From Lactarius indigo (taxonomy: Eukaryota > Basidiomycota > Agaricomycetes > Russulales > Russulaceae): a DNA stretch of 64,000 nt. The notes under the pieces are model-generated. The model saw only the letters and a program-made list of their open reading frames with translations. It was not told the origin of the DNA and made no database searches. The stretch spans positions 36,440 to 100,439 of the forward strand of contig JAFKAC010000164.1 in the NCBI GenBank assembly GCA_025766275.1, read 5' to 3'. Both the position numbers and the translations under genes were made by a program. Below are positions 1 to 64,000 of this stretch, piece after piece. Each line of letters starts with the position of its first letter. Positions within the stretch are counted from its first letter, which is position 1.

Positions 1-1133
1 ATTGAGCCACTTGAGGTATGAGAGCACCCATTCGCTGACTGATACCCCCTTGATGTAGGAGAGGAACAGCAGACTTCGCCGGCAGTCATTGCGCATGATA
101 GGGGTGTCAAGGTTCATCCCCCAGTATACATGCCATTGTGTGAGGAATGAGTCTACCTTAGTCCGATCTCTGTCGAAAATAGTAGGAGGCTCGCCTGTCA
201 ATTTTTCATGCTCGTGTCCATGTCCACCTTCCCCTCCACCTCCAGGTGGGCCCCTGCCTCCACCAGGGGGTCCCCCTTCTGGTGGGATTCTTGGAAGGTC
301 AGGTGGGTCTCCTCCTCCTCCAGGTCGTCATGGGAAATCTCCGCCAGGGGGTCCTCCCCATTCTGGTGGGGGGTCGAGTGGTAGTCCTTGTCTTCTTCCT
401 CCTCCTGATGGAGGGTCGCCTTGGTCAGGGCCAATGGCCCTAAAGATTGCTGCATCATCTGCAGTCATACAGTGCCCCATCTCTGGGTTGATGGGTAGGA
501 GATGTCATTGAGATTCTTGTCTAATGGCATTGGCCGCTTCTTGCGCCACTTGCTCCCACATAGTGAGGATCTCTTGTTCTGTCATAGTTGTTGTGGCCAT
601 TTCTGCAGCTGGTGAGCATACGTGGATGACCTCGGGCTGCTTGGAGATATGCAAGGACTCAGCTTGCTGAATGGTGTACTGTTCGATGGGGCCGACGCTC
701 TGGGGTCGAATTTCTTTGCTTCTTTCTTCATCTTCTTCGGTTTCTTCACTTACAGCTTCTCCTGTGGAGTGCTCTTGTAGTTGGCCATCTATTGGTCCCC
801 AGTCGGCTCTTGAGTTTAGTTCTCATGTGTCAATATTGCACTGGTAGTTTCTTCCTGCTGGTCTAACAATGTCCCAGCAATGATCTATGGGGTTCCATGT
901 AATTTCTACCCAGCACAAATGGTCAAAGTTGAACTCAATGGGTCTGACTGAACCTTGTAGGTCCATTAAATTCCACGAAATATCTGGTTTTGTCTCCTTG
1001 GTCTCTCCACCTTGCTGCTCCCAGGAATCAGGTGGGTACGTTGCGATCTCCTCTTCACTCCAAGTAATATGGACAGAAGCTCATCCACTGATCGCAGGTG
1101 TTGACAGTCGCCACAATGGGATCTTGGTCTTGA
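1..1133 (-). mobile_element. Gypsy-1 leader and gag, 5' part, decayed
   Basis: Read on the minus strand, the stretch after the LTR matches the leader and gag N-terminus of the other two Gypsy copies in the window (5009-6100 and 10302-12000). The shared landmarks are a segment about a two-amino-acid-rich host-type protein start, a Gly/Pro-rich stretch near 230-400, and the gag block reading roughly LTGEPP-FD--RTKV--FL-QWHVYWGMN near 60-210. The frame is broken by stops and shifts, so no protein is intact. An 11-base primer-like site (1121-1131) lies two bases inside the LTR, as in the other copies. The element runs off the left edge, so its pol and 3' LTR are not seen. Confidence 0.8.
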
Positions 1134-1571
1134 TGTAACGCCGTCACGGCGTTAGCTCAACTTGAGCTTGATAATTAAGGCGACTTGACTTAGCTAAACA
1201 CATTCCTGTTGAATGTATGGCTCAAAGGCGATCCTAGATGCGTGCAAGCACTAGGCAAGTATGTCCTCTTGAACTGACTGAAAGGCGATGACAAAGACAG
1301 AGAGAAAGTGACAATTGAAGAAGACCAAGATGGCATATCTTGGTCTTCTGTAGCTACCTTAAATACACATTGAGCAGGCTTTCAAGCGCTGCTATGAGTC
1401 ACCGTATGTAGCATCCAACATATCGCGTAAGTACCACAATCCTAATACTACTACTACCTGTACTAGGATCGAGTCATAACCGTATCGCCTACCTCCTATC
1501 GTAAACCCTGAGTCCATGACTAATCTACCTTATAGCTGTAGTCACAACTGGTACAGTAAGGAATCGTAACA
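1134..1571 (-). repeat. 5' LTR of gypsy-1
   Basis: The 438-bp block begins TGTTACGATTCC and ends GGCGTTACA on the minus strand. It is clearly homologous to the LTRs at 9128-9601, 9841-10288 and 53494-53948. It carries the family hairpin (AAGACCAAGAT, loop, ATCTTGGTCTT) near 1321-1346 and a TATTTAA-like box upstream of it in the sense direction. It sits directly against a plus-strand LTR fragment of gypsy-2, so gypsy-1 inserted into that LTR. Confidence 0.85.
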
Positions 1572-1849
1572 ACTATGGTCCAACTCAGTATTAGTCATGG
1601 ACTCTTACATTGTATCAGTCTGCATAGTAGTTCACATGTGATTGTGACTCATGTATGACTCATTCCTAGGATAGCAGTACTAGGGTTTGAGCTAGTTATG
1701 CTATTTGTTACCTACTGTTCAAGTGGCTCTTTAAAGCCCATGTGTATCTGTATAAGCAGTAGTTGCAGAAGACCAAGAGTCCCCATCTTTGTCTTCTTCA
1801 ATCCACTCTCTGATTCATCTTTTGTCTGCCTTAGTCTTGGACTAAGTGT
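1572..1849 (+). repeat. 5' LTR of gypsy-2, first part
   Basis: The plus-strand sequence matches the 5' half of the 9841-10288 LTR. Examples are the CTAGGGTTTG block near 1691, the TTTAAAGCCC block near 1730, and a worn copy of the AAGACCAAGA hairpin near 1770. Roughly the first 30 bases of the LTR are missing where gypsy-1 inserted. The LTR is interrupted at 1850 by the fold-back element and resumes at 4818. The last seven bases (TAAGTGT, 1843-1849) are the target-site duplication. Confidence 0.7.
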
Positions 1850-1974
1850 CAGCCAATGATCTGGCATGACTTCCATAACTGATGGGCCAACCGATGGTGA
1901 GAATCTTTCATATGTCATGGGCCAGCTGACGTTGGCTGACAGCAAAGAATCTCCCAAGACTCATGAGTCAACCG

Positions 1975-3185
1975 ACATCGGCTCGGACGGACAAAATGTA
2001 TAAATATCTCCGAGTCCAAGAACATATCTCGGACGGATAGTTAAGAACCACATCTGAGAATGTATCTCGGACAGATGGCTAAGAACCACATCTGAGAATG
2101 TATCTTGGCCAGATGGTGAAGATACCTCAGACATGTACCAGACCAATATGTCCGAGATTATGTTCACATACTGGAGGGTATTAACATGTATGGGTGTGTG
2201 AGATATCTCGGACATGCTTCAGACCAATATGTCTGAGATTATGTCCACATATTAGAGGGTATTAACATGTATGGGTGTCCGAGATATCTTGGACATGTTA
2301 CGGACCAATAGGTCCGAGATTATATAGGTGTATTGGAGGGTATTAACATGTATAGGTGTCTGAGATATCTCGGACATGCTTCAGACCAATATGTCCAAGA
2401 TTATGTCCATATACTGGAGGGTATAAACATTTATGGGTGTCTGAGATATCTTGGACATGCTTTGGACCAATATGTCCGAGATTATGTGCACATACTGGAG
2501 GGTATTAACATGTATGGGTGTCCGAGATATCTCGGACATGCTTTGGACCAATATGTCCAAGATTACGTCCACATATTAGAGGGTATTAACATGTATGGGT
2601 GTCCGAGATATCTCGGACATGCTTCGGACCAATATGTCCGAGATTACATCCACATACTGGAGGGTATTATTAACATGTATGGGTGTCCAAGATATCTTTG
2701 GACCAATATGTCCGAGATTATGTGCACATACTGGAGGGTATTAACATGTATGGGTGTCCAAGATATCTTGGACATGCTTCGGACCAATATGTCCAAGATT
2801 ACGTCCACATATTAGAGGGTATTAACATGTATGGGTGTCCGAGATATCTCGGACATGCTTCAGACCAATATGTCCGAGATTACGTCCACATATTAGAGGG
2901 TATAAACATGTATGGGTGTCCAAAAATCTCGGACATGCTTCGGACCAATATGTCCGAGATTACATCCACATACTGGAGGGTATTAACATGTATGGGTGTC
3001 CAAGATATCTCAGACATGCTTCGGACCAATATGTCCGAGATTACGTCCACATATTGGAGGGTATTAACATGTATGGGTGTCCAAGATATCTCAGACATGC
3101 TTCAGACCAATATGTCCGAGATTAGTATGTCCACATACTGAGGGTATTAACATGTATGGATGTCCAAGATATTTTGGACATGTTC
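1975..3185 (+). repeat. 81-bp palindromic tandem repeat, forward arm
   Basis: About 14 units with an 81-bp period; one unit is 84 bp because of an extra TTA near 2669. Each unit contains the 16-base palindrome TCCGAGATATCTCGGA and a second inverted pair (TCTCGGACAT and ATGTCCGAGA) around a short loop, followed by an ACTGGAGGGTATTAACATG block. Because 81 is a multiple of 3, long open frames run through the array in several frames. These are by-products of the repeat, not genes. Units differ mainly by CpG transitions, for example TCCGAG versus TCTGAG or TCCAAG. Confidence 0.9.
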
Positions 3186-3570
3186 TGGAGCAATACATTA
3201 TGTGGGTGTGCTGGAGTTTATCAGGCAGGAAACACTTCAAGGCTTTGTGGAAGTCATCAAGTGTAGAAATGATTGAGTGGAGCTTACACTGTGACACTGG
3301 ATGTGTCAAGTCATAACAAAGAGAACTTACTAAATACTCTGAAATGAATGGAAATGACACATACTGTCCTTTGTGCCTGATCAATTAGACTAATAACTAA
3401 TAATAAAGGAAGTGTACATGTTCCAATCAAGTAACATGGGGTAATCATTACAATGGGAGAGAACATAATAAGTACACATACATGAGCCTTGGCTGTGGAA
3501 ACAATTCATGCAGAATATATCTATGGGGTCCTAGTCTCTGAATGCATACACATGGCTAGACACTCTAGGC
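3186..3570. other. Unique centre of the fold-back element
   Basis: About 385 bp with no 81-bp units lie between the two arms. I see no convincing gene here: the short open frames share no motif with anything I recognise. It would form the loop if the arms paired. Confidence 0.5.
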
Positions 3571-4560
3571 TAATCATCCAGAGATATCTTGGACACCTGT
3601 ACATGTTTATACCCTCTGGTATACCCACATAATCTCAGACATATTGCTCTGGAACATGTCTGAGATATCTCAAACACCCATACATGTTTATACCCTCCAG
3701 TATATGGACATAATCTCGGACATATTGGTCTGAAGCATGTCCGAGATTGTTTGGACATCCATACATGTTTATACCCTCCAGTACACCTATATAATCTCGG
3801 ACCTATTGGTCCATAACATGTCCGAGATATCTTGGACACCCATACATGTTAATACCCTCTAATATGTGGACATAATCTCAGACATATTTGTCTGAAGCAT
3901 GTCCGAGATATCTCGGACACCCATACATGTTAATACCCTCCAATACACCTATATAATCTCTGACATATTGGTCCAGAACATGTCCAAGATATCTCGGACA
4001 CCCATACATGTTAATACCCTCCAGTATGTGGATGTAATCTCGGACATATTGGTCCGTAACATGTCCAAGATATCTTGGACACCCATACATGTTAATACCC
4101 TCTAATATGTGGACATAATCTCGGACATATTGGTCCGAAGCATGTCTGAGATATCTCAGACACCCATACATGTTAATACCCTCCACTATGTGGATGTAAT
4201 CTCAGACATATTGGTCCAGAACATGTCCGAGATATCTCGGACACCCATACATGTTAATACCCTCCAGTATGTGGACGTAATCTTGGACATATTGGTCTGA
4301 AGCATGTCCGAGATATCTTGGACACCCATACATGTTAATACCCTCCAGTATGTGCACATAATCTCGGACATATTGGTCCAGAACATGTCCAAGATATCTC
4401 GGACACCCATACATGTTAATACCCTCCAGTATGTGGACGTAATCTCGGACATATTGGTCCGAAGCATGTCCGAGATATCTCAGACACCCATACATGTTTA
4501 TACCCTCTGGCACACCCATATAATCTTGGATGTGCTCCTCCAGAACATGTGCAATTTCCT
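3571..4560 (-). repeat. 81-bp palindromic tandem repeat, reverse arm
   Basis: About 12 units of the same 81-bp repeat as at 1975-3185, in reverse complement. Together the two arms make a multi-kilobase inverted repeat, and each unit is itself palindromic. CpG-type variation is again the main difference between units. The last ~90 bases before 4650 are degraded. Confidence 0.9.
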
Positions 4561-4817
4561 TGGACCTGCAGATGTTTATACACCCCACTCCATTATACAC
4601 ATATGGTCTTGGAGTGCTTCCTTCAGTTCCATCTCTCCACTAATGATTTCTAGATATCTGAAAATCCCTGTGCACTCCCATATCTACTCCTTCGGACCAC
4701 AACTCCAGAGTAAATGTCTCCGAGCCGACATCAGCTGGCCCATGACATATGTAAGACTCTCACCATCGGTTGGCCCATCAGTTATGGAAGTCATGGCAGA
4801 TCATTATGTGTAAGTGT

Positions 4818-4995
4818 GCTTCTGCTTTAACTTACCAAGGGTTGAGCCTCTTATTCATCTTTGCTGTGGTTGTGAGCTGTTGAGCCCCCATTCATCTTGC
4901 ATTGGGTTGACATATGGTCCCCATTTGCCTGTCATTTGCTAAGTTGTCTACACCATCACAAGTCCAAGTCAGACTAACGCCCATGGAGCATAACA
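4818..4995 (+). repeat. 5' LTR of gypsy-2, last part
   Basis: This continues the LTR fragment that stopped at 1849. The text GCTAAGTTGTC...AGTCAGACTAACGCC...ATAACA matches the end of the 9841-10288 LTR. The primer-like site AAGACCAAGAT follows at 4998-5008, two bases after the LTR end. Confidence 0.65.
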
Positions 4996-6839
4996 TTAAG
5001 ACCAAGATTCTTCAACATGGTGTATCTGACAAGAGAACAGTGGATGTCTTTCTGTCTGTATTCCCTTAAATGAAAAGGAGATTGCAACATACCAACAAGA
5101 TTCCTGGGAGCTGCCTAGTGAAGAGAACAGGGAGAAGACACCAGATACTTTGTAGAGTTTAATGGTCCTAACTGTTACCAACCCATTGAGTTCAACTTCA
5201 ATCACCTTTGTTGGACCAAGGTTACATGAAACCCCATAGATCATCACTGGGATATTGTATGCCCAGCAGGAAGGAACTACAACTGCAACATTGATGCACA
5301 AGAGCTTAATAGCTGTGCAGACTACAGTCCCATTGATGGACTGGACAAGCACAGGAACACATGGATGAAGGGATTAGCAGAGAAGAAGCCTCTGAAAGTC
5401 AAGAGTCTCCCAGTAGAGGAAACACCCCAGCAGAAGATGCCAGCTTAGTAGGAGCTACTATTGGTGAACATATCATACAACAAACTGAGTCACTCATTAT
5501 TCAACAACCAGAACCTGAAACAATTCACATTCACAGTCCAGTAGTTGCAATGGCTACCACCACCATCACTTGTGAAGAAGAACAATTGGCAGCCAACACC
5601 CTTGATCAGTTAGCACAAGAAGAACAACAGTGAATTATGCAGGAAGCACAAGCCATATTGGTTCCTATCAACCCACAAACTGGTCATTGTATGACTGACA
5701 ATGATGTAGCAATTCACCATGCCATAGGACTGGACATACCTGACCCACCTAGTGGAAGAGGACCCCCTGGGGGGTTACCTGGAGAAGAACCACCCCCATG
5801 AGGGGGAGGATTTGGAGGATTCCCTGGTGGATACCCAGGAGGGCCATCAGGAGGTGGAGGCAGGATACCAGGTGCAGGTCTTGTAATTCCTCCCCAAAAT
5901 AACAAGTTAGCTGGTGAGACACCCATAGTATTTGACAGAGAACACACTAAAGTTGAAGCATTTCTCACACAATGGCATGTCTATTGGGGCATGAATGTGG
6001 ACAAGGGCATCATGGCTACATCTTACTGATGCGCCCTGCTTTTCCTCTCTTACATGTCAATGTCAGCAAATGGGTATTAGCCATGCTTACATGGCTTAAT
6101 AGCCAGATACAAACTGGTATACCTTGAATGAGTGAAGGATTGTGGAATGAAGTCACACACAGCTTTATGCAGTGCTTCAGAAAACACTATGAAACAGGAA
6201 CAAGCTCAATACAAGCTCAAGAAAGGACTTAAAATGATTGGAGGCAATCTAGATGAGTATTGCACCCAGTTTGAACAATTAGTACACTGCGCTCAGTACA
6301 GGCTTGATGATCCTCAAACACTGGATCTAATCCTGAGTGGACTACCAAAAGACCTATATTCAAAGGTCTACACCCTTGACTCTCTGTGAAACTACCATGA
6401 GTGGGAAGAAGCTGCCACTACCTAACAACAACAATACATGCATCTCAAAGCCATGCTCAATAAAGGAGCACCACAAAAACAAGAGTGACCACACCAGCAA
6501 CAGCATCAGTGGCAGGGTCCACCACAAAGTACCTGGCAGCCACACAATTTACGATACTGTGATCACAATGCTATGGATACATCAGCAGATTGTATTTGAG
6601 GGTGACTTGTGGGAGCAGAAGACATATTAGCTCTGCATCCCCCATATCAACCAAGAGGAGGATTCTTACAACGAAGCAGAGGACAGAATAACCAAAGGCC
6701 AGTCACATGCTACAATTGCAGAAAGGATGGACACATTGCTTGCGATTTCAGACAACCAAGGGGAGGTTACCAACCCCAAGCATCAAGCAGTTGGTTCATA
6801 GACACCAATTACCATCAACAAGGACCAGAGGTTGCTATA
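4996..6839 (+). pseudogene. Gypsy-2 leader and gag, decayed
   Basis: Gag of a chromodomain-type Gypsy. The leader (5009-5360) aligns with those of gypsy-1 and gypsy-3. An open piece at 5361-5633 covers the acidic gag N-terminus, a Gly/Pro-rich run follows near 5750-5880, and the central gag block (GETPIVFDREHTKVEAFLTQ) lies near 5910-5980. The retrotransposon gag domain continues to about 6390. Near 6700-6760 a zinc-knuckle relic reads CYNCRKDGHIACDF. The CX2CX4HX4C pattern is lost because Phe stands where the last Cys should be. Several stops break the frame. The reading is cut at 6840 by a solo LTR and resumes at about 7398. Confidence 0.8.
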
Positions 6840-7392
6840 TGATGAACAGCACAGATGGACAGTATACTCACAGTGGACTGAAGACTGTGGTGAGATAAAC
6901 TGAGCAGCTGGAAAGCAGCAGAGGGAGATCTTGCAAGTGGAAGCAAAGAGGTGTTCTGGCACACAGCAGTGAGAGAACTGATGTGGACCAGGAGTGTACA
7001 TGGTACTCTACTTATACTCCTACAGAGGGTGACAATAGTACAATGCTAGTAACACTAGTCACAGAATACAAGGGCAGTATTGTTCTACAAAGGGACAAAG
7101 GAGTGGATGCTTTGAGAACAAAGAGAGGGAGAAAAAGAAGAGTCCAGAACTAAATGATATCATAGTGACATCATAATAAGTATAGAACAAAGGAAAGTAC
7201 AAAGGCATTGAGTACAATGCAAAGTCTGGAGGTATGATGTCATAGAAGTACAGTGATGTCATACATGACGACTAGATTGTACAGATCAGATAATGCATAA
7301 TCTACAAGTCCTAATAAATCTAATCTAAAGCAGTCCATGCTGCAAGTCTGGTCCATATGAGCTGCTAAATGTGTGCAGGTCACTTATCAACA
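6840..7392 (-). repeat. Solo LTR, same family as the Copia at 19388-25733
   Basis: The block starts TGATGAACAGC and ends CACTTATCAACA on the plus strand, and aligns along its length with the 617-bp LTRs at 19388-20004 and 25117-25733, with scattered differences and indels. The flanks are CTATA (6835-6839) and CTATG (7393-7397), a 5-bp duplication with one change. The sense direction is minus, by analogy with the intact element. No internal Copia sequence remains, so it arose by LTR-LTR recombination. Confidence 0.88.
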
Positions 7393-7397
7393 CTATG

Positions 7398-8445
7398 TGA
7401 GCAGTTCAAGATGCACCGCTGCAACAGCATGCCAATGACTGGCTAAACAGAGTGGCAGGAGAATCAGATGATGTAAAGGACATTATCCTCCAACAATTGT
7501 GGAAGAAGGAGGGTTTTCAGGATGCCTAAACCCATCAGCCTGGGTGAGGGCAGTAAATTGTAACAGTGTAATCATAACTTGCTACCATTCTATGAGAATT
7601 CCAGTATCAATTCACACCAGTTATGCAATGGCCAACATATGAGCACTGATCAACTCAGGAGCAACCCATTGCTTCATGAGACCCTTCTTTGTCAAAAGGA
7701 TGGGATTTGGGACCAAATTACTTGACAACCTGAAGAAAATATGGAATATCAACAACACAGAAAACAAAGCCGGGAGTATCACCCATTATGTCAATGTTGA
7801 TGTCCAAACTAAAGGCATAAATAAGGAAATATGCTTCCTTATCACTGATATCAGAAATGAAGACATTGTATTAGGATACCCATGGCTGGCCATGTATGAC
7901 CCACAGATCAAATGGTCACAAGCCGCTATACATGAGGGAATGTTCCCCATCATCATCCAGTCTGTAAACCCTTGCATTAAATGAACCAAACTCATTGTTG
8001 CAGCCACCTCTGTACAGGATGATGATTATGAAGTTGTACACTCCTGTGTTGTCACTGATGAACAACAACAACAATTTGAGGAAGGCTGCCAAATTAGAGC
8101 CACCGCTACAGACCTTGCCATTGCCACCCAGCAATATACTACAAAAGCAGAATTACTGGCAGAATACCAACAATTTGCATGCCTCTTCAGTGAAGAGGCA
8201 TCAGACAGGTTTCCACCCAGCAGGCCCTGGGATCACACCATTGAGTTCAAACCTGGGACTGCTGATGCTATTGATTGCAAGATATACCCCATGACTCAAG
8301 AAGATAAGAAACTACATGAATGGATTGATGAACAGTTAAAGAAGGGATATATATGCCCCTCTAAATCTCCATATGCATCATCCTTCTTCTTCATCAAAAA
8401 GAAGGATGGAAAGCTGTGCCCTGTACAGGATTACAGGAAGATCAA
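7398..8445 (+). pseudogene. Gypsy-2 protease and start of reverse transcriptase
   Basis: After a gag C-terminal piece (reads ...DDVKDIILQQLWKKEGF near 7470-7520) comes a retropepsin. The active-site region reads ALINSGATHCF near 7650, where Asp of the DSG motif is Asn, so it would be inactive. The downstream block GYPWLAMYDPQIKW is at about 7877-7917. The reverse transcriptase start (DHTIEFKPGTADAIDCKIYPM; KKKDGKLCPVQDYRKIN) lies at 8230-8445. An in-frame stop interrupts the protease near 7645. The frame is cut at 8446 by an LTR and picks up at 9744. Confidence 0.8.
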
Positions 8446-9127
8446 TGTTATGTTCCTGCTGGCATAGTGTCTGACTTGGACAATTATCAGGTGTTGGCAT
8501 GTGACTACTACTTGTGGAATGGGCCAAAGTGCCAAAGTGTCCCCTTTGTAGTCAAGACAAGGCAACCTCCTGATGAGACAGTCAGGGAATAAAAGAAGAA
8601 GTTGAGCAGCTGTCAACCAAAGGAGAGATGGGAGGCAAGTGACAAGTCACAAAGGAGGGGATAACTCAGAGTCCTATTGAAAGGCAGGAGAATACAAGAA
8701 CTTAAGCTGGGGAATGCTCCATCCCAGCATACTACCTATATACTAGTACACAGTAAAGTTCACAGTCAGATCTGAACTCAGGAATCCTAGTATTGTACAC
8801 AAGTCATACCGAGTCATAGATAAGTACAACCAATGGCATAAAGCCCTCAGTATCGTATCAGTCAGCACAGATGTGACAGCCAATCAGAACGTACATGAAA
8901 TATCAGAACATCAGAAGGTAGGCATGTAGGCCTGTAAAGTCTGTACAAGGGAACCCAATAACCTCTAAGCTTGATATGGCAAGTGGACCATAACACTGGT
9001 TTGGCATGATGTTTGTACAATGCAAACATCACACTGAAATGTTGTCATATGATTAGTTAGTCACATGACCACCATCCATCCACACCATATGTGTGCGGCT
9101 TGGGCATACTCATCTCACCATTCCAGC

Positions 9128-9426
9128 TGTTACGTTTGTGTGTGTGTGTGACCCTTACTGTACTGGTTGTGACTATGGCTGTAAGGTAGATTAGTCACAG
9201 ACTTGGAGTTTACAATAGGAGGTAGGAGATACAGACTGACTCAACCCTAATACTAGTCGTAGTAGTACTAGGGTTTGCTCTACTTACATGATTCATTGGA
9301 CGCTACATATGATGACTTGGAGCAGCACTTGAAAGCCTGTGCATATCTGTATTTAAGATACCTTGTGAAGACCAAGATACACCATCTTGGTCTTCTTCAA
9401 TCGTCACTTGTTCTGTCTTCATATGC

Positions 9427-9475
<49 letters not shown>

Positions 9476-9601
9476 ATCATCAACCATCAGTGCCTTCAAG
9501 CATCTGAATCACCTTCGTGCCATACATCCTTGATGTGCTTAGCTAAGTGACTGGTCACCTATTCCAAGCTCAAGTCAAGCTGACGCTGTGACAGTGTTAC
9601 A
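9128..9601 (+). repeat. Gypsy-family solo LTR nested in another solo LTR
   Basis: Starts TGTTACG and ends AGTGTTACA. It is homologous to the LTRs of gypsy-1 and gypsy-3 and includes the AAGACCAAGAT/ATCTTGGTCTT hairpin. The flanking 5-bp duplication CCAGC is perfect (9123-9127 and 9602-9606). It contains a long CT microsatellite not seen in the other copies. Confidence 0.92.
9429..9470 (+). repeat. (CT)n microsatellite
   Basis: An uninterrupted run of about 21 CT dinucleotides within the solo LTR. Confidence 0.97.
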
Positions 9602-9743
9602 CCAGCTGTGTAAGCAGCCCATCTTCTTTGCCTTCTTCCTCAGGGAAGCTGGTGCGTGACCAGCCAGACTCGCAATACTCCCAATGAGGACCCACACGTG
9701 ATGTAGGTAGGTCACATGGTTGAGGCATGTTTATTACAATCAA

Positions 9744-9840
9744 TGCTGTGACTGTTCACAACCAATATCCTTTACCCCTCATCCCCAAACTTATTACCAA
9801 CCTCAGTAATGCCCACATCTATACCAAACTTGATGTCCAA
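9744..9840 (+). pseudogene. Gypsy-2 reverse transcriptase, continued
   Basis: The short piece reads AVTVHNQYPLPLIPKLI then NLSNAHIYTKLDV, the standard second block of Gypsy reverse transcriptase. It matches the parallel stretch of gypsy-3 near 43635-43720. It is cut by the 5' LTR of gypsy-3 at 9841. The rest of gypsy-2 pol is not found in the window. Confidence 0.85.
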
Positions 9841-10288
9841 TGTTACGTTTGGATGTGGACCCTTACAACTTATGGTGTTGCACTGGTAGTAGGGCATAAT
9901 CTGTCATGGACTTCAAGTGGATAGCTCACATGTAGTAGTAGTAGTGACTCGATCCTAGTAGTAGTCATACTAGGGTTTGCTGTATTTACATGATTCATAG
10001 GACACTCCCAGGTGGTGCTTTAAAGCCCGTCTTTACTTGTATTTAAGATGTGCCACAAAGACCAAGATATGCCATCTTGGTCTTCTTCAATTGTCATCTT
10101 CTGTCTTGTCATCTCCTCTCCTTGTGTGACGCAACTTACCTCAGGGCTGAGGGAGTTCACCATTTGTCTAGCACTTGCATGTGTCTAGAGATTGCCTTTG
10201 TGCCATACGCCTTAGTCACATATGCTTAGCTAAGTGGTTGTCGACTCCTTTCAAGCTCAAGTCAAGCTAATGCTGTGACAGTGTTACA
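9841..10288 (+). repeat. 5' LTR of gypsy-3
   Basis: 448 bp, TGTTACGTTTGG to AGTGTTACA. It was inserted in the reverse transcriptase of gypsy-2 just after TTGATGTCCAA. No matching 3' LTR remains because the 3' end of gypsy-3 is replaced by Copia sequence at 53141. Confidence 0.88.
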
Positions 10289-10301
10289 TTAAGACCAAGA
10301 T
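10040..10301 (+). promoter_or_regulatory. LTR promoter, hairpin and self-primer site
   Basis: A TATTTAAG box (10040-10047) lies about 30 bp before ATCTTGGTCTT (10074-10084). That 11-mer pairs with AAGACCAAGAT at 10058-10068 to form a hairpin. It is also exactly complementary, over 11 of 11 bases, to AAGACCAAGAT at 10291-10301, which starts two bases after the LTR end where the primer-binding site belongs. The site does not look like a tRNA complement. In Tf1-type chromoviruses the first 11 bases of the transcript prime reverse transcription, and I infer the same mechanism here. The site is conserved in gypsy-1 (1121-1131) and gypsy-2 (4998-5008). Confidence 0.7.
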
Positions 10302-11112
10302 ACCATTGTGGTGACAATCACTACTCAGGACCAGTGGATGAGTTTCCATCCCTACCATTTAGAATGAAGAGGAGATTGCAACATCCCAACTTGATTCCTG
10401 GGAGCTGCCTGCTGGAGAGAACATGGAGACAAAACCAGATATTTCATAGAGTTCAACAGACCTACTAGGTTTAGACCTGTTGAGTTCAACTTCAACCATT
10501 TGTGCTGGGTGGAAGTTATGTGGAACCCCATAGATCATCGCTGGGATGTTGTCAGACCAGCTGGGAGGAACTATCAGTGCGATATTGACACACACCATCA
10601 CAACTCAAGAGCAGATTGGGGGCCAATTGATGGCCAACTACGAGAACACTCTACTGGAGAGGCGGTAAGTGAAGAAACCAGAGAAGATGAAGCAAGCAAA
10701 GAAGTCAGACCACAGAGTGTAGGACCTATCGAACAATACACTATCCAACAAGCTGAGTTCCTACATATCACCAAACAACCAGAGGTCATCCACATACGCT
10801 CACCAGCAGCAGAAATGGCAACTACTACCATGACAGAGCAAGAGGTCATGACCATGAGAGATCAAATGGCAAGAGAGGCAGCTGAAGCCATCTGTCTAGA
10901 GGCACAAACGCACCTGCTTCCCATCAATCCAGAAACCGGAGTATGAATGACTGCAGACAACACAGCAATTTTTAGAGCAATAGGACTGGACCAACCAGAC
11001 CCCCCTTCGAGCGAACAAAGAAGTATACTGCTAGATCCACCACCAGGTAGAGGAGGGCCACCTGGAGATGACTTTCCCCACTGATGAAGTGGAGGAGGGA
11101 TCCCACCAGACA
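10302..11112 (+). pseudogene. Gypsy-3 leader and gag N-terminus
   Basis: The leader aligns with the other two Gypsy copies. An open stretch at 10500-10946 (148 aa) covers an acidic Glu-rich region with a conserved IQQAE-L-I--QPEVIHI-SPA block. The coding trace continues to a Pro/Gly-rich segment near 11030-11105 and is then cut at 11113 by a solo LTR. Stops are scattered. Confidence 0.75.
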
Positions 11113-11698
11113 TGTTATGATTTCTTCTGGACTCATTCTTTCTTCACTTTATAATTCCATTCCTGATACTTTATGAGCCCTGTACAATTATGCAGACTTT
11201 ACGACTGCCTGGTTCCTATCACGTGCCTTGCTTATTGACAATCTCTTTTGATAAAGCCTGACATGTGCTAGTTTCCGTCTCATTCTTACTCACGTGCAAC
11301 TCTGCATGATTCACCTTTGTCCCCATTATGTCCATGCCTTATTCTCTTTATGTATCTCCCCTTTGTCCCTCGATTAGGATGATGGCGCCATCTGTTTGTA
11401 GGAGCCATACAACCTTACTTGTATTTAAGCCCAGTTCTACCTAGCTTGTATGGTAGACTAGACTTCTTGTGTAATACTACACTTGTCTAACACGGAACAC
11501 CCTGGTGCTGTCCCTTGTCTCGCGACCCCCTTCCTTCAGCTAGGTCTTCGAACCTTAGCCTTCCTCTATGGTCCAAGTGACTTGTGTCCTTGTGATCCTT
11601 GTGCATCACTCTACTGAAGTCAAGCCTCCAAGCTTGTACTACCATGTATAGACTGACTTGATACAGGTTGTATCTAATGCCCCTGTAGTGGCATTACA
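11113..11698 (+). repeat. Solo LTR inside gypsy-3 gag
   Basis: 586 bp with ends TGTTATGATTTC and GTGGCATTACA, flanked by a perfect 5-bp duplication AGACA (11108-11112 and 11699-11703). It contains a TATTTAAG box near 11421. Excision rejoins the gag Pro/Gly-rich region. It does not match the other LTR families in the window beyond its termini. Confidence 0.88.
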
Positions 11699-11703
11699 AG
11701 ACA

Positions 11704-12769
11704 TACCTAGGAGAGGACTGCCCAGAGGAGGACCACCCAGAGGAGGACCACCCACCAGCGGGGGACATGTGAGTGAAAAACTGACAGGTGAGCCCCCATC
11801 TATATTTGATGGAGACAGAACTAAAGTGGACTCATTCCTAACGCAATGGCATGTTTACTGGGGAATGAATCTCAACACCCTGGTCATGAGGAACAATTAT
11901 CAACAGTCACTCCTCTTCCTCTCTTACATCAAAGGGACCACTGTCAGTGAATGGGTATTGCCCTACCTCAAATGGCTGAATCGACAAATACAATGAGGAA
12001 TAGATCAACATACACATGCCCTATGGGATGGGGTTGCAGACGGTTTCAACCAAAGGTTCGTAAACATGCTTGAAAAAGAACAGGCTCAAGCACTTTTACA
12101 AAAAAGGGTTGAAGATGGTTGATGGGGATATCGACAAATATATCAATGAATTTGAAGAAGCAGCACAAAAGGCCGGATATCAGCTTAACGATCCCCAGAC
12201 CATTGACCTCTTCACCAATGGAATACCCAAGAAATTGTACAAATGAGCCTACAACCTCAATGAACTGAAGACATTTGATGAATGGAAGCAAGCTGTACTC
12301 CAAAGACAGAAAAACTACATCCACATGTGCATGCAACTTGACGACTACAAGGAAACCCTGAAGAAGAATAAGACCAGCAATGCTGGATGGACTATCCCTC
12401 AAAACCTCACCAACCCCTGTACACTGGCCTGCCACCATTTCCACCAAGAGGAGGACCAGGAGCTCAAGGAAGGGGTAGAGGGGGGTCCTGATGGGATCTA
12501 AGGACAGTACTATATTTCAACTGCAATATGCTGGGACACCTCTCATGCACTTGTCTAAATCACAGGCAGCCACAACAGTGGCAGCAGAGTGCCAGAAAAG
12601 CTGGCCCATCGAGTGTGAGAGCCACCAAAATAGACTATTACACCCAAGAAACACCACTGGCCCAATTACAGGCCACATCAACAAACAAAACTGCCAAAGA
12701 ATGAGCCAAAGAATGGCTGACTGGAGTAGCACATGCATGCCTCAGACAAGGTGAAGGACCTGATACTGC
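11704..12769 (+). pseudogene. Gypsy-3 gag, main part
   Basis: The gag block LTGEPPSIFDGDRTKVDSFL begins near 11782 and an open frame continues to 11993. After a stop it goes on through a helical gag region to about 12450. A zinc-knuckle relic reads YFNCNMLGHLSC near 12510-12550, where the first Cys is Tyr. The end aligns with gypsy-2 as WLTGVA...VKDLILQDL if one G of a GG pair near 12750 is removed. At 12770-12776 the coding sequence meets AGGATTT, the duplicated target of the KDZ element, and the frame resumes at 42701. Confidence 0.8.
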
Positions 12770-12776
12770 AGGATTT

Positions 12777-12861
12777 GAGCCCATGACGCAAATCCTTGCG
12801 ATAGACTCGGTAAAGCCCATGTGCAATTGTGCCATGTCAGTCGGCAAAGCCCATGTGGGCC
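12777..12861 (+). repeat. Left terminal inverted repeat of the KDZ element
   Basis: It matches the reverse complement of 42615-42700 in several blocks, in order: ATGACGCAAAT, then a GTAAA-CCCATGTGCAA block, then CGG, then a CCCA-GTGGGCC block. The first six bases differ between the two ends (GAGCCC versus CACATA). Confidence 0.82.
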
Positions 12862-15300
12862 CATTGTTAATATAATGCGCATATATTTGTATGGGCCCAT
12901 CAGGCTTGTCTGCAAACAGTCTCGTGTGGGCCCACATTATCTGTACCGCTGGTAGGATAGCTGCCGAACGAATCGCTTGCATGGGCCCACAATGCACCTA
13001 TGACATTTGTCCCGATGAGATTGTAATTGGCCCATGCTGCCAAGGTGCGCATGCTGCCGATGAGCTTGCATTGGCCCATTCTTTGCATAAGTGAATTCTG
13101 CCGAACAGCTTGTATTGGCCCATTCTGCCCATGGGTGAATTCTGCCGAACAGTTTGTATTGGCCCACACTGCCAATGTGTACATGCTACCAATGGGTTTG
13201 TATTGGCCCATGCTGCCGATGTGTACATGCTGCCGATGGGTTTGTAGTGGCCCATGGTGCTCATGTATTTTCTGCTGACAAGCTCGTATTGGCCCATTCT
13301 CCCCATGGGTGAATTCTGCCGAATAGCTTGTATTGGCCCCTGGCGCCGATGTGTGTATTCTGTCGATGAGCTTGTATTGGCCCGCCGTACTCATGTACGT
13401 ATTCTGCCGACGAGCTTGTATTGGCCCATTCTTCCCATAGGTGAATTCTGCCGAACAGCTTGTATTGGCCCACGCTGCCAATGTGTACATGCTGCCGATG
13501 GGTTTGTATTGGCCCATGGTGCTCATGTATGTATTCTGCTGACAAGCTCGTATTGGCCTATTCTTCCCATGGGTGAATTCTGCTGAATAGCTTGTATTGG
13601 CCCATGGCGCCGATGTGTGTATTCTGTTGATGAGCTTGTATTGGCCCGCTGTACTCATGTATGTATTCTGCTGACAAGCTTGTATTGGCCCATTCTTCCC
13701 ATGGGTGAATTCTGCCGAACAGCTTGTATTGGTCCACGCTGCCGATGTGTACATGCTGCCGATGGGTTTGTATTGGCCCACGGTGCTCATGTATGTATTC
13801 TGCTGACAAGCTCATATTGGCCCATTCTGCACATAGGTGAATTCTGCCAAACAGCTTGTATTGGCCCACGCTGCCAATGTGTACATGCTGCCGATGGGTT
13901 TGTATTGGCCCATGGTGCTCATGTATGTATTCTGCTGACAAGCTTGTATTGGCCTATTCTTCCCATAGGTGAATTCTGCCGAACAGCTTGTATTGGCCCA
14001 TGGCGCTGATGTGTGTATTCTGTCGATGAACTTATATTGGCCCGCTGTAATCATGTACATATTCTGCCGATGAGCTTGTATTGGCCCATTCTCCCCATGG
14101 GTGAATTCTGCTGAACAGCTTGTATTGGCCCACGCTGCCAATGTGTACATGCTGCCAATGGGCTTGTATTGGCCCATTCTGCCCATGGGTGAATTCTGCC
14201 GAACAGTTTGTATTGGCCCACGCTGCCAATGTGTACATGCTGCCGATGGGCTTGTATTGGCCCATTCTGCCCATGGGTGAATTCTGCCAAACAGTTTGTA
14301 TTGGCCCACACTGCCAATGTGTACATGCTACCGATGGGTTTGTATTGGCCCACGCTGCCAATGTGTACATGCTGCCGATGGGTTTGTATTGGCCCATGGT
14401 GCTCATGTATGTATTCTGCTGACAAGCTTGTATTGGCCTATTCTCCCCATAGGTGAATTCTGCCGAACAGCTTGTATTGGCCCATGGCACCGATGTGTGT
14501 ATTCTGTCGATGAGCTTGTATTGGCCCACTGTACTCATGTATGTATTCTGCCAATGAGCTTGTATTGGCCCATTCTGCACATAGGTGAATTCTGCCGAAC
14601 AGCTTGTATTGGCCCACACTGCCAATGTGTACATGCTGCCGATGGGCTTGTATTGGCCCACTGTGCTCATGTGTGTATTCTGCTGAACAGCTTGTATTGG
14701 CCCATTCTTCCCATGGGTGAATTCTGCTAAACAGCTTGTATTGGCCCACGCTGCCGACGTGTACATGCTGCCGATGGGTTTGTATTGGCCCATGGTGCTC
14801 ATGTGTGTATTCTGCTGACAAGCTCGTATTGGCCTATTCTTCCCATAGGTGAATTCTGCCGAACAGCTTGTATTGGCCCATGGCACCGATGTGTGTATTC
14901 TGTCGATGAGCTTGTATTGGCCCACTGTACTCATATACATATTCTGCTGACGAGCTTGTATTGGCCCATGGCGTTTGTGTGTTTATGGCTTATATTGGCC
15001 CATGGCGCCGAAGTGTACTTGCTGCCGATGAGCTTGTAATGACCCACGGTAGAAGTGTGTGTATTCTGCCGAATAGCTTGTATTGGCCCATGGCGTCAAG
15101 GTATGTATCCTGCCGATGAGCTTGTACTGGCCCATTCTGCCAATGTGTGCATCCTGCCGATGTGCTTGTATTGGCCTGCAGTTTCTTCTTCCAATGAAGT
15201 TGGCTCACAGTGTTCATATCTGTACTCTTCCGACAAGCATGTATTGACCTGCAATGCCCATGCATACATCCTGCCGATGAGCCTGTATTGGTATGAGGAG
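12862..15300 (-). repeat. 44-bp subterminal repeat array, left
   Basis: About 55 units with a 44-bp period, measured from successive TGTATTGGCCCA motifs at 13111, 13155 and 13199. The core read on the plus strand is TGCCGATGGGTTTGTATTGG followed by CCCA. Units alternate between a few subtypes, and higher-order blocks of 3-6 units repeat. The core is the reverse complement of the right-array core (TGGGCC-AT...CATCGGCA). Long open frames through it are a by-product of 3 x 44 = 132. Variation is concentrated at CpG (GCCGA, GCTGA, GCCAA). Confidence 0.92.
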
Positions 15301-15305
15301 TGTAG

Positions 15306-16972
15306 CTATGGCATGAGATCATAGTTCTCCCCAAAATATGTAGTATTCAGGCTCTTCCCTCTCTCATGGAGACCCACAATTTGCTGCCGAAGTGACTCAA
15401 GGACCTTCTCATGGCTATCGCATCTGGATTTCAGATCCTTAATTGTTTTCTCTTGCCAGTCACATCTGACCTTTAGACTCTGGACCTCCCGTTCGAGCTG
15501 TTTAACTATATTATTGTTATCTTCGCCCTCAGCTGCTGATCAATGTGGTGAGCATAGAACCAATGGAAACTAGACCCAATGCACCTGGCGATGCCTCCTC
15601 ATTGGTTCCCTCCATTGGTTTATTGAGAGGTTGAGCTTCGACCTCCCGGTTGTTGTCAAGGTCCTCTTCTGGGTGTAGAGGCTTGCCCTTCCTTGAGCTT
15701 GTCTTCATATCCTGTTTCCCCTTACCTTTGATATTTGGCCTAGCTGCATTTGGATTATTATTTCCTGCATGCCTCCTAGTCTTGTATGTAGTGCTGATAG
15801 CTGCTTCACCAATATCATCGGCAACACTCCTTTTTGCTGCCGATCTGGTAACAATTTCTTTAGCTGCCGGTAAATGTGATGAGCATAGAACCAATGGAAG
15901 CTAGACCTAATGCACCTGGCGATGCCTCCTCATTGGTTCCCTCCATTGGTTTATTGAGAGGTTGAGCTTCATCCTCCCAGTTGTTGTCAGGGTCCTCTTC
16001 TGGGTGTAGAGGCTTGCCCTTTCTTGAGCTTGTCCTCTTATCCCGTTCACCCTTACCTTTGATATTTGGCCTAGCTGCACTCGGATTATTAACTCCTGCA
16101 CGCCTCCTAGTCTTGTATGTAGTGCTGATAGCTGCTTCACCAGTGTCATCGGCAGCACTCCTTTTTGCTGCCGATCTGGTAACAATTTCTTTGGCAATTT
16201 TATTCCTCAACACATCTGCATGACAAAATTCAGGACTCACTGCGAACACCACTACCAGACGCATATGAATCCTTCTTCCTCCTGGGAATAGGGGCTCTTG
16301 GATTGCCTATCTCTGCCGAGGGCTCTTGAGGTTCAGATGCCATAGGTTCTAGACCAGAAGCTGCCACTGAGGTAGTCATTATGTTTCCACCTGCTGAGTT
16401 TTCTTGATGCTCAGGTGCTATAGGAGCTGGACTGGAAGCTGCCGATGGCATATTTATCATCATGCCGCCTACTGACGCCAAACTGTCCATGCATTCTTGA
16501 CAAGAAGCTGCTGATGTCAGTCGACAGACATGAATGTCAGAGAGAGGGTCCACACCATTTTGGCCTGGTAAATGTATATTCAGTGGTGGGAGATCCGTTG
16601 GTGAAGTATAATAGTTGCTCATCAAAATCCTTGGATCCTTCACTGAGACTGAACTTATTTTCACGGAGGTTCCACCCTCTCTGATCACTTCCATGAGGCT
16701 TAACAACAGTGGGTGAATGCGGGGAGGTACAGAGCCTCTTCTATTGGCACCGAAATAATAGTCCACTGAAGTCTTCTGCATAGACCTCAGCTCAGCTTAT
16801 AGAAGTGGATTGTAGGAAGACTAGAATACCAAGTGCGTTCTGAATTTCTTCCTCCACACCTTTTCATCTCTGGGTATGCATGCATGATAGGCTTCTAGTT
16901 CCTTCTCGAGCATAGCTGCATAGTGGTGAAGAGTTTGTTTGTCCTGGGTTAGACTGAGATTGGAAGTTGACA
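15306..16972 (-). CDS. Unrecognised multi-exon KDZ cargo gene with duplicated exon and C-terminal coiled coil
   Basis: I do not recognise the family. The model starts at the ATG at 16972 (MSTSNLSLTQDKQTLHHYAA). A short intron follows the THL codons, then a long exon from about 16790 to 16240 encoding a Ser/Ala/Pro-rich region. Two near-identical exons follow (about 16190-15926 and 15873-15588), each reading KEIVTRSAAKRS...STTYKTRR...EEASPA and each ending at a GTGCAT donor with the same phase. The last exon, to the TAG at 15306, encodes a clear coiled coil (VKQLEREVQSLKVRC...). The exon pair is a tandem duplication that keeps the frame. One junction near 16215 needs an intron of only about 25 bp or is a lesion. 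Function unknown; the coiled coil suggests oligomerisation. Confidence 0.55.
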
Positions 16973-16989
16973 TGGTCACAGAGGAAGGG

Positions 16990-17610
16990 TGGTGTCAATG
17001 GTCTTATGGATCAAAGGCAAGAGGTGTCGGGAGTAGATATAGGAGGAAACAGTAGGAGCGTGGCCTGGGTATGTCCATCTATAATTATCAACTATGCAGA
17101 TAGATATATTGTGAAACATCCTATTAGGGGATTGTAGTTTCATCGGCAGTGTGTGTGGGTGTACTATATGGGCCAGGCAAGCGCTTCACTTGCCGGCATA
17201 TTGTTGGGGCTGCCGCAAGTTTGTTGGGAGCTCACACATGGATTCCATTGACCCACACAGGCACGTTTCAGAAGATGTTTCAGGAAAGATTATTGGGTGT
17301 TATGCGTGCTGCTTGCGTGGGCTTAATTTGTTCAGCCAGCAGTCAAAACACAAACATATGGCTGGCCTATGCCCGTGTCTAACCCGGCAGCTCTTGTATC
17401 CAGCTCGGCAGCTCATGTGTCTATCCTGGCAGCTCTCATGTCTAACCCGGCAGAGTTCTCTTGCTTTTGGCCTGTTCCAACTAATTAGAAGGGGATATAG
17501 ATTGTTGCCACCCCATGCAACTTGTTTCAGATTCATAGATCCGCATGTGTACATAAGTGCTTATGACGTCATACTGTGAGGGACATCTGCTGATATCCGA
17601 TCAACAATCT
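16990..17610. other. Intergenic stretch inside the KDZ element
   Basis: No gene that I can support lies between the divergent cargo genes. It carries several CTGCCG/CGGCAG words, including a short local series CGGCAGCTC near 17385-17455. Confidence 0.5.
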
Positions 17611-17617
17611 ATCAACC

Positions 17618-18130
17618 ATGCAGGGGAAGTCCTCAGAGATGAAACAAGGTGTCTATGAGTCAGAGGAGAACAGCTTCAAGGAGGCGGTGTGTGTATCAAA
17701 ACTAATGCTTTACTAGAACACTGAGCCGATGCCTATAGATGCGATCTGCATTCTGGAATGGGGTCAAACTCCTCAATGGAATGGAGTCTGATGTGGGTCA
17801 ACACCAGCAAGGAATGGTGGGACCCTCCGGCCCAACAGCAGATGCCAAAGGTTTCAGCGAGGTCCCGAAAAGTGTGACACTCTTACAACCTGTGATTGGA
17901 AAGCTCATTGACAAGGTAACTCAAGTGTCATCTGATTGACATCAGCTAAAACAATCCAGGATCCTCCAAAGGGTGTCTCTCCGTGATGGCTTTCAATTGC
18001 CAGAGATCGAGCTAACCTCCTGAAAGATAAGCAATCAGAGAAGATCGAACTATTGGAGGAACTTCTGCGTGATTTGGACAATGAGATGGTTATGGCAGAC
18101 GCCTTCATTGGGGAGGATCGGCAGCTGTAA
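17618..18130 (+). pseudogene. Small unrecognised KDZ cargo gene, interrupted
   Basis: The plus-strand coding trace starts at ATG 17618 (MQGKSSEMKQGVYESEENSF), has a GTGTGT donor near 17690, and reads on through QHQQGMVGPSGPTADAKG... to a GTAACT...CAG intron (17916-17959). The last exon runs LLKDKQSEKIELLEELLRDL to the TAA at 18128-18130. A TGA at 17984-17986 interrupts it; CGA in that place would keep an Arg codon. The middle exon boundary is uncertain. The C-terminus is a predicted amphipathic helix. It is transcribed divergently from the gene starting at 16972 and converges on the one ending at 18165. Function unknown. Confidence 0.4.
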
Positions 18131-18164
18131 TCATATTCTGTGATGTGTAGAACTACAGTAATCA

Positions 18165-18856
18165 TCAACCAGAGTTTTCATTCTCCAAACGAATAGCCTC
18201 TGCCTCAAAACTGCGATAAGTATCATCGAACATGTGATAAATGGAATCGCGGCAGCTCTCGATATTCTTGGACAGCTGCTGAGCTTGTTTGAACCCCTCT
18301 GTTACCCTAGTGCGAAGACTTGAGCTAGCTTCCTGCTGCAGTTCCAGTTACTTTGAGGACTTGTAAATGAAGCAGGGTGCATACCATCTCTAGAGAACGC
18401 AACAACTCTGCTACTAACTCATCGCGGACATCAAATGGTTCTTTCATAGTCACCCCTTCTCCAATTTTCCACCACTCCGTAAGTTTAAATCGTGGAATGG
18501 CTAATGCCTCAATCTTGCATTTCAGCCTCTGGTCCGCATCATGTGCTGCATAGGATGCCGGGTTCCTGATGTCCGAAAAATGGTGAAAGGCAATCCTGAC
18601 TGCCTCTGGCACATGAGGGGGGCTGCCGCTAGACGATAAAAGGCCAGTGACCCATACGGCAGCAAGCTAAATCCAAATTCTGATCAGAATGTGTTCCACT
18701 TGTTTTAGATGGAAAATTAATGCTTGCCACTTCATTGTGTAAGCTGGTGATATACTTTTCATCTTTATCGGCAGAGTTGAGCAAGATAGAGGATATTCTC
18801 TCGCCAATGCAGGTGAGCACAGCATCTAATATAGAGGTGCCTGTTTCAGCTGACAT
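18165..18856 (-). CDS. Unrecognised three-exon KDZ cargo gene
   Basis: ATG at 18856 (MSAETGTSILDAVLTCIGER). Intron 1 has a GTATGG donor near 18650 and ends GTGCCAG, joining ...LACC to QAVRIAFHHFSDIRNPASYA. The middle exon is rich in charged helices (FKLTEWWKIGEGVTMKEPFD). A second intron with a GTATGC donor ends GCAG, and the last exon reads EASSSLRTRVTEGFKQAQQL...SFEAEAIRLENENSG to the TGA at 18165-18167. All joins keep the frame, giving about 190 residues, mostly helical, with no motif I know. No lesion seen. It lies 3' of the KDZ transposase on the same strand. Confidence 0.55.
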
Positions 18857-18889
18857 AGTATGTAGTGTGTAACGTGAATGGAGTGTGAT

Positions 18890-19343
18890 ATTGCCTTTGG
18901 AAGCTGCCTATGAGTCCTAATAATCTAAGGTAGGGTTACGCTGCCAAATCATACACGTGATCCTGGGACCATGCTCGGCAGCTCTCCCGACAACTTTGGA
19001 CCAGCGCAATGGGTTCTATGGGCCAATGGGTGACCATAGACAGAGACTATAGGCCCATATGAGGTGTTGGCTCGGCAGCTCAACCCATCGGCCTACACTT
19101 GGCAGCTCTCCTAACAACTTTGGGTCAACACGATGGGTTCTGTGGGCCCATGTGAGGATGTTGTTTGCCAGTTCCCTGCCAGCTATTGGCCAATACAACG
19201 TCATCAGCAGCGATTCCACTGTCTACATGGCTTCCCTTTTAGTAGATAGAAACAAGCCCAACTTGCCATTAGATGCTGCCAATATTTTAACCCCCAATGA
19301 CTACCAACGACTAGTTGAGATTACTGTATGTATTTGAATAATT
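18890..19343. other. 3' flank of KDZ transposase with a ~60-bp direct repeat
   Basis: Two copies of a block reading CGGCAGCTCTCC-ACAACTTTG... then ATGGGTTCT-TGGGCC lie near 18974-19030 and 19090-19150. They resemble degenerate 44-bp array units (TGGGCC plus CGGCAG). No coding sequence is supported. Confidence 0.6.
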
Positions 19344-19387
19344 TTATCTACTCGTTTTTGGCTGTAGTAGGACCTTGGCAAACTCAG

Positions 19388-20004
19388 TGATGAACAGACA
19401 CATAGGAACTATACTCACAGTGGGACAAAGTACTGTGGTGAGATATAGAGGGTGACTGAGAAGCAGCACAGGAGGTGTCAAGCAAGTAAAGCAAGATGAT
19501 AGTCTGGCACACAGCAGTGAGAGAACTGATAATAGTATTACAGTGGAGAGAACATACCTGGCACACAGCAGTGAGAGAACTGATGTGGACCAGGAGCGTA
19601 CAAGCACTACTACTTATACTGTACAGAGGTGTGACACTAGTACAAGAGTGGTAACGTAGAGTCACAGAATACAAGGAGCGTTGTTCTACATACAGGACAA
19701 AAGGAGTGTATGAAAAGAGAACAAGGCGACTAGAACAAAGAGAGTCCAGACAAAGATGATATCATAATGACATCACAATAAAGATAGGAACTAAAGGAGA
19801 ACAAAGGACTGAGTACAATGAAGCGTCTGGAGTGTTCTACATGATGTCATGGTACATGATGTCATACATGACGCAATGATCAGCGCTAGATTGTACAGAT
19901 CAAATGTAAGTAATCTACAAGTCCAATTAATCTAATCTAAAGCAGTCCATGCTGCAAGTCCGGTCCATACGAGCCGCTAAGTGCGCAAGGGTCACTTATC
20001 AACA
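19388..20004 (-). repeat. 3' LTR of the Copia element
   Basis: 617 bp. On the sense strand it starts TGTTGATAAGTGACC and ends GTCTGTTCATCA. Nearly identical to 25117-25733. Confidence 0.97.
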
Positions 20005-20023
20005 TCTCCCCGTGATCTACAAT

Positions 20024-23000
20024 CTAAGTACACACAAGTCCCATGTCATCGTTGTGCTTCTGCAGCAGGACACGCGGTAGTGACTTTGTGAAGCCATCCG
20101 CAACCATATCTACAGTAGGAGTTCTAATGAGGGTGATGGTCCCCTTTTCGATGTACTCCCGAATGACATGATGCCGTATGGCAATGTGCTTAGACCGTCT
20201 CCCAGTGACAGGGTTCAAGGCCAAGTCAATGGCACCCTTATTGTCACCATGAAGTGGGATGGGGTCGTCGACCTCGTACCTGAGTTCCATGAGGAAGCTC
20301 TGATACCATGCAGCCTGGTTAACCGCGTCGGTCATGGCCATGTATTCCGCTTCCGTTGTGTTTTGGGCAACAGTCTTTTGCTTGCGCGAAGACCAGCTTA
20401 TTGCACCGTTAGCTAGTAAGAACACATAACCAGAGGTGGAGTGGCGGTCATCAGTCTGATCAGCCAGACTGGAGTCAGTGTAGCCATGAAGGCCATCGCC
20501 ATTTGCGCCATCATAGACAATACGCATATCCATAGTTCCCACTAGGTAGGACAGGACATACTGCGCAAGTCGCAGATGTTGTGGTGAGGGATTCGCTGCG
20601 TACTGCGCCAAACGTGACACAGCGAAAGAGATATCTGGCCTAGTGCCAATCTGCACATAAAGCAGACTCCCAATAAGAGATTGGTAGTGAGAGATATCTG
20701 GGGCAGTTGCCTGCGACGTATATTTAACCAGGTGCTCGTCAGCACCAGCGGGCAAGGGTGTGTTGTGTGGTGTGGCATCAGACATGCCAAAGCGTTCAAG
20801 GACATCCTTGATGTAGCCAGACTGATCTATTTCGATGCGTCTGAGGGAGCGGTCACGCACAATGCGCATACCAAGATAAGACTCTATCTCCCCGAGATCC
20901 GTCATCTCATAGCGTTCAGACAAGTCTGACTTAAGACGCTTGATTCCACTCAACGAGGGACCCAGTATAGTGATGTCATCAACGTAGACAATAACGAAGA
21001 GTGGATCATACCCCTCTCGTTGAGGCATCACATATATGCCAGCATCAGCAAATGTCCGCTTAAAGCTGAGTGCAGTGAGCACTCCATGGAATTGCAAGTT
21101 CCATGCGTGGGAGGCCTGTTTGAGACCATAGATCGCCTTAACCAGGCGACACACCTTCGTCTCAGAGCCAGTGACAGTGAAACCTTGTGGTTGCTCCATG
21201 TAAATCTCCTCATCAAGCACACCATTGAGAAAAGCAGACTTAACATCCATCTGATGGATGTGCCAGTCCTCCAGCGCGGCCAATGCCAGAAGTAATCGTA
21301 GCGACTCAAATCGTGCGACGGGAGAGAAGGTTTCATCAAAATCTACGCCAGGGATCTGCATGAATCCCTTAGCCACCAAGCGAGCTCTGTAGCGGCCATC
21401 CGCTTTGAGCTTAAAGACCCATTTGGATTTTACTGCCTTACGGTTAGGCGGGAGATCCACTAACTCCCAAGTCCCATTTTTTGCTAGGGCGTCCATTTCA
21501 TACTGACACGCCTTAGTCCACTCATCTGCAGCTGTAGACCGCATGGCCTCTGCATAAGATGCAGGGTCTCGGCCTACAAAGGCAGCAGCCAATAACTCCA
21601 CATACCCCAGATGCCTGCCGCGCCATGCCGCATTGTCCGCATTGAAGTAACGCGGATTAGGCACAGGGACACGAGCAGTGCACCTTGGTGCATTGTCCAT
21701 TTCGCGCAACAGCTGACTACGCTGTGCACGATCCTCAAATCCCCCAGGCATTTCTGGTGAGGGAGGAGGGACATGGCGCATAATGCGCGTTGCACTAGGA
21801 CGCAGCGGGGGTGAAGTGGGAGTGGTCTGCTCACGTTTAGGTGCGGTGGGCAGAGCTGGCAGAGCAGGTGGTGGAGTGGTGGGGCATGGTTGGACTTGTG
21901 GGGGGTCTAGGAGCTTTTCAACATCCTCCTCCTCACTACTACTGGAGTGTGCAGGGGAGGGGGCTCGCATTGGTGGTAACGCCAGCAGGTGAGGCACGGC
22001 AGTCACTGTTGTGCTAGGCACGACTGGTGGTGAAGGTGTGGGGTGTGTCTCAACACCCTGAAGGGACGGAAAGCTACTCTCGTCAAATGTCACATCCCTG
22101 GACACTCGAACGGAGCGGGTTGAGCGGTCCCAGAGCTTATAGCCCTTAGATTCGGGCTCAAACCCGATAAGCGTGACCTCAATGGCCTTCGCATCTAATT
22201 TGCGAGGCTTATCAGCGGGTACGTGCATGTACCCCTTGCATCCGAAGACGCGAAGATGTGAGACATCGGGCACTTTGCCAGAGTGCCAGAGCTCATAGGG
22301 AGTGCACCACTTAAGCCCATGGACTGGAGAGCGATTATAGATGTGCACAGCTGTGCACACTGCATGCTCCCAGAAGCCTTTAGACATGCCAGCTGTGTGG
22401 AGCATGGACATTGCCTTATCCATAATGGTGCGGTTAAACCGCTCGGCTTTTCCGTTGGACTGTGGTGAGCCCGGCATCGTGAGGTGATGCTCTATCCCTT
22501 TCTGCTTAAGAATGTCCTGCGTGACACTCGACATGTATTCACCACCGCGGTCAGAGTGCAGAGCGTGCAGTTTATGGCCAGACTGGGTTTCACCCCAAGC
22601 CAAATACATCTGCAGCGACTTAGCAAACTGGTCCTTCGACTTAAGGAAGTGGACCACAGTGAACTTAGTGTGGTCGTCTATGAAGGTGGCTGTATACGTC
22701 GAGCCTTGCAGGGACTGAGTTTGCATAGGACCGGCGAGGTCACTGTGCACAATCTCAAATTGACGAGTTGTCCTCTTGGTGGAGGACACAGAAAAAGGTT
22801 GGCGAGTGGATTTTCCCATCTCGCACCCACGGCAGACAGTGTGAGCGGTGGTAGAGCTGTCTATGTCCATGCCAGTAGTGGCAGAGGGACCATGCGCCTT
22901 CAGTGCCGCAGAGGAGATGTGTCCCATGCGTTGATGCCAGATATCAAGTGTGGCAGCACTTGATTTTGTGTGGGCGTTGAGGCCGACGCTGGCTGCGTCC

Positions 23001-24334
23001 AACCAGTAAAGGTTGTCCTCAAGGTAGCCTTTGGCCACACACTTTTGGTTGACAGATATTTTGAATGAGCCACTGTCAAAGGCAATCTCAGCACCCTTTT
23101 GTGCTAGGGCGCGTGTCGACAAGAAGCGCGTCTTCACCTGTGGTAGGTGTAGCACATTGCTGAGAGTGATAGAGATACCCTGGCTCGTAGTAAAGACGAC
23201 AGACCCGACACCCACTTGGTCTATGGTGGACTTATCACCCAGGCGTACAGTGCCTTTTGTTGGGGTGTAGTCCTTGAAGTCAGACCGATGTGGGGTGATG
23301 TGGTGAGTAGCACCACTGTCCATCATCCAGCGCACACGCGAGGCAGCATACAAGGCAACACCAATTGATTCAGAGGCCCAATCTATCTTGGGCTCTACAA
23401 CCTCCGTGATAGAGGCGGTGGTAGGTACTAGGACATGACTATTGGCAGCATTGTTGCCTGCTTTCTCCTTCTCCTTTGCGTCAGCCTCATCCTTCTTCCT
23501 CCTCCTGCAGTCAGGCTTGATGTGGCCCTTTTTGTTGCAGTAGTGGCAAGTAAGACCAGAGTGGTCCTTCTTGCCCTTCTTGCCCGTCGACTTGACGGGG
23601 GCCACCTTGTTGAGGGAGGAGCCAGAGGGCCCAGCTCTGCGAGCTTCTTCCGACACTATGCGCGCTATGATTTCAGCGTGCTTAAGTCCAGAAGAAGCCC
23701 CACTGGCAAGGATGGTAGAGGCCAACACCTCATAAGAGGGCGGCAGTGCGTGGAGGAGAATGAGACAGAATTGAGTGTCAGTGACACCCATCTGTGCGTT
23801 GGAAAGGGCAACCCGCAGCTCATTGAGCTTGGCCAACTGAGTGGCCATGGGTGCGGAGTCGTCAAGGCGGGCTTGTGTTAGCTGGATCCACAAGTTGAAG
23901 ATGGTGGTGCTGCCCGAAGCACCAGCATATACATCTCTGAGCTTGTCCCATTTGGCTTTGAAGGTGGGATAGGCAGCGTTGTCAGCGACAAGGGAGTAGA
24001 CATCGGGTTTGAGGTAGAGGCGGAGGTACGCCTTTGCCCGACGTTGTACTGACTCCCATTCGTCTTGGGCAACATCAACTGGTCCATGGTGGAGGGTGAA
24101 CACATCCTCTGCTTCGTGCAGCGTGAGGATGGCTTCAATCGTCCCAGACCACTCATTCCAGTGAGTGCCGTCGAACTGTTCGAGGCGAATGCCAGAAGGC
24201 ATGCTGAACGTTGCGCCATAGGCAGCAGAGATGCGTGCAGAGGGTGTGGACCCAGTGGGGGGAAGCGTGGAGCCCCCAGCAGTAGCAGTAGCACCGGCAG
24301 CAGCGCCAGTGGGAGATGGTGCGTGAGAAAACAT
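20024..24334 (-). CDS. Copia Gag-Pol polyprotein, intact
   Basis: 1,436 residues without a stop. In order: a gag domain of the UBN2 type (FDGTHWNEWSGTIEAIL, about residues 54-230); a CX2CX4HX4C zinc knuckle (CHYCNKKGHIKPDC, about 263-276); an aspartic protease (WMMDSGATHHI, about 335); a gag-pre-integrase block (LDIWHQRMGHIS, about 455); an integrase core (VHSDLAGPM, HSDRGGEY, SPQSNGKAERFNRT); a Copia reverse transcriptase (WVFKLKADG, MDVKSAFLNG, VIVYVDDITILG); and RNase H (YTDSSLADQ, TEAEYMAMTDA, HGDNKGAIDLA). The catalytic Asp and Glu positions that I can check are present. Near-identical LTRs and the open frame suggest a recently active copy. Translation starts at MFSHAPSPTG, about 780 bp after the 5' LTR. 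Confidence 0.97.
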   Translation of the reverse strand: MFSHAPSPTGAAAGATATAGGSTLPPTGSTPSARISAAYGATFSMPSGIRLEQFDGTHWNEWSGTIEAILTLHEAEDVFTLHHGPVDVAQDEWESVQRRAKAYLRLYLKPDVYSLVADNAAYPTFKAKWDKLRDVYAGASGSTTIFNLWIQLTQARLDDSAPMATQLAKLNELRVALSNAQMGVTDTQFCLILLHALPPSYEVLASTILASGASSGLKHAEIIARIVSEEARRAGPSGSSLNKVAPVKSTGKKGKKDHSGLTCHYCNKKGHIKPDCRRRKKDEADAKEKEKAGNNAANSHVLVPTTASITEVVEPKIDWASESIGVALYAASRVRWMMDSGATHHITPHRSDFKDYTPTKGTVRLGDKSTIDQVGVGSVVFTTSQGISITLSNVLHLPQVKTRFLSTRALAQKGAEIAFDSGSFKISVNQKCVAKGYLEDNLYWLDAASVGLNAHTKSSAATLDIWHQRMGHISSAALKAHGPSATTGMDIDSSTTAHTVCRGCEMGKSTRQPFSVSSTKRTTRQFEIVHSDLAGPMQTQSLQGSTYTATFIDDHTKFTVVHFLKSKDQFAKSLQMYLAWGETQSGHKLHALHSDRGGEYMSSVTQDILKQKGIEHHLTMPGSPQSNGKAERFNRTIMDKAMSMLHTAGMSKGFWEHAVCTAVHIYNRSPVHGLKWCTPYELWHSGKVPDVSHLRVFGCKGYMHVPADKPRKLDAKAIEVTLIGFEPESKGYKLWDRSTRSVRVSRDVTFDESSFPSLQGVETHPTPSPPVVPSTTVTAVPHLLALPPMRAPSPAHSSSSEEEDVEKLLDPPQVQPCPTTPPPALPALPTAPKREQTTPTSPPLRPSATRIMRHVPPPSPEMPGGFEDRAQRSQLLREMDNAPRCTARVPVPNPRYFNADNAAWRGRHLGYVELLAAAFVGRDPASYAEAMRSTAADEWTKACQYEMDALAKNGTWELVDLPPNRKAVKSKWVFKLKADGRYRARLVAKGFMQIPGVDFDETFSPVARFESLRLLLALAALEDWHIHQMDVKSAFLNGVLDEEIYMEQPQGFTVTGSETKVCRLVKAIYGLKQASHAWNLQFHGVLTALSFKRTFADAGIYVMPQREGYDPLFVIVYVDDITILGPSLSGIKRLKSDLSERYEMTDLGEIESYLGMRIVRDRSLRRIEIDQSGYIKDVLERFGMSDATPHNTPLPAGADEHLVKYTSQATAPDISHYQSLIGSLLYVQIGTRPDISFAVSRLAQYAANPSPQHLRLAQYVLSYLVGTMDMRIVYDGANGDGLHGYTDSSLADQTDDRHSTSGYVFLLANGAISWSSRKQKTVAQNTTEAEYMAMTDAVNQAAWYQSFLMELRYEVDDPIPLHGDNKGAIDLALNPVTGRRSKHIAIRHHVIREYIEKGTITLIRTPTVDMVADGFTKSLPRVLLQKHNDDMGLVCT

Positions 24335-25116
24335 TGGGATGATTTATCTATCGCCGAGGAGCAGTCAGCGACAGTGCTTCATAGTTTGCAAGACAAAGAT
24401 AGAGGGGGTATACCACTCCTGTCTGTGATTCTGTAAGGCCAGAACGCTAACGCGTCCTGCCTCCTGATAGTATGCCAGTGATACAAGGGCTAGGCCCAGG
24501 TTGGAGAGTCCCTTTGCCATACCATGAGCTAGCTGCCAGCCAGGATGTGTCTAAGACACAGCTCAAATGGTTTGCGTCAGGGGGAAGGTGAAGGGATTGC
24601 TTTCAGAGCCCAAGGCTGTCTACCTCAGCCTCCTCGGCCTGTTGGTTGCCTCATCGCCACAAGTGGCTTTACTGAATCCTTTCCCATTGCCGCTACAAGG
24701 CAGGTATCTGGTTGCAGAACACCATAATGGTGAACACCCCCCAGAGCCTGAACCAGGTTTTACACTCCCATGGTGAGGAGATCCTGCACCCAGTGTGGAG
24801 CACCAGAGACAGCTGGTGCTAAGCTCCACAATACACAGCCCAGTGGGCCATGCACGCCTGGATATTTTGAAGTTAAGGGGCTACCAGACCCAGTCTCCTT
24901 GTGCATAGCGCAGGGGCTAGGAAAACAGTAGGGGTGAAAGTAGGACTACTGGGCAGTACATGTACAGGAGGTTCCTCAGCAGAGACAAGTGGCGCCCCAC
25001 TGCTCTCTGCCTTGGGCAAGGCTGGTAAGGCCCCAGACAGACCTTAGCCTGGTGTGTCCTCCTAGGAAGACAGTGACCAGCCAAGTGGAGTGGCTAGGGC
25101 ACCAGGGCCCATAACC
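24335..25116 (-). other. Copia untranslated leader
   Basis: The region between the 5' LTR and the Gag-Pol start. Just inside the LTR the sense strand reads GGTTATGGGCCCTGG, which may contain the primer-binding site; I could not assign it to a tRNA. Confidence 0.6.
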
Positions 25117-25733
25117 TGATGAACAGACACATAGGAACTATACTCACAGTGGGACAAAGTACTGTGGTGAGATATAGAGGGTGACTGAGAAGCAGCACAG
25201 GAGGTGTCAAGCAAGTAAAGCAAGATGATAGTCTGGCACACAGCAGTGAGAGAACTGATAATAGTATTACAGTGGAGAGAACATACCTGGCACACAGCAG
25301 TGAGAGAACTGATGTGGACCAGGAGCGTACAAGCACTACTACTTATACTGTACAGAGGTGTGACACTAGTACAAGAGTGGTAACGTAGAGTCACAGAATA
25401 CAAGGAGCGTTGTTCTACATACAGGACAAAAGGAGTGTATGAAAAGAGAACAAGGCGACTAGAACAAAGAGAGTCCAGACAAAGATGATATCATAATGAC
25501 ATCACAATAAAGATAGGAACTAAAGGAGAACAAAGGACTGAGTACAATGAAGCGTCTGGAGTGTTCTACATGATGTCATGGTACATGATGTCATACATGA
25601 CGCAATGATCAGCGCTAGATTGTACAGATCAAATGTAAGTAATCTACAAGTCCAATTAATCTAATCTAAAGCAGTCCATGCTGCAAGTCTGGTTCGTACG
25701 AGCCGCTAAGTGCGCAAGGGTCACTTATCAACA
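25117..25733 (-). repeat. 5' LTR of the Copia element
   Basis: 617 bp, ending in CTTATCAACA on the plus strand and followed by the CTCAG duplication. Confidence 0.97.
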
Positions 25734-28700
25734 CTCAGGAGGTGGGTCACTCTTAAGCAAAGCAGTAAACTTGGACCCCACCTGGACAGCCATTGAACTC
25801 CACATAGCGCTTTGTCTTGCTGCCCACACAGCATGCCCCGGCTGTGACTGGGGCTCAATGAGCTCCTGCTTTGTTTGCCAAAATTTCTCTTGATGTCTGA
25901 AGAACCTAATGGCAGAGTCCATCTCGACTTGGAGACACTGAAGCTCTTCAATCCACCGCATGGTTTGAGCTTTTGCTTGAAGCCAATGGACCCGGTAGAC
26001 TGTGTGGAGTGTTAGATTTCTTAAGCATGTATGAACAGAGTAGCCTGTACAATCTTCCATCCATTCCCCAACGTCGGCATCTCTCCGAACATCCATTGTC
26101 CAAAACCAAGGCAATGATTTGTTCCGTTGTCCACGCACATGGGGCGCAATTACGCTTGTCTTGACACTCAAGTCCTGGCGCCTCAAGACTTTGTACCTGT
26201 CAAGGAGAGAGCTGCTGGCGCCAAGGTCTACTATTGCCTGCCGTGCACAAGTATACACCCGAGCATGATGTTGAACAGTTGACTCGGCAGCATGCACCTC
26301 TGTCCAAGCACGAGTTTTGAGTCTCTGTGTACGTGCTGGACGAACGTCATGTCTGAACAGATAGGATTTGTGTCCCAGGGCAATGCGAATATGATGCAGA
26401 GTGTCATTGAGTTGGCCCTCCCTTAGGTGAAGTTCCGCCTTCGCCAGGTCTTCGGCACCATTTTTGTCACACCAGTCATATCCAAGATGTGAGGGGAGAT
26501 GCAATGGGATATACTCCGCATCAATACTGCCGTCAGTGGAGTTATTTCCTGATACTTGCAATTGATCATGTTCTTCGGCAGATGATGCACACTCGTCATC
26601 GTCTTCTCCTTCACCGATGCCATCAAATTCGATGCCGATATATCTTTCTCTTAAAGGGGTGTTATCCCAGGAGTCACCTCCACTGTCAGGGGAAGCCCGG
26701 AGAATGTTAGCTGCCTGCTTTTGGAACGTGTCAACTCTTTCTTGAAGCCGAGCACGCTTCAAGGCAATATCCCTTTGTTGATCTGGTGTTGGATGGGACC
26801 CAATCTTCCTTTCCAGTGCTTGAAGGGATAACCTACATTTTTTGTGAAACCATGATCAGAAGTCTCCCTCAGAAAGCTGCCGAAAATCATACTGCGTCTC
26901 CTGAATCTTCAACCCGCTACTGAGCCACGTAGCATGCCCCTTATGGCCAGAGCCCTCTATCTCCTTCTCTGTCAAATCAAGAAGTATTTCTGCACACGAT
27001 GGGACTGAATCCTCATGTTAGGCAAAAACAATCACGGAGTAACCAGACCCACATCGTTTCATCTTGATGTCATAGATGTCCATCACTTTTACATCACGAC
27101 CTCGCTCCCTTTGTGCGTGCTCCTCTTCGGCACCCCAAGCCTTAATATGTTCTGGACTTGCCTGATGCACTTATGGACTCAAATGCTGCCGTGCTCAGCA
27201 TAGCTGCCGAAAGTGCCTTTCGGTAGCGTCTAGACACGGCATTGACTACACAACCAGAGTGAGCACCAGTGCGGCATCCATAGGAAAGAACTTGCCTAGG
27301 TCGATAAGTTTCTTCCAATTGGAGTCGTTCATGTGGTCGTCTATGACCTCCCTACGGTGTGATGTTGACATCCCCCTTGTGCTTCTGGTGATCTCATTGA
27401 GCGGAGCCCAAAGTGTTTCAATGGTCTCGCCATCGATTTGTCGTCCACCTTTGATAAAGCTAGGTGAGTACCTAGCTAGGCAGGTATCTTGGTGTCCATG
27501 TATGTGAAAAAGGCCGATGCCCAACCTAAGCTCCAGGTTATCAGGAACTTCAAGATAGTTGCTGCCGACAACCCTCTCCGCCATATGAACACTCCATTGA
27601 CACATGACATCGTAGCAGATGAGGGCGGCCTCTATTCCCTCCATATTAAAGTTCAGGGCCTTGAAAATGGAGTAGTCCATGTTCTTCTGGCTTTTGGAGG
27701 TTGGTTTTCACCTAGCATATGTTGATAAATATGAAAACTCACGCTTCTCCCTTTTGAAAGTCAACAACAGAATCAGGGACAAAGGCCCCATGAATACAGG
27801 CTGTGGCGCCGATTCCAGTTGATTCAAGGTGTGAGCTATGCTTGTTTACATTATTTACTGCACGGTGATCATGGCATGTCGACCTCTGCTTGAGTGTGAG
27901 CTTTCCTCTGCCGAAATACAAGATGTAGTACCTGACCTGCCGCCTCTCAACTGCCGATTTCAGATGCGATTCGTATGGTTCTCGGCTGACCATGAACCCT
28001 GTGCCTTCAGAAAGTGGAATATCATTCTCTGGATTTCTCATCTTCATGTGCTCTGCCTGGAAGTTGCCATCCATCATGAAACCTCGCATAAAAAGGACGT
28101 CGCTAAAGTGATATATGTCGGCAGCTGCCAGGTACCGATGTCTATTAACACACCTATTTTCATACTCTCTCCAATCTTCAGGGAGGTTGATCCCGGGTTG
28201 TGCACACAAAGCACAAAATATAGCCATCGATCCTGACTTCTGTTCTTCATCCCCTCCATACCCAAAACCAAATCGCTTTCAGGAAATGAGCACTCTCCAC
28301 TGTCGGCAGGCCCTAAGAAGCTCCCGATATCGGTCCTAAGTATTCCACTTAGTTTACCGTCGGCAGATAGGCTTGTAAATCCTCCTACCGGCACTGTATT
28401 CGGAAACTCATCATTTGTGAGTCTCCTTAGGCGACTGAAAAACTGGCTTGGGGTTGTCTTGCATTCAAGATTATCCAAATGGAAGTCTTCTAGCACCCGG
28501 AAGGTAAATGCTGTCTTTGGGTTGCGAAATGTAGCTGGAAAGAGCCCTGCCGTCATCAACTGCATGTCGCGCTCGGGAGCTTCAGGGCAGCAGCACCAGC
28601 TGACACCAATATCATGAACACCAGACCTATCAATAACAGTAATGATTGGGTTTCCGTCTTTGTCACGACGACCAGGTTTTGAGTTGTTGTAACCAAGGTT

Positions 28701-29466
28701 GGCAGCTGTGCCGAAGCCAAAGTCGGCAGCTGTGTCATATTCATTTTGGCTGCCGACCTGGCGGTCTTCATCGTCGCAGTCCATCTGTGACTGTATCGAT
28801 TGGGATGTGATTTAAAATATAAAAGGGTTCGCAATGCACACTTTGATTCAATTGATTGGGGCATAAATCTCCAGAGTGTCCAAGACGCAAGCTTACCCCA
28901 ACCTCCCGCATCCAAGATGAAATAAAGTATTTTCCTGTCCATCTCTGGACCCTGTGGAAAGGGAGCCGCTGGTGGGACTTCCGGCAACACTCCTTGCAGA
29001 GCACCAGAGTAGGAAAGCATTCAGTGCACCTCCACTCAAATGGAGCAGACATGCAGCTCTGACACATTGTCATAGCAGGGACGCCCTCAGAATTGAGGAG
29101 GCAGCGCAGGTAAGGGCCAATCCTAGGAATAAACTCCTCCATATAGGTATGTTGGGACTGAGACATGTCAATTACTGTCAAGGACAGACGTGTGAGTGAA
29201 CTCACTCTTTTCTGTTCTGGCTCCTCTATCCAGAATGTGTCGTTGATATCCATAGGTAGAGGATCAGTTTCATGCAAAGTTGCCTCATGATTGTCTATCT
29301 CTCTTCCACCAGCACCTCTCCTCGGTACCGGCAAATCTGTTGAGGTGATCACTTCAACTGGGACGCTTCTAGTTCCTCGAGAGCTCTCCCGAGTCACCCA
29401 GTTGATTATCTTGGCCTTAGACTTTCTCTGGAAGACTTTGGATGCCTTTATACCTTTGGGTGCCAT

Positions 29467-29694
29467 GGGGAGCCAAGATAGGTGGGGTTTTTTTTTTGCG
29501 TTGTGGCGTATATGCTTGGAGGAGTGCCTCTTATCAGCCTACCGGAAAAGTTGGCGGTCCGAGTATTGTTCTGGCAACTTCAGTGGCTTCGGTAGCTTCG
29601 GCAGCTTCGGCAGTCTAGATATTTCATTTACAGCTTTGGCAGGCCAGGCATTGTATTTGCAGATCGGATAGATCTGGACCTATAGCCGCCCACT
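29467..29694. promoter_or_regulatory. Putative KDZ transposase promoter with clustered TCGGCAG motifs
   Basis: Upstream of the transposase ATG (29466) lies GGCTTCGGTAGCTTCGGCAG followed by a second CTTCGGCAG (about 29587-29613). This is a run of three 9-10 bp repeats of the element-wide heptamer. A T-run (29488-29497) lies closer to the gene. The regulatory role is inferred from position and repetition only. Confidence 0.4.
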
Positions 29695-30725
29695 CTACTG
29701 TTGGTGGATTTGAGGGACCGGCATCGGCAGCCTTGCAAACCACTCTGGGATGTTCAACGAGTCCAATGTCTGTTGGAGACATTCTCTGGACATCTTCCTT
29801 CCAATGCACCTGATGTCCTCACCGATAGCCAATGGCCACTTCATGAATGTAACACATTTTTTATTTACTTTATATGGATATGGGACGATAGACCATATGT
29901 AGCTAAATACACATGTAGCTTGAACAAGTGCTGGGAAATTGGTATCACCAGCCATAACGCTGCCGAAACTTCCTCGAATTAACTCTGAGAAGGTGTGTGA
30001 GGCAAGGACACAGCAGATAATTTTTTAATCACATACCCTCGACCATCCCATATAATAGCGCCATCCTCCCTAGCACATGTAGCGGCATACCCAGGTTGCT
30101 GTACCAGCTCCACTTCTTGAATGGCGCCAGCTACCAAGCGTCGTAATCCATGAAGGCGGATTGAGTCTTCTTCTTCTATTCCTGGTACTGCTATAATACT
30201 TGCTGCTTCTGAAAGCCGCTCTTGAATAAAGTCTTCAACATGCTTCTGGAATGGCTCTATCCATGGGAAAAGGCAGAATGTTTGAAGTATGAATTTCAAC
30301 TCATCGAAGCAGTTGCAAGCCCTTTCTTCCTCCTCTATCATGTCTGGGGTTCTTCGGGAATCTGCTGATTTGGATTGTAAGATGAGAGAACATTCGTAGC
30401 CCCTTGATATCCATGTGAGAACAAAGTCACTGGAGGGGGTAGCAGACGCACCAGGAAAGAGCAGCCTTTGAGCACTTCGGCAGGTCCTCCGCTGCCATTA
30501 GCATGCACCTCTGCGCACACCTTTCCTCCAATAGTGCATGCTCTGCTTTGCTGACCTTTCGGTACCCAGGTGCTCGCTTCCACCGAGCATATTCCCGCTG
30601 GTAAGTCTGGAGGGGTTTTTTGTTCCTAGGAATTTAGCACATAAGATATCTGGCCACTCGTATTGAAGAGCAGGGAAACAGTGCCATAATATTACTCACC
30701 TTTGATAGTATGCTGTTCTCTTCAT
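29695..30725 (-). pseudogene. Unrecognised KDZ cargo gene, one frame break
   Basis: I do not recognise this protein. ATG at 30725 (MKRTAYYQRNKKPLQTYQRE after an intron with a GTGAGT donor and TTCCTAG acceptor). It reads through REYARWKRAPGYRKVSKAEH, a GTGCGT...CAAG intron, and then GYECSLILQSKSADSRRTPD and a helical middle (FIQERLSEAASIIAVPGIEE; GLRRLVAGAIQEVELVQQPG). The next intron near 29995-30045 joins DGR to ELIRGSFGSVMAGDTNFPA only if one G of a GGG is removed. From there the frame runs to the stop at 29695. Without that correction it ends within about a dozen codons. It lies between the transposase and the TET/JBP gene on the same strand. Length about 270 residues. Confidence 0.45.
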
Positions 30726-30984
30726 CGTTTGCTGTAAGGGAAAAGGATTGCGGGACAACAGCCTGTTATACATCCACAAATGGGTCCTGTAAAAGGCAGT
30801 TATTAAGGCACCTGAAAGTGCAGCCAGCCATCATTTTGGAGTCTGTCATCTGGGCGCATCAGTCGGTAGCTGCCGAAGCACGATCTAGGGTCCTTAGATG
30901 GCCTGGTTTTGCCAATGTTGCAACCAGACCCTATTTACGATATCAACAGTGCCAAGATAGATAACCGCTAAGATGGGTCTGTCT

Positions 30985-31310
30985 TGACAAAAAAACAAAG
31001 CATTTATCTTGTGCAGCCAGGTTGAGAAATAAAGCTCGATAGTATAGACTCTGAGGATGCAGTATGAGCACGCCCCATTAACATCATGAGGATTTTGATT
31101 GTTCGGCAGCTCAGAGGAGGGAGCACTCTGCATTCACAAATCTAGATCCTCAGTCACTGTAGACAAAAAACAACAGATTTGTCTCGCACAGCTAGATTGA
31201 TACATAAAGCTTGATAGTATAGTCTCTATGAAAGCAGTATGAGCACGCCCCATTAACATGGAAAGGATTTTGAATTGTTCGGCAGCTCAGAAGAGGGGGA
31301 ATAGGCAAAC
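30985..31310. repeat. ~175-bp imperfect direct duplication
   Basis: Two copies (about 30995-31130 and 31180-31305) share AAAGC-CGATAGTATAG, AGCACGCCCCATTAACAT and GTTCGGCAGCTCAGA. No gene is supported in 30726-31564. Short open frames through these copies look like chance, though the 3' region of the TET/JBP transcript must lie here. Confidence 0.7.
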
Positions 31311-31564
31311 TCAGGTTCTTGGCCACTACAGACCACCATTTCACTTTTCTTGGGAAGATGTACGCGCTTGAGACATTTGGTGAGCTGCTGCAAAAAACAA
31401 CATTTCTTCGCATCTGCAAAACATTGAGCCAACAGATGAGCTGCCGACCCCATAGATCTGCTCCAATGGCTATGCCCCATTTCACCTATGCTCATTGCTA
31501 GGGACATAGAAGTCTGACTTCACTGAGGGAAGGAAATATATATAGGAGAAAGCACTGGAATTCT

Positions 31565-32869
31565 CTACGCTACCAGATAGCAGTCTACTGACATCCAAGA
31601 TTTCCCTGGCACCTTAGCCCACTCGTGCACTCTATCCCTCATAAAATATACATAGCACACTCTTTCTCCTTCAAAGTGCTCCACTTCATGCTCCAACATT
31701 GCTGCTAACACTCCAACTACCGAACCAGGACCATACTCAAGTGAAAGTCCAAGACCCGGCAGCTTCAAATTGCAATTTCGGTAGCTTCCTACAGACGCCA
31801 GTAGGTCATACCATTGTTTTCTGGAACTGACATCCCGATGTGGTGGCGTGAGGTGGTTGCATATGACAGAGATGCCGCTGTAAACGGATGTCCATTTGTG
31901 GAGGATCTCCTGGGGCTTGATCTCAGAGCAGCTTCTTAGCACTTTGAAGGTATCCCGACCGGCATCATAAAGTTCCAGGATGAATGACAGCCAGTATCGC
32001 ACCCATTATTGAATTCGTTTCAGTGGCGCGATCTAGCCAGTCTAAGGCAGCTGGATTTTTCAAAGACACGGAGACCTGAGGGAAATTTTGTACCGTCTCA
32101 ATTGAAATCAGCTACCGAACAAGAAAATATTACATGATTAAACAGCTCACCTCATGCCCTTGTTGGAACCATGCAGGTGAAAGGTCAATTAACCCTTGAT
32201 GGCCATCTAATCCCGAAGGAAAGTATCCTGGATCAAGGCGCCAAGAGGTGCCTGTTCGGCGCTTTTCCAGCAATGGATGTAACTTCGCTGTCGCGGCCAT
32301 CATTTCACTCTAAAATGCATATTCAATTTGATGTGGTGATCGGACAAGGTGAATAAACTCACTTGCCTAGAATCATTCAAGATTCCAGGAAGGTGCCATG
32401 CCAATATAACTCCCTGCATATCAACAATAATGCAGGGTCTTGAAATGGGAATGTCGGCAGCTGAATCATTCCGTGGAGGATATTGCCTTCTCATAATGGC
32501 CTCGCCAGCGTCTGCGGCAGCAGTTCCCGGCCTTGGGAACTTCTTTGGGAGCTTCTCCGCATAACGCGTAGCATCCCACTCTATCTTCACTGCTCAGATT
32601 ATTTCAGAAATTGATGCCTGAGTGGCTGGTCTACATAACTGACCGCGGTTCATGAAGGCCTCCACCAGAGTGAGTGCCATTCGGTCCAGCTCCAAAATTA
32701 GATGCACCGGCAGCATCAGGGGGACTTGTGGTGCCATGGCAGCGTCAATCAGCTCAGAGGAGCGCTCATCTAACTTGAATCGGAACTGAGCTTGGAGATA
32801 TTGGGCACAGAGATGCGAGAGACTCAGGGGAGTGAGTCTGCGGGAGTTAACAGGCTGGAAAGACTGCAT
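31565..32869 (-). pseudogene. TET/JBP-family 2OG-Fe(II) dioxygenase, one +1 frame break
   Basis: Predicted to oxidise 5-methylcytosine in DNA. Exons by eye: 32869-32644, 32589-32363, 32309-32151, 32075-31565, joined by introns of 54, 53 and 75 bp, giving about 374 residues. The fourth exon has the family core: NHLTPPHRDVSSRKQWYDLL (iron-binding His-x-Asp in HRD), then LGLSLEYGPGSVVGVLAAML, EHEVEH with the distal His, and GERVCYVYFMRDRVHEW with the 2OG-binding Arg. Upstream, RPCIIVDMQGVILAWHLPGI and KNPAALDWLDRATETN fit fungal members. The frame needs removal of one G from a GG pair at about 31979-31984 (VIHP then ELYDAGRD); otherwise it ends at once. It is divergent from the gene at 33040 across 170 bp. 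Confidence 0.85.
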
Positions 32870-33039
32870 ATTCTAACCGTTAAGGAACTTGGTGCAGAAG
32901 ACTAGCTGCCGATCCACCCGAATTCCGTAGTTTTTCTAGCTGCCGATAAACAAACCCACGCTGCCAAGCATGTGATATCGTCACTTAAACTGCCGCAGAT
33001 TGTCAGACCTTCAGTCTGTCCCTCCTGTTAATCTTCCCC
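32870..33039. promoter_or_regulatory. Shared divergent promoter of TET/JBP and 33040 gene
   Basis: The 170-bp gap between two start codons pointing apart contains two exact CTGCCGA (near 32905 and 32938) and two near matches (GCTGCCAAGC, ACTGCCGCAG). That is far denser than chance. A regulatory function is inferred. Confidence 0.45.
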
Positions 33040-35179
33040 ATGCCCAAAAAAACAACCAAGAAAGGTGCCAAGCCCAATTCTGTGCATCGCAGTAAGGGGG
33101 AGAAGGACATAGCTCTGTCAGATGATGAAACCTCAGACGAAGACTATGACTCAGGTCTAGAGTCTGAGGGCTCGTATCCATCTTCTGACTTCGGGTCAGT
33201 TGCATCTGGCGAGTTACGTTGGCTCGCTGCCGATCTTGAGGACAAGGTGGGAGGTGCCACGAGTGAAGAAAGGTGTGTATAACCATTGTATTTACACAAA
33301 CGCCCTCTGTTGATGTCACTTCACAGCCCCTCAAAGCAGGACATTGAAATCACAGATGAACAAGCGAGCATGTTGCAGAAGCACACTGCCGAGTTCCGGG
33401 CTGCCGATGCAGATGGTCAGTTGAAAATCATCCAAGATTCGGTGGACCGCATTGAGAGACACTGGCGACAAGGCGCCGAATTTGATAGAAAGGTCGTAGA
33501 AACAGTATGTGCACTCTTGGCTACATTGTCCAGCCCTGATATTTTGCAGCTTGTCCGCCAGTACCTTTACAACAAGTGCCGACAGGAGCGCAAAAGATTC
33601 AGCTTTCGTCGCAAACGATGGACATATCACTGACATTTTGATTGACCATCACCGGCAGGAACTGGACAAGATGGCTGTTGAAATGTCTGGGTCAACGCCA
33701 GGATCACGAAGCTACCTCGGCTGTTACAGGAAGGCTGTGAAGTTAATTGGCGAAAGGTTGGATGAAGACACACAGGTGAAGTACTGAGCAGAGGCGAAGA
33801 AATGGGCAGAGCAAGGTGTACCTCCTCGGCAGCAGCAGCGGTATGTACATGCCAATCATTTTACCAGATGGAAGTTGACTAAATCTCACCAAGGATGTTT
33901 GAGAAGCATGGTATTCATACAATCCGGGACTTTTCTGAGACCATGTACTGCCAATATGGAGTGCGCGTTGCTATTTTGGGGGGGTATTGTGATGATGACG
34001 GACCCTCGATCATGTTGTGCGTATACAAAGCTATATACTTACAATCTAACAACCTATCAAATAGCTATGACAACAATGATGAGCTGGGCGGAACTTCTTT
34101 CAAAGCCCGGTACAAAGGCTGGTCAAAGGACCCACTGGTTGAGGAGTTCTCAAGATGGACTGCCGAGTCTTTTGGTTAGCGTCTATTTCACTTCAAGAGA
34201 AATGTGCTAATATGACACCTTCGTAGGGGAATACCCTGCCGATAGCGGTGAAGAGGACAGAAAAAGGAAGGATAAAACCCCTAAGGTGAAGCTGCCGATG
34301 GACGAAAATGGGTACCCTGTGCTGCCGAAATGGGAAGACATTGATCGCGAGGGCCTCGTGTACAAGAAGGTGGTCATTGGCAAGTTCATGAGTGAGATGT
34401 ACCGTGAGTGAACTACAGTTCCCTGTTGCTGACCTAGCCAGTTATCTGATTCTCAGAGATTGCTGCCGGTGGGAGCAAGGGAAGGGTCCCATGGGCCAGA
34501 ATACATGAGGCCCAAGGCGACTTTATTGCTGCCGAGTACCTGCCGGAAGGGGTCACTCTGACACAATACCATCACATTCGTCTCCATGACGCCAACTCCC
34601 TACTCAAGCACTGGATACAGAGGCGAGCTGCCGGCGAGATCCCATTCCGCTTCAAGAAAGTGGATAAGGCTAACAGGCATTATGATGGTGAGCATTCAAC
34701 CGGGGGTGGGTCTAATGGACAAAGCCAAGAAGATGGTGCTGGGAGTCCAAGCAGTGTAAGTAACTGAGCTCCCTTATGTTTCTGTAACTTAGGCCTCACC
34801 CTCACCAGAGCGCCAATGGTCAGCAGCCTCATGAGGAGCTGCCAATGCAAGAAGATGGGGGAATGCTGCCCCCACACCCTCCCAACCCCCCACCTCCGCC
34901 TCCACCTCCTCACACTCACACTTGTCCTCGCCCTCGCATCATCACGCAGCACCCAGCTCCCATCGGCAGCTCAAGGGCAGGTCCTGCCCAGGAACGCTCC
35001 CCTGACGACCAAGTAAGTGACCTAAATTCAATCTAGCGCCTTGAAACTCAGGGCCTCTCACCCAGGTAACTGCCGATACCCCCCCCTCCAAGCGCCAGAA
35101 AGTTGATCGCCGTTTGACAAATACACAGAATGACACTCGGCGCTCAGCGCTGCGTAACGCGGCCTACAGAGTGGGCTAA
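33040..35179 (+). pseudogene. Unrecognised multi-exon KDZ cargo gene beside TET/JBP
   Basis: No family name known to me. Starts MPKKTTKKGAKPNSVHRSKG (basic, then acidic: SDDETSDEDYDSG). Introns by eye, all GT-AG: 33273-33326, 33505-33549, 33841-33893, 34017-34064, 34175-34226, 34404-34456, 34756-34808, 35013-35065. The middle reads QYGVRVAILGGYCDDDGPSI and DNNDELGGTSFKARYKGW. Then follow PKWEDIDREGLVYKKVV, a run of Pro (about 34875-34905), and a basic C-terminus (SKRQKVDRRLTN) to the TAA at 35177. Lesions are a +1 near 33633 (after WTYH) and a TGA at 33785-33787 where CGA would read KYRAEAKKWAEQG. The basic ends suggest nuclear location; function unknown. About 480 residues. Confidence 0.55.
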
Positions 35180-35814
35180 GCAAATTCAGTAAGTGATAGC
35201 TTCCTCATTGACTCTAGAAGGTGAATGTGTCCAATAGGAGCAGCGGCATGTCTGCCAGGACCAGAGTGGGTCGCTAGAAGGAGGAGGGGCAAGGGGCATA
35301 CACCGCTGCGGATGATTAGTATCTCCCTCACATCCCTTTTCTGGGTTCTCACTCGTACCAAGCGTCACTCAGAGTGTAACGTAAATATCTATCTATACAT
35401 GTGTTGTGCAAATTTTCAGCACCATTAAATGCCTTGACAATGATATAGTGTTGCGGCAGCTCAAGCCAACATTTTTGCTGCCTTGGGAAATAAGATGTTG
35501 GAGATCTGAAAATATTTGGGGAGGTAGATATTCTCAAATGCTGAGGAATCCTCCGCCAACTCTAAGCGATAAAATCGGACCGTTTGTGAGTTATTTGACC
35601 AGTTCTGAACAGCTGCCGAAACATCACAACCAACTCACAATCACGCAGGGCGAAACAAGACAGCAAGTGGAGATTGTATTTGATACAGACATGGTACAGT
35701 AGGGCAGTGAACTAGCTAGATGTGAGACAAGTATGTAAAGAGATACCGAGGCAGAGGGAAATAGTAAACAAAACAAAAACGATGCCAAAAAATGCGTAAA
35801 GTAAGAAAAAGGTC
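35180..35814. other. Convergent intergenic region
   Basis: Lies between the 3' ends of the 33040 and 37677 genes. A 98-codon open frame at 35406-35702 has no recognisable motif and I do not call it. One CTGCCGA occurs near 35612. Confidence 0.5.
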
Positions 35815-37677
35815 TTACAATCCGCCCTTCCAGTTCTCATCTTGCGTGCGTATCCATTCTTCAATCGCAGCTACCCTTCTCTCCAAGGCCACCATGCTGC
35901 TGCTGCTGGGAGACGGCACTTGCGACTCCTGGGCGGCAGAGCTTTGCTGTTGCGAGGAGACCGAGGGTGGTGGGTTCGGCACCAAGACATACGGCACGAG
36001 TTTCTTCCTCTTCAATGACACGTGCCGATGGAGAGCGGGGGCTATGGAGGGGGAGTGGTCGTCAATGGGAACAGGAAAGTCGGCAGCAGGGGTAGGGGGA
36101 ATGGGAGTGGCGGTGGCAGGGGGAATGGCGGTAGCAGTGGTAGGAGGAACTGCAGCAGCAGGGGAAGGGGCGGCGGCGGCAGAGATGATGGGAATTGAAG
36201 TGGGAGTAGGGACAGAGGGCTCGGCAGCTGCGTCTACAGCAGGGAACAGCTCTGCAGAGGGTGGGACGGGCGACTCAGCTGCAGACGGTGAAACCGAAGC
36301 TGCTGAGCGAGAATGGCCATGAGATGACCCGCTGTCCAGCTTCATCCTCCCAACCATCCTTGAGGCAAACGCTACCGAGTCTGAACCCACCCTGACCCCA
36401 CGCCTCGGCTGCTTCCCCTTGAGCTGCTCAAGGCGGAACTTGAAGACCTGCTTGGCCGTCAGTATCCGCCGATCTGCCTTGCCTGTCTTCGCATTTATGG
36501 GCATCAGACTGCATTGCTGCTTCTTCTCCTTGCAGCGAATGCAAGGCCCTGTCGGCCTTGTCTGGCAGTCGACCCCTGCACGGGTGCATCGAGAGCACTA
36601 TTTACATTTCCTTCAGCTGCGAATAATGAAAAGATAACGAATACGCACCTTGAACTTATACCTCTCATACTCGTTTTCTCCCTCACCCTCTTCGCCTCCC
36701 TTGCCGTCGTCATTGTTGTCGTCATTGTCATCGTTGTCGTCGTTGTCATCGTCGATCTCGTCCACCTCATCGTCCTCCTCCTCCTCCTCCTCCTCCTCGA
36801 TCTTGTCCTCTTCTTCATAGCCATCGTCACTGGAGCTGTCGTCGTTGCTGTTGCTGTTGTCGTCATCGTCCTCACTCTCAAACTCGTCCTCGTCATTGAT
36901 TGCAGGCCTACGTTGCTGCCGTGAGGGCCCTGCATGGTGCTTCTTGGTCTTGTCGCCTGAAGGCAAAGGCCGCTTATGCTTCCTCGAATCGACCACGGCA
37001 GCAGCTTTGGCAGCCCCTTCGCACTGCCTTCGGTTGCGGGTGGCCCTTAGCAACTGTTGGAGGAAGTCAGAATGATCAGAGGAATAGAGATATAATTACT
37101 CACCTTCTGCGACCCATCCACCTGCATTGCCGCATAGTCGGCAGGTGGATCTGGCAGGATGAGCTTCACCCTCGGCAGGTGATGTGGGACCGTCTTTGGT
37201 GGTGGTCCCACATTTCGAGACTCGGCAACTGTGGGGAGACATTGAGAAAGCAAATGAGACAGTTTTTAATGACTCACCAAGGGTTTCCCACCAGCGACCC
37301 TCACTCGGCAACAAGTCCGAGATGTCCTGGGGGAACTTGGCCCCAGGTTGGTAATACTTATGCCTCTTAAGGCCGGGGTTTGTCCTGGTGATCTCTGAAA
37401 GATCACCATCAGCAGTCTAATACGATGTAGAGCGCCGCTAGTGTGGGATGCAGTGCTGGCGCCTCCCCCGAATTGTCCTTCTTGACCTGCCAAAAAGACT
37501 TTTGTTGCCTTGGCCTAACTCAAATGGGGATGAGATCAAATGGAAACCTAAACAAGGACTTACCTTCTCCTTCTCAAGGTGGCGTTTCCATTCTGCCCTG
37601 TCAGTTACGTCTCGGACTGAGACATAAGCAGCAACGGTGGCTTCGATCACTGATGCAATGGAAAGAAGGGATGTCAT
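35815..37677 (-). pseudogene. Zn(II)2Cys6 protein with acidic region, KDZ cargo, one frame break
   Basis: Putative transcription factor. ATG at 37677 (MTSLLSIASVIEATVAAYVS). GT-AG introns at 37487-37563, 37229-37277, 37054-37103 and 36598-36648. Order: helical N-terminus; a KYYQPGAKFPQDISDLLPSE segment; basic RRQCEG...KHKRP; a ~60-residue Asp/Glu tract (36670-36890). Directly after the last intron comes CSRCTRAGVDC...CIRCKEKKQQC, spacing CX2CX6CX7CX2CX6C, the Zn2Cys6 signature. The tail is Pro/Ala/Ser-rich and ends in a short helix (VALERRVAAIEEWIRTQDEN). The cluster is internal rather than N-terminal, which is unusual. One +1 near 37416 (IVL then TADGDLSEITRT) breaks the frame. Zn2Cys6 proteins bind CGG-containing sites, and the element-wide motif TCGGCAG contains CGG. 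Confidence 0.7.
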
Positions 37678-37918
37678 GGTGTTGAAGTAAAAAGAACAAT
37701 GTGTTCAGCGGTGTCAATTGCCACGTCGGTTGAGGTTGTGCTAGCGACGGGTGGTGCCGCTGCCGAGCTGCCGAAATATCCATTCACAACCTGACTCAGC
37801 AGAACATGGATTCTTCTTTGCATAATAAGTAATCGAGATACTGCCGACTCATTCGACTTATCGCTACATCATCAGACCACTCCACGCAGACCATTTCCAC
37901 TCAGAAAATTCTACTTTC
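37678..37918. promoter_or_regulatory. Divergent promoter with clustered CTGCCGA
   Basis: Between the Zn2Cys6 gene and the gene at 37919. It contains GCTGCCGAGCTGCCGAAAT (about 37759-37777), which is two abutting motifs, and ACTGCCGACTC near 37841. Role inferred. Confidence 0.45.
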
Positions 37919-39270
37919 ATGTCTCAATCTCGCTCTCCCCTTTCGATATTGGTCAGCACTCAACAGCTCAGGATCAGTGAAGATCCACTTCTATCTGCCG
38001 AAGGTCAAGACGATTATGGCATGGGTGGGGAGTCATCCCCAGAAAGTAAACACAGCTTTGGGATGGATGGATCGCCGTCTCCGGTAGCTCAGGATGACTT
38101 TGGAATGGGCGGGTCTCCATCCCCAGTAGCTCAGGACGACTTTGGAATGGGTGGATCTCCATCCCCTACAGTTCCAGCTGACTTTGGGATGGATTCGCCT
38201 CCACCTACTCTGCCAACTCGGTCCATCGGCAGCCTCAAGGCAGCACGTGGTAAGTGTCGTTTTCACTGATTTCCATTCACCCCTAACTCTGCATGTACAG
38301 TTTGGGAATGGGGCAAGCATGCCCCACCTTCCAGTGCCTCTGAGGTGCCAAAAGGCCATGGCGTCACCAACTCAGAGGCTCCTCAGGAGGTGCGAGATGG
38401 GGGCAGTTTTGGTATGGATGGGCCACCCTCACCAACGGCTCAAGATGACTTTGGGATGGACTTGGCCCTACCTGCCGAGGTTAGAGAGTGTGTAGGAAAC
38501 CCTTCGGCAGCGTGTGGTGAGTACCAGATGGACTTGGCCTTACCTGCCGAGGTTGGAGAGAGTGTAGGAATCTCGTCGGCAGCACACAGTGAGTACCATT
38601 TTGACTGATTATAAAATATGTCTTACTCTGCATATACAGACCATGAGGTCGAAGATCTGGAGAGTTTTGGTATGGATGGGCCACCCTTGCCAATGGCTCA
38701 GGACAACTTTGGGATGGACTCGCCAGTCTCGCCTGGGGCCCATGCTCAGGGGATAACCTGCGCACCATCGCGACAGGATGGGATGCCAAATGAAGATGTT
38801 AGGGAGGACTTGGCCCTACCTACCGAGGCTGGAGAGCGCGTTGGAATCCATTCGGTAGCACACAGTGAGTACCAGTTTGACTGATTACGAATCATACCTT
38901 GCTCACCGTATACAGTCAGAACTTTCGGTGGGAATGACCTATCTCCCTCCAACTCACAGGTGCCGGTAGGCCATGGTGATGAAAGTGTGGAGGTGCTTCA
39001 TGTGCAAGTACAGCATCCTCCCGAGCAGGTACTGGTACGCTGTATATTCCACTACCGATTTTTGCAACATTGACCATCTATTCTGCTTTACAACAGCAAG
39101 AAGAGTTTGATCTCAGCACCAGGGTCGCCATCTTACGTGCTGAAGGATCAAGGAATCATCGAATCCATGCCCAGGTATGGAATATCTATCAGCAGGAGAA
39201 GGAAATGAGTGAGGTGATAGATGATATAATCGAGGAGTTGGACAATACTGATGTGCAGAACCTTGTGTAG
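37919..39270 (+). CDS. Unrecognised KDZ cargo protein with FGMDGxPSPxAQDD repeats
   Basis: Five exons with GT-AG introns 38250-38300, 38589-38639, 38865-38915 and 39029-39096; all joins keep the frame, about 375 residues. It begins MSQSRSPLSILVSTQQLRIS. A degenerate 12-14 residue repeat (FGMGGSPSPVAQDD and variants) occurs about eight times across the first three exons. The C-terminal exon is helical (STRVAILRAEGSRNHRIHAQ...EVIDDIIEELDNTD). Introns 2 and 3 are near copies (GTGAGTACCATTTTGACTGA and GTGAGTACCAGTTTGACTGA), so exon-plus-intron units were duplicated. A decayed copy of the same donor lies in the coding sequence near 38517. No lesion seen. Probably disordered; function unknown. Confidence 0.6.
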
Positions 39271-39429
39271 TATATCGAGTGTTATATAGTCCAAATGTTA
39301 AAGCTTCGGATTGGAAAACATATGAGTGCGCTCAAAAGAGCTTGCCGGCCAAGAACGCAGGGAATGACAGTCTGCCGATGGACAACAATGAGTATCACTG
39401 GGATCATTCAGGCGGTACATGTCAAGACA
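39271..39429. other. Spacer between the last cargo gene and the right array
   Basis: No feature seen apart from one CTGCCGATGG near 39370, which marks the start of array-like sequence. Confidence 0.4.
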
Positions 39430-42400
39430 AATATGCCAGTGCTTCCCATAGAATTCTGGGCCCATTCAGGACCATCGGCAGCACTCTGGAGGGAAGGGCT
39501 CAGGCCATTAAAGGCAATCTATGGTGGCCCTTAAAAGGATTCTTAGCCCATTCAAAGCTATCAGCAACACATTTCAGGACTGACCATGGGTGGCTGGGCC
39601 TATTGAAGGTTGGCTGCGCATCACAGGAACATGCCTGGGCCCAGCCAACATAGTCGGCAGTCTTGTTCCGAAGTGATATACTACCGATTAGATTGAATTG
39701 GCCCAGAATTGCTCTTAAGAAATGCTGCCGATGGTCTTAAATGGGCCCAATGTGGTTTGTCAGTGATGCTAAGCCCGGCGGTAGCACCCCTCATAAACAA
39801 CATGGGGTCCATTCAAGACCATCGGTGCTTTCCCTCATAACTTTTCATAAGCAACATTGAGTTGATTAGGGATGTCATCAAGGGGCAATGCTGGGCCCAT
39901 TTGAGCCCACCGGCAGCATGTCTCACAAGCAATGCTGGGCCCATTTAAGCCTGTTGGCAGTGTATCTCGCTAGTAATTTTGAGCCCATTCAAGGCAATCA
40001 GTAGTAACACTCAGGAATAACACTGGGCCCATTCAAGGCAATTGGTAGTATCACTGATGAACAACACTGGGCCCATTTGAGACCATCGGCAGCATTTATT
40101 AAGAGCAGTGCCGGGCCCATTCAAAGATTTCAGTAGTATCACTTGGGAAAACATTGGGGCCATTTGAGACCATCGGTACCATACCTTGATTGATACTGGG
40201 CCCATTCAATGCAATCGGCAATTTCGCCAAGTATCAATGCTGGGCCCATTTGAGGCCATTGGCAGCATTTATTAAGAGCAACGCTGGGCCCATTCAAAGC
40301 AATCGGTAGTGTCACTTAGGAAAACACCAGGCCCATTTGAGACCATCAGTACCATATCTTATGATTTGCACTGGGCCCATTCAATACAATTGTCAATTTC
40401 ACCAAGGATCAATTCTGGGCCCATTTGAGGCCATCGGCAGCATTTATTAAGAGCAACACTGGGCCCATTCAAGGAAATCGGGAATGTCACTCAGGAAATC
40501 ACTGGGCCCATTTGAGACCATCGGCAGCATATCTTATGATTGACACTAGGCCCATTCAATACAATCGTCAATTTCACCAAGGATCAATTCTGGGCCCATT
40601 TGAGGCCATCAGCAGCATTTATCAAGAGCAATGCTGGGCCCATTCAAAGCAATCGGTGAAATCGCCGAAGAACAACACTGGGCCCATTCAAAGCAATCGG
40701 TAGTGTCACTTAGGAAAACACCAGGCCCATTTGAGACCATCGGCAGCATATCTTATGATTGACACTGGGCCCATTCAATACAATCGTCAATTTCACCAAG
40801 GATCAATGCTGGGCCCATTTGAGGCCATCGGCAGCATTTATCGAGAGCAATGCTGGGCCTATTCAAAGCAATCAGTAGTGTCACTCAGGAAATCACTGGG
40901 CCCATTTGAGACCATCGGTACCATATCTTATGATTTGCACTGGGCCCATTCAATACAATTGCCAATTTCACCAAGGATCAATTCTGGGCCCATTTGAGGC
41001 CATCGGCAGCATTTATTAAGAGCAACGCTGGGCCCATTCAAGGAAATTGGGAATGTCACTCAGGAAATCACTGGGCCCATTTGAGACCATCGGCAGCATA
41101 TCTTATGATTGACACTAGGCCCATTCAATACAATCGTCAATTTCACCAAGGATCAATTCTGGGCCCATTTGAGGCCATCGGCAGCATTTATCGAGAGCAA
41201 CGCTGGGCCCATTCAAAGCAATCGGTGAAATCGCTGAAGAACAACACTGGGCCCATTCAAAGCAATCGGTAGTATCACTTAGGAAAACACCAGGCCCAGG
41301 AAAACACCAGGCCCATTTGAAACCATCAGCAGCATATCTTATGATTGACACTGGGCCCATTCAATACAATTGTCAATTTCACCAAGGATCAATTCTGGGC
41401 CCATTTGAGGCCATCGGCAGCATTTATCAAGAGCAATGCTGGGCCCATTCAAGGAAATCGGGAATGTCACTCAGGAAAACACTGGGCCCATTTGAGACCA
41501 TCGGCAGCATATCTTATGATTGACACTAGGCCCATTCAATACAATCGTCAATTTCACCAAGGATCAATGCTGGGCCCATTTGAGGCCATCGGCAGCATTT
41601 ATCGAGAGCAATGCTGGGCCTATTCAAAGCAATCAGTAGTGTCACTCAGGAAATCACTGGGCCCATTTGAGACCATCGGTACCATATCTTATGATTTGCA
41701 CTGGGCCCATTCAATACAATTGTCAATTTCACCAAGGATCAATTCTGGGCCCATTTGAGGCCATCGGCAGCATTTATTAAGAGCAACGCTGGGCCCATTC
41801 AAGGAAATCGGGAATGTCACTCAGGAAATCACTGGGCCCATTTGAGACCATCGGTACCATATCTTATGATTGACACTAGGCCCATTCAATACAATCGTCA
41901 ATTTCACCAAGGATCAATTCTGGGCCCATTTGAGGCCATCGGCAGCACTTATTAAGAGCAATGTTGGGCCCATTCAAAGCAATCAGTAGTGTCACCTAGG
42001 AAAACACTGGGCCCATTTGAGACCATCTGTACCATATCTTATGATTTGCACTGGGCCCATTCAGGGAAATCGGTAGCATCACTTAGGAGAACACCGGGCC
42101 CATTTGAGACCATTGGCAGCATCTATCAAGAGCAACGCTGGGCCCATTCAAGGAAATTGGTAGTGTCACTTAGGAAAATACCGGGCCCATTTGGGACCAT
42201 CGGCAGCATATCTTATGATTGGCACCAGGCCCATTCGATACAATTGTCAATTTCACCAAGGATCAATTCTGGGCCCATTTGAGCCCATCGGCAGCATGTC
42301 CTAGGAGCCATTATGGGCCCATTCAAGGCAATCGGTAGCATTTCAGGGGAATAATACTGGGCCCATTTGAGACTGTCAGCAGCGTGTCTCAGGGGCAGCA

Positions 42401-42560
42401 CTGGGCCTATTCAAGGAATTCGGCAGTGTCACTTAGGAATAACATTGGGCCCATTTGAGACTATCGGCAGCACCTGCAAAGTGTTTTCTGTGTAGTGGGC
42501 CCATCTCTTAATCATGGTAAGGTATCTCCAGCTGATGTCGCTGGCCCCATCTGAACAATT
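39430..42560 (+). repeat. 44-bp subterminal repeat array, right
   Basis: About 70 units with a 44-bp period (GCCCAT at 40331, 40375 and 40419). The core is TGGGCCCATTTGAGACCATC followed by GGCAGC, alternating with TGGGCCCATTCAA-GCAATCG types. A higher-order block of about 5-6 units recurs (for example from 40425 and 40994). In orientation it mirrors the left array and shares its core in reverse complement. CpG decay is visible (CATCGGCA, CATCAGCA, CATTGGCA). Confidence 0.92.
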
Positions 42561-42614
42561 CGGCAGTTCTATTTAATAGGCCCATTCGTGATTTACGTCT
42601 GCCTTTACTATGTA

Positions 42615-42700
42615 GGCCCACGTGGGTTTCACCGATGTATTAGGGTCATTTGCACATGGGGTTTTACGAATGTATCATTAATTATTTGCGTCATTATGTG
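42615..42700 (-). repeat. Right terminal inverted repeat of the KDZ element
   Basis: The reverse complement begins CACATAATGACGCAAAT and matches the left terminus in blocks. It is followed by the AGGATTT duplication at 42701. Confidence 0.82.
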
Positions 42701-45608
42701 AGGATTTATGGGGAAAAGAGGGTTTTTGGAGCACCTGAACCCATTGGCCTGGCTGAGGGCTTTAAATTGTAATTCTGTAATCATGACATGCTTTTGATCT
42801 CTTCAAATCCCAGTTTCGATCTGCACAAATTACCAAATGGCTGACATAAGAGCATTGGTGGACTCTGGAGCCACCAACAACTTCATAAACCCAAAGTTTG
42901 CTTCAAAAATGGGGATCAGGGTCCAACCCTTACCCCAGGCATGGAAGACATGGAATATAGACAATATGGAAAATAAAGCTGGGTCCATCACTCACTTCTT
43001 GGACCTAGATGCCTACGCCAAAGGATACCATAGGACTATGAGGTTCCTGGTCATGGACCTCAGAAATGAAGACATTTTCCTCAGCTACCCATGGTTGGCA
43101 ACATACCAACCTACCATCAATTGGTGAGATGCAGTAATACACAAGGAAGTGATGCCGGTCATCATCAGTACTCAGGACAGTCAAGACCAACAAATTGTCA
43201 TCACCTTGACCCTCACTGATGATGAAAAAGATAGGATAGTAGAAGAATTGGATGAAAAAGATGTACACATCTGTGCAACCACGTCCACTGAGTTGGCAAT
43301 TCAAGCACACAAAGGAGAAAAACAAGTCAAACTGCCAAAGGTATACCACACCTTTAAGAAGCTCTTCAGTGAGGAGGCCTCCCAACAATTTCCCCTGGCA
43401 TGACTGTGGGATCACACCATTGACTTCAAACCTGGAGCTCCTACTGCCATAGACTGCAAAATCTACCTGCTCACATAAGAAGAGGAGGGAAAACTCAAGG
43501 AGTTCCTAGACGAGAAACTTCAACAAGGGTACTTACACCCTTCCATTTCCCCATACACCTCATCTTTCTTCTTTGTTAAAAAGAAGGACAGAAAGCTACA
43601 TCCCATACAGGACTATCACGTTATCAATTCACACACTGTCCAAAACCAGTACCCACTCCCGCTTATTCAAGACCTTATTAATGACCTTAGTAATGCACAC
43701 ATCTACACTAAGCTCAACATTTGATGGGGGTATAACAACATTTGGATATGCAAAGGTGATCAAGAGAAGGCAGCATTCAAGACTAAGTTTGGGCTTTTTG
43801 AGCCTACAGTCATGTTCTTCAGCCTAACCAACTCACCTGCAACCTTTCAAACAATGATGAACCACATCTATCATGACACAATTGCAAAACACGAATGAGC
43901 GGGCACAGTTATAAGGGTGTACATGGATGATATAGGCATCGCCACTTGGGAGGGATATGACTCCAATGCTCACATCACAGCTGTTACGGATGTGCTTCAT
44001 GTCGCACAGGAGAATGACCTGTACTTCAAACTCAAGAAGTGCCTCTTCCACCAACCTCAGATGGATTGCCTGGGGGTAATCCTTGAAAAGGAGGTAACAT
44101 GCATGGACCTGGTAAAAGTTCATGGCATTAAAGACTGGCTGACACCAACAAAAGTCAGGGATGTACACTCCTTTTTAGGCTTCTGCAACTTTTACTGCTT
44201 ATTCATCCAAGGTTTCACAACCCATGCACGACTGCTAAATCAACTCACAAGGAAGGATGCTGAGTGGAAGTGGACAGAGGACGAGGAAAATGTGTTCTGA
44301 ACTCTCAAATGCCTTGTTACAGAAGAACCAGTGCTGGCTCACCCCCACCTACAAGACCAATTTGAACTAGAGGTAGATGCATCAGGATATGCAGTAGGCA
44401 CTGTTCTCTTGCAAAAGAAAAGTGATGGGCGCAAGCACCCCATAGGATATTATTCAGCCATGCTGAGCAAGGCAGAACAAAACTATGACATCTATGACTT
44501 GGAACTACTAGCCATTGTCAAGGCTCTTTGGCATCGGAGGCCCTTACTTGCAGGGTCACCCCACAAAATCAAAATATTCTCAGACCATCTCAACCTCCAA
44601 TACTGGAAGACCCCACAAAAGATTAGTAGAAGAGTCACCAGAGAGGTGCTGGAGTTGATGGAATATGACTTTGAGATCCACCACATAAAGGGGAAGAACA
44701 ATGGAAGAGTGGATGCCCTCTCCAGACGACCAGACTACAATCAAGGAGAGGAGGACAACCAAGGTGTAGTCGTCCTCCCCCCCAAAGTATTTGTACGAGC
44801 AGCTGATGTTGCACACACACTGGAAATACACCCGATGCTGCAACAACTGAGACGGTGACAAGATCCAAGCATTATAAAGCACTGGGTGGACACACATCAG
44901 CTAAAGAAAATAGAGGGCAAGTGGTATAAAGATGGATGCCTGGTAATTACTGGACCAACCTCAGCCTACCAAACAATTATCCACGATCATCACAACCCTC
45001 CGGTCCACAGCCATCCAGGTATCAGTCATACCTAACAAATCATAGAATGACACTACTGGTGGCCTCACCTCTGTTGAGACGTCTATGAGTATGTCACCAG
45101 CTGCACTGAATGCCAACGCAACAAAGTCAATACTAGACTGACTCATGCCCCTCTACAACCCATCACCCCACTAATGGACACTGCCCCATTTCATACCATA
45201 GCCCTGGACTTCATTACAAAGTTACCAATATCCCAATGCTATGATAGCATTCTAACTGTCACTGATCATGATTGCAGCAAGGCCTTGATATTTATTCCAT
45301 GCAATGAGGAAATCACTGCTGAAGAAACCACTATCCTGTATGTCAATCATGTGTTTAAACAATTCAGGTTGCCGCATAAAATCATTAGCAATTGTGACCC
45401 TTGTTTCACATCCAAATTCACAAAGGAGGTGTGTTGAATACTGGGGATCAAACAGAACATTTCCACCGCCTATCATCCACGCACTGATGGACAGTCAGAG
45501 CATACCAATCAATGGCTGGAGCAGTACTTACATTTCTGGGCTAATGAGCATCAAGATAACTGGGCAGCATATCTGCCAATAGCTGAATTCACTCACAACA
45601 ACTGGCTG
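42701..45608 (+). pseudogene. Gypsy-3 protease, reverse transcriptase, RNase H, integrase start
   Basis: This continues gypsy-3 after the KDZ element. Protease active site ALVDSGATNNFI near 42852, then LSYPWLATYQPTINW. The reverse transcriptase has QNQYPLPLIQDLINDLSNAH near 43635-43700 and the YMDD box (VYMDDIGIA) near 43918. RNase H: FELEVDASGYAVGTVLLQKK near 44350 and IKIFSDHLNLQYW near 44570. Integrase: a TECQRNK zinc-binding piece near 45105, DFITKLP, then SNCDPCFTSKF and DGQSEHTNQW near 45490, and EFTHNNWL at the break at 45608. Several stops (for example at 43125, 43478, 43722, 44298, 45030 and 45435) mean the protein is dead. The rest of the integrase resumes at about 52589. Confidence 0.9.
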
Positions 45609-45808
45609 GCCAGTCTGAGGCAGAGTGAGGCACAAGCGGTGCCTTAGAGCAGGGTCTTTGAGTGAGCGGGCTAGGCGGCACGTGGCCCATTCCTTCCTTG
45701 CCTGCCACCACCTGCCTGCCCACTTTTCCAACTGGCCTAGAAAACTGGTATCTTTTCTTTTATCTTCTCCACACCTTTGTGAGAAACGCCTCTCTCCCTC
45801 TCTGACAA

Positions 45809-47135
45809 ATGCCATGCATTCTCAAAGATCCAACTCAGGCAAGATGCCCAAACTTTGAAGGCAATGAATGGGAATTTTTGAGGCAAACAATGATTGATGC
45901 CCACCCAAGCATAGATCCCCTCACCAAAGAAGGGGCCACTCAGCACCTGAGAGATGCCTGGTCCAGAGAAAACGACAACCAAAGAGCTGCCTGGCTTGAA
46001 CAAGAAGTGCAAGACCAAGTGGAGCAAGAAGAGCAGGACAGGTTAGCACAGGAAGAGGAAGACGCTCAGCAAGCCCTGTGTGAGAAAGAAGTTGAGCTGC
46101 AGCGCAAAGAAGCGGAGAAAAAGAAACCAAAAATCGGTTCCTTCATCAGAGGTAATGTCATGCTCATGTGACATCACGCTCACAAAGCGGACACGTCACA
46201 TCGATTGCCAACGGTATCTCACTTCTTGTCAGCTGTCTTGCCACGTATTCAGGAATTCTGCCAGCTCATTAGGAGCTTTGTAAATACAGAAAACAGTCAC
46301 GAAAAACACCAGTATGTACAAGTGTTTAAGATGTAGCCACAGAGTAGTACTAGCTTGTCTACTCTTCGTCTTTCAATCCAGTGTTTACCTTCTCACTTGT
46401 GCATGCACGTGCCAAGTCAGCATTTATTCTCTCTGCCTTGACAAGCAGAACCCTTGAATGTCAAAACATCACGGACGGTCAGCTGGTACTGTGACAGGTA
46501 AGGGCATCAGCAATTGGATCGAACCTTGTCCAGCCCAATACGCCCTCAACAAAATTAACAACCTTGAGTACGTCAAACTTGACTACACCATCAGAGGTTG
46601 CAGAGATGCCGCTGCTGACTCCCACAGATTGGTCAACCAAGACACTATGGCCTTCACACAGCTTGAGGACACCCTGGCCATCCGTCTGCTGTCCACTGTG
46701 AGACCCTCTTGGAACATCCAAAGTGACAAGAGTCTGGCCTGGGATGAGGTAATGTATGCAAAAAACACCATGCTACATTTCATGGCACAATCAGGAGTCT
46801 GGCCCCCAGAGCACATTGACTCCTTGGTGGCTTTCTTTGTCGCTCTTGAACTGCACCCTAGAAGAGTTCAAGACAACGGCAACGCAGTACTAATTCTGTA
46901 CCAGAGCCACATGAGGCGTGAGTGGTTCGACGCTTTTAAGCACAACCAGGGCTTCGACATTGCCCCCCTGGTGCCAGCCCTGCTCCATGTGCCATCAACC
47001 ACAACCCCTTGCTGGCACTGTCCCATGCTACCCCACTGTTGCTGCCATCTCCTTTTTCCGCCAGCAAACCTAGTTCTTGAGAACACAAGCCATCCCCGAA
47101 CTGCCTTTGTCACATGCCACCCCCAGACATTGTGA
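45809..47135 (+). pseudogene. DIRS-like ORF1, split by a solo LTR
   Basis: The first part (45809-46155) reads MPCILKDPTQARCPNFEGNE, then a long Glu/Gln coiled coil ending KKKPKIGSFIRG. After the LTR it continues without a shift as KGISNWIEPCPAQYALNKIN. It then runs to about 46980 (TMLHFMAQSGVWPPEHIDSL; RREWFDAFKHNQGFDIAPLV). The order of coiled coil, then KIG/KG block, then ALNKI is typical of the gag-like first ORF of Agaricomycete tyrosine-recombinase elements. Confidence 0.75.
46156..46496 (+). repeat. Solo LTR in DIRS-like ORF1
   Basis: 341 bp, TGTCATGCTCATG to GGTACTGTGACA, with a perfect 5-bp duplication GGTAA (46151-46155 and 46497-46501). Removing it and one GGTAA restores the ORF1 frame exactly (AGA GGT AAG GGC). 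It is a different family from the other LTRs in the window. Confidence 0.9.
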
Positions 47136-47773
47136 TCAGGCTGGCCACTCGCATGGCCACACACACTCCTCATCCCCTCATCGCACCCCTTCCCCCAGGA
47201 AGCACTCCCCACATGCCTCCCATGGCACATATCCCATCCACCAGGATGCACACCCTTGGAGCACCACCAAGCGCCCCAGGCCAGACAAGCCTGAGTTTTT
47301 TCAGTCTGGCACAGGCCCACATGGGGGAGTCTGCGCAGCTTGCCTCGGTCTCCACGATCACACCTTCTCCAAATGCGAGGGCCTCAAGCTCTAGGATGGC
47401 TCAGCTGGTGTTGCCAGAAAAAGTGGCAGGAGGTTGGTCATGGCAGACAGCCTCCCCATGTACTTCGACTGGCAAATCCCCAAAGGATGCTCCTCTGCAA
47501 GTCATCCCAAGTGCCACAGGTGCTCCAGATGTGGAAAGCTTGACCATGGGGCCCAGTTGTGCCCTCGAGCAGAGAAGGTGTGAACCCCTCACACCATACA
47601 TCTGAGATGCTTGGGCATCAGAGCTCTCACACCTCGGTCTCCTATCCAGATACCCTTTACTGGTCCCCAGCCTCACTGCCGGCTTTAATCTGGGAATTCC
47701 ATCCTTTTCTTGTACTTTTGTTCCACCAAATCATGCATCTATTAGTTCCCTGCTTAATGTATATACTGCCATC

Positions 47774-49290
47774 ATGGAACACAAGTTTGCTGTTGGCCAC
47801 TACATTGGCCCTTTCACACAGGAGCAGTTGGAGGCCAGTCTGGGCCCGTTTCAATCCTCCCCTCTGTCTCTGGTTCCCAAAACATCCAAGCCTGGTAAGT
47901 ACTGGGCGGTTCATAACTTCTCTCATCTGCACCATCCCATCCCCAAAGCGACAGCAATCAATGATCACATTAACAGCAAGAATTTCCTGTGTACCTGGGG
48001 CACCTTTTCTGCAGTCGCCCTGCTTATCACCCACCTCCCCCCAGGATCCCAGGCCTCAGTACACAACATGGTGGAGGCCTACAGAACCATCCCTGCCACC
48101 CCTGCCCAATGGCCTGGCCTCATCATTCGCCTGCAAGTGAATGATGAGTTTGCCGTCAATACCTGCAACAACTTCAGCCTCACCTCTGCCAGGGGTGTGT
48201 ATGGGATGGTGGCAGATGCCGGTGCAGACATTTTCCAAGGCCACGGCATTGGCCCCCTGGCAAAATGGGTCAACGACCATATATTCTTCAGAATCCCACG
48301 GAAGCATCTCACCACTTACAATGTGCAGTGAACCGGCTGGCACTCTGAGATCAATGCACACAGAGGGCAGGTGCAGGATGGCAGCCGTCTATGGTTCAGA
48401 GGAAAAACCCAGCCAGACGACTCCCCTGAGGAGTTCATCGAAGACTGTAAGTTGGTGTTGCAAGACTTGGCGGATGCCTCCCCATGATCTACGCAGGACA
48501 CAGAGTTCACATACACAGACGATAACATTGACAGAATCTCATTGTGCCTCAGCATCTGGTGGGAATCATCGAAATCAATCCCCTTTGCAATTGAAGTTCC
48601 CTACCTCAGGCTCCGTTGGGATCTGCATAACCAAATTGTACACCTACTCGAGGTCAAAAAGACCAAATACCTTGCAGCGATCACGGAATGGGAGGCCAAA
48701 TGCATGCACAATCTCCTTGAGACCCAAAGGCTCTACGGCAAGCTCCTTCACGCCTCACTGGTGTTGCCCTCAGGATGGGCCTATCTCACCAACCTAGAGG
48801 CCATGCTCGCCTCATGCAATAACAATCCTTTCCTACTGTGCACCCCACCCCAGAACACTTCGAATGATCTTAGCTGGTGGAAACAGCACCTCAGCTGACC
48901 AGAGCTCTCCCGACCCATACCTGAACCCCAACCCATCATCGACCATGAAGCCTACTCTGACACCAGCTCAGGCTTCTGCGTGGCAATCGCCATTGGCCCC
49001 AGGTGGCGGGCATGGTGCCTCATCGACAGCTGGAAGTCTCAGGGGCGAGACATCCAGTGGGCCGAAGCCATCAGTTTTGAGCTCCTTATCATCAGTTTAT
49101 GCTTGCATGCAGACAAGGGCCAGCATCTCAAAGTTTACAGGGACAACAGGGTGGTCATCAAAGGATGGTGGAAAAGGTCCAGTGCCAACAGACCCACCAA
49201 CAACATTTTTCACTGCATACTCAAATTTTCGGAAAGCAGCGACTGGTTGATTCACACCAGATACATCCCCAGTGCCTAGAACCCTGCCGA
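47774..49290 (+). pseudogene. DIRS-like reverse transcriptase and RNase H
   Basis: Reverse transcriptase blocks: KYWAVHNFSHLHHPIPKATA, SKNFLCTWGTFSAVALLITH, VHNMVEAYRTIPATPAQWPG, GVYGMVADAGADIFQGHGIG and WVNDHIFFRIP. The active-site Asp pair appears as ND in VNDHI, so one Asp may be lost. The thumb follows (IPFAIEVPYLRLRWDLHNQI; WEAKCMHNLLETQRLYGKLL). RNase H-like sequence (VAIAIGPRWRAWCLIDSWKS, then ADKGQHLKVYRDNRVVIKGW) runs to the stop near 49279. It then continues in relics reading NPADAPSRG. Frame changes near 48330 and 48897. Confidence 0.8.
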
Positions 49291-49662
49291 TGCCCCCTCC
49301 AGAGGCCTCTACCCTCCCCCCAATCTCCTCCTCGACCACATCACTGTCCCAGAGGAGATTCACCCTTTCATCATCAACATCGGGTCCAGCAAACCTGGTC
49401 AGAGCTGCAGCCATTAGCCGACTGGCACGCACACACAATGCCCTCGATGCGCAGCTAGACGCCAACTCAAGGGAGGCCAAACAGCAAAAACCCCTCAGCA
49501 CAAGGCCACGCCAGCTGACAATACCCCCTACCATCGCCCCTCCCCATATAAGACCAGCCCCTTATCCCAACTCCCTCACCCCGTGCCCCTCCCTCCTGTG
49601 TCCCCATTGCCTCACTCGGGATCGCCTGAGACTGTGGACTCCGTTTTACACCCCAACCCTGC

Positions 49663-51118
49663 AAAAAACTCCTTTCTTCTGTACCACCACCATGCCACCC
49701 AAACCTAAACCCCCCCCCATCCCCATCACTCCACAACAAATTGCAGGGGTCCTCTCCTCTGTTACATCTGGTATCAATAAGCTCCTAGCCTCCACACCAG
49801 ACCATACAGACGTGCTGCGACAACACGTCAATGCCTTCCTCTCACACACCACAATTTATACACTCCTCAGGGACTCTCCCCCTCCCCCACCCACAGAACC
49901 CCTCCCTCAAAATGCTCTTAAAGACATAGCGGACATTAAGAAATCACTCTCGGCCCTTCAAAAGGCACTGGCATCTAGCACACAGACTAGCAAACCCCCT
50001 CACACCCCAAAGCCTACTCAAGCAGGACCCTTGGCTCAAAAGAAACCCAAGGCCACAGCCCCTTCCTTTGCAAATGTGACTGCCCTGCCACCACGCCCTA
50101 GCGTGGTTATCAGCCTCGCGCACCTTGACTGGAAAGACAACAGGCCTTCCCCGGCCCAACTCTGCACCAGCATCAACTCTGCTCTGGCAGCAGCCCAGAA
50201 CGACCAAGTTCACATCTCCACTGTAAAGTGGACTGCTAGGGACAACCTGGTCCTAATGGGCGGCCCCAACACCATGGCACATCACCTCCAACTCGCTATT
50301 CCCACCATACATCAGCACTTCTCCGAGAGAATTCCAGCCTCTCACGATTCCCACCCCATTTACATAAGACCTAATGTAAAATGGTTGAAAATTCTCATCA
50401 ACAGCGTCCCCACTGGAGTTTCACCAACTACATCTGCTCACTCCCCTGACACCTGCCACGCAGCCCTAGTCTCGGAAAACCCTAACTATGCCACTCTCAC
50501 AATCACGCAGAGACCCAGCTGAATCCGCAGCCCCTCCTCATACTCCAATAACGCCCTCTCTTCCCTCGTGGTGGCATTCAAGGACCCAGATGGCTCCCTG
50601 GCACGTGGCCTTTTGGCCAGTAAGACGCTCTTTGTCTTTGGCACCTGCGCCACCATCAAGAAGTGGAAGCAACACCAACCCACATCCAAAGGCAAAACTC
50701 CCACACCAATCAAACCAGACTTGCCATCGCCTCCTGAATCCCCCTCCCTTGCTAACTACTGACAGCTGGAACTCAAAATCCTCTCCACCCCCACCTCTCC
50801 ATACACAGCCGGGCCGCCCACCAGGCCCACTCAAGACATGAAGGGAACTGCAGGTGTTGCTGGGAAGGCCCAGGCTAAAGGCTCCCGCTCAAGACCCAAA
50901 TAGCCGACCCAAGCATAAGCGACTTCAAGACTCTGTTGCCCTCACAACCCGTCACTTGACTGATGCTTGCTGCCCCTCACGGGGCGGAGGAGACATATGA
51001 TGCACAGTTTCATTAATAGTCAGCAATATTTTGTCATGTAAAGATACACATAGTGTCGTGCTACATGGGGTATTTGGCCCCGAGGCACACGTAAATGGAT
51101 TTAAAAAAAAAAAAAAAA
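49663..51118 (+). mobile_element. ORF1-only LINE insertion with poly(A) tail
   Basis: Flanked by a 12-bp duplication CCCCAACCCTGC (49651-49662 and 51120-51131) and ending in a run of about 16-17 A, the hallmarks of target-primed reverse transcription. The body encodes only a gag-like ORF1; no endonuclease or reverse transcriptase is present. The length is about 1.46 kb. Confidence 0.88.
49692..50762 (+). pseudogene. LINE ORF1 (gag-like), one in-frame stop
   Basis: ATG at 49692 (MPPKPKPPPIPITPQQIAGV) just inside the LINE 5' end. The frame is open to the TGA at 50520-50522 and then continues in phase (IRSPSSYSNNALSSLVVAFK; GLLASKTLFVFGTCATIKKW) to 50762. Pro/Lys-rich N-terminus, helix (DIADIKKSLSALQKALASST), then an RNA-recognition-like fold (PSVVISLAHLDWKDNRPSPA; MAHHLQLAIPTIHQHFSERI). 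The DPDG...FGTCATIKKW ending resembles the ORF1 of fungal Tad-like LINEs. Trp (TGG) at the stop would fit, so this is a G to A change. The frame also extends upstream to 49272 through DIRS-element sequence, which is not part of this ORF. Confidence 0.7.
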
Positions 51119-51131
51119 CCCCCAACCCTGC

Positions 51132-52160
51132 CCACTGGCACCTCCTCACTCAGCTCAGCAGAAAGAGAACGCATCAAAGACATGATGGTACACGCTTGGG
51201 AGGAGGACACCCACACCACATATGGTTCAGGCCTCCTGATGTGGCACTGTTTTTGCAACGGCAAAGGAGTCCCAGAATCAGCCAGAGCCCCCACCGCACA
51301 AGACCTTCTTGCAGCTTTTGTCACACACATGGCAGTGGCATACTCTGGCAAAACCATCTCCAACTACCTCAACGGGGTGTGCACCTGGCACATCCTGCAC
51401 AGCATTCCCTGGATCCTCAACAAGAACCAAATGGAGACCATGCTATGAGCCGCCTGCAAGCTGACCCCAAGCTCTTCAAAAAGAAAAGAAAGACTCCCCT
51501 ACATGCCCAGCTTCATCACAGCCATCTGGCAGCACCTGGACCTGGAGGACCTGGTGGACGCAGCAGTATTCGCATGTCTCACCACATGTTTTTATGCCTC
51601 GGCCAGGCTCAGTGAGTTCACAGTCCGCACCCTGGATAGTTTCCGCCCCAATGCCCACATCACCACCTGAAACTTATCATATGACCAGGATTGCAATGAC
51701 TTCAAGGTCATGGTCCTTCACCTTCCCACCACTAAGTCTGTGGGCAACAAAGGTGAGGACATCTACTGGGCCACACAAAATGGAGACTCAGACCCCACAG
51801 CAGCCCTGAAAAACCACCTCTGGATCAACCAGCCTTCCAAGGCATTGCACCTATTTGCATATTGGGCCAAAAACGCGTGCCGCCCACTCACAAAATTGAA
51901 GTTCCTCAAAAGAATTGGGAAAGCCACCTGTGCAGCTGGCCTCGAGCCTCTGCAAGGGCATGGCATACAGATCGGATCCACCCTTGAATATCTTCTTCAG
52001 GGGGTTCCCTTCTACATCGTAAAAACAAAGGGTTGTTGGGCTGGGGACTCTTTCTTGCTATACCTACAAAAGCATGCCATCATCATCGCACCATACATTC
52101 AAGCTGCTCCTGCTCTGCATGAATCCTTCATCCACTACACCATGCCCCCAGTTTGCTAAA
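51132..52160 (+). pseudogene. DIRS-like tyrosine recombinase, catalytic Arg lost
   Basis: N-terminal SAM-like domain: KDMMVHAWEEDTHTTYGSGL, KTISNYLNGVCTWHILHSIP. Catalytic domain: ACLTTCFYASARLSEFTVRT with the first Arg, LPTTKSVGNKGEDIYW with a Lys, then HGIQIGSTLEYLLQGVPFYI. The H-x-x-R box reads HGIQ, so the second Arg is Gln, which should kill activity. The following GCW keeps the last Trp/His position; the nucleophile Tyr is probably in SFLLYLQKHA. Two stops (near 51448 and 51668) also break it. Confidence 0.8.
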
Positions 52161-52588
52161 ACACCATCTTCACTGCCTCCTTGTGCAGCCATGTCTTTTC
52201 TCTCATATCCACCAGGTAAGCCTTCTCTTCCTATTTTTTGGGGGTGCCGAGCCTCACTCACCACATCATCAATTCCTAACAGGTCGGGTGTTGCGACCTC
52301 AGCTTGGCAGCAAAGTCCCATCTTCAATCATGAAGTGCTTCGCGCTTTGGCCCATTCTCTCTATGCTGTCAAACTACCCCAGCCATTCTATAGTTTTCTC
52401 CTAATTACCTACAATGCTTGTACACAGTCTCCCAGACCAGCTGCCTGAATCAAACCACAGTTAACCATCCTGCACAAGCATTTGTCAAAGTGTTTCGTAG
52501 CGTGCATCAGCAGACCTTCTCCTCACCGCTCACCAATGCTGCACAAAACCCTACCCTCAAGAAGCAAACCAGTGACTCACAAAGACTC

Positions 52589-53140
52589 ATGAACACATGA
52601 AGCAATCACCATTTATGCTCCTTATGGGCTACAACCCAACAGCTGATTGGACAGATAAGCCATCACCTATTCCAAACGTGATCACAAGGCTGACACAATT
52701 AAAGGAAGCATGACAACTGGCACAAGACCTTATCAAGAAGGCACAAGATAGCTGGATTAGACACAAAGACACCCCATGATATCAGATAGGTGACCAGGTG
52801 TGGTTAGAAGGCAAACACCTCTGAACCAATCAACCAACCACAAAACTAGCAGCACGATGCCATGGACCATTCAAGGTCATTAAGGTGATGTCCCCTTACA
52901 ACTATTGCCTCAAACTTCCCATGCAGTGGAGCATCCACCTGGTATTTCACATAGACCTTCTCATGCCATACAAAAGTACAGCTTTTCATGGTGAAAATTT
53001 CCCTCAACCGCCATCAGATCTAGTAGAAGGAGAGGAGGAGTATGAAGTCGAGGCCATTCTCAACTCTCGGCATTTCGGCTGTTGAAAGAAGCTTCAATAC
53101 CTCATCAAATGGAAGGGGTACCCAGACTTGGAGAATCAGT
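52589..53140 (+). pseudogene. Gypsy-3 integrase C-terminus and chromodomain
   Basis: Resumes with HMKQSPFMLLMGYNPTADWT, then the GPY-like region (ARCHGPFKVIKVMSPYNYCL; PMQWSIHLVFHIDLLMPYK). A chromodomain follows, YEVEAILNSRHFG...KLQYLIKWKGYPDLENQWG. This identifies a chromovirus. It stops abruptly at 53140, where Copia sequence starts in the middle of the chromodomain. Confidence 0.88.
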
Positions 53141-53493
53141 GGGGCTTACCTAAATGGAGTCCTCAAAGAGAAGGTCTATATGCAGCAACCTGAAGGCTAC
53201 AAAGATGGCACAGATTGAGTATGTCTGCTCATAAAAACCCTATATGGACTTGAACAGTCCAGGCATGAGTGGAACAAAGAACTCAATGATAAATTAAATA
53301 AGCACAGATTCACCTCTCTGAAGGCTGATCCATGTGCATACATCAGAAGGGGAGCTGACCTGGAGATAATAACTGTATGGGTTGATGACCTTATGCTATT
53401 TGCAATGTCAATGGAAGCTATGGAGCATACAAAAGCTAACTTACATTCAGAGTGGGAAGTTACAGACATGGGAGACCCAACCAAGATCATTGA

Positions 53494-53948
53494 TGTTACG
53501 GTTGCATGCACTGGACCCTTACTGTACCGGTTGTGGCTATGGCTGTAAGGTAGATTAGTCACGGACTCGGGGTTTACGATAGGAGTTAGGAGCTGAAGGA
53601 TGACTCGATCCTAGTACAGGTAGTAGTAGTACTAGGATTGCGCTACTTACGCGATACGTTGGACGCTACATTACCGTGACTCATAGCAGCACTTGAAAGC
53701 CTGCTCCATCTGTATTTAAGATAGCTGCGGAAGACCAAGATACGCCATCTTGGTCTTCTTCAATCGTCACTTTCTTGTCTTCGCATTTTGGATCTTACCC
53801 CTACTCGGATAGGGCCTCACAAGTTATACTAGTGTCTTCGAACATCTAGAAGATTGCCTTCGTGCCATACGCCCCAGGGCGTGATTAGCTAAGTCACACG
53901 GTCGCCTTATCGAAGCTCAAGTCGAGCTGACGTCGTGACGGCGTTACA
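53494..53948 (+). repeat. Gypsy-family solo LTR inside Copia reverse transcriptase
   Basis: TGTTACGGTTGC to GACGGCGTTACA, homologous to the gypsy-1 and gypsy-3 LTRs, with the AAGACCAAGAT/ATCTTGGTCTT hairpin near 53731-53757. The flanks ATTGA (53489-53493) and ATTGG (53949-53953) are a 5-bp duplication with one change. Removal rejoins DPTKI(I)GIEIT in frame. Confidence 0.9.
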
Positions 53949-54802
53949 ATTGGGATAGAAATAACATGAGATGATACAACGATCAAGATAATGCAGCAAA
54001 AATACATTGAAGCCATCCTCAAGAAAGAGGGCATGCAGTGTGTGCAAATCCCATGGCAACTCCACTCAACTCCAATACACCACTTTTACCTAATCTGGAT
54101 GGGAACAAGGGGAGCAGGAGCAACTCCTACACAAGGTTGCTTGGCAAACTCCAGTTTCTGGAAAATGCAACCAGACCAGATATAGCATATGCCATTAACA
54201 GACTGGCCTCATATACAGCCAATCCAAGTTTGGAACATACCAGAGCCCTAAAAAGAATATTAAGATACCTTGCAGGCACAAAGATGTATGGAATTACTTA
54301 CTCAAGGAAGAAATTTGAGACAAAAAACTCCAATCTATTCCATGGGTTTTCCAACACAGTGTATGCCAATACTGATGATTACAAATCGGTTATGGGATAT
54401 GTCTTCTTAATGGGTGGAGGAACAATCATCTGGATGTTAAAGAAACAGTCAATAACAGCTCTATATCCTCAACTGAGGCAGAATACATTGCCTTATCTGA
54501 GGCAAGCCAAGAAGCTTCATGGCTGAGAAACCTATATGAGGAGCTAGGCTATGGTCAAAAATATCCCACACTAATCCAAGAGGATAACATGAGTGCAACA
54601 GTGATGGCAAAAAATCCAAAGTTCCACAAGAGATTGAAACATCTTGCCACATGATGGCATTTAATCCAAGAATTGGTGGCAAAAGGTGTGGTGGAACTAG
54701 GAGATTGTCGAGACCCAGACCAAACAGCCAACATCCTCACAAAAGCATTGCCAAGACCAAAGCATAAAAGACATATAGAAGAGATGGGATTGAAACCAAT
54801 GT

Positions 54803-55438
54803 GAAGGGTGGCAGATTCGTTCCGCCAGAGGACCAAGCAGTGGTAGTGTTCGCGTGTATCATGCTTGGCCTTGGGCATTTTCTGTTCTGGCCTGCCTAAA
54901 TTTTTGAACCCACCCTATAGGGGCTTGTATGTTTCTGGTCTTCACATATTCTCATGTGTTCTACCAGCTTCACTACAATACATTTTGCAGATTTGGAAAG
55001 CTGCTTCAAGCAGCTATGATGTGTATGTACTTCTTCTATGACTTCATACTCTTGAAGGTTGCCGCACTTTTCCCCTCCTGTCTGAAGGATGGTTTGCAGC
55101 CTCAAATGGGAAGCAAGTGCGACATGACTCATGATTCAGTATCATGCCCAATGGCCCATGCATCTGCCCAAGCTACTATATGACTCCCTAAGTGTTCTTA
55201 CTCATATGCCAACTCATTTTTGAAAAAGCATTTGATATTATTGTACTTATATGTATAAAACAAGCCCTGAATGGGCCCAAGAAATGTAATGAATCGTATC
55301 TTGACTTGTACCCCTTCTGTCTGCCTAAATGCAAAAACTGTGCTTGTATTCAATCCCCATTGACTTATCACTCTTGCAGTCACTGGCACGTGACTGCATA
55401 CTACCCCAGCATTGCCCATTAACCTCACCAAAGGGGAG
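54803..55438 (+). other. Copia 3' untranslated region and polypurine tract
   Basis: No coding sequence is supported. It ends in the polypurine tract directly before the LTR. Confidence 0.6.
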
Positions 55439-55692
55439 TGTTAAAAAGGAGTTGGTATCAACTGGCTGAGTCCAAGTTAATATGAAACTCTGACCAAAAG
55501 TTTGTCTGTAAATAGCACATCATGTCTATCATATAGGGGTAGCACATCTTTCTCTGACGCTATCCTTTTCCTTCCCACAGTGGGTGTGATACAATATTAC
55601 TATAAGACATGAGAAGGGAAACAATCTTGGAATACCTGTATTATACAGGCTTGCATGTCATCTTAATAATATCTGCAAGTCACAGGTTAACA
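55439..55692 (+). repeat. 3' LTR of the second Copia
   Basis: 254 bp, TGTTAAAAAGGAG to CACAGGTTAACA, with a short inverted terminal TGTTAA/TTAACA, directly after the polypurine tract. No partner LTR in the window. Confidence 0.8.
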
Positions 55693-55960
55693 GATGAGTC
55701 ATGTGTTCACAACATCCTACCACCAGCAGGCTGCTTTAACGGCTCAGTCCTGGACCAGCTACCGATGTCTGTTTTGGGCCAGCTTCCAGCACTAGCCTTA
55801 CTGCAGAACGACTTTCGTTTTATCACCAAAGCCATCTCCACATCTTCTGTTGAGCGCATTGATATCAGGTCACCTTCAAGTTCCTCCTCCTCATACTTCA
55901 CGTAAATTACTACTACTCCCCATGCTGCCCAGGCACAGGTTCCCACCACAAGAGCTCCCG

Positions 55961-58900
55961 TGTACCTACCGTAGTTGTAAATCAAGGTTCAGGAATCGTC
56001 GTGGGCGTAAATGCCATGTCAATGCAATGCATGTCGACTCCAATGGGCATCCTATACAAGTGGATGAAGATGGCTCACTGGCAGACCATGCCAGTGCCTG
56101 TGACACAGGCAGAGCACCAGTTGGCCAGAGGATAGAGCATCCCCATTTAACAGGTGCATACGCCCTAGATATTTGGGCACATGTTCACGCACTGACCACA
56201 ATATGAGCAGCCCTCCCATGCAACAGAGACAGAAGCTTCTTGCCACCAGGTGGGCTGCCACAAGCCTGGGAAAGGGCACTGCCAGTGAACCACAGAGGCG
56301 ACTCAGACTGGGAACCCTTCACCGACTGGGTCCAGTTCGAATTAGCTGACCTTATCTATCACCATGCTGAGCTTTCTGCTCCTAATATAGACACCATTCT
56401 CAATCTGTGGGCTCAGTCTATGTCTGAGTTTGACACCTCTGCGCTGTTCAAGAATCATGAAGAGATGCATGCCATCATTGACTCGTCCACTCTTGGAGAT
56501 ATCCCCTGGGAATGCCTGGTGACAAGACTCTCAGAAGATATTGATGAGAGTGCTCCGTCCTGGATGCAGACGACCTATGAGGTCTGGTATCGCAACCCGG
56601 ATGCCATTGTCTCGGCGATGCTAAATAACCCCGACTTTGAAGGGCAATTTGATCTGCGCCCTTATGTCGACCTCGATGCAAAGGGAGTGCACTGATGGAA
56701 CAACGTAATGTCAGGAAACGTTGCTTGGAGGAACAGTGTGAGCAGTATTTTATCATTCACATTTTGCGATGTATATTGACGCACGTAGCGTGGACAAGGA
56801 CAAGATCTTTGTATCTAACTCAAGTACTAAGCGGGCTATGTACTGCCCTCTCATCCTCAGGAGTGACAAGACCACAGTATCTGTGGTGACCGGATATGTC
56901 GAGTATCACCCGGTTTACCTATCGATCGGTAACCCTCATAATACAGTCTGGCGTGCTCATCGAAATGCTGTCATACCCATAGCATTTCTCGCCATCCCAA
57001 AGTGTAAGTGATTTCTCCAGGCTTTCAGTGTCTTGCGTGCTCAAGCTGTTCATACATTCAGGTGACCGCGGTCATGACGACAGCCCCCGTTTTCGAGTTT
57101 TCAAACGCCAGTTGTATCACGCATCCCTTGCAGAAGTTCTCTCTCCACTCTGACCAGGGATGACTACACCCGTTGTCCGAAGGTGTCCAGATGGTCATTT
57201 CAGACGTGTGATTTTTGACCTCATCGCTTTCATTGCCGATTATCCTGAGCAAGTGATGCTCACGGGTATTATTCAGGGTTGGTGCCCCAAGTGTGTACAT
57301 TCTATCTGTTGTGGAAATGCTAAGGCTTACACTCACTCCCAGATGTACAGCGCTTCCAACTAATTTAGATGTTTACGCTGTCCCTCGCACACCAAATTAC
57401 ATGGAGACTCTCAGGGATCTCCTCAATTCCAAAACATTGTGGGATGAGTACGGAATCGATGACGATATTGTCGTAGGTTTTCCACATGATGCGATGTGTG
57501 CAAGCACTCACGTAGGCTGCCTGACTCCCATTGATGCATCCGCAGCCGTTCACATCCAACTTCCCACGTGCCAATATATATCAAATGATATCACCAGATC
57601 TGCTGCACCAGGTTATTAAGGGCACATTCAAGGACAATTTGGTGGAATGGGTGTGCGAGTTTCTCGTGATCCAGCTTGGTGAAATTCGAGCAAGTGTTAC
57701 TCTAGATGACATCGACCGACGGTGTGTCACTCATTACTGAACTACATTGTTTCCGTGCTGCATCTAATTGGCACAAAGGATTGCTGCAGTACCTGCTTTT
57801 CCCGGTCTTCGCAGATTCCCACATGGTCGCCGCTTCAAGCAGTGGACAGGGGACGACTCTAAGGCCCTCATGAAAGTGTATCTCCCAGCAATCGTTGGGT
57901 ACGTACCCGATGATATTGTCAAGTGCCTCGGTGCATTTTTGGAGGCCTGCTATATTTCTCGACGCCAAGACGTTGACTCTAATGCCCTGGACACTCTCCA
58001 GCACACGTTGGACAACTACAAGGAACTGCGAGAGGTGTTCCGGACTTCTGGTGTCCGGCCAACAGGTTTCTCATCGCTCCCCAGACAGCACTCTATATTC
58101 CACTACCGCCGACAGATCGAAGATTTTGGTGCTCCTGGTGGGCTATGTTCGTCCATCACTGAATCCCGCCACATTACTGCTGTCAAGAAACCATGGCGCC
58201 GATCAAACAGGTATCAAGCCCTAGGACAAATGCTACTCATTAATCAACGGCTTGACAAGCTTGCTGCGATGCGCAGCGACTTCTTTTCACGCGACTTATT
58301 ACTAGGGTTGCACCTTGGTGTCTCACAGCCCCCCGGTCCCCAACATATGTCTACTGAGGAAGACGATGGCGAGGAGGATGATGACGATGACGACAGCCCC
58401 ATGGAGAAGAATGTCCTCGGGCATGTTGCCCTGGCCCGGACTCGTGGTACGTTTATCTCTTTGGACATGCGACTGCTATTTGATTTCAGGAAGCGCCCAA
58501 TTATCCAGACGATATCGAGGGACTCTCTCTCTCTGTTGGGGAACCTGACTTGCCATATTTGACCCAGGAATGTATAGGCAACCAATTAGGTATAAGCCCT
58601 GATGCTATCGTTCTCTCGACGTGCAAAATTTCGGTATTTCATTTGGCGGTAGCCACGTTCTTTGCCCCAAGCGACGCAAGTGGCGCACATGGTATGCGAC
58701 GTGAGCGCATTCGTTCAACACCTTCGTGGAGACGGCGCGAGCCACGACGTGACTGCGCATTTGTTGTTGAAGACGATACCAAGCCCGGCATGTTGGGGAT
58801 GAATGTGGTACGGGTTCAACTATTTTTCTCCTTATTCTACAACAATCTGCTCTATCCCTGTGCTCTTGTTGAATGGTTTACGAGGATGGGTTGCGACCCG

Positions 58901-59119
58901 GTGACAGGGATGTGGGTAGTATGCCCTGATACAACACGCGGCACACGAGACAGGACAGTAGTGCATCTGGATTCAGTTTTACGGGGCGCCCTATCTGATC
59001 CCTGCCTTTGGCAATGATAAATTGCCATTAGACTTTCACTTTTCATATTCGCTTGATGTCTTTAAGGCATATTATGTGAATAAGTACATTGATCACCATA
59101 CACATGAGATCGCGTTCTA
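55961..59119 (+). pseudogene. Plavaka-type transposase, decayed
   Basis: The start codon is not clear. It begins with a C2H2 finger (CTYRSCKSRFRNRRGRKCHV...MH), then WEPFTDWVQFELADLIYHHA and STLGDIPWECLV. The DDE region follows: LILRSDKTTVSVVTGYVEYH and RAHRNAVIPIAFLAIPK, PGMTTPVVRRCPDGHFRRVI with ADYPEQVMLTGIIQGWCPKC, and MISPDLLHQVIKGTFKDNLV. Next is GLCSSITESRHITAVKKPWR, an acidic run near 58357-58395, and a C-terminus MNVVRVQLFFSLFYNNLLYP ending SYSLDVFKAYYVNKYIDHH at about 59119. At least five GT-AG introns are likely. Lesions: TGA at 56693-56695 and 57151-57153 (both CGA-compatible) and a +1 in the GGGG at 58983-58986. Plavaka belongs to the CACTA-related CMC group; I did not find its terminal repeats. 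Confidence 0.85.
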
Positions 59120-59129
59120 ATACTAGTAT

Positions 59130-60515
59130 GTTTTATTGCTGTGCGTGTATGGACGACACAAACGTAGGTCGTTACCCGAGCCACTGCCATCGTGGTCATC
59201 ATTAACCCTGCCGCCGTCGTGATCGTATTCGTCGTCATCACTGTAGTTGTATTCGTCATCATCGTGGTAGTGGTATTTGTCGCCGCTCTGCCTCTCTTCT
59301 CTCGCATGTATGTTGCACATGACACGAATATTTGAGCGATGTCCGGTCTTTTTACAGCTATTTTGAAAGCATAGACGTTTGTGAAAAAAAGATGACTGAT
59401 GGGGTTGCGCCAAACAATATCCTAATTGAGTAGTACGAGTACAAGCGAGCGAGACGAATCGAAACAAGAGGCGATGTCACCTGTGGCAGTGAGAACGAGA
59501 CAGCAATGAGCAGAGTTGGTTGCAAGTGCCCACAGTAGGGACGTCGAACCGAGTCACACGAGAAAGAGTAAAAAAAACAATCACCGTCCATTCAGCAGTA
59601 AGGGTGTGTGGTCTTTTAATACAGGCAAACACGTAGTAGCCACGGAAAAGCGGTAAGGTAGAAGTGCAAGAAGAGGGAATTCGGTGGCATAGGTGGGAAG
59701 CGAGACAACGAGACACAGAGGTGCGAAATATGGAGGTGAGGCGCGGGATCGAGGTGTAAGGTACGAGACAGAGGTCAGCCGAATCCGAGACAACGAGAAG
59801 CCGGCAACGACGGCGGAGGCGCTACAATACGAAGGATCCGACTCGGAGTTAGTAAGGCATGGAGACAGAGACAATAGAGATCGAAGCGTGCCTCTGCTGA
59901 GACAAAGGAGCGGCGTGGCCGAAGCGTTCGACGGGCGAAGCGATGGTGAAAGGAATCGATGACGACGATGCGACGAGGTTGCCAGTGCCAGTGGAAGGCC
60001 CACTGGCAGGGAACAAAGCGACACGAGGTGCGAAGACGCGCGGCCCGTCTTCGAGTGGGCTAAGTGCCATCGGCGTCATCGTTGTCCATTTTCGTGGTTG
60101 CGAGGGAGGAAACAAAGGAGCGTCGGAGAGAGTGTGTTGTGTGTGTGGAGAGAGCGAAGGGTTGGCCCGTGGGCGGTGGGAACACGAGACCGACTCGGAT
60201 ATGCCAGTCACGGGTGGCAGCTAAGCCACGCAATGCCGGACCGAGACCGAAAGTGAACGATTTCGGGCCCACCACACATCATCGTCACGGTTATGGTTAT
60301 TCAGTTCAAGTTGGTTCTTTGTGATGGTGTCGCGTTGCCGGCGATCACGGGTCACGGTCATAATACTAAGTGTGGGCCGTACAATCTGTCATGGGGCAAA
60401 TACAACTGAGTTGTGGACACGTCCGATGCGCATACTAATAAGTCTAATACTAGCGACTGTGGACTGGTCAGCGATTTCACTCTTCCGTAGCCTACTACTA
60501 TTGCCTTGACTGCTG
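59130..60515. other. Region without a supported gene
   Basis: On the minus strand, 59170-59290 encodes an Asp/His-rich low-complexity run (DKYHYHDDDEYNYSDDDEYD) that could be the tail of a gene, but I find no body for it. The 59690-60230 stretch is rich in GAGAC/GCGA words with open frames on both strands and no recognisable domain. Confidence 0.4.
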
Positions 60516-62269
60516 CTATTTATTCGGGCCTCCTGTCACTTCTACCATTTCTGTTGCCTGTGCAGCCGCCGCTGCCGCTTCAAGTTCACGTGTTGCCGCT
60601 TCAAGTTCACGTGCAAGTCGCCTCACTTTAGCCTGTTCCCGCATGATGGCACCCGCACTGCCCTTCTTTATTGTACCGTTAGAGTAATACGTCTGAGGAA
60701 GCCTTCCTAGGAACATTTAAGGGAGCGTGAATGACTGGCCGAGAAGCGAGAGGAAAGCTTACTCATTCCACCATTCAATGAGGTCTTCCAGCTCCTCCTT
60801 TGACATCAAGTCCTTGTATTCGAGGAGCTCGTGGTAGAGTTGACGGTATGGAAACCCTCCCCTTCCTTTTCCATCGGTGTCATGTCCACCCGCACAAAAG
60901 GTCATATCATCGGAGAGCCCAAAACGTATCTATACCGGAGCAAGTACCGAAGTTAGTAGGAATCCAATCACATGCCTGGACATCCGCTTACCAGCGTTGC
61001 AACGTAGGCAATAGATTCATAAGTGACAAAATGTAAGGCAGCACTGGCATCGCTACCACGCGTCGACTTGTTGGTCTCTTTCGCGGAGCTTGGAGAAATA
61101 AAAACGTGCTTGTATGCCTTTGGGATATCGTCAGTAACTTAAAATCACAGAGAGGGAGACATACCGTCACGAGCACCTCACCACGTAGAAACCCTCTATG
61201 GATATCTTCTATGTCGAAGTAACCCTTTGGCCAGAGAAATGCCGGATGGTCAGCAGCAGTAACAGCCTGCATGCCACGACGGAGTCTCTCACGGACACTG
61301 AAGGTGCATTATGAGTGGCATTGGCCCACAGTTACAAAGAAAAGCCCACCTAGGATCACGCCAATTAAGTGTAACTGGGCAAAGTAATTCACCTGACGTG
61401 TTGTGGTTGAATCCAAGAAGGCGGCGTACAACTGGGTAAGCTGGCTCCCAGTTGATGCTGGGCCACTGGCTAATTGCACCACAAATACCGCTCGCGTCGA
61501 CTCGCCGCACTTGTTTACGGCCTGCATCAATCTAGGATAATAGTGATTTCCGAGTCAGTAAACAAGATAGGAAAGGCTGAATTTGAATACCGCTAAATCA
61601 AGTTGCCTTGCGAGTTCTTGGCCGGTTTTATTATCTTTGGCCTTCTGAAGTAGAGGGACCAAAGCTGGAGAAATTTCTATCAAGACGAGGAATTTCTTAT
61701 ATTGTTGGTTCTGTCTGAAAACCCTTGTCGGTACATTTAAAAGGTTATGAACACGGCGAGTCACTTACAACTTCGTGTGCAAGTAGTCTTCGTCAACGTT
61801 CGGGTTGCGCGATATTCCCACATTTAAGATCTGATAGTAATTGTCCCACATTTCAGCATAACGCCCGATGATCGTCCCTTTAAAATTCCAGTAAGCGGAG
61901 TCGATGAGAGAAGAGTCACCGCTTTCATCATCGGGGAGCCTGATGACATGATTATTTCAGTGAGGGAACCGAAGTGAATTCGAGAACATACTGTAAGAGA
62001 CTCTCGCCGTTCTCATCAGGCTGATCATCATCAAGTCCTGACCGCCGCTGCCTCTGCCTAGCCGGTTGCCCGTCGTCCTCATTAGGGGGTTCAGGTGATG
62101 AGAGGGATCTCCGACGAGGTTGACTCCCCCAATACGGAGTCCTCAAGCCTGGGGCATCATGGGCAGTACCACACTGGCACCGCTTTGGACTACCATTCGC
62201 AGATGGGTCAGACTGCCCTGTGGACATTGGCGTCACAACGTCAAAAGATAGGGGGAAAAATGGCTCCAA
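60516..62269 (-). CDS. DUF6698-like protein, apparently intact
   Basis: An Agaricomycete-type protein of unknown function. Start MEPFFPLSFDVVTPMSTGQS at 62269; an inner ATG at 62227 is also possible. Seven short GT-AG introns join into one frame. The N-terminus is disordered and acidic. Then INVGISRNPNVDEDY-like and QTEPTIYKK-like helical stretches, DHPAFLWPKGYFDIEDIHRG, AYKHVFISPSSAKETNKSTR, ALHFVTYESIAYVATL, IRFGLSDDMTFCAGG, YRQLYHELLEYKDLMSKEEL and EDLIEWWNE. These lead to a coiled Ala/Glu tail (RELEAATRELEAAAAAAQAT) and the stop at 60516. The SPSSA and WWN landmarks and their order are the reason for the call. The last intron keeps the frame if the acceptor is the AAG before GCTTCC. No lesion seen, unlike the surrounding genes. 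Confidence 0.6.
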
Positions 62270-63290
62270 AGGCCCATTTATACATAACCACTGGCATTAC
62301 TGACCTGAAACACGTAGTACCGTCACATTTCCATATCGTAAGAAGATCCCGTTCGTATTTGTGAATTCGTGCAGCAATTATAGTGGGAATGTATGGGGAC
62401 AAGAGATATCATATTGGCAACATGTGCGTAACTCCACACCCAATTAAAGAACTCCCACGCCACTTCAATCCCACGCTTTCCGTCGGACGCTTTTCCAGGA
62501 GTCAAGTCTTGGGTCAAGTCAACTTGACCTGGAATCACTGGCATCATTTTTCAATTGGTACTCCCGGATATACGCAGGCTTCTGCAATAATGAATCCTTT
62601 TCTTGTCCTTAGACAACGCTGGAAAGACGGTATAGTCCCATTGTGATGTACCGTGTCAATTCTGAGTCTCCTAGTACTTCAAGTTACCACTGGCATTCAA
62701 ATTTCTTAAAAACGACTGCTTGGCCACCTCCAGCCTACCCTTCGTTAGTCTGTTCGTATCTGAGTTGTGCCATCATTCCCAGCCTTCAGATTAGCCGCTT
62801 CAGGTTCAAGTTGCCCTTGGTAGAAATGTCAGGTTACAAAGGGCGCAACCATTTTCCCAAAGTCGACGGCCCTTCAATTACTACTACTGCCGCCGCTCTA
62901 GCGGCTAGTTCCCATCTCTGTTCATCGGCCAGTATTCTCCCCTAAGACTAGTCTGCTTGTAGCCCGGAAGGGGCCGGGTACCTGTTGTTGGGTAGCCATC
63001 ACTGGCAGTCAGTACTGTACCACCGGCATAGAAAGGTCTTCCCGTTCAAGTTCGAATCGATCACCGATCACTTCAATCACTAGCCACACTGCTCCCTTGA
63101 TCCTAACGACTCTCTCTGCTATTTCAGCTCTTCGTGGATGCGTGCTGTAACTGCTGTTCGCGACATCGATCCTGCTTCTCTTATCTTTCCTGTCTTCGGC
63201 GAACGTGCGTGTTACCGTATCTCTTCCTTCCTCCCTGGCTGGCCGAGCTTGAAGTACCGCGCTGAAGGGTGTGATCTAACTTTTGGGGAA
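62270..63290. other. Region without a supported gene
   Basis: Upstream side of the DUF6698-like gene. Open frames of 60-100 codons occur on both strands, but none has a motif, consistent codon pattern or splice structure that I can defend. Confidence 0.4.
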
Positions 63291-63315
63291 GTCTGGATCT
63301 CTCGTGGTCCTAGGC

Positions 63316-63537
63316 AGGACTAAGGAGACCACTGAGGCCTACCGTAACCTCAGCAATGATACTGCTTGAGATACTGTCACGGTTCTCGTCTGCTACTTCG
63401 GCTCTGAGCGTCAGGTGACCAAAGATACTGGTACCGCTGCAGGCCTTCAGATTGTCAACAAGCCTACGGTAGCTGTCATCGCCTATGGACTTGACAAGAC
63501 GTCTGGATCTGAGTCTCGGATTATCGTTGTCATCTAG
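63316..63537 (+). pseudogene. HSP70 fragment (nucleotide-binding domain)
   Basis: In one frame the sequence reads RTKETTEAYRNLSNDTA, a TGA stop, then [46 protein letters not shown]... to the TAG at 63535. This is the HSP70 stretch from the KETAEAYLG helix through the VPAYF-DSQRQATKDAG loop to INEPTAAAIAYGLDK. Substitutions such as NKPTVAV for NEPTAAA, the stop, and the missing phosphate-binding loop after it mark it as dead. About 75 residues are recognisable. Confidence 0.85.
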
Positions 63538-63544
63538 TCTCCCA

Positions 63545-64000
63545 ATGACGACGCCGAGAAACAGGGAGCGACGTGACAGGTGAGAAGGTCTTTATCCTCC
63601 TCTCGTATCGGTTACTCACCTCTCTGCCTCACCAGCGTCGTCAATCTTACCTCAAACACTAACCCTAACCCAAAGACGAGGCCGAGAAGCAGAGAGAGAA
63701 GACAGGTGAGAGGGTTTTCTCTACCTCCCGTGTCGACAGTATCGCTTCGGATATCTCCGATGACGAGATCGAGAACAGAAAGAGAGGCAGCTTGTGAGAT
63801 AGCTTTCTAGGCTTCGTTTGGTGGCAGAGGGATCTTTAGATTCACGTTCGTCTTTCTTATGTCGTTGATATTCCCGGGCTAACATAAACGAGTACAAATC
63901 TTTAGCTCTTTTCTTTGACCGTCGCCTCGTCTTCCTCACTCCCTTCCGATGTCTCTCGTCATTGTATTGGGCGAACTCTATCGCGCGAAGCGTAGCAAAC
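63545..64000. other. Duplicated segment after the HSP70 fragment
   Basis: Two copies of a ~120-bp block (GACGACGCCGAGAAACAGGG with GACAGGTGAGAAGGTC, near 63547-63600; GACGAGGCCGAGAAGCAGAG with GACAGGTGAGAGGGTT, near 63673-63717) follow in tandem. Each ends in CTC-CGTATCG/CCCGTGTCGAC. A later GATGACGAGATCGAGAACAG (63758-63777) resembles the DDEIE helix of HSP70 C-terminal domains, so scrambled HSP70 pieces are possible. Nothing else is called. Confidence 0.4.

Follow-up and report, generated by a model that had tools for sequence, protein, structure and literature searches.

A KDZ transposon with an AG-type TET/JBP gene occupies positions 12777 to 42700 of the window, the 64,000-nucleotide stretch of Lactarius indigo DNA analysed here, and its borders, flanked by a 7-bp AGGATTT duplication, are confirmed. 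The element, which probably belongs to the Kyakuja lineage, is densely sprinkled with the heptamer CTGCCGA, and this density is confined to the element family when compared with the nested inserts, gypsy loci and flanks sampled. The explanation that we consider probable is that of a large cut-and-paste KDZ transposon, most likely of Kyakuja descent, with an element-encoded protein recognising CTGCCGA as a proposed self-mark. The features on which this is based are collected in Table 1.

Table 1. Coordinates of the transposon and its parts (window positions; strand "." where none applies)
Feature	Position	Strand	Evidence
Whole transposon	12777..42700	.	Shared copy borders, 7-bp duplications, empty site
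Left target-site duplication, AGGATTT	12770..12776	.	Duplications compared over copies
Right target-site duplication, AGGATTT	42701..42707	.	Duplications compared over copies
Left terminal repeat, imperfect, tip GAGCCCATGACGCAAAT	12777..12886	+	Alignment with reversed right end
Left array, ~49 units of 44 bp, CTGCCGA and GGCCCA	13012..15176	+
Interior, 66 CTGCCGA/TCGGCAG sites outside copia (35 on +, 31 on -)	15177..39982	.
Gene A, protein of no assigned family, main ORF 16233-16796	16145..16975	-	Subfamily B conservation, probe
Nested copia LTR element, polyprotein ORF 20024-24334	19388..25733	-	LTRs, absence from other copies
KDZ transposase gene, CxC2 cysteine cluster, several exons	25731..29538	-	PF18758, PF18803
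TET/JBP dioxygenase gene, domain exon 31568-32005	31568..32872	-	PF12851; CcTet E 2.6e-16
Gene D, acidic protein, cysteine cluster 36511-36597	35818..37474	-	Subfamily B blocks, Lactarius homologues
Right array, ~57 units of 44 bp, CTGCCGA and GGCCCA inverted	39983..42472	-
Right terminal repeat, imperfect, tip CACATAATGACGCAAAT reversed	42591..42700	-	Alignment; genomic tip matches

The transposon measures 29,924 bp in total, or about 23.6 kb without a nested copia element. At least 31 matching left ends were found in the same genome (40 of 82 candidates scored), and 22 of them begin precisely at 12777; six begin 1-4 bp before it, with flanks that proved unrelated on reading, and the remaining three (window, C22 and C34) represent one locus. 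About 30 right ends were found, the majority terminating at 42700. All left ends except C39 were read (30/31), together with 24 of the right ends. An exact 7-bp duplication flanks 17 of the 18 two-ended copies whose ends were read in the genome, C239 being the sole copy without identical outer 7 bp, and none of the 18 has 8-bp identity outside both ends. Three additional duplications were pieced together from copies broken across contigs (C61/C43, C251/C236 and C241b/C228), for which the pairs were chosen by the duplication match itself, with ~0.004 chance matches expected over 12 x 6 pairs. Comparison of 19 duplications gave no clear target-site consensus. The duplications of the two-ended copies represent 16 distinct sites, which rules out segmental duplication in place of transposition.

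An empty site on contig C242 has a single AGGATTT between near-identical flanks: 1678 bp match the left flank at 98.9% identity, and stretches of 59 bp (100%) and 1318 bp (99.5%) match the right one; colinearity with the window persists for ~7 kb leftward and is lost by 12 kb rightward. In addition, C226 and 9/9 other fetched gypsy loci are uninterrupted at the insertion site, where the joined flanks are 75-78% identical. The ends and the empty site proposed in the sequence-only reading, which had rejoined two gypsy halves across AGGATTT, are thus borne out by the copy borders, the duplications and C242. Homology in the copies read at other loci does not run past 12777 or 42700, and the gypsy halves belong to one element, continuous in C242, C226 and the 9/9 gypsy loci. 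That reading had also regarded a 7-bp duplication as a class-level trait worth confirming; the duplication is present in the copies, but neither it nor the TET cargo is new, because both have already been published for Kyakuja (PMC12730594).

Four genes are supported, all on one strand: gene A, the transposase, TET and gene D. The transposase domain PF18758 is matched above the cut-off (E 5e-31 and 8.6e-14) and is linked to a CxC2 cysteine cluster (PF18803, E 6.5e-26), and the best match of the ORF at 25731-26855 is an L. indigo protein carrying PF18758. The TET gene matches PF12851, and its alignment with CcTet retains HRD (HxD), Ser, Asp and the downstream His; the AG-type positions HxD, Gly/Ser331 and Asp337 (CcTET numbering, residues as given in the available text of PMC12730594) are matched. 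The assignments to a KDZ transposon and a TET/JBP gene made from the letters therefore hold. Both genes are damaged in the window, where the transposase has lost its final 12 codons to a nested copia and a frame-shift leaves a 146-codon TET frame, compared with 180-181 codons in most family copies. Gene A shares 52% amino acid identity with subfamily B over 175 columns, one of the two blocks aligned has a third-position excess, and a Pfam scan of its ORFs was without match. Gene D gave no Pfam or PDB match and its single-sequence fold was a poor model. Its cysteine spacing, C-x2-C-x6-C-x7-C-x2-C-x6-C, is present in the window, in 5/5 fetched full copies and in subfamily B and is absent from the flanks; an in-frame stop lies immediately upstream of the cluster, and one of six homologue models has the cluster complete. 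A codon-position screen of close copies, which left out the ORF at 25731-26855, found few independent changes.

The element could in principle be a cargo transposon moving about ten captured host genes as a unit, as the number of genes first suggested would imply. The two-ended copies are indeed large (18.1-42.4 kb), and movement as one unit is upheld by probe searches, in which the gene A, transposase and TET probes each hit 17/18 copies, the gene D probe hit 18/18 and all four genes occur together in 17/18. Six of the 18 were read through (window, C22, C241a, C201a, C11 and C223a) and the rest were assessed by ends and probes. However, the readable differences between copies are nested LTR elements or other inserts, none of the 30 ORFs scanned within the element has a significant host-metabolism domain, and only the four genes, namely the transposase, TET and two proteins without an assigned family, are supported by homology or conservation. 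The count of about ten genes consequently falls to four, and host-gene capture is a very improbable account of the element. The ORFs at 12900-14980 fall within tandem repeats. The 6.3-kb copia jumped into the transposon at a later time and does not belong to it: its 617-bp LTRs (19388-20004 and 25117-25733) are 99.5% identical, it is missing from 3/3 transposon copies checked, and its 5-bp target duplication is read as CTCAG because the LTR ends are TG..CA.

The 18.5-kb interior contains 66 copies of CTGCCGA, compared with 1.8 expected and a maximum of 6 in 200 shuffles, and the word ranks first among all 7-mers there (z 37). An order-3 model predicts 11.8 occurrences, with a maximum of 23, and among 300 same-letter permutations containing CG the heptamer is again first, the next reaching 17. 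The copia has none in 6.3 kb, other nested inserts have 1 in 7.8 kb, 2 in 9.8 kb, 1 in 7.9 kb and 0 in 0.7 kb, and the gypsy loci, some of them overlapping, have 5 in 46 kb. Flanks are similarly poor in the word, with 2 in 16.5 kb beside 11 element ends and 1 in the 34 kb of window flanks. Codon usage is excluded as the cause by synonymous shuffles, both in the window, where the transposase ORFs hold 11 counts versus 1.05 expected (maximum 5 in 500 shuffles; 10 distinct sites, that at 28118 being counted in two overlapping ORFs), and in subfamily B, whose coding sequence holds 10 versus 1.37 (maximum 5). The interior sites were also considered as pieces of the 44-bp terminal repeat, and this was rejected since they share no context beyond the 7-mer.

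A neutral excess, whether it arose because pieces of the arrays were seeded in the interior, because mutation is locally biased or because deamination bypasses this CpG context, would fit the turnover of sites in genes A and D, where shared sites amount to 3/10 of the A sites and 3/14 of the B sites, and the finding that decay in close copies proceeds at about the same pace at motif CpGs as at other CpGs (variable 26/71 versus 259/614, p = 0.45). The latter figure, however, also means that the sparing of motif CpGs is not observed. Moreover, seeding is at odds with the bare 7-mer context, synonymous codon shuffles do not reproduce the counts, and other elements inserted in the same places are without CTGCCGA density. 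Between subfamilies there is surplus identity at the word, with 11/21 sites kept compared with 19% of 338 offset-matched CpG words; after filtering, 9/18 sites are kept versus 63/314 matched words (one-sided p = 0.006), and flank identity predicts 2.7 kept sites in the filtered set. A neutral origin is accordingly judged unlikely. Relative to four long copies, 83-87% of the substitutions are CpG-TpG exchanges, a pattern that heavy CpG methylation would produce. The CpG observed/expected ratio is 0.39-0.70 within the element and 0.26 and 0.54 in the flanks; these values overlap, so no protection of the element is visible.

At the ends of the element the word is oriented. The left array has 28 copies on the plus strand and none on the minus strand, and the right array none on plus and 17 on minus. 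The inverted 44-bp repeat has two parts, with CTGCCGA in one half paired with GGCCCA. Neither these arrays nor the element-wide word featured in the sequence-only reading. The outer inverted ends, ~110 bp long, are imperfect, scoring 77.5 versus 14.2 +/- 7.1 (maximum 33) in 300 shuffles; a search by tip pattern for right ends of subfamily B returned 29 genomic matches, all of them right ends of family A. The density and orientation of CTGCCGA within the arrays, together with the TNPA-bound subterminal repeats established in CACTA elements (PMC2613891, available text), lend themselves to an Spm/En-like reading in which the word is a site for the transposase or an accessory protein only, with interior copies regulating transposition or transcription and unrelated to TET or methylation. 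This is a real possibility, albeit one that we would not expect to prevail, as the interior is filled in both orientations, even through synonymous codons, when end recognition needs none of these sites and they would offer decoys.

Under the self-mark explanation, the transposase would make 7-bp staggered cuts at the tips, and CTGCCGA would be the putative binding site of an element-encoded DNA-binding protein. Zn2Cys6 cluster proteins, with the pattern C-x2-C-x6-C-x5-12-C-x2-C-x6-8-C, bind CGG triplets. Gene D is predicted to be the best candidate binder because of its Zn2Cys6-like spacing and because TCGGCAG contains CGG. The terminal arrays would load the transposition complex, and sites in the interior would label the element as self; such a label would most plausibly serve to gather on the element either an anti-silencing activity, in the form of TET acting on 5-methylcytosine, or an activator of transcription. 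Tentatively, the putative zinc-cluster protein may bind CTGCCGA, a word that the element would maintain along its whole length, even through synonymous codon choice, and direct TET oxidation of 5-methylcytosine onto its own element. If true, the element would parallel the plant VANC system with TET as its enzyme, and the question of whether TET enzymes carried by transposons work selfishly and in cis would be answered. The available text of PMC12730594 describes the function of such TET genes as lacking experimental validation and raises the speculation that oxidation has no specific targets in Agaricomycotina. A dense family-specific word in coding and non-coding DNA makes it possible to test targeted self-protection directly and cheaply, and can serve as a model when comparable tags are sought in other TET-bearing elements; in addition, the duplications in multiple copies define where a very large KDZ unit begins and stops.

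The closest published relatives are the TET+ Kyakuja of Agaricomycetes, described in December 2025 and reported from Russulales as well (PMC12730594, in the text available), which have in common with the present element a KDZ transposase, an AG-type TET (HxD, Ser/Gly, Asp) and 7-bp duplications, whereas Dileera and Zisupton are reported with 8-bp duplications. In two Laccaria Kyakuja families the termini are CA..TG and TIRs are absent; the L. indigo element, in contrast, begins GA.. and ends ..TG with weak TIRs, its left tip being GAG and its reversed right tip CAC within imperfect 110-bp inverted ends. Neither 44-bp arrays nor an element-wide motif are mentioned for TET+ Kyakuja in that text. 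Cryptococcus KDZ1-3, with which superfamily mobility was shown, share the KDZ transposase but are ~9-11 kb long, with TIRs of 139-241 bp, 4-8-bp duplications and CxC1 rather than CxC2; the available text of PMC12810828 mentions no TET gene. As in Spm/En and CACTA (PMC2613891), many copies of a short word lie subterminally near both ends and there is, as in Spm/En, a candidate second DNA-binding protein, although the transposase superfamily and duplication length differ and the word runs on through the interior. Arabidopsis VANC/VANDAL (PMC5735166 and PMC10398659, as far as their available text goes) likewise has a short family-specific word that is dense in one transposon family and also present in tandem repeats differing between copies, with recognition by an element-encoded protein, which is likewise proposed for L. 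indigo. VANDAL motifs are mainly non-coding, while the L. indigo sites fill coding DNA too; binding and demethylation are proven for VANC/VANDAL and are hypothetical for the L. indigo element; and a further difference is that the L. indigo element carries a TET gene.

The window corresponds to C73:36440-100439 in a 90.3-Mb assembly of Lactarius indigo (Russulales), an ectomycorrhizal mushroom. The sequence-only reading had placed the exact ends of the KDZ transposon at 12777 and 42700, flanked on both sides by a 7-bp duplication, and these ends proved to be common to genomic copies. A left-end probe recovered at least 31 copies at 93-100% identity (40 of 82 candidates scored), 22 of which start exactly at 12777, and a right-end probe recovered about 30 ends, the majority terminating at 42700. 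Both ends lie on a single contig in 18 copies, at end-to-end distances of 18.1 to 42.4 kb; the outer 7-mers are identical in 17 of these 18, and identity outside the ends extends to an 8-mer in none of them. The 17 exact duplications represent 16 distinct target sites, because C73 and C22 carry one insertion, and the sole copy without matching 7-mers, on C239, may be a recombinant. Read directly, the duplications would mean that the KDZ transposase makes cuts staggered by 7 bp and moves the element by cut-and-paste.

Near-duplicate contigs exist in the assembly. The left ends on C238 and C14 (loci L080 and L081) share the flank ggtacgtctcatctt and are therefore one insertion present on two contigs, as is likewise the case for C73, C22 and C34. 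Right ends on C290, C261 and C56 (L090-L092) have an identical outer flank, cgattggaggatcta, with no left end found near them, and this right-side piece seems to have been copied inside some larger repeat. C290, C261, C159, C213 and C258 carry gene D-like matches at 86%.

The empty gypsy site that was sought in the genome is present on C242, where the same gypsy copy contains a single AGGATTT and no transposon. Its flanks are near-identical to those of the window: the left one aligns over 1678 bp at 98.9%, and the right one in stretches of 59 bp (100%) and 1318 bp (99.5%), with a different insertion of ~6.9 kb lying 52 bp beyond the site in C242. The latter (L033, C242 1727-8583) has edges rich in TGGCTCGGCTC-like words. 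Positions 5400-6000 of the window have ~100% matches on four contigs (C73, C22, C34 and C242), and C242 is colinear with the window there; on the right side, 55000-55600 matches C242 ~62 kb from its junction, versus 12 kb in the window. C242 and the filled copy may be either alleles or segmental duplicates. The left flank of the window also carries ~81-bp tandem repeats in inverted blocks (2119-4554), to which TCTCGGA and similar words, strongly enriched in the combined flanks, may belong.

Features of the transposon in the window
Feature	Position	Description
Left array	13012-15176	~49 units of 44 bp
Copia insertion	19388-25733	LTRs 99.5% identical
Transposase C-terminal part	25731-26855	ORF; best match to L. 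indigo protein
KDZ (PF18758) + CxC2 (PF18803)	within 27249-28811	overlapping ORFs; Pfam
TET/JBP	31568-32005	Pfam; CcTet match E 2.6e-16
Right array	39983-42472	~57 units of 44 bp

The C-terminal ORF was assigned to the transposase because its best-matching L. indigo protein carries PF18758. The copia element is missing from C223a, C241a and C201a, in which the end of the transposase is uninterrupted, and the last 12 transposase codons have therefore been lost from the window copy. The TET domain frame spans 146 codons in the window versus 180-181 in most family copies, and a sister copy reads through at the point of the frame shift; the TET gene is probably dead in the window copy only. With both lesions, the window copy is probably not autonomous. 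A third, more distant TET locus (~60% by tblastx) at C112:436940-437368 (L098) has the top Pfam TET score of the genome, with 4 CTGCCGA in 2.5 kb.

The gene A, transposase and TET probes each match 17 of the 18 two-ended copies, and the gene D probe matches all 18; the exception, C11, retains gene D only and contains gypsy gag, RT and integrase domains in its interior. Subfamily B, found at 21 places with 79-84% identity to the TET probe, has the window's gene order on C24. No Pfam family matches genes A and D, but both are conserved in subfamily B. In gene A, 52% of 175 aligned amino acid columns are identical; a third-position excess marks one block (70 vs 42 and 41) and is missing from the other (28, 22, 28). 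Gene D matches in blocks at 48-90% with no clear third-position excess. The gene D region (35818-37095) is 97-98% identical to the window in nine other two-ended copies and 89-93% in eight, while in the same copies, C11 excepted, transposase (27742-28700) and TET (31568-32500) remain at 98-99%, which suggests fast change in the gene D module or its exchange between copies. An in-frame stop directly precedes the gene D cysteine cluster, so that an intact gene D would need an exon border there.

The terminal arrays vary in unit number between copies, with 28-51 on the left (seven copies) and 30-49 on the right (six copies), as GGCCCA counts. Aligned on GGCCCA, left units have in common CTGCcGA..aGcTTGTATTGGCCCA and reversed right units TgCCGATtGccTtaAATGGGCCCA; both words are thus shared by the two ends but face in opposite directions, with CTGCCGA at 28:0 on the left and 0:17 on the right. 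The same motif pervades the interior. In an unbiased count without copia, TCGGCAG is the top 7-mer (66 vs 2.4 expected, order-2 model, z 37) and GCTGCCGA the top 8-mer (43 vs 0.6 expected); an order-3 model, already holding the motif's own 4-mers, expects 11.8, with a maximum of 23 in 200. The motif is found in either orientation across the core, with at least one site per kilobase and a median spacing of 196 bp, and is nearly missing from later nested insertions. Outside the element there are 2 in 16.5 kb flanking 11 ends, 1 in 34 kb of window flanks and 5 in 46 kb of gypsy loci, some of which overlap. Transposase ORFs (unspliced, not gene models) hold 11 counts, at 10 distinct sites, versus a mean of 1.05 and a maximum of 5 in 500 synonymous shuffles. 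In subfamily B, the 2.6 kb surrounding genes A and D contain 14 motifs and 5.8 kb of transposase plus TET contain 16, and its coding sequence again exceeds codon shuffles (10 versus 1.37).

At the 77% identity between subfamilies A and B, 11 of 21 A sites are unchanged in B, compared with 26% for all 7-mers and 19% for offset-matched CpG words; in a filtered test, the motif is kept at 9/18 versus 63/314 matched words (one-sided p = 0.006). Two observations run counter to this conservation: genes A and D show turnover, with 3/10 sites of subfamily A and 3/14 of subfamily B shared between the two, and motif CpGs in close copies change at about the rate of other CpGs. CpG-TpG exchanges, whose predominance is a mark of heavy CpG methylation, make up 83-87% of substitutions from the window in four long copies, 10/14 in C61 and 42% in the more distant C11; CpG observed/expected (element 0.39-0.70, flanks 0.26 and 0.54) is not decisive.

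From its density, codon-level enrichment and cross-subfamily identity, we infer that the motif is a candidate protein-binding site. The gene D protein would be a putative binder, a guess from its cysteine spacing and the preference of Zn2Cys6 proteins for CGG. Recruitment of TET to the element via the motif would be the boldest step of this mechanism. In the literature searched, at title and abstract level apart from the papers cited here (among them PMC2613891, PMC12810828, PMC8290104, PMC8889193 and PMC6431247), no such motif is reported for Kyakuja or other fungal TET transposons. VANC motifs have been described (PMC5735166, PMC10398659), and for Kyakuja both 7-bp duplications and TET genes are already published (PMC12730594).
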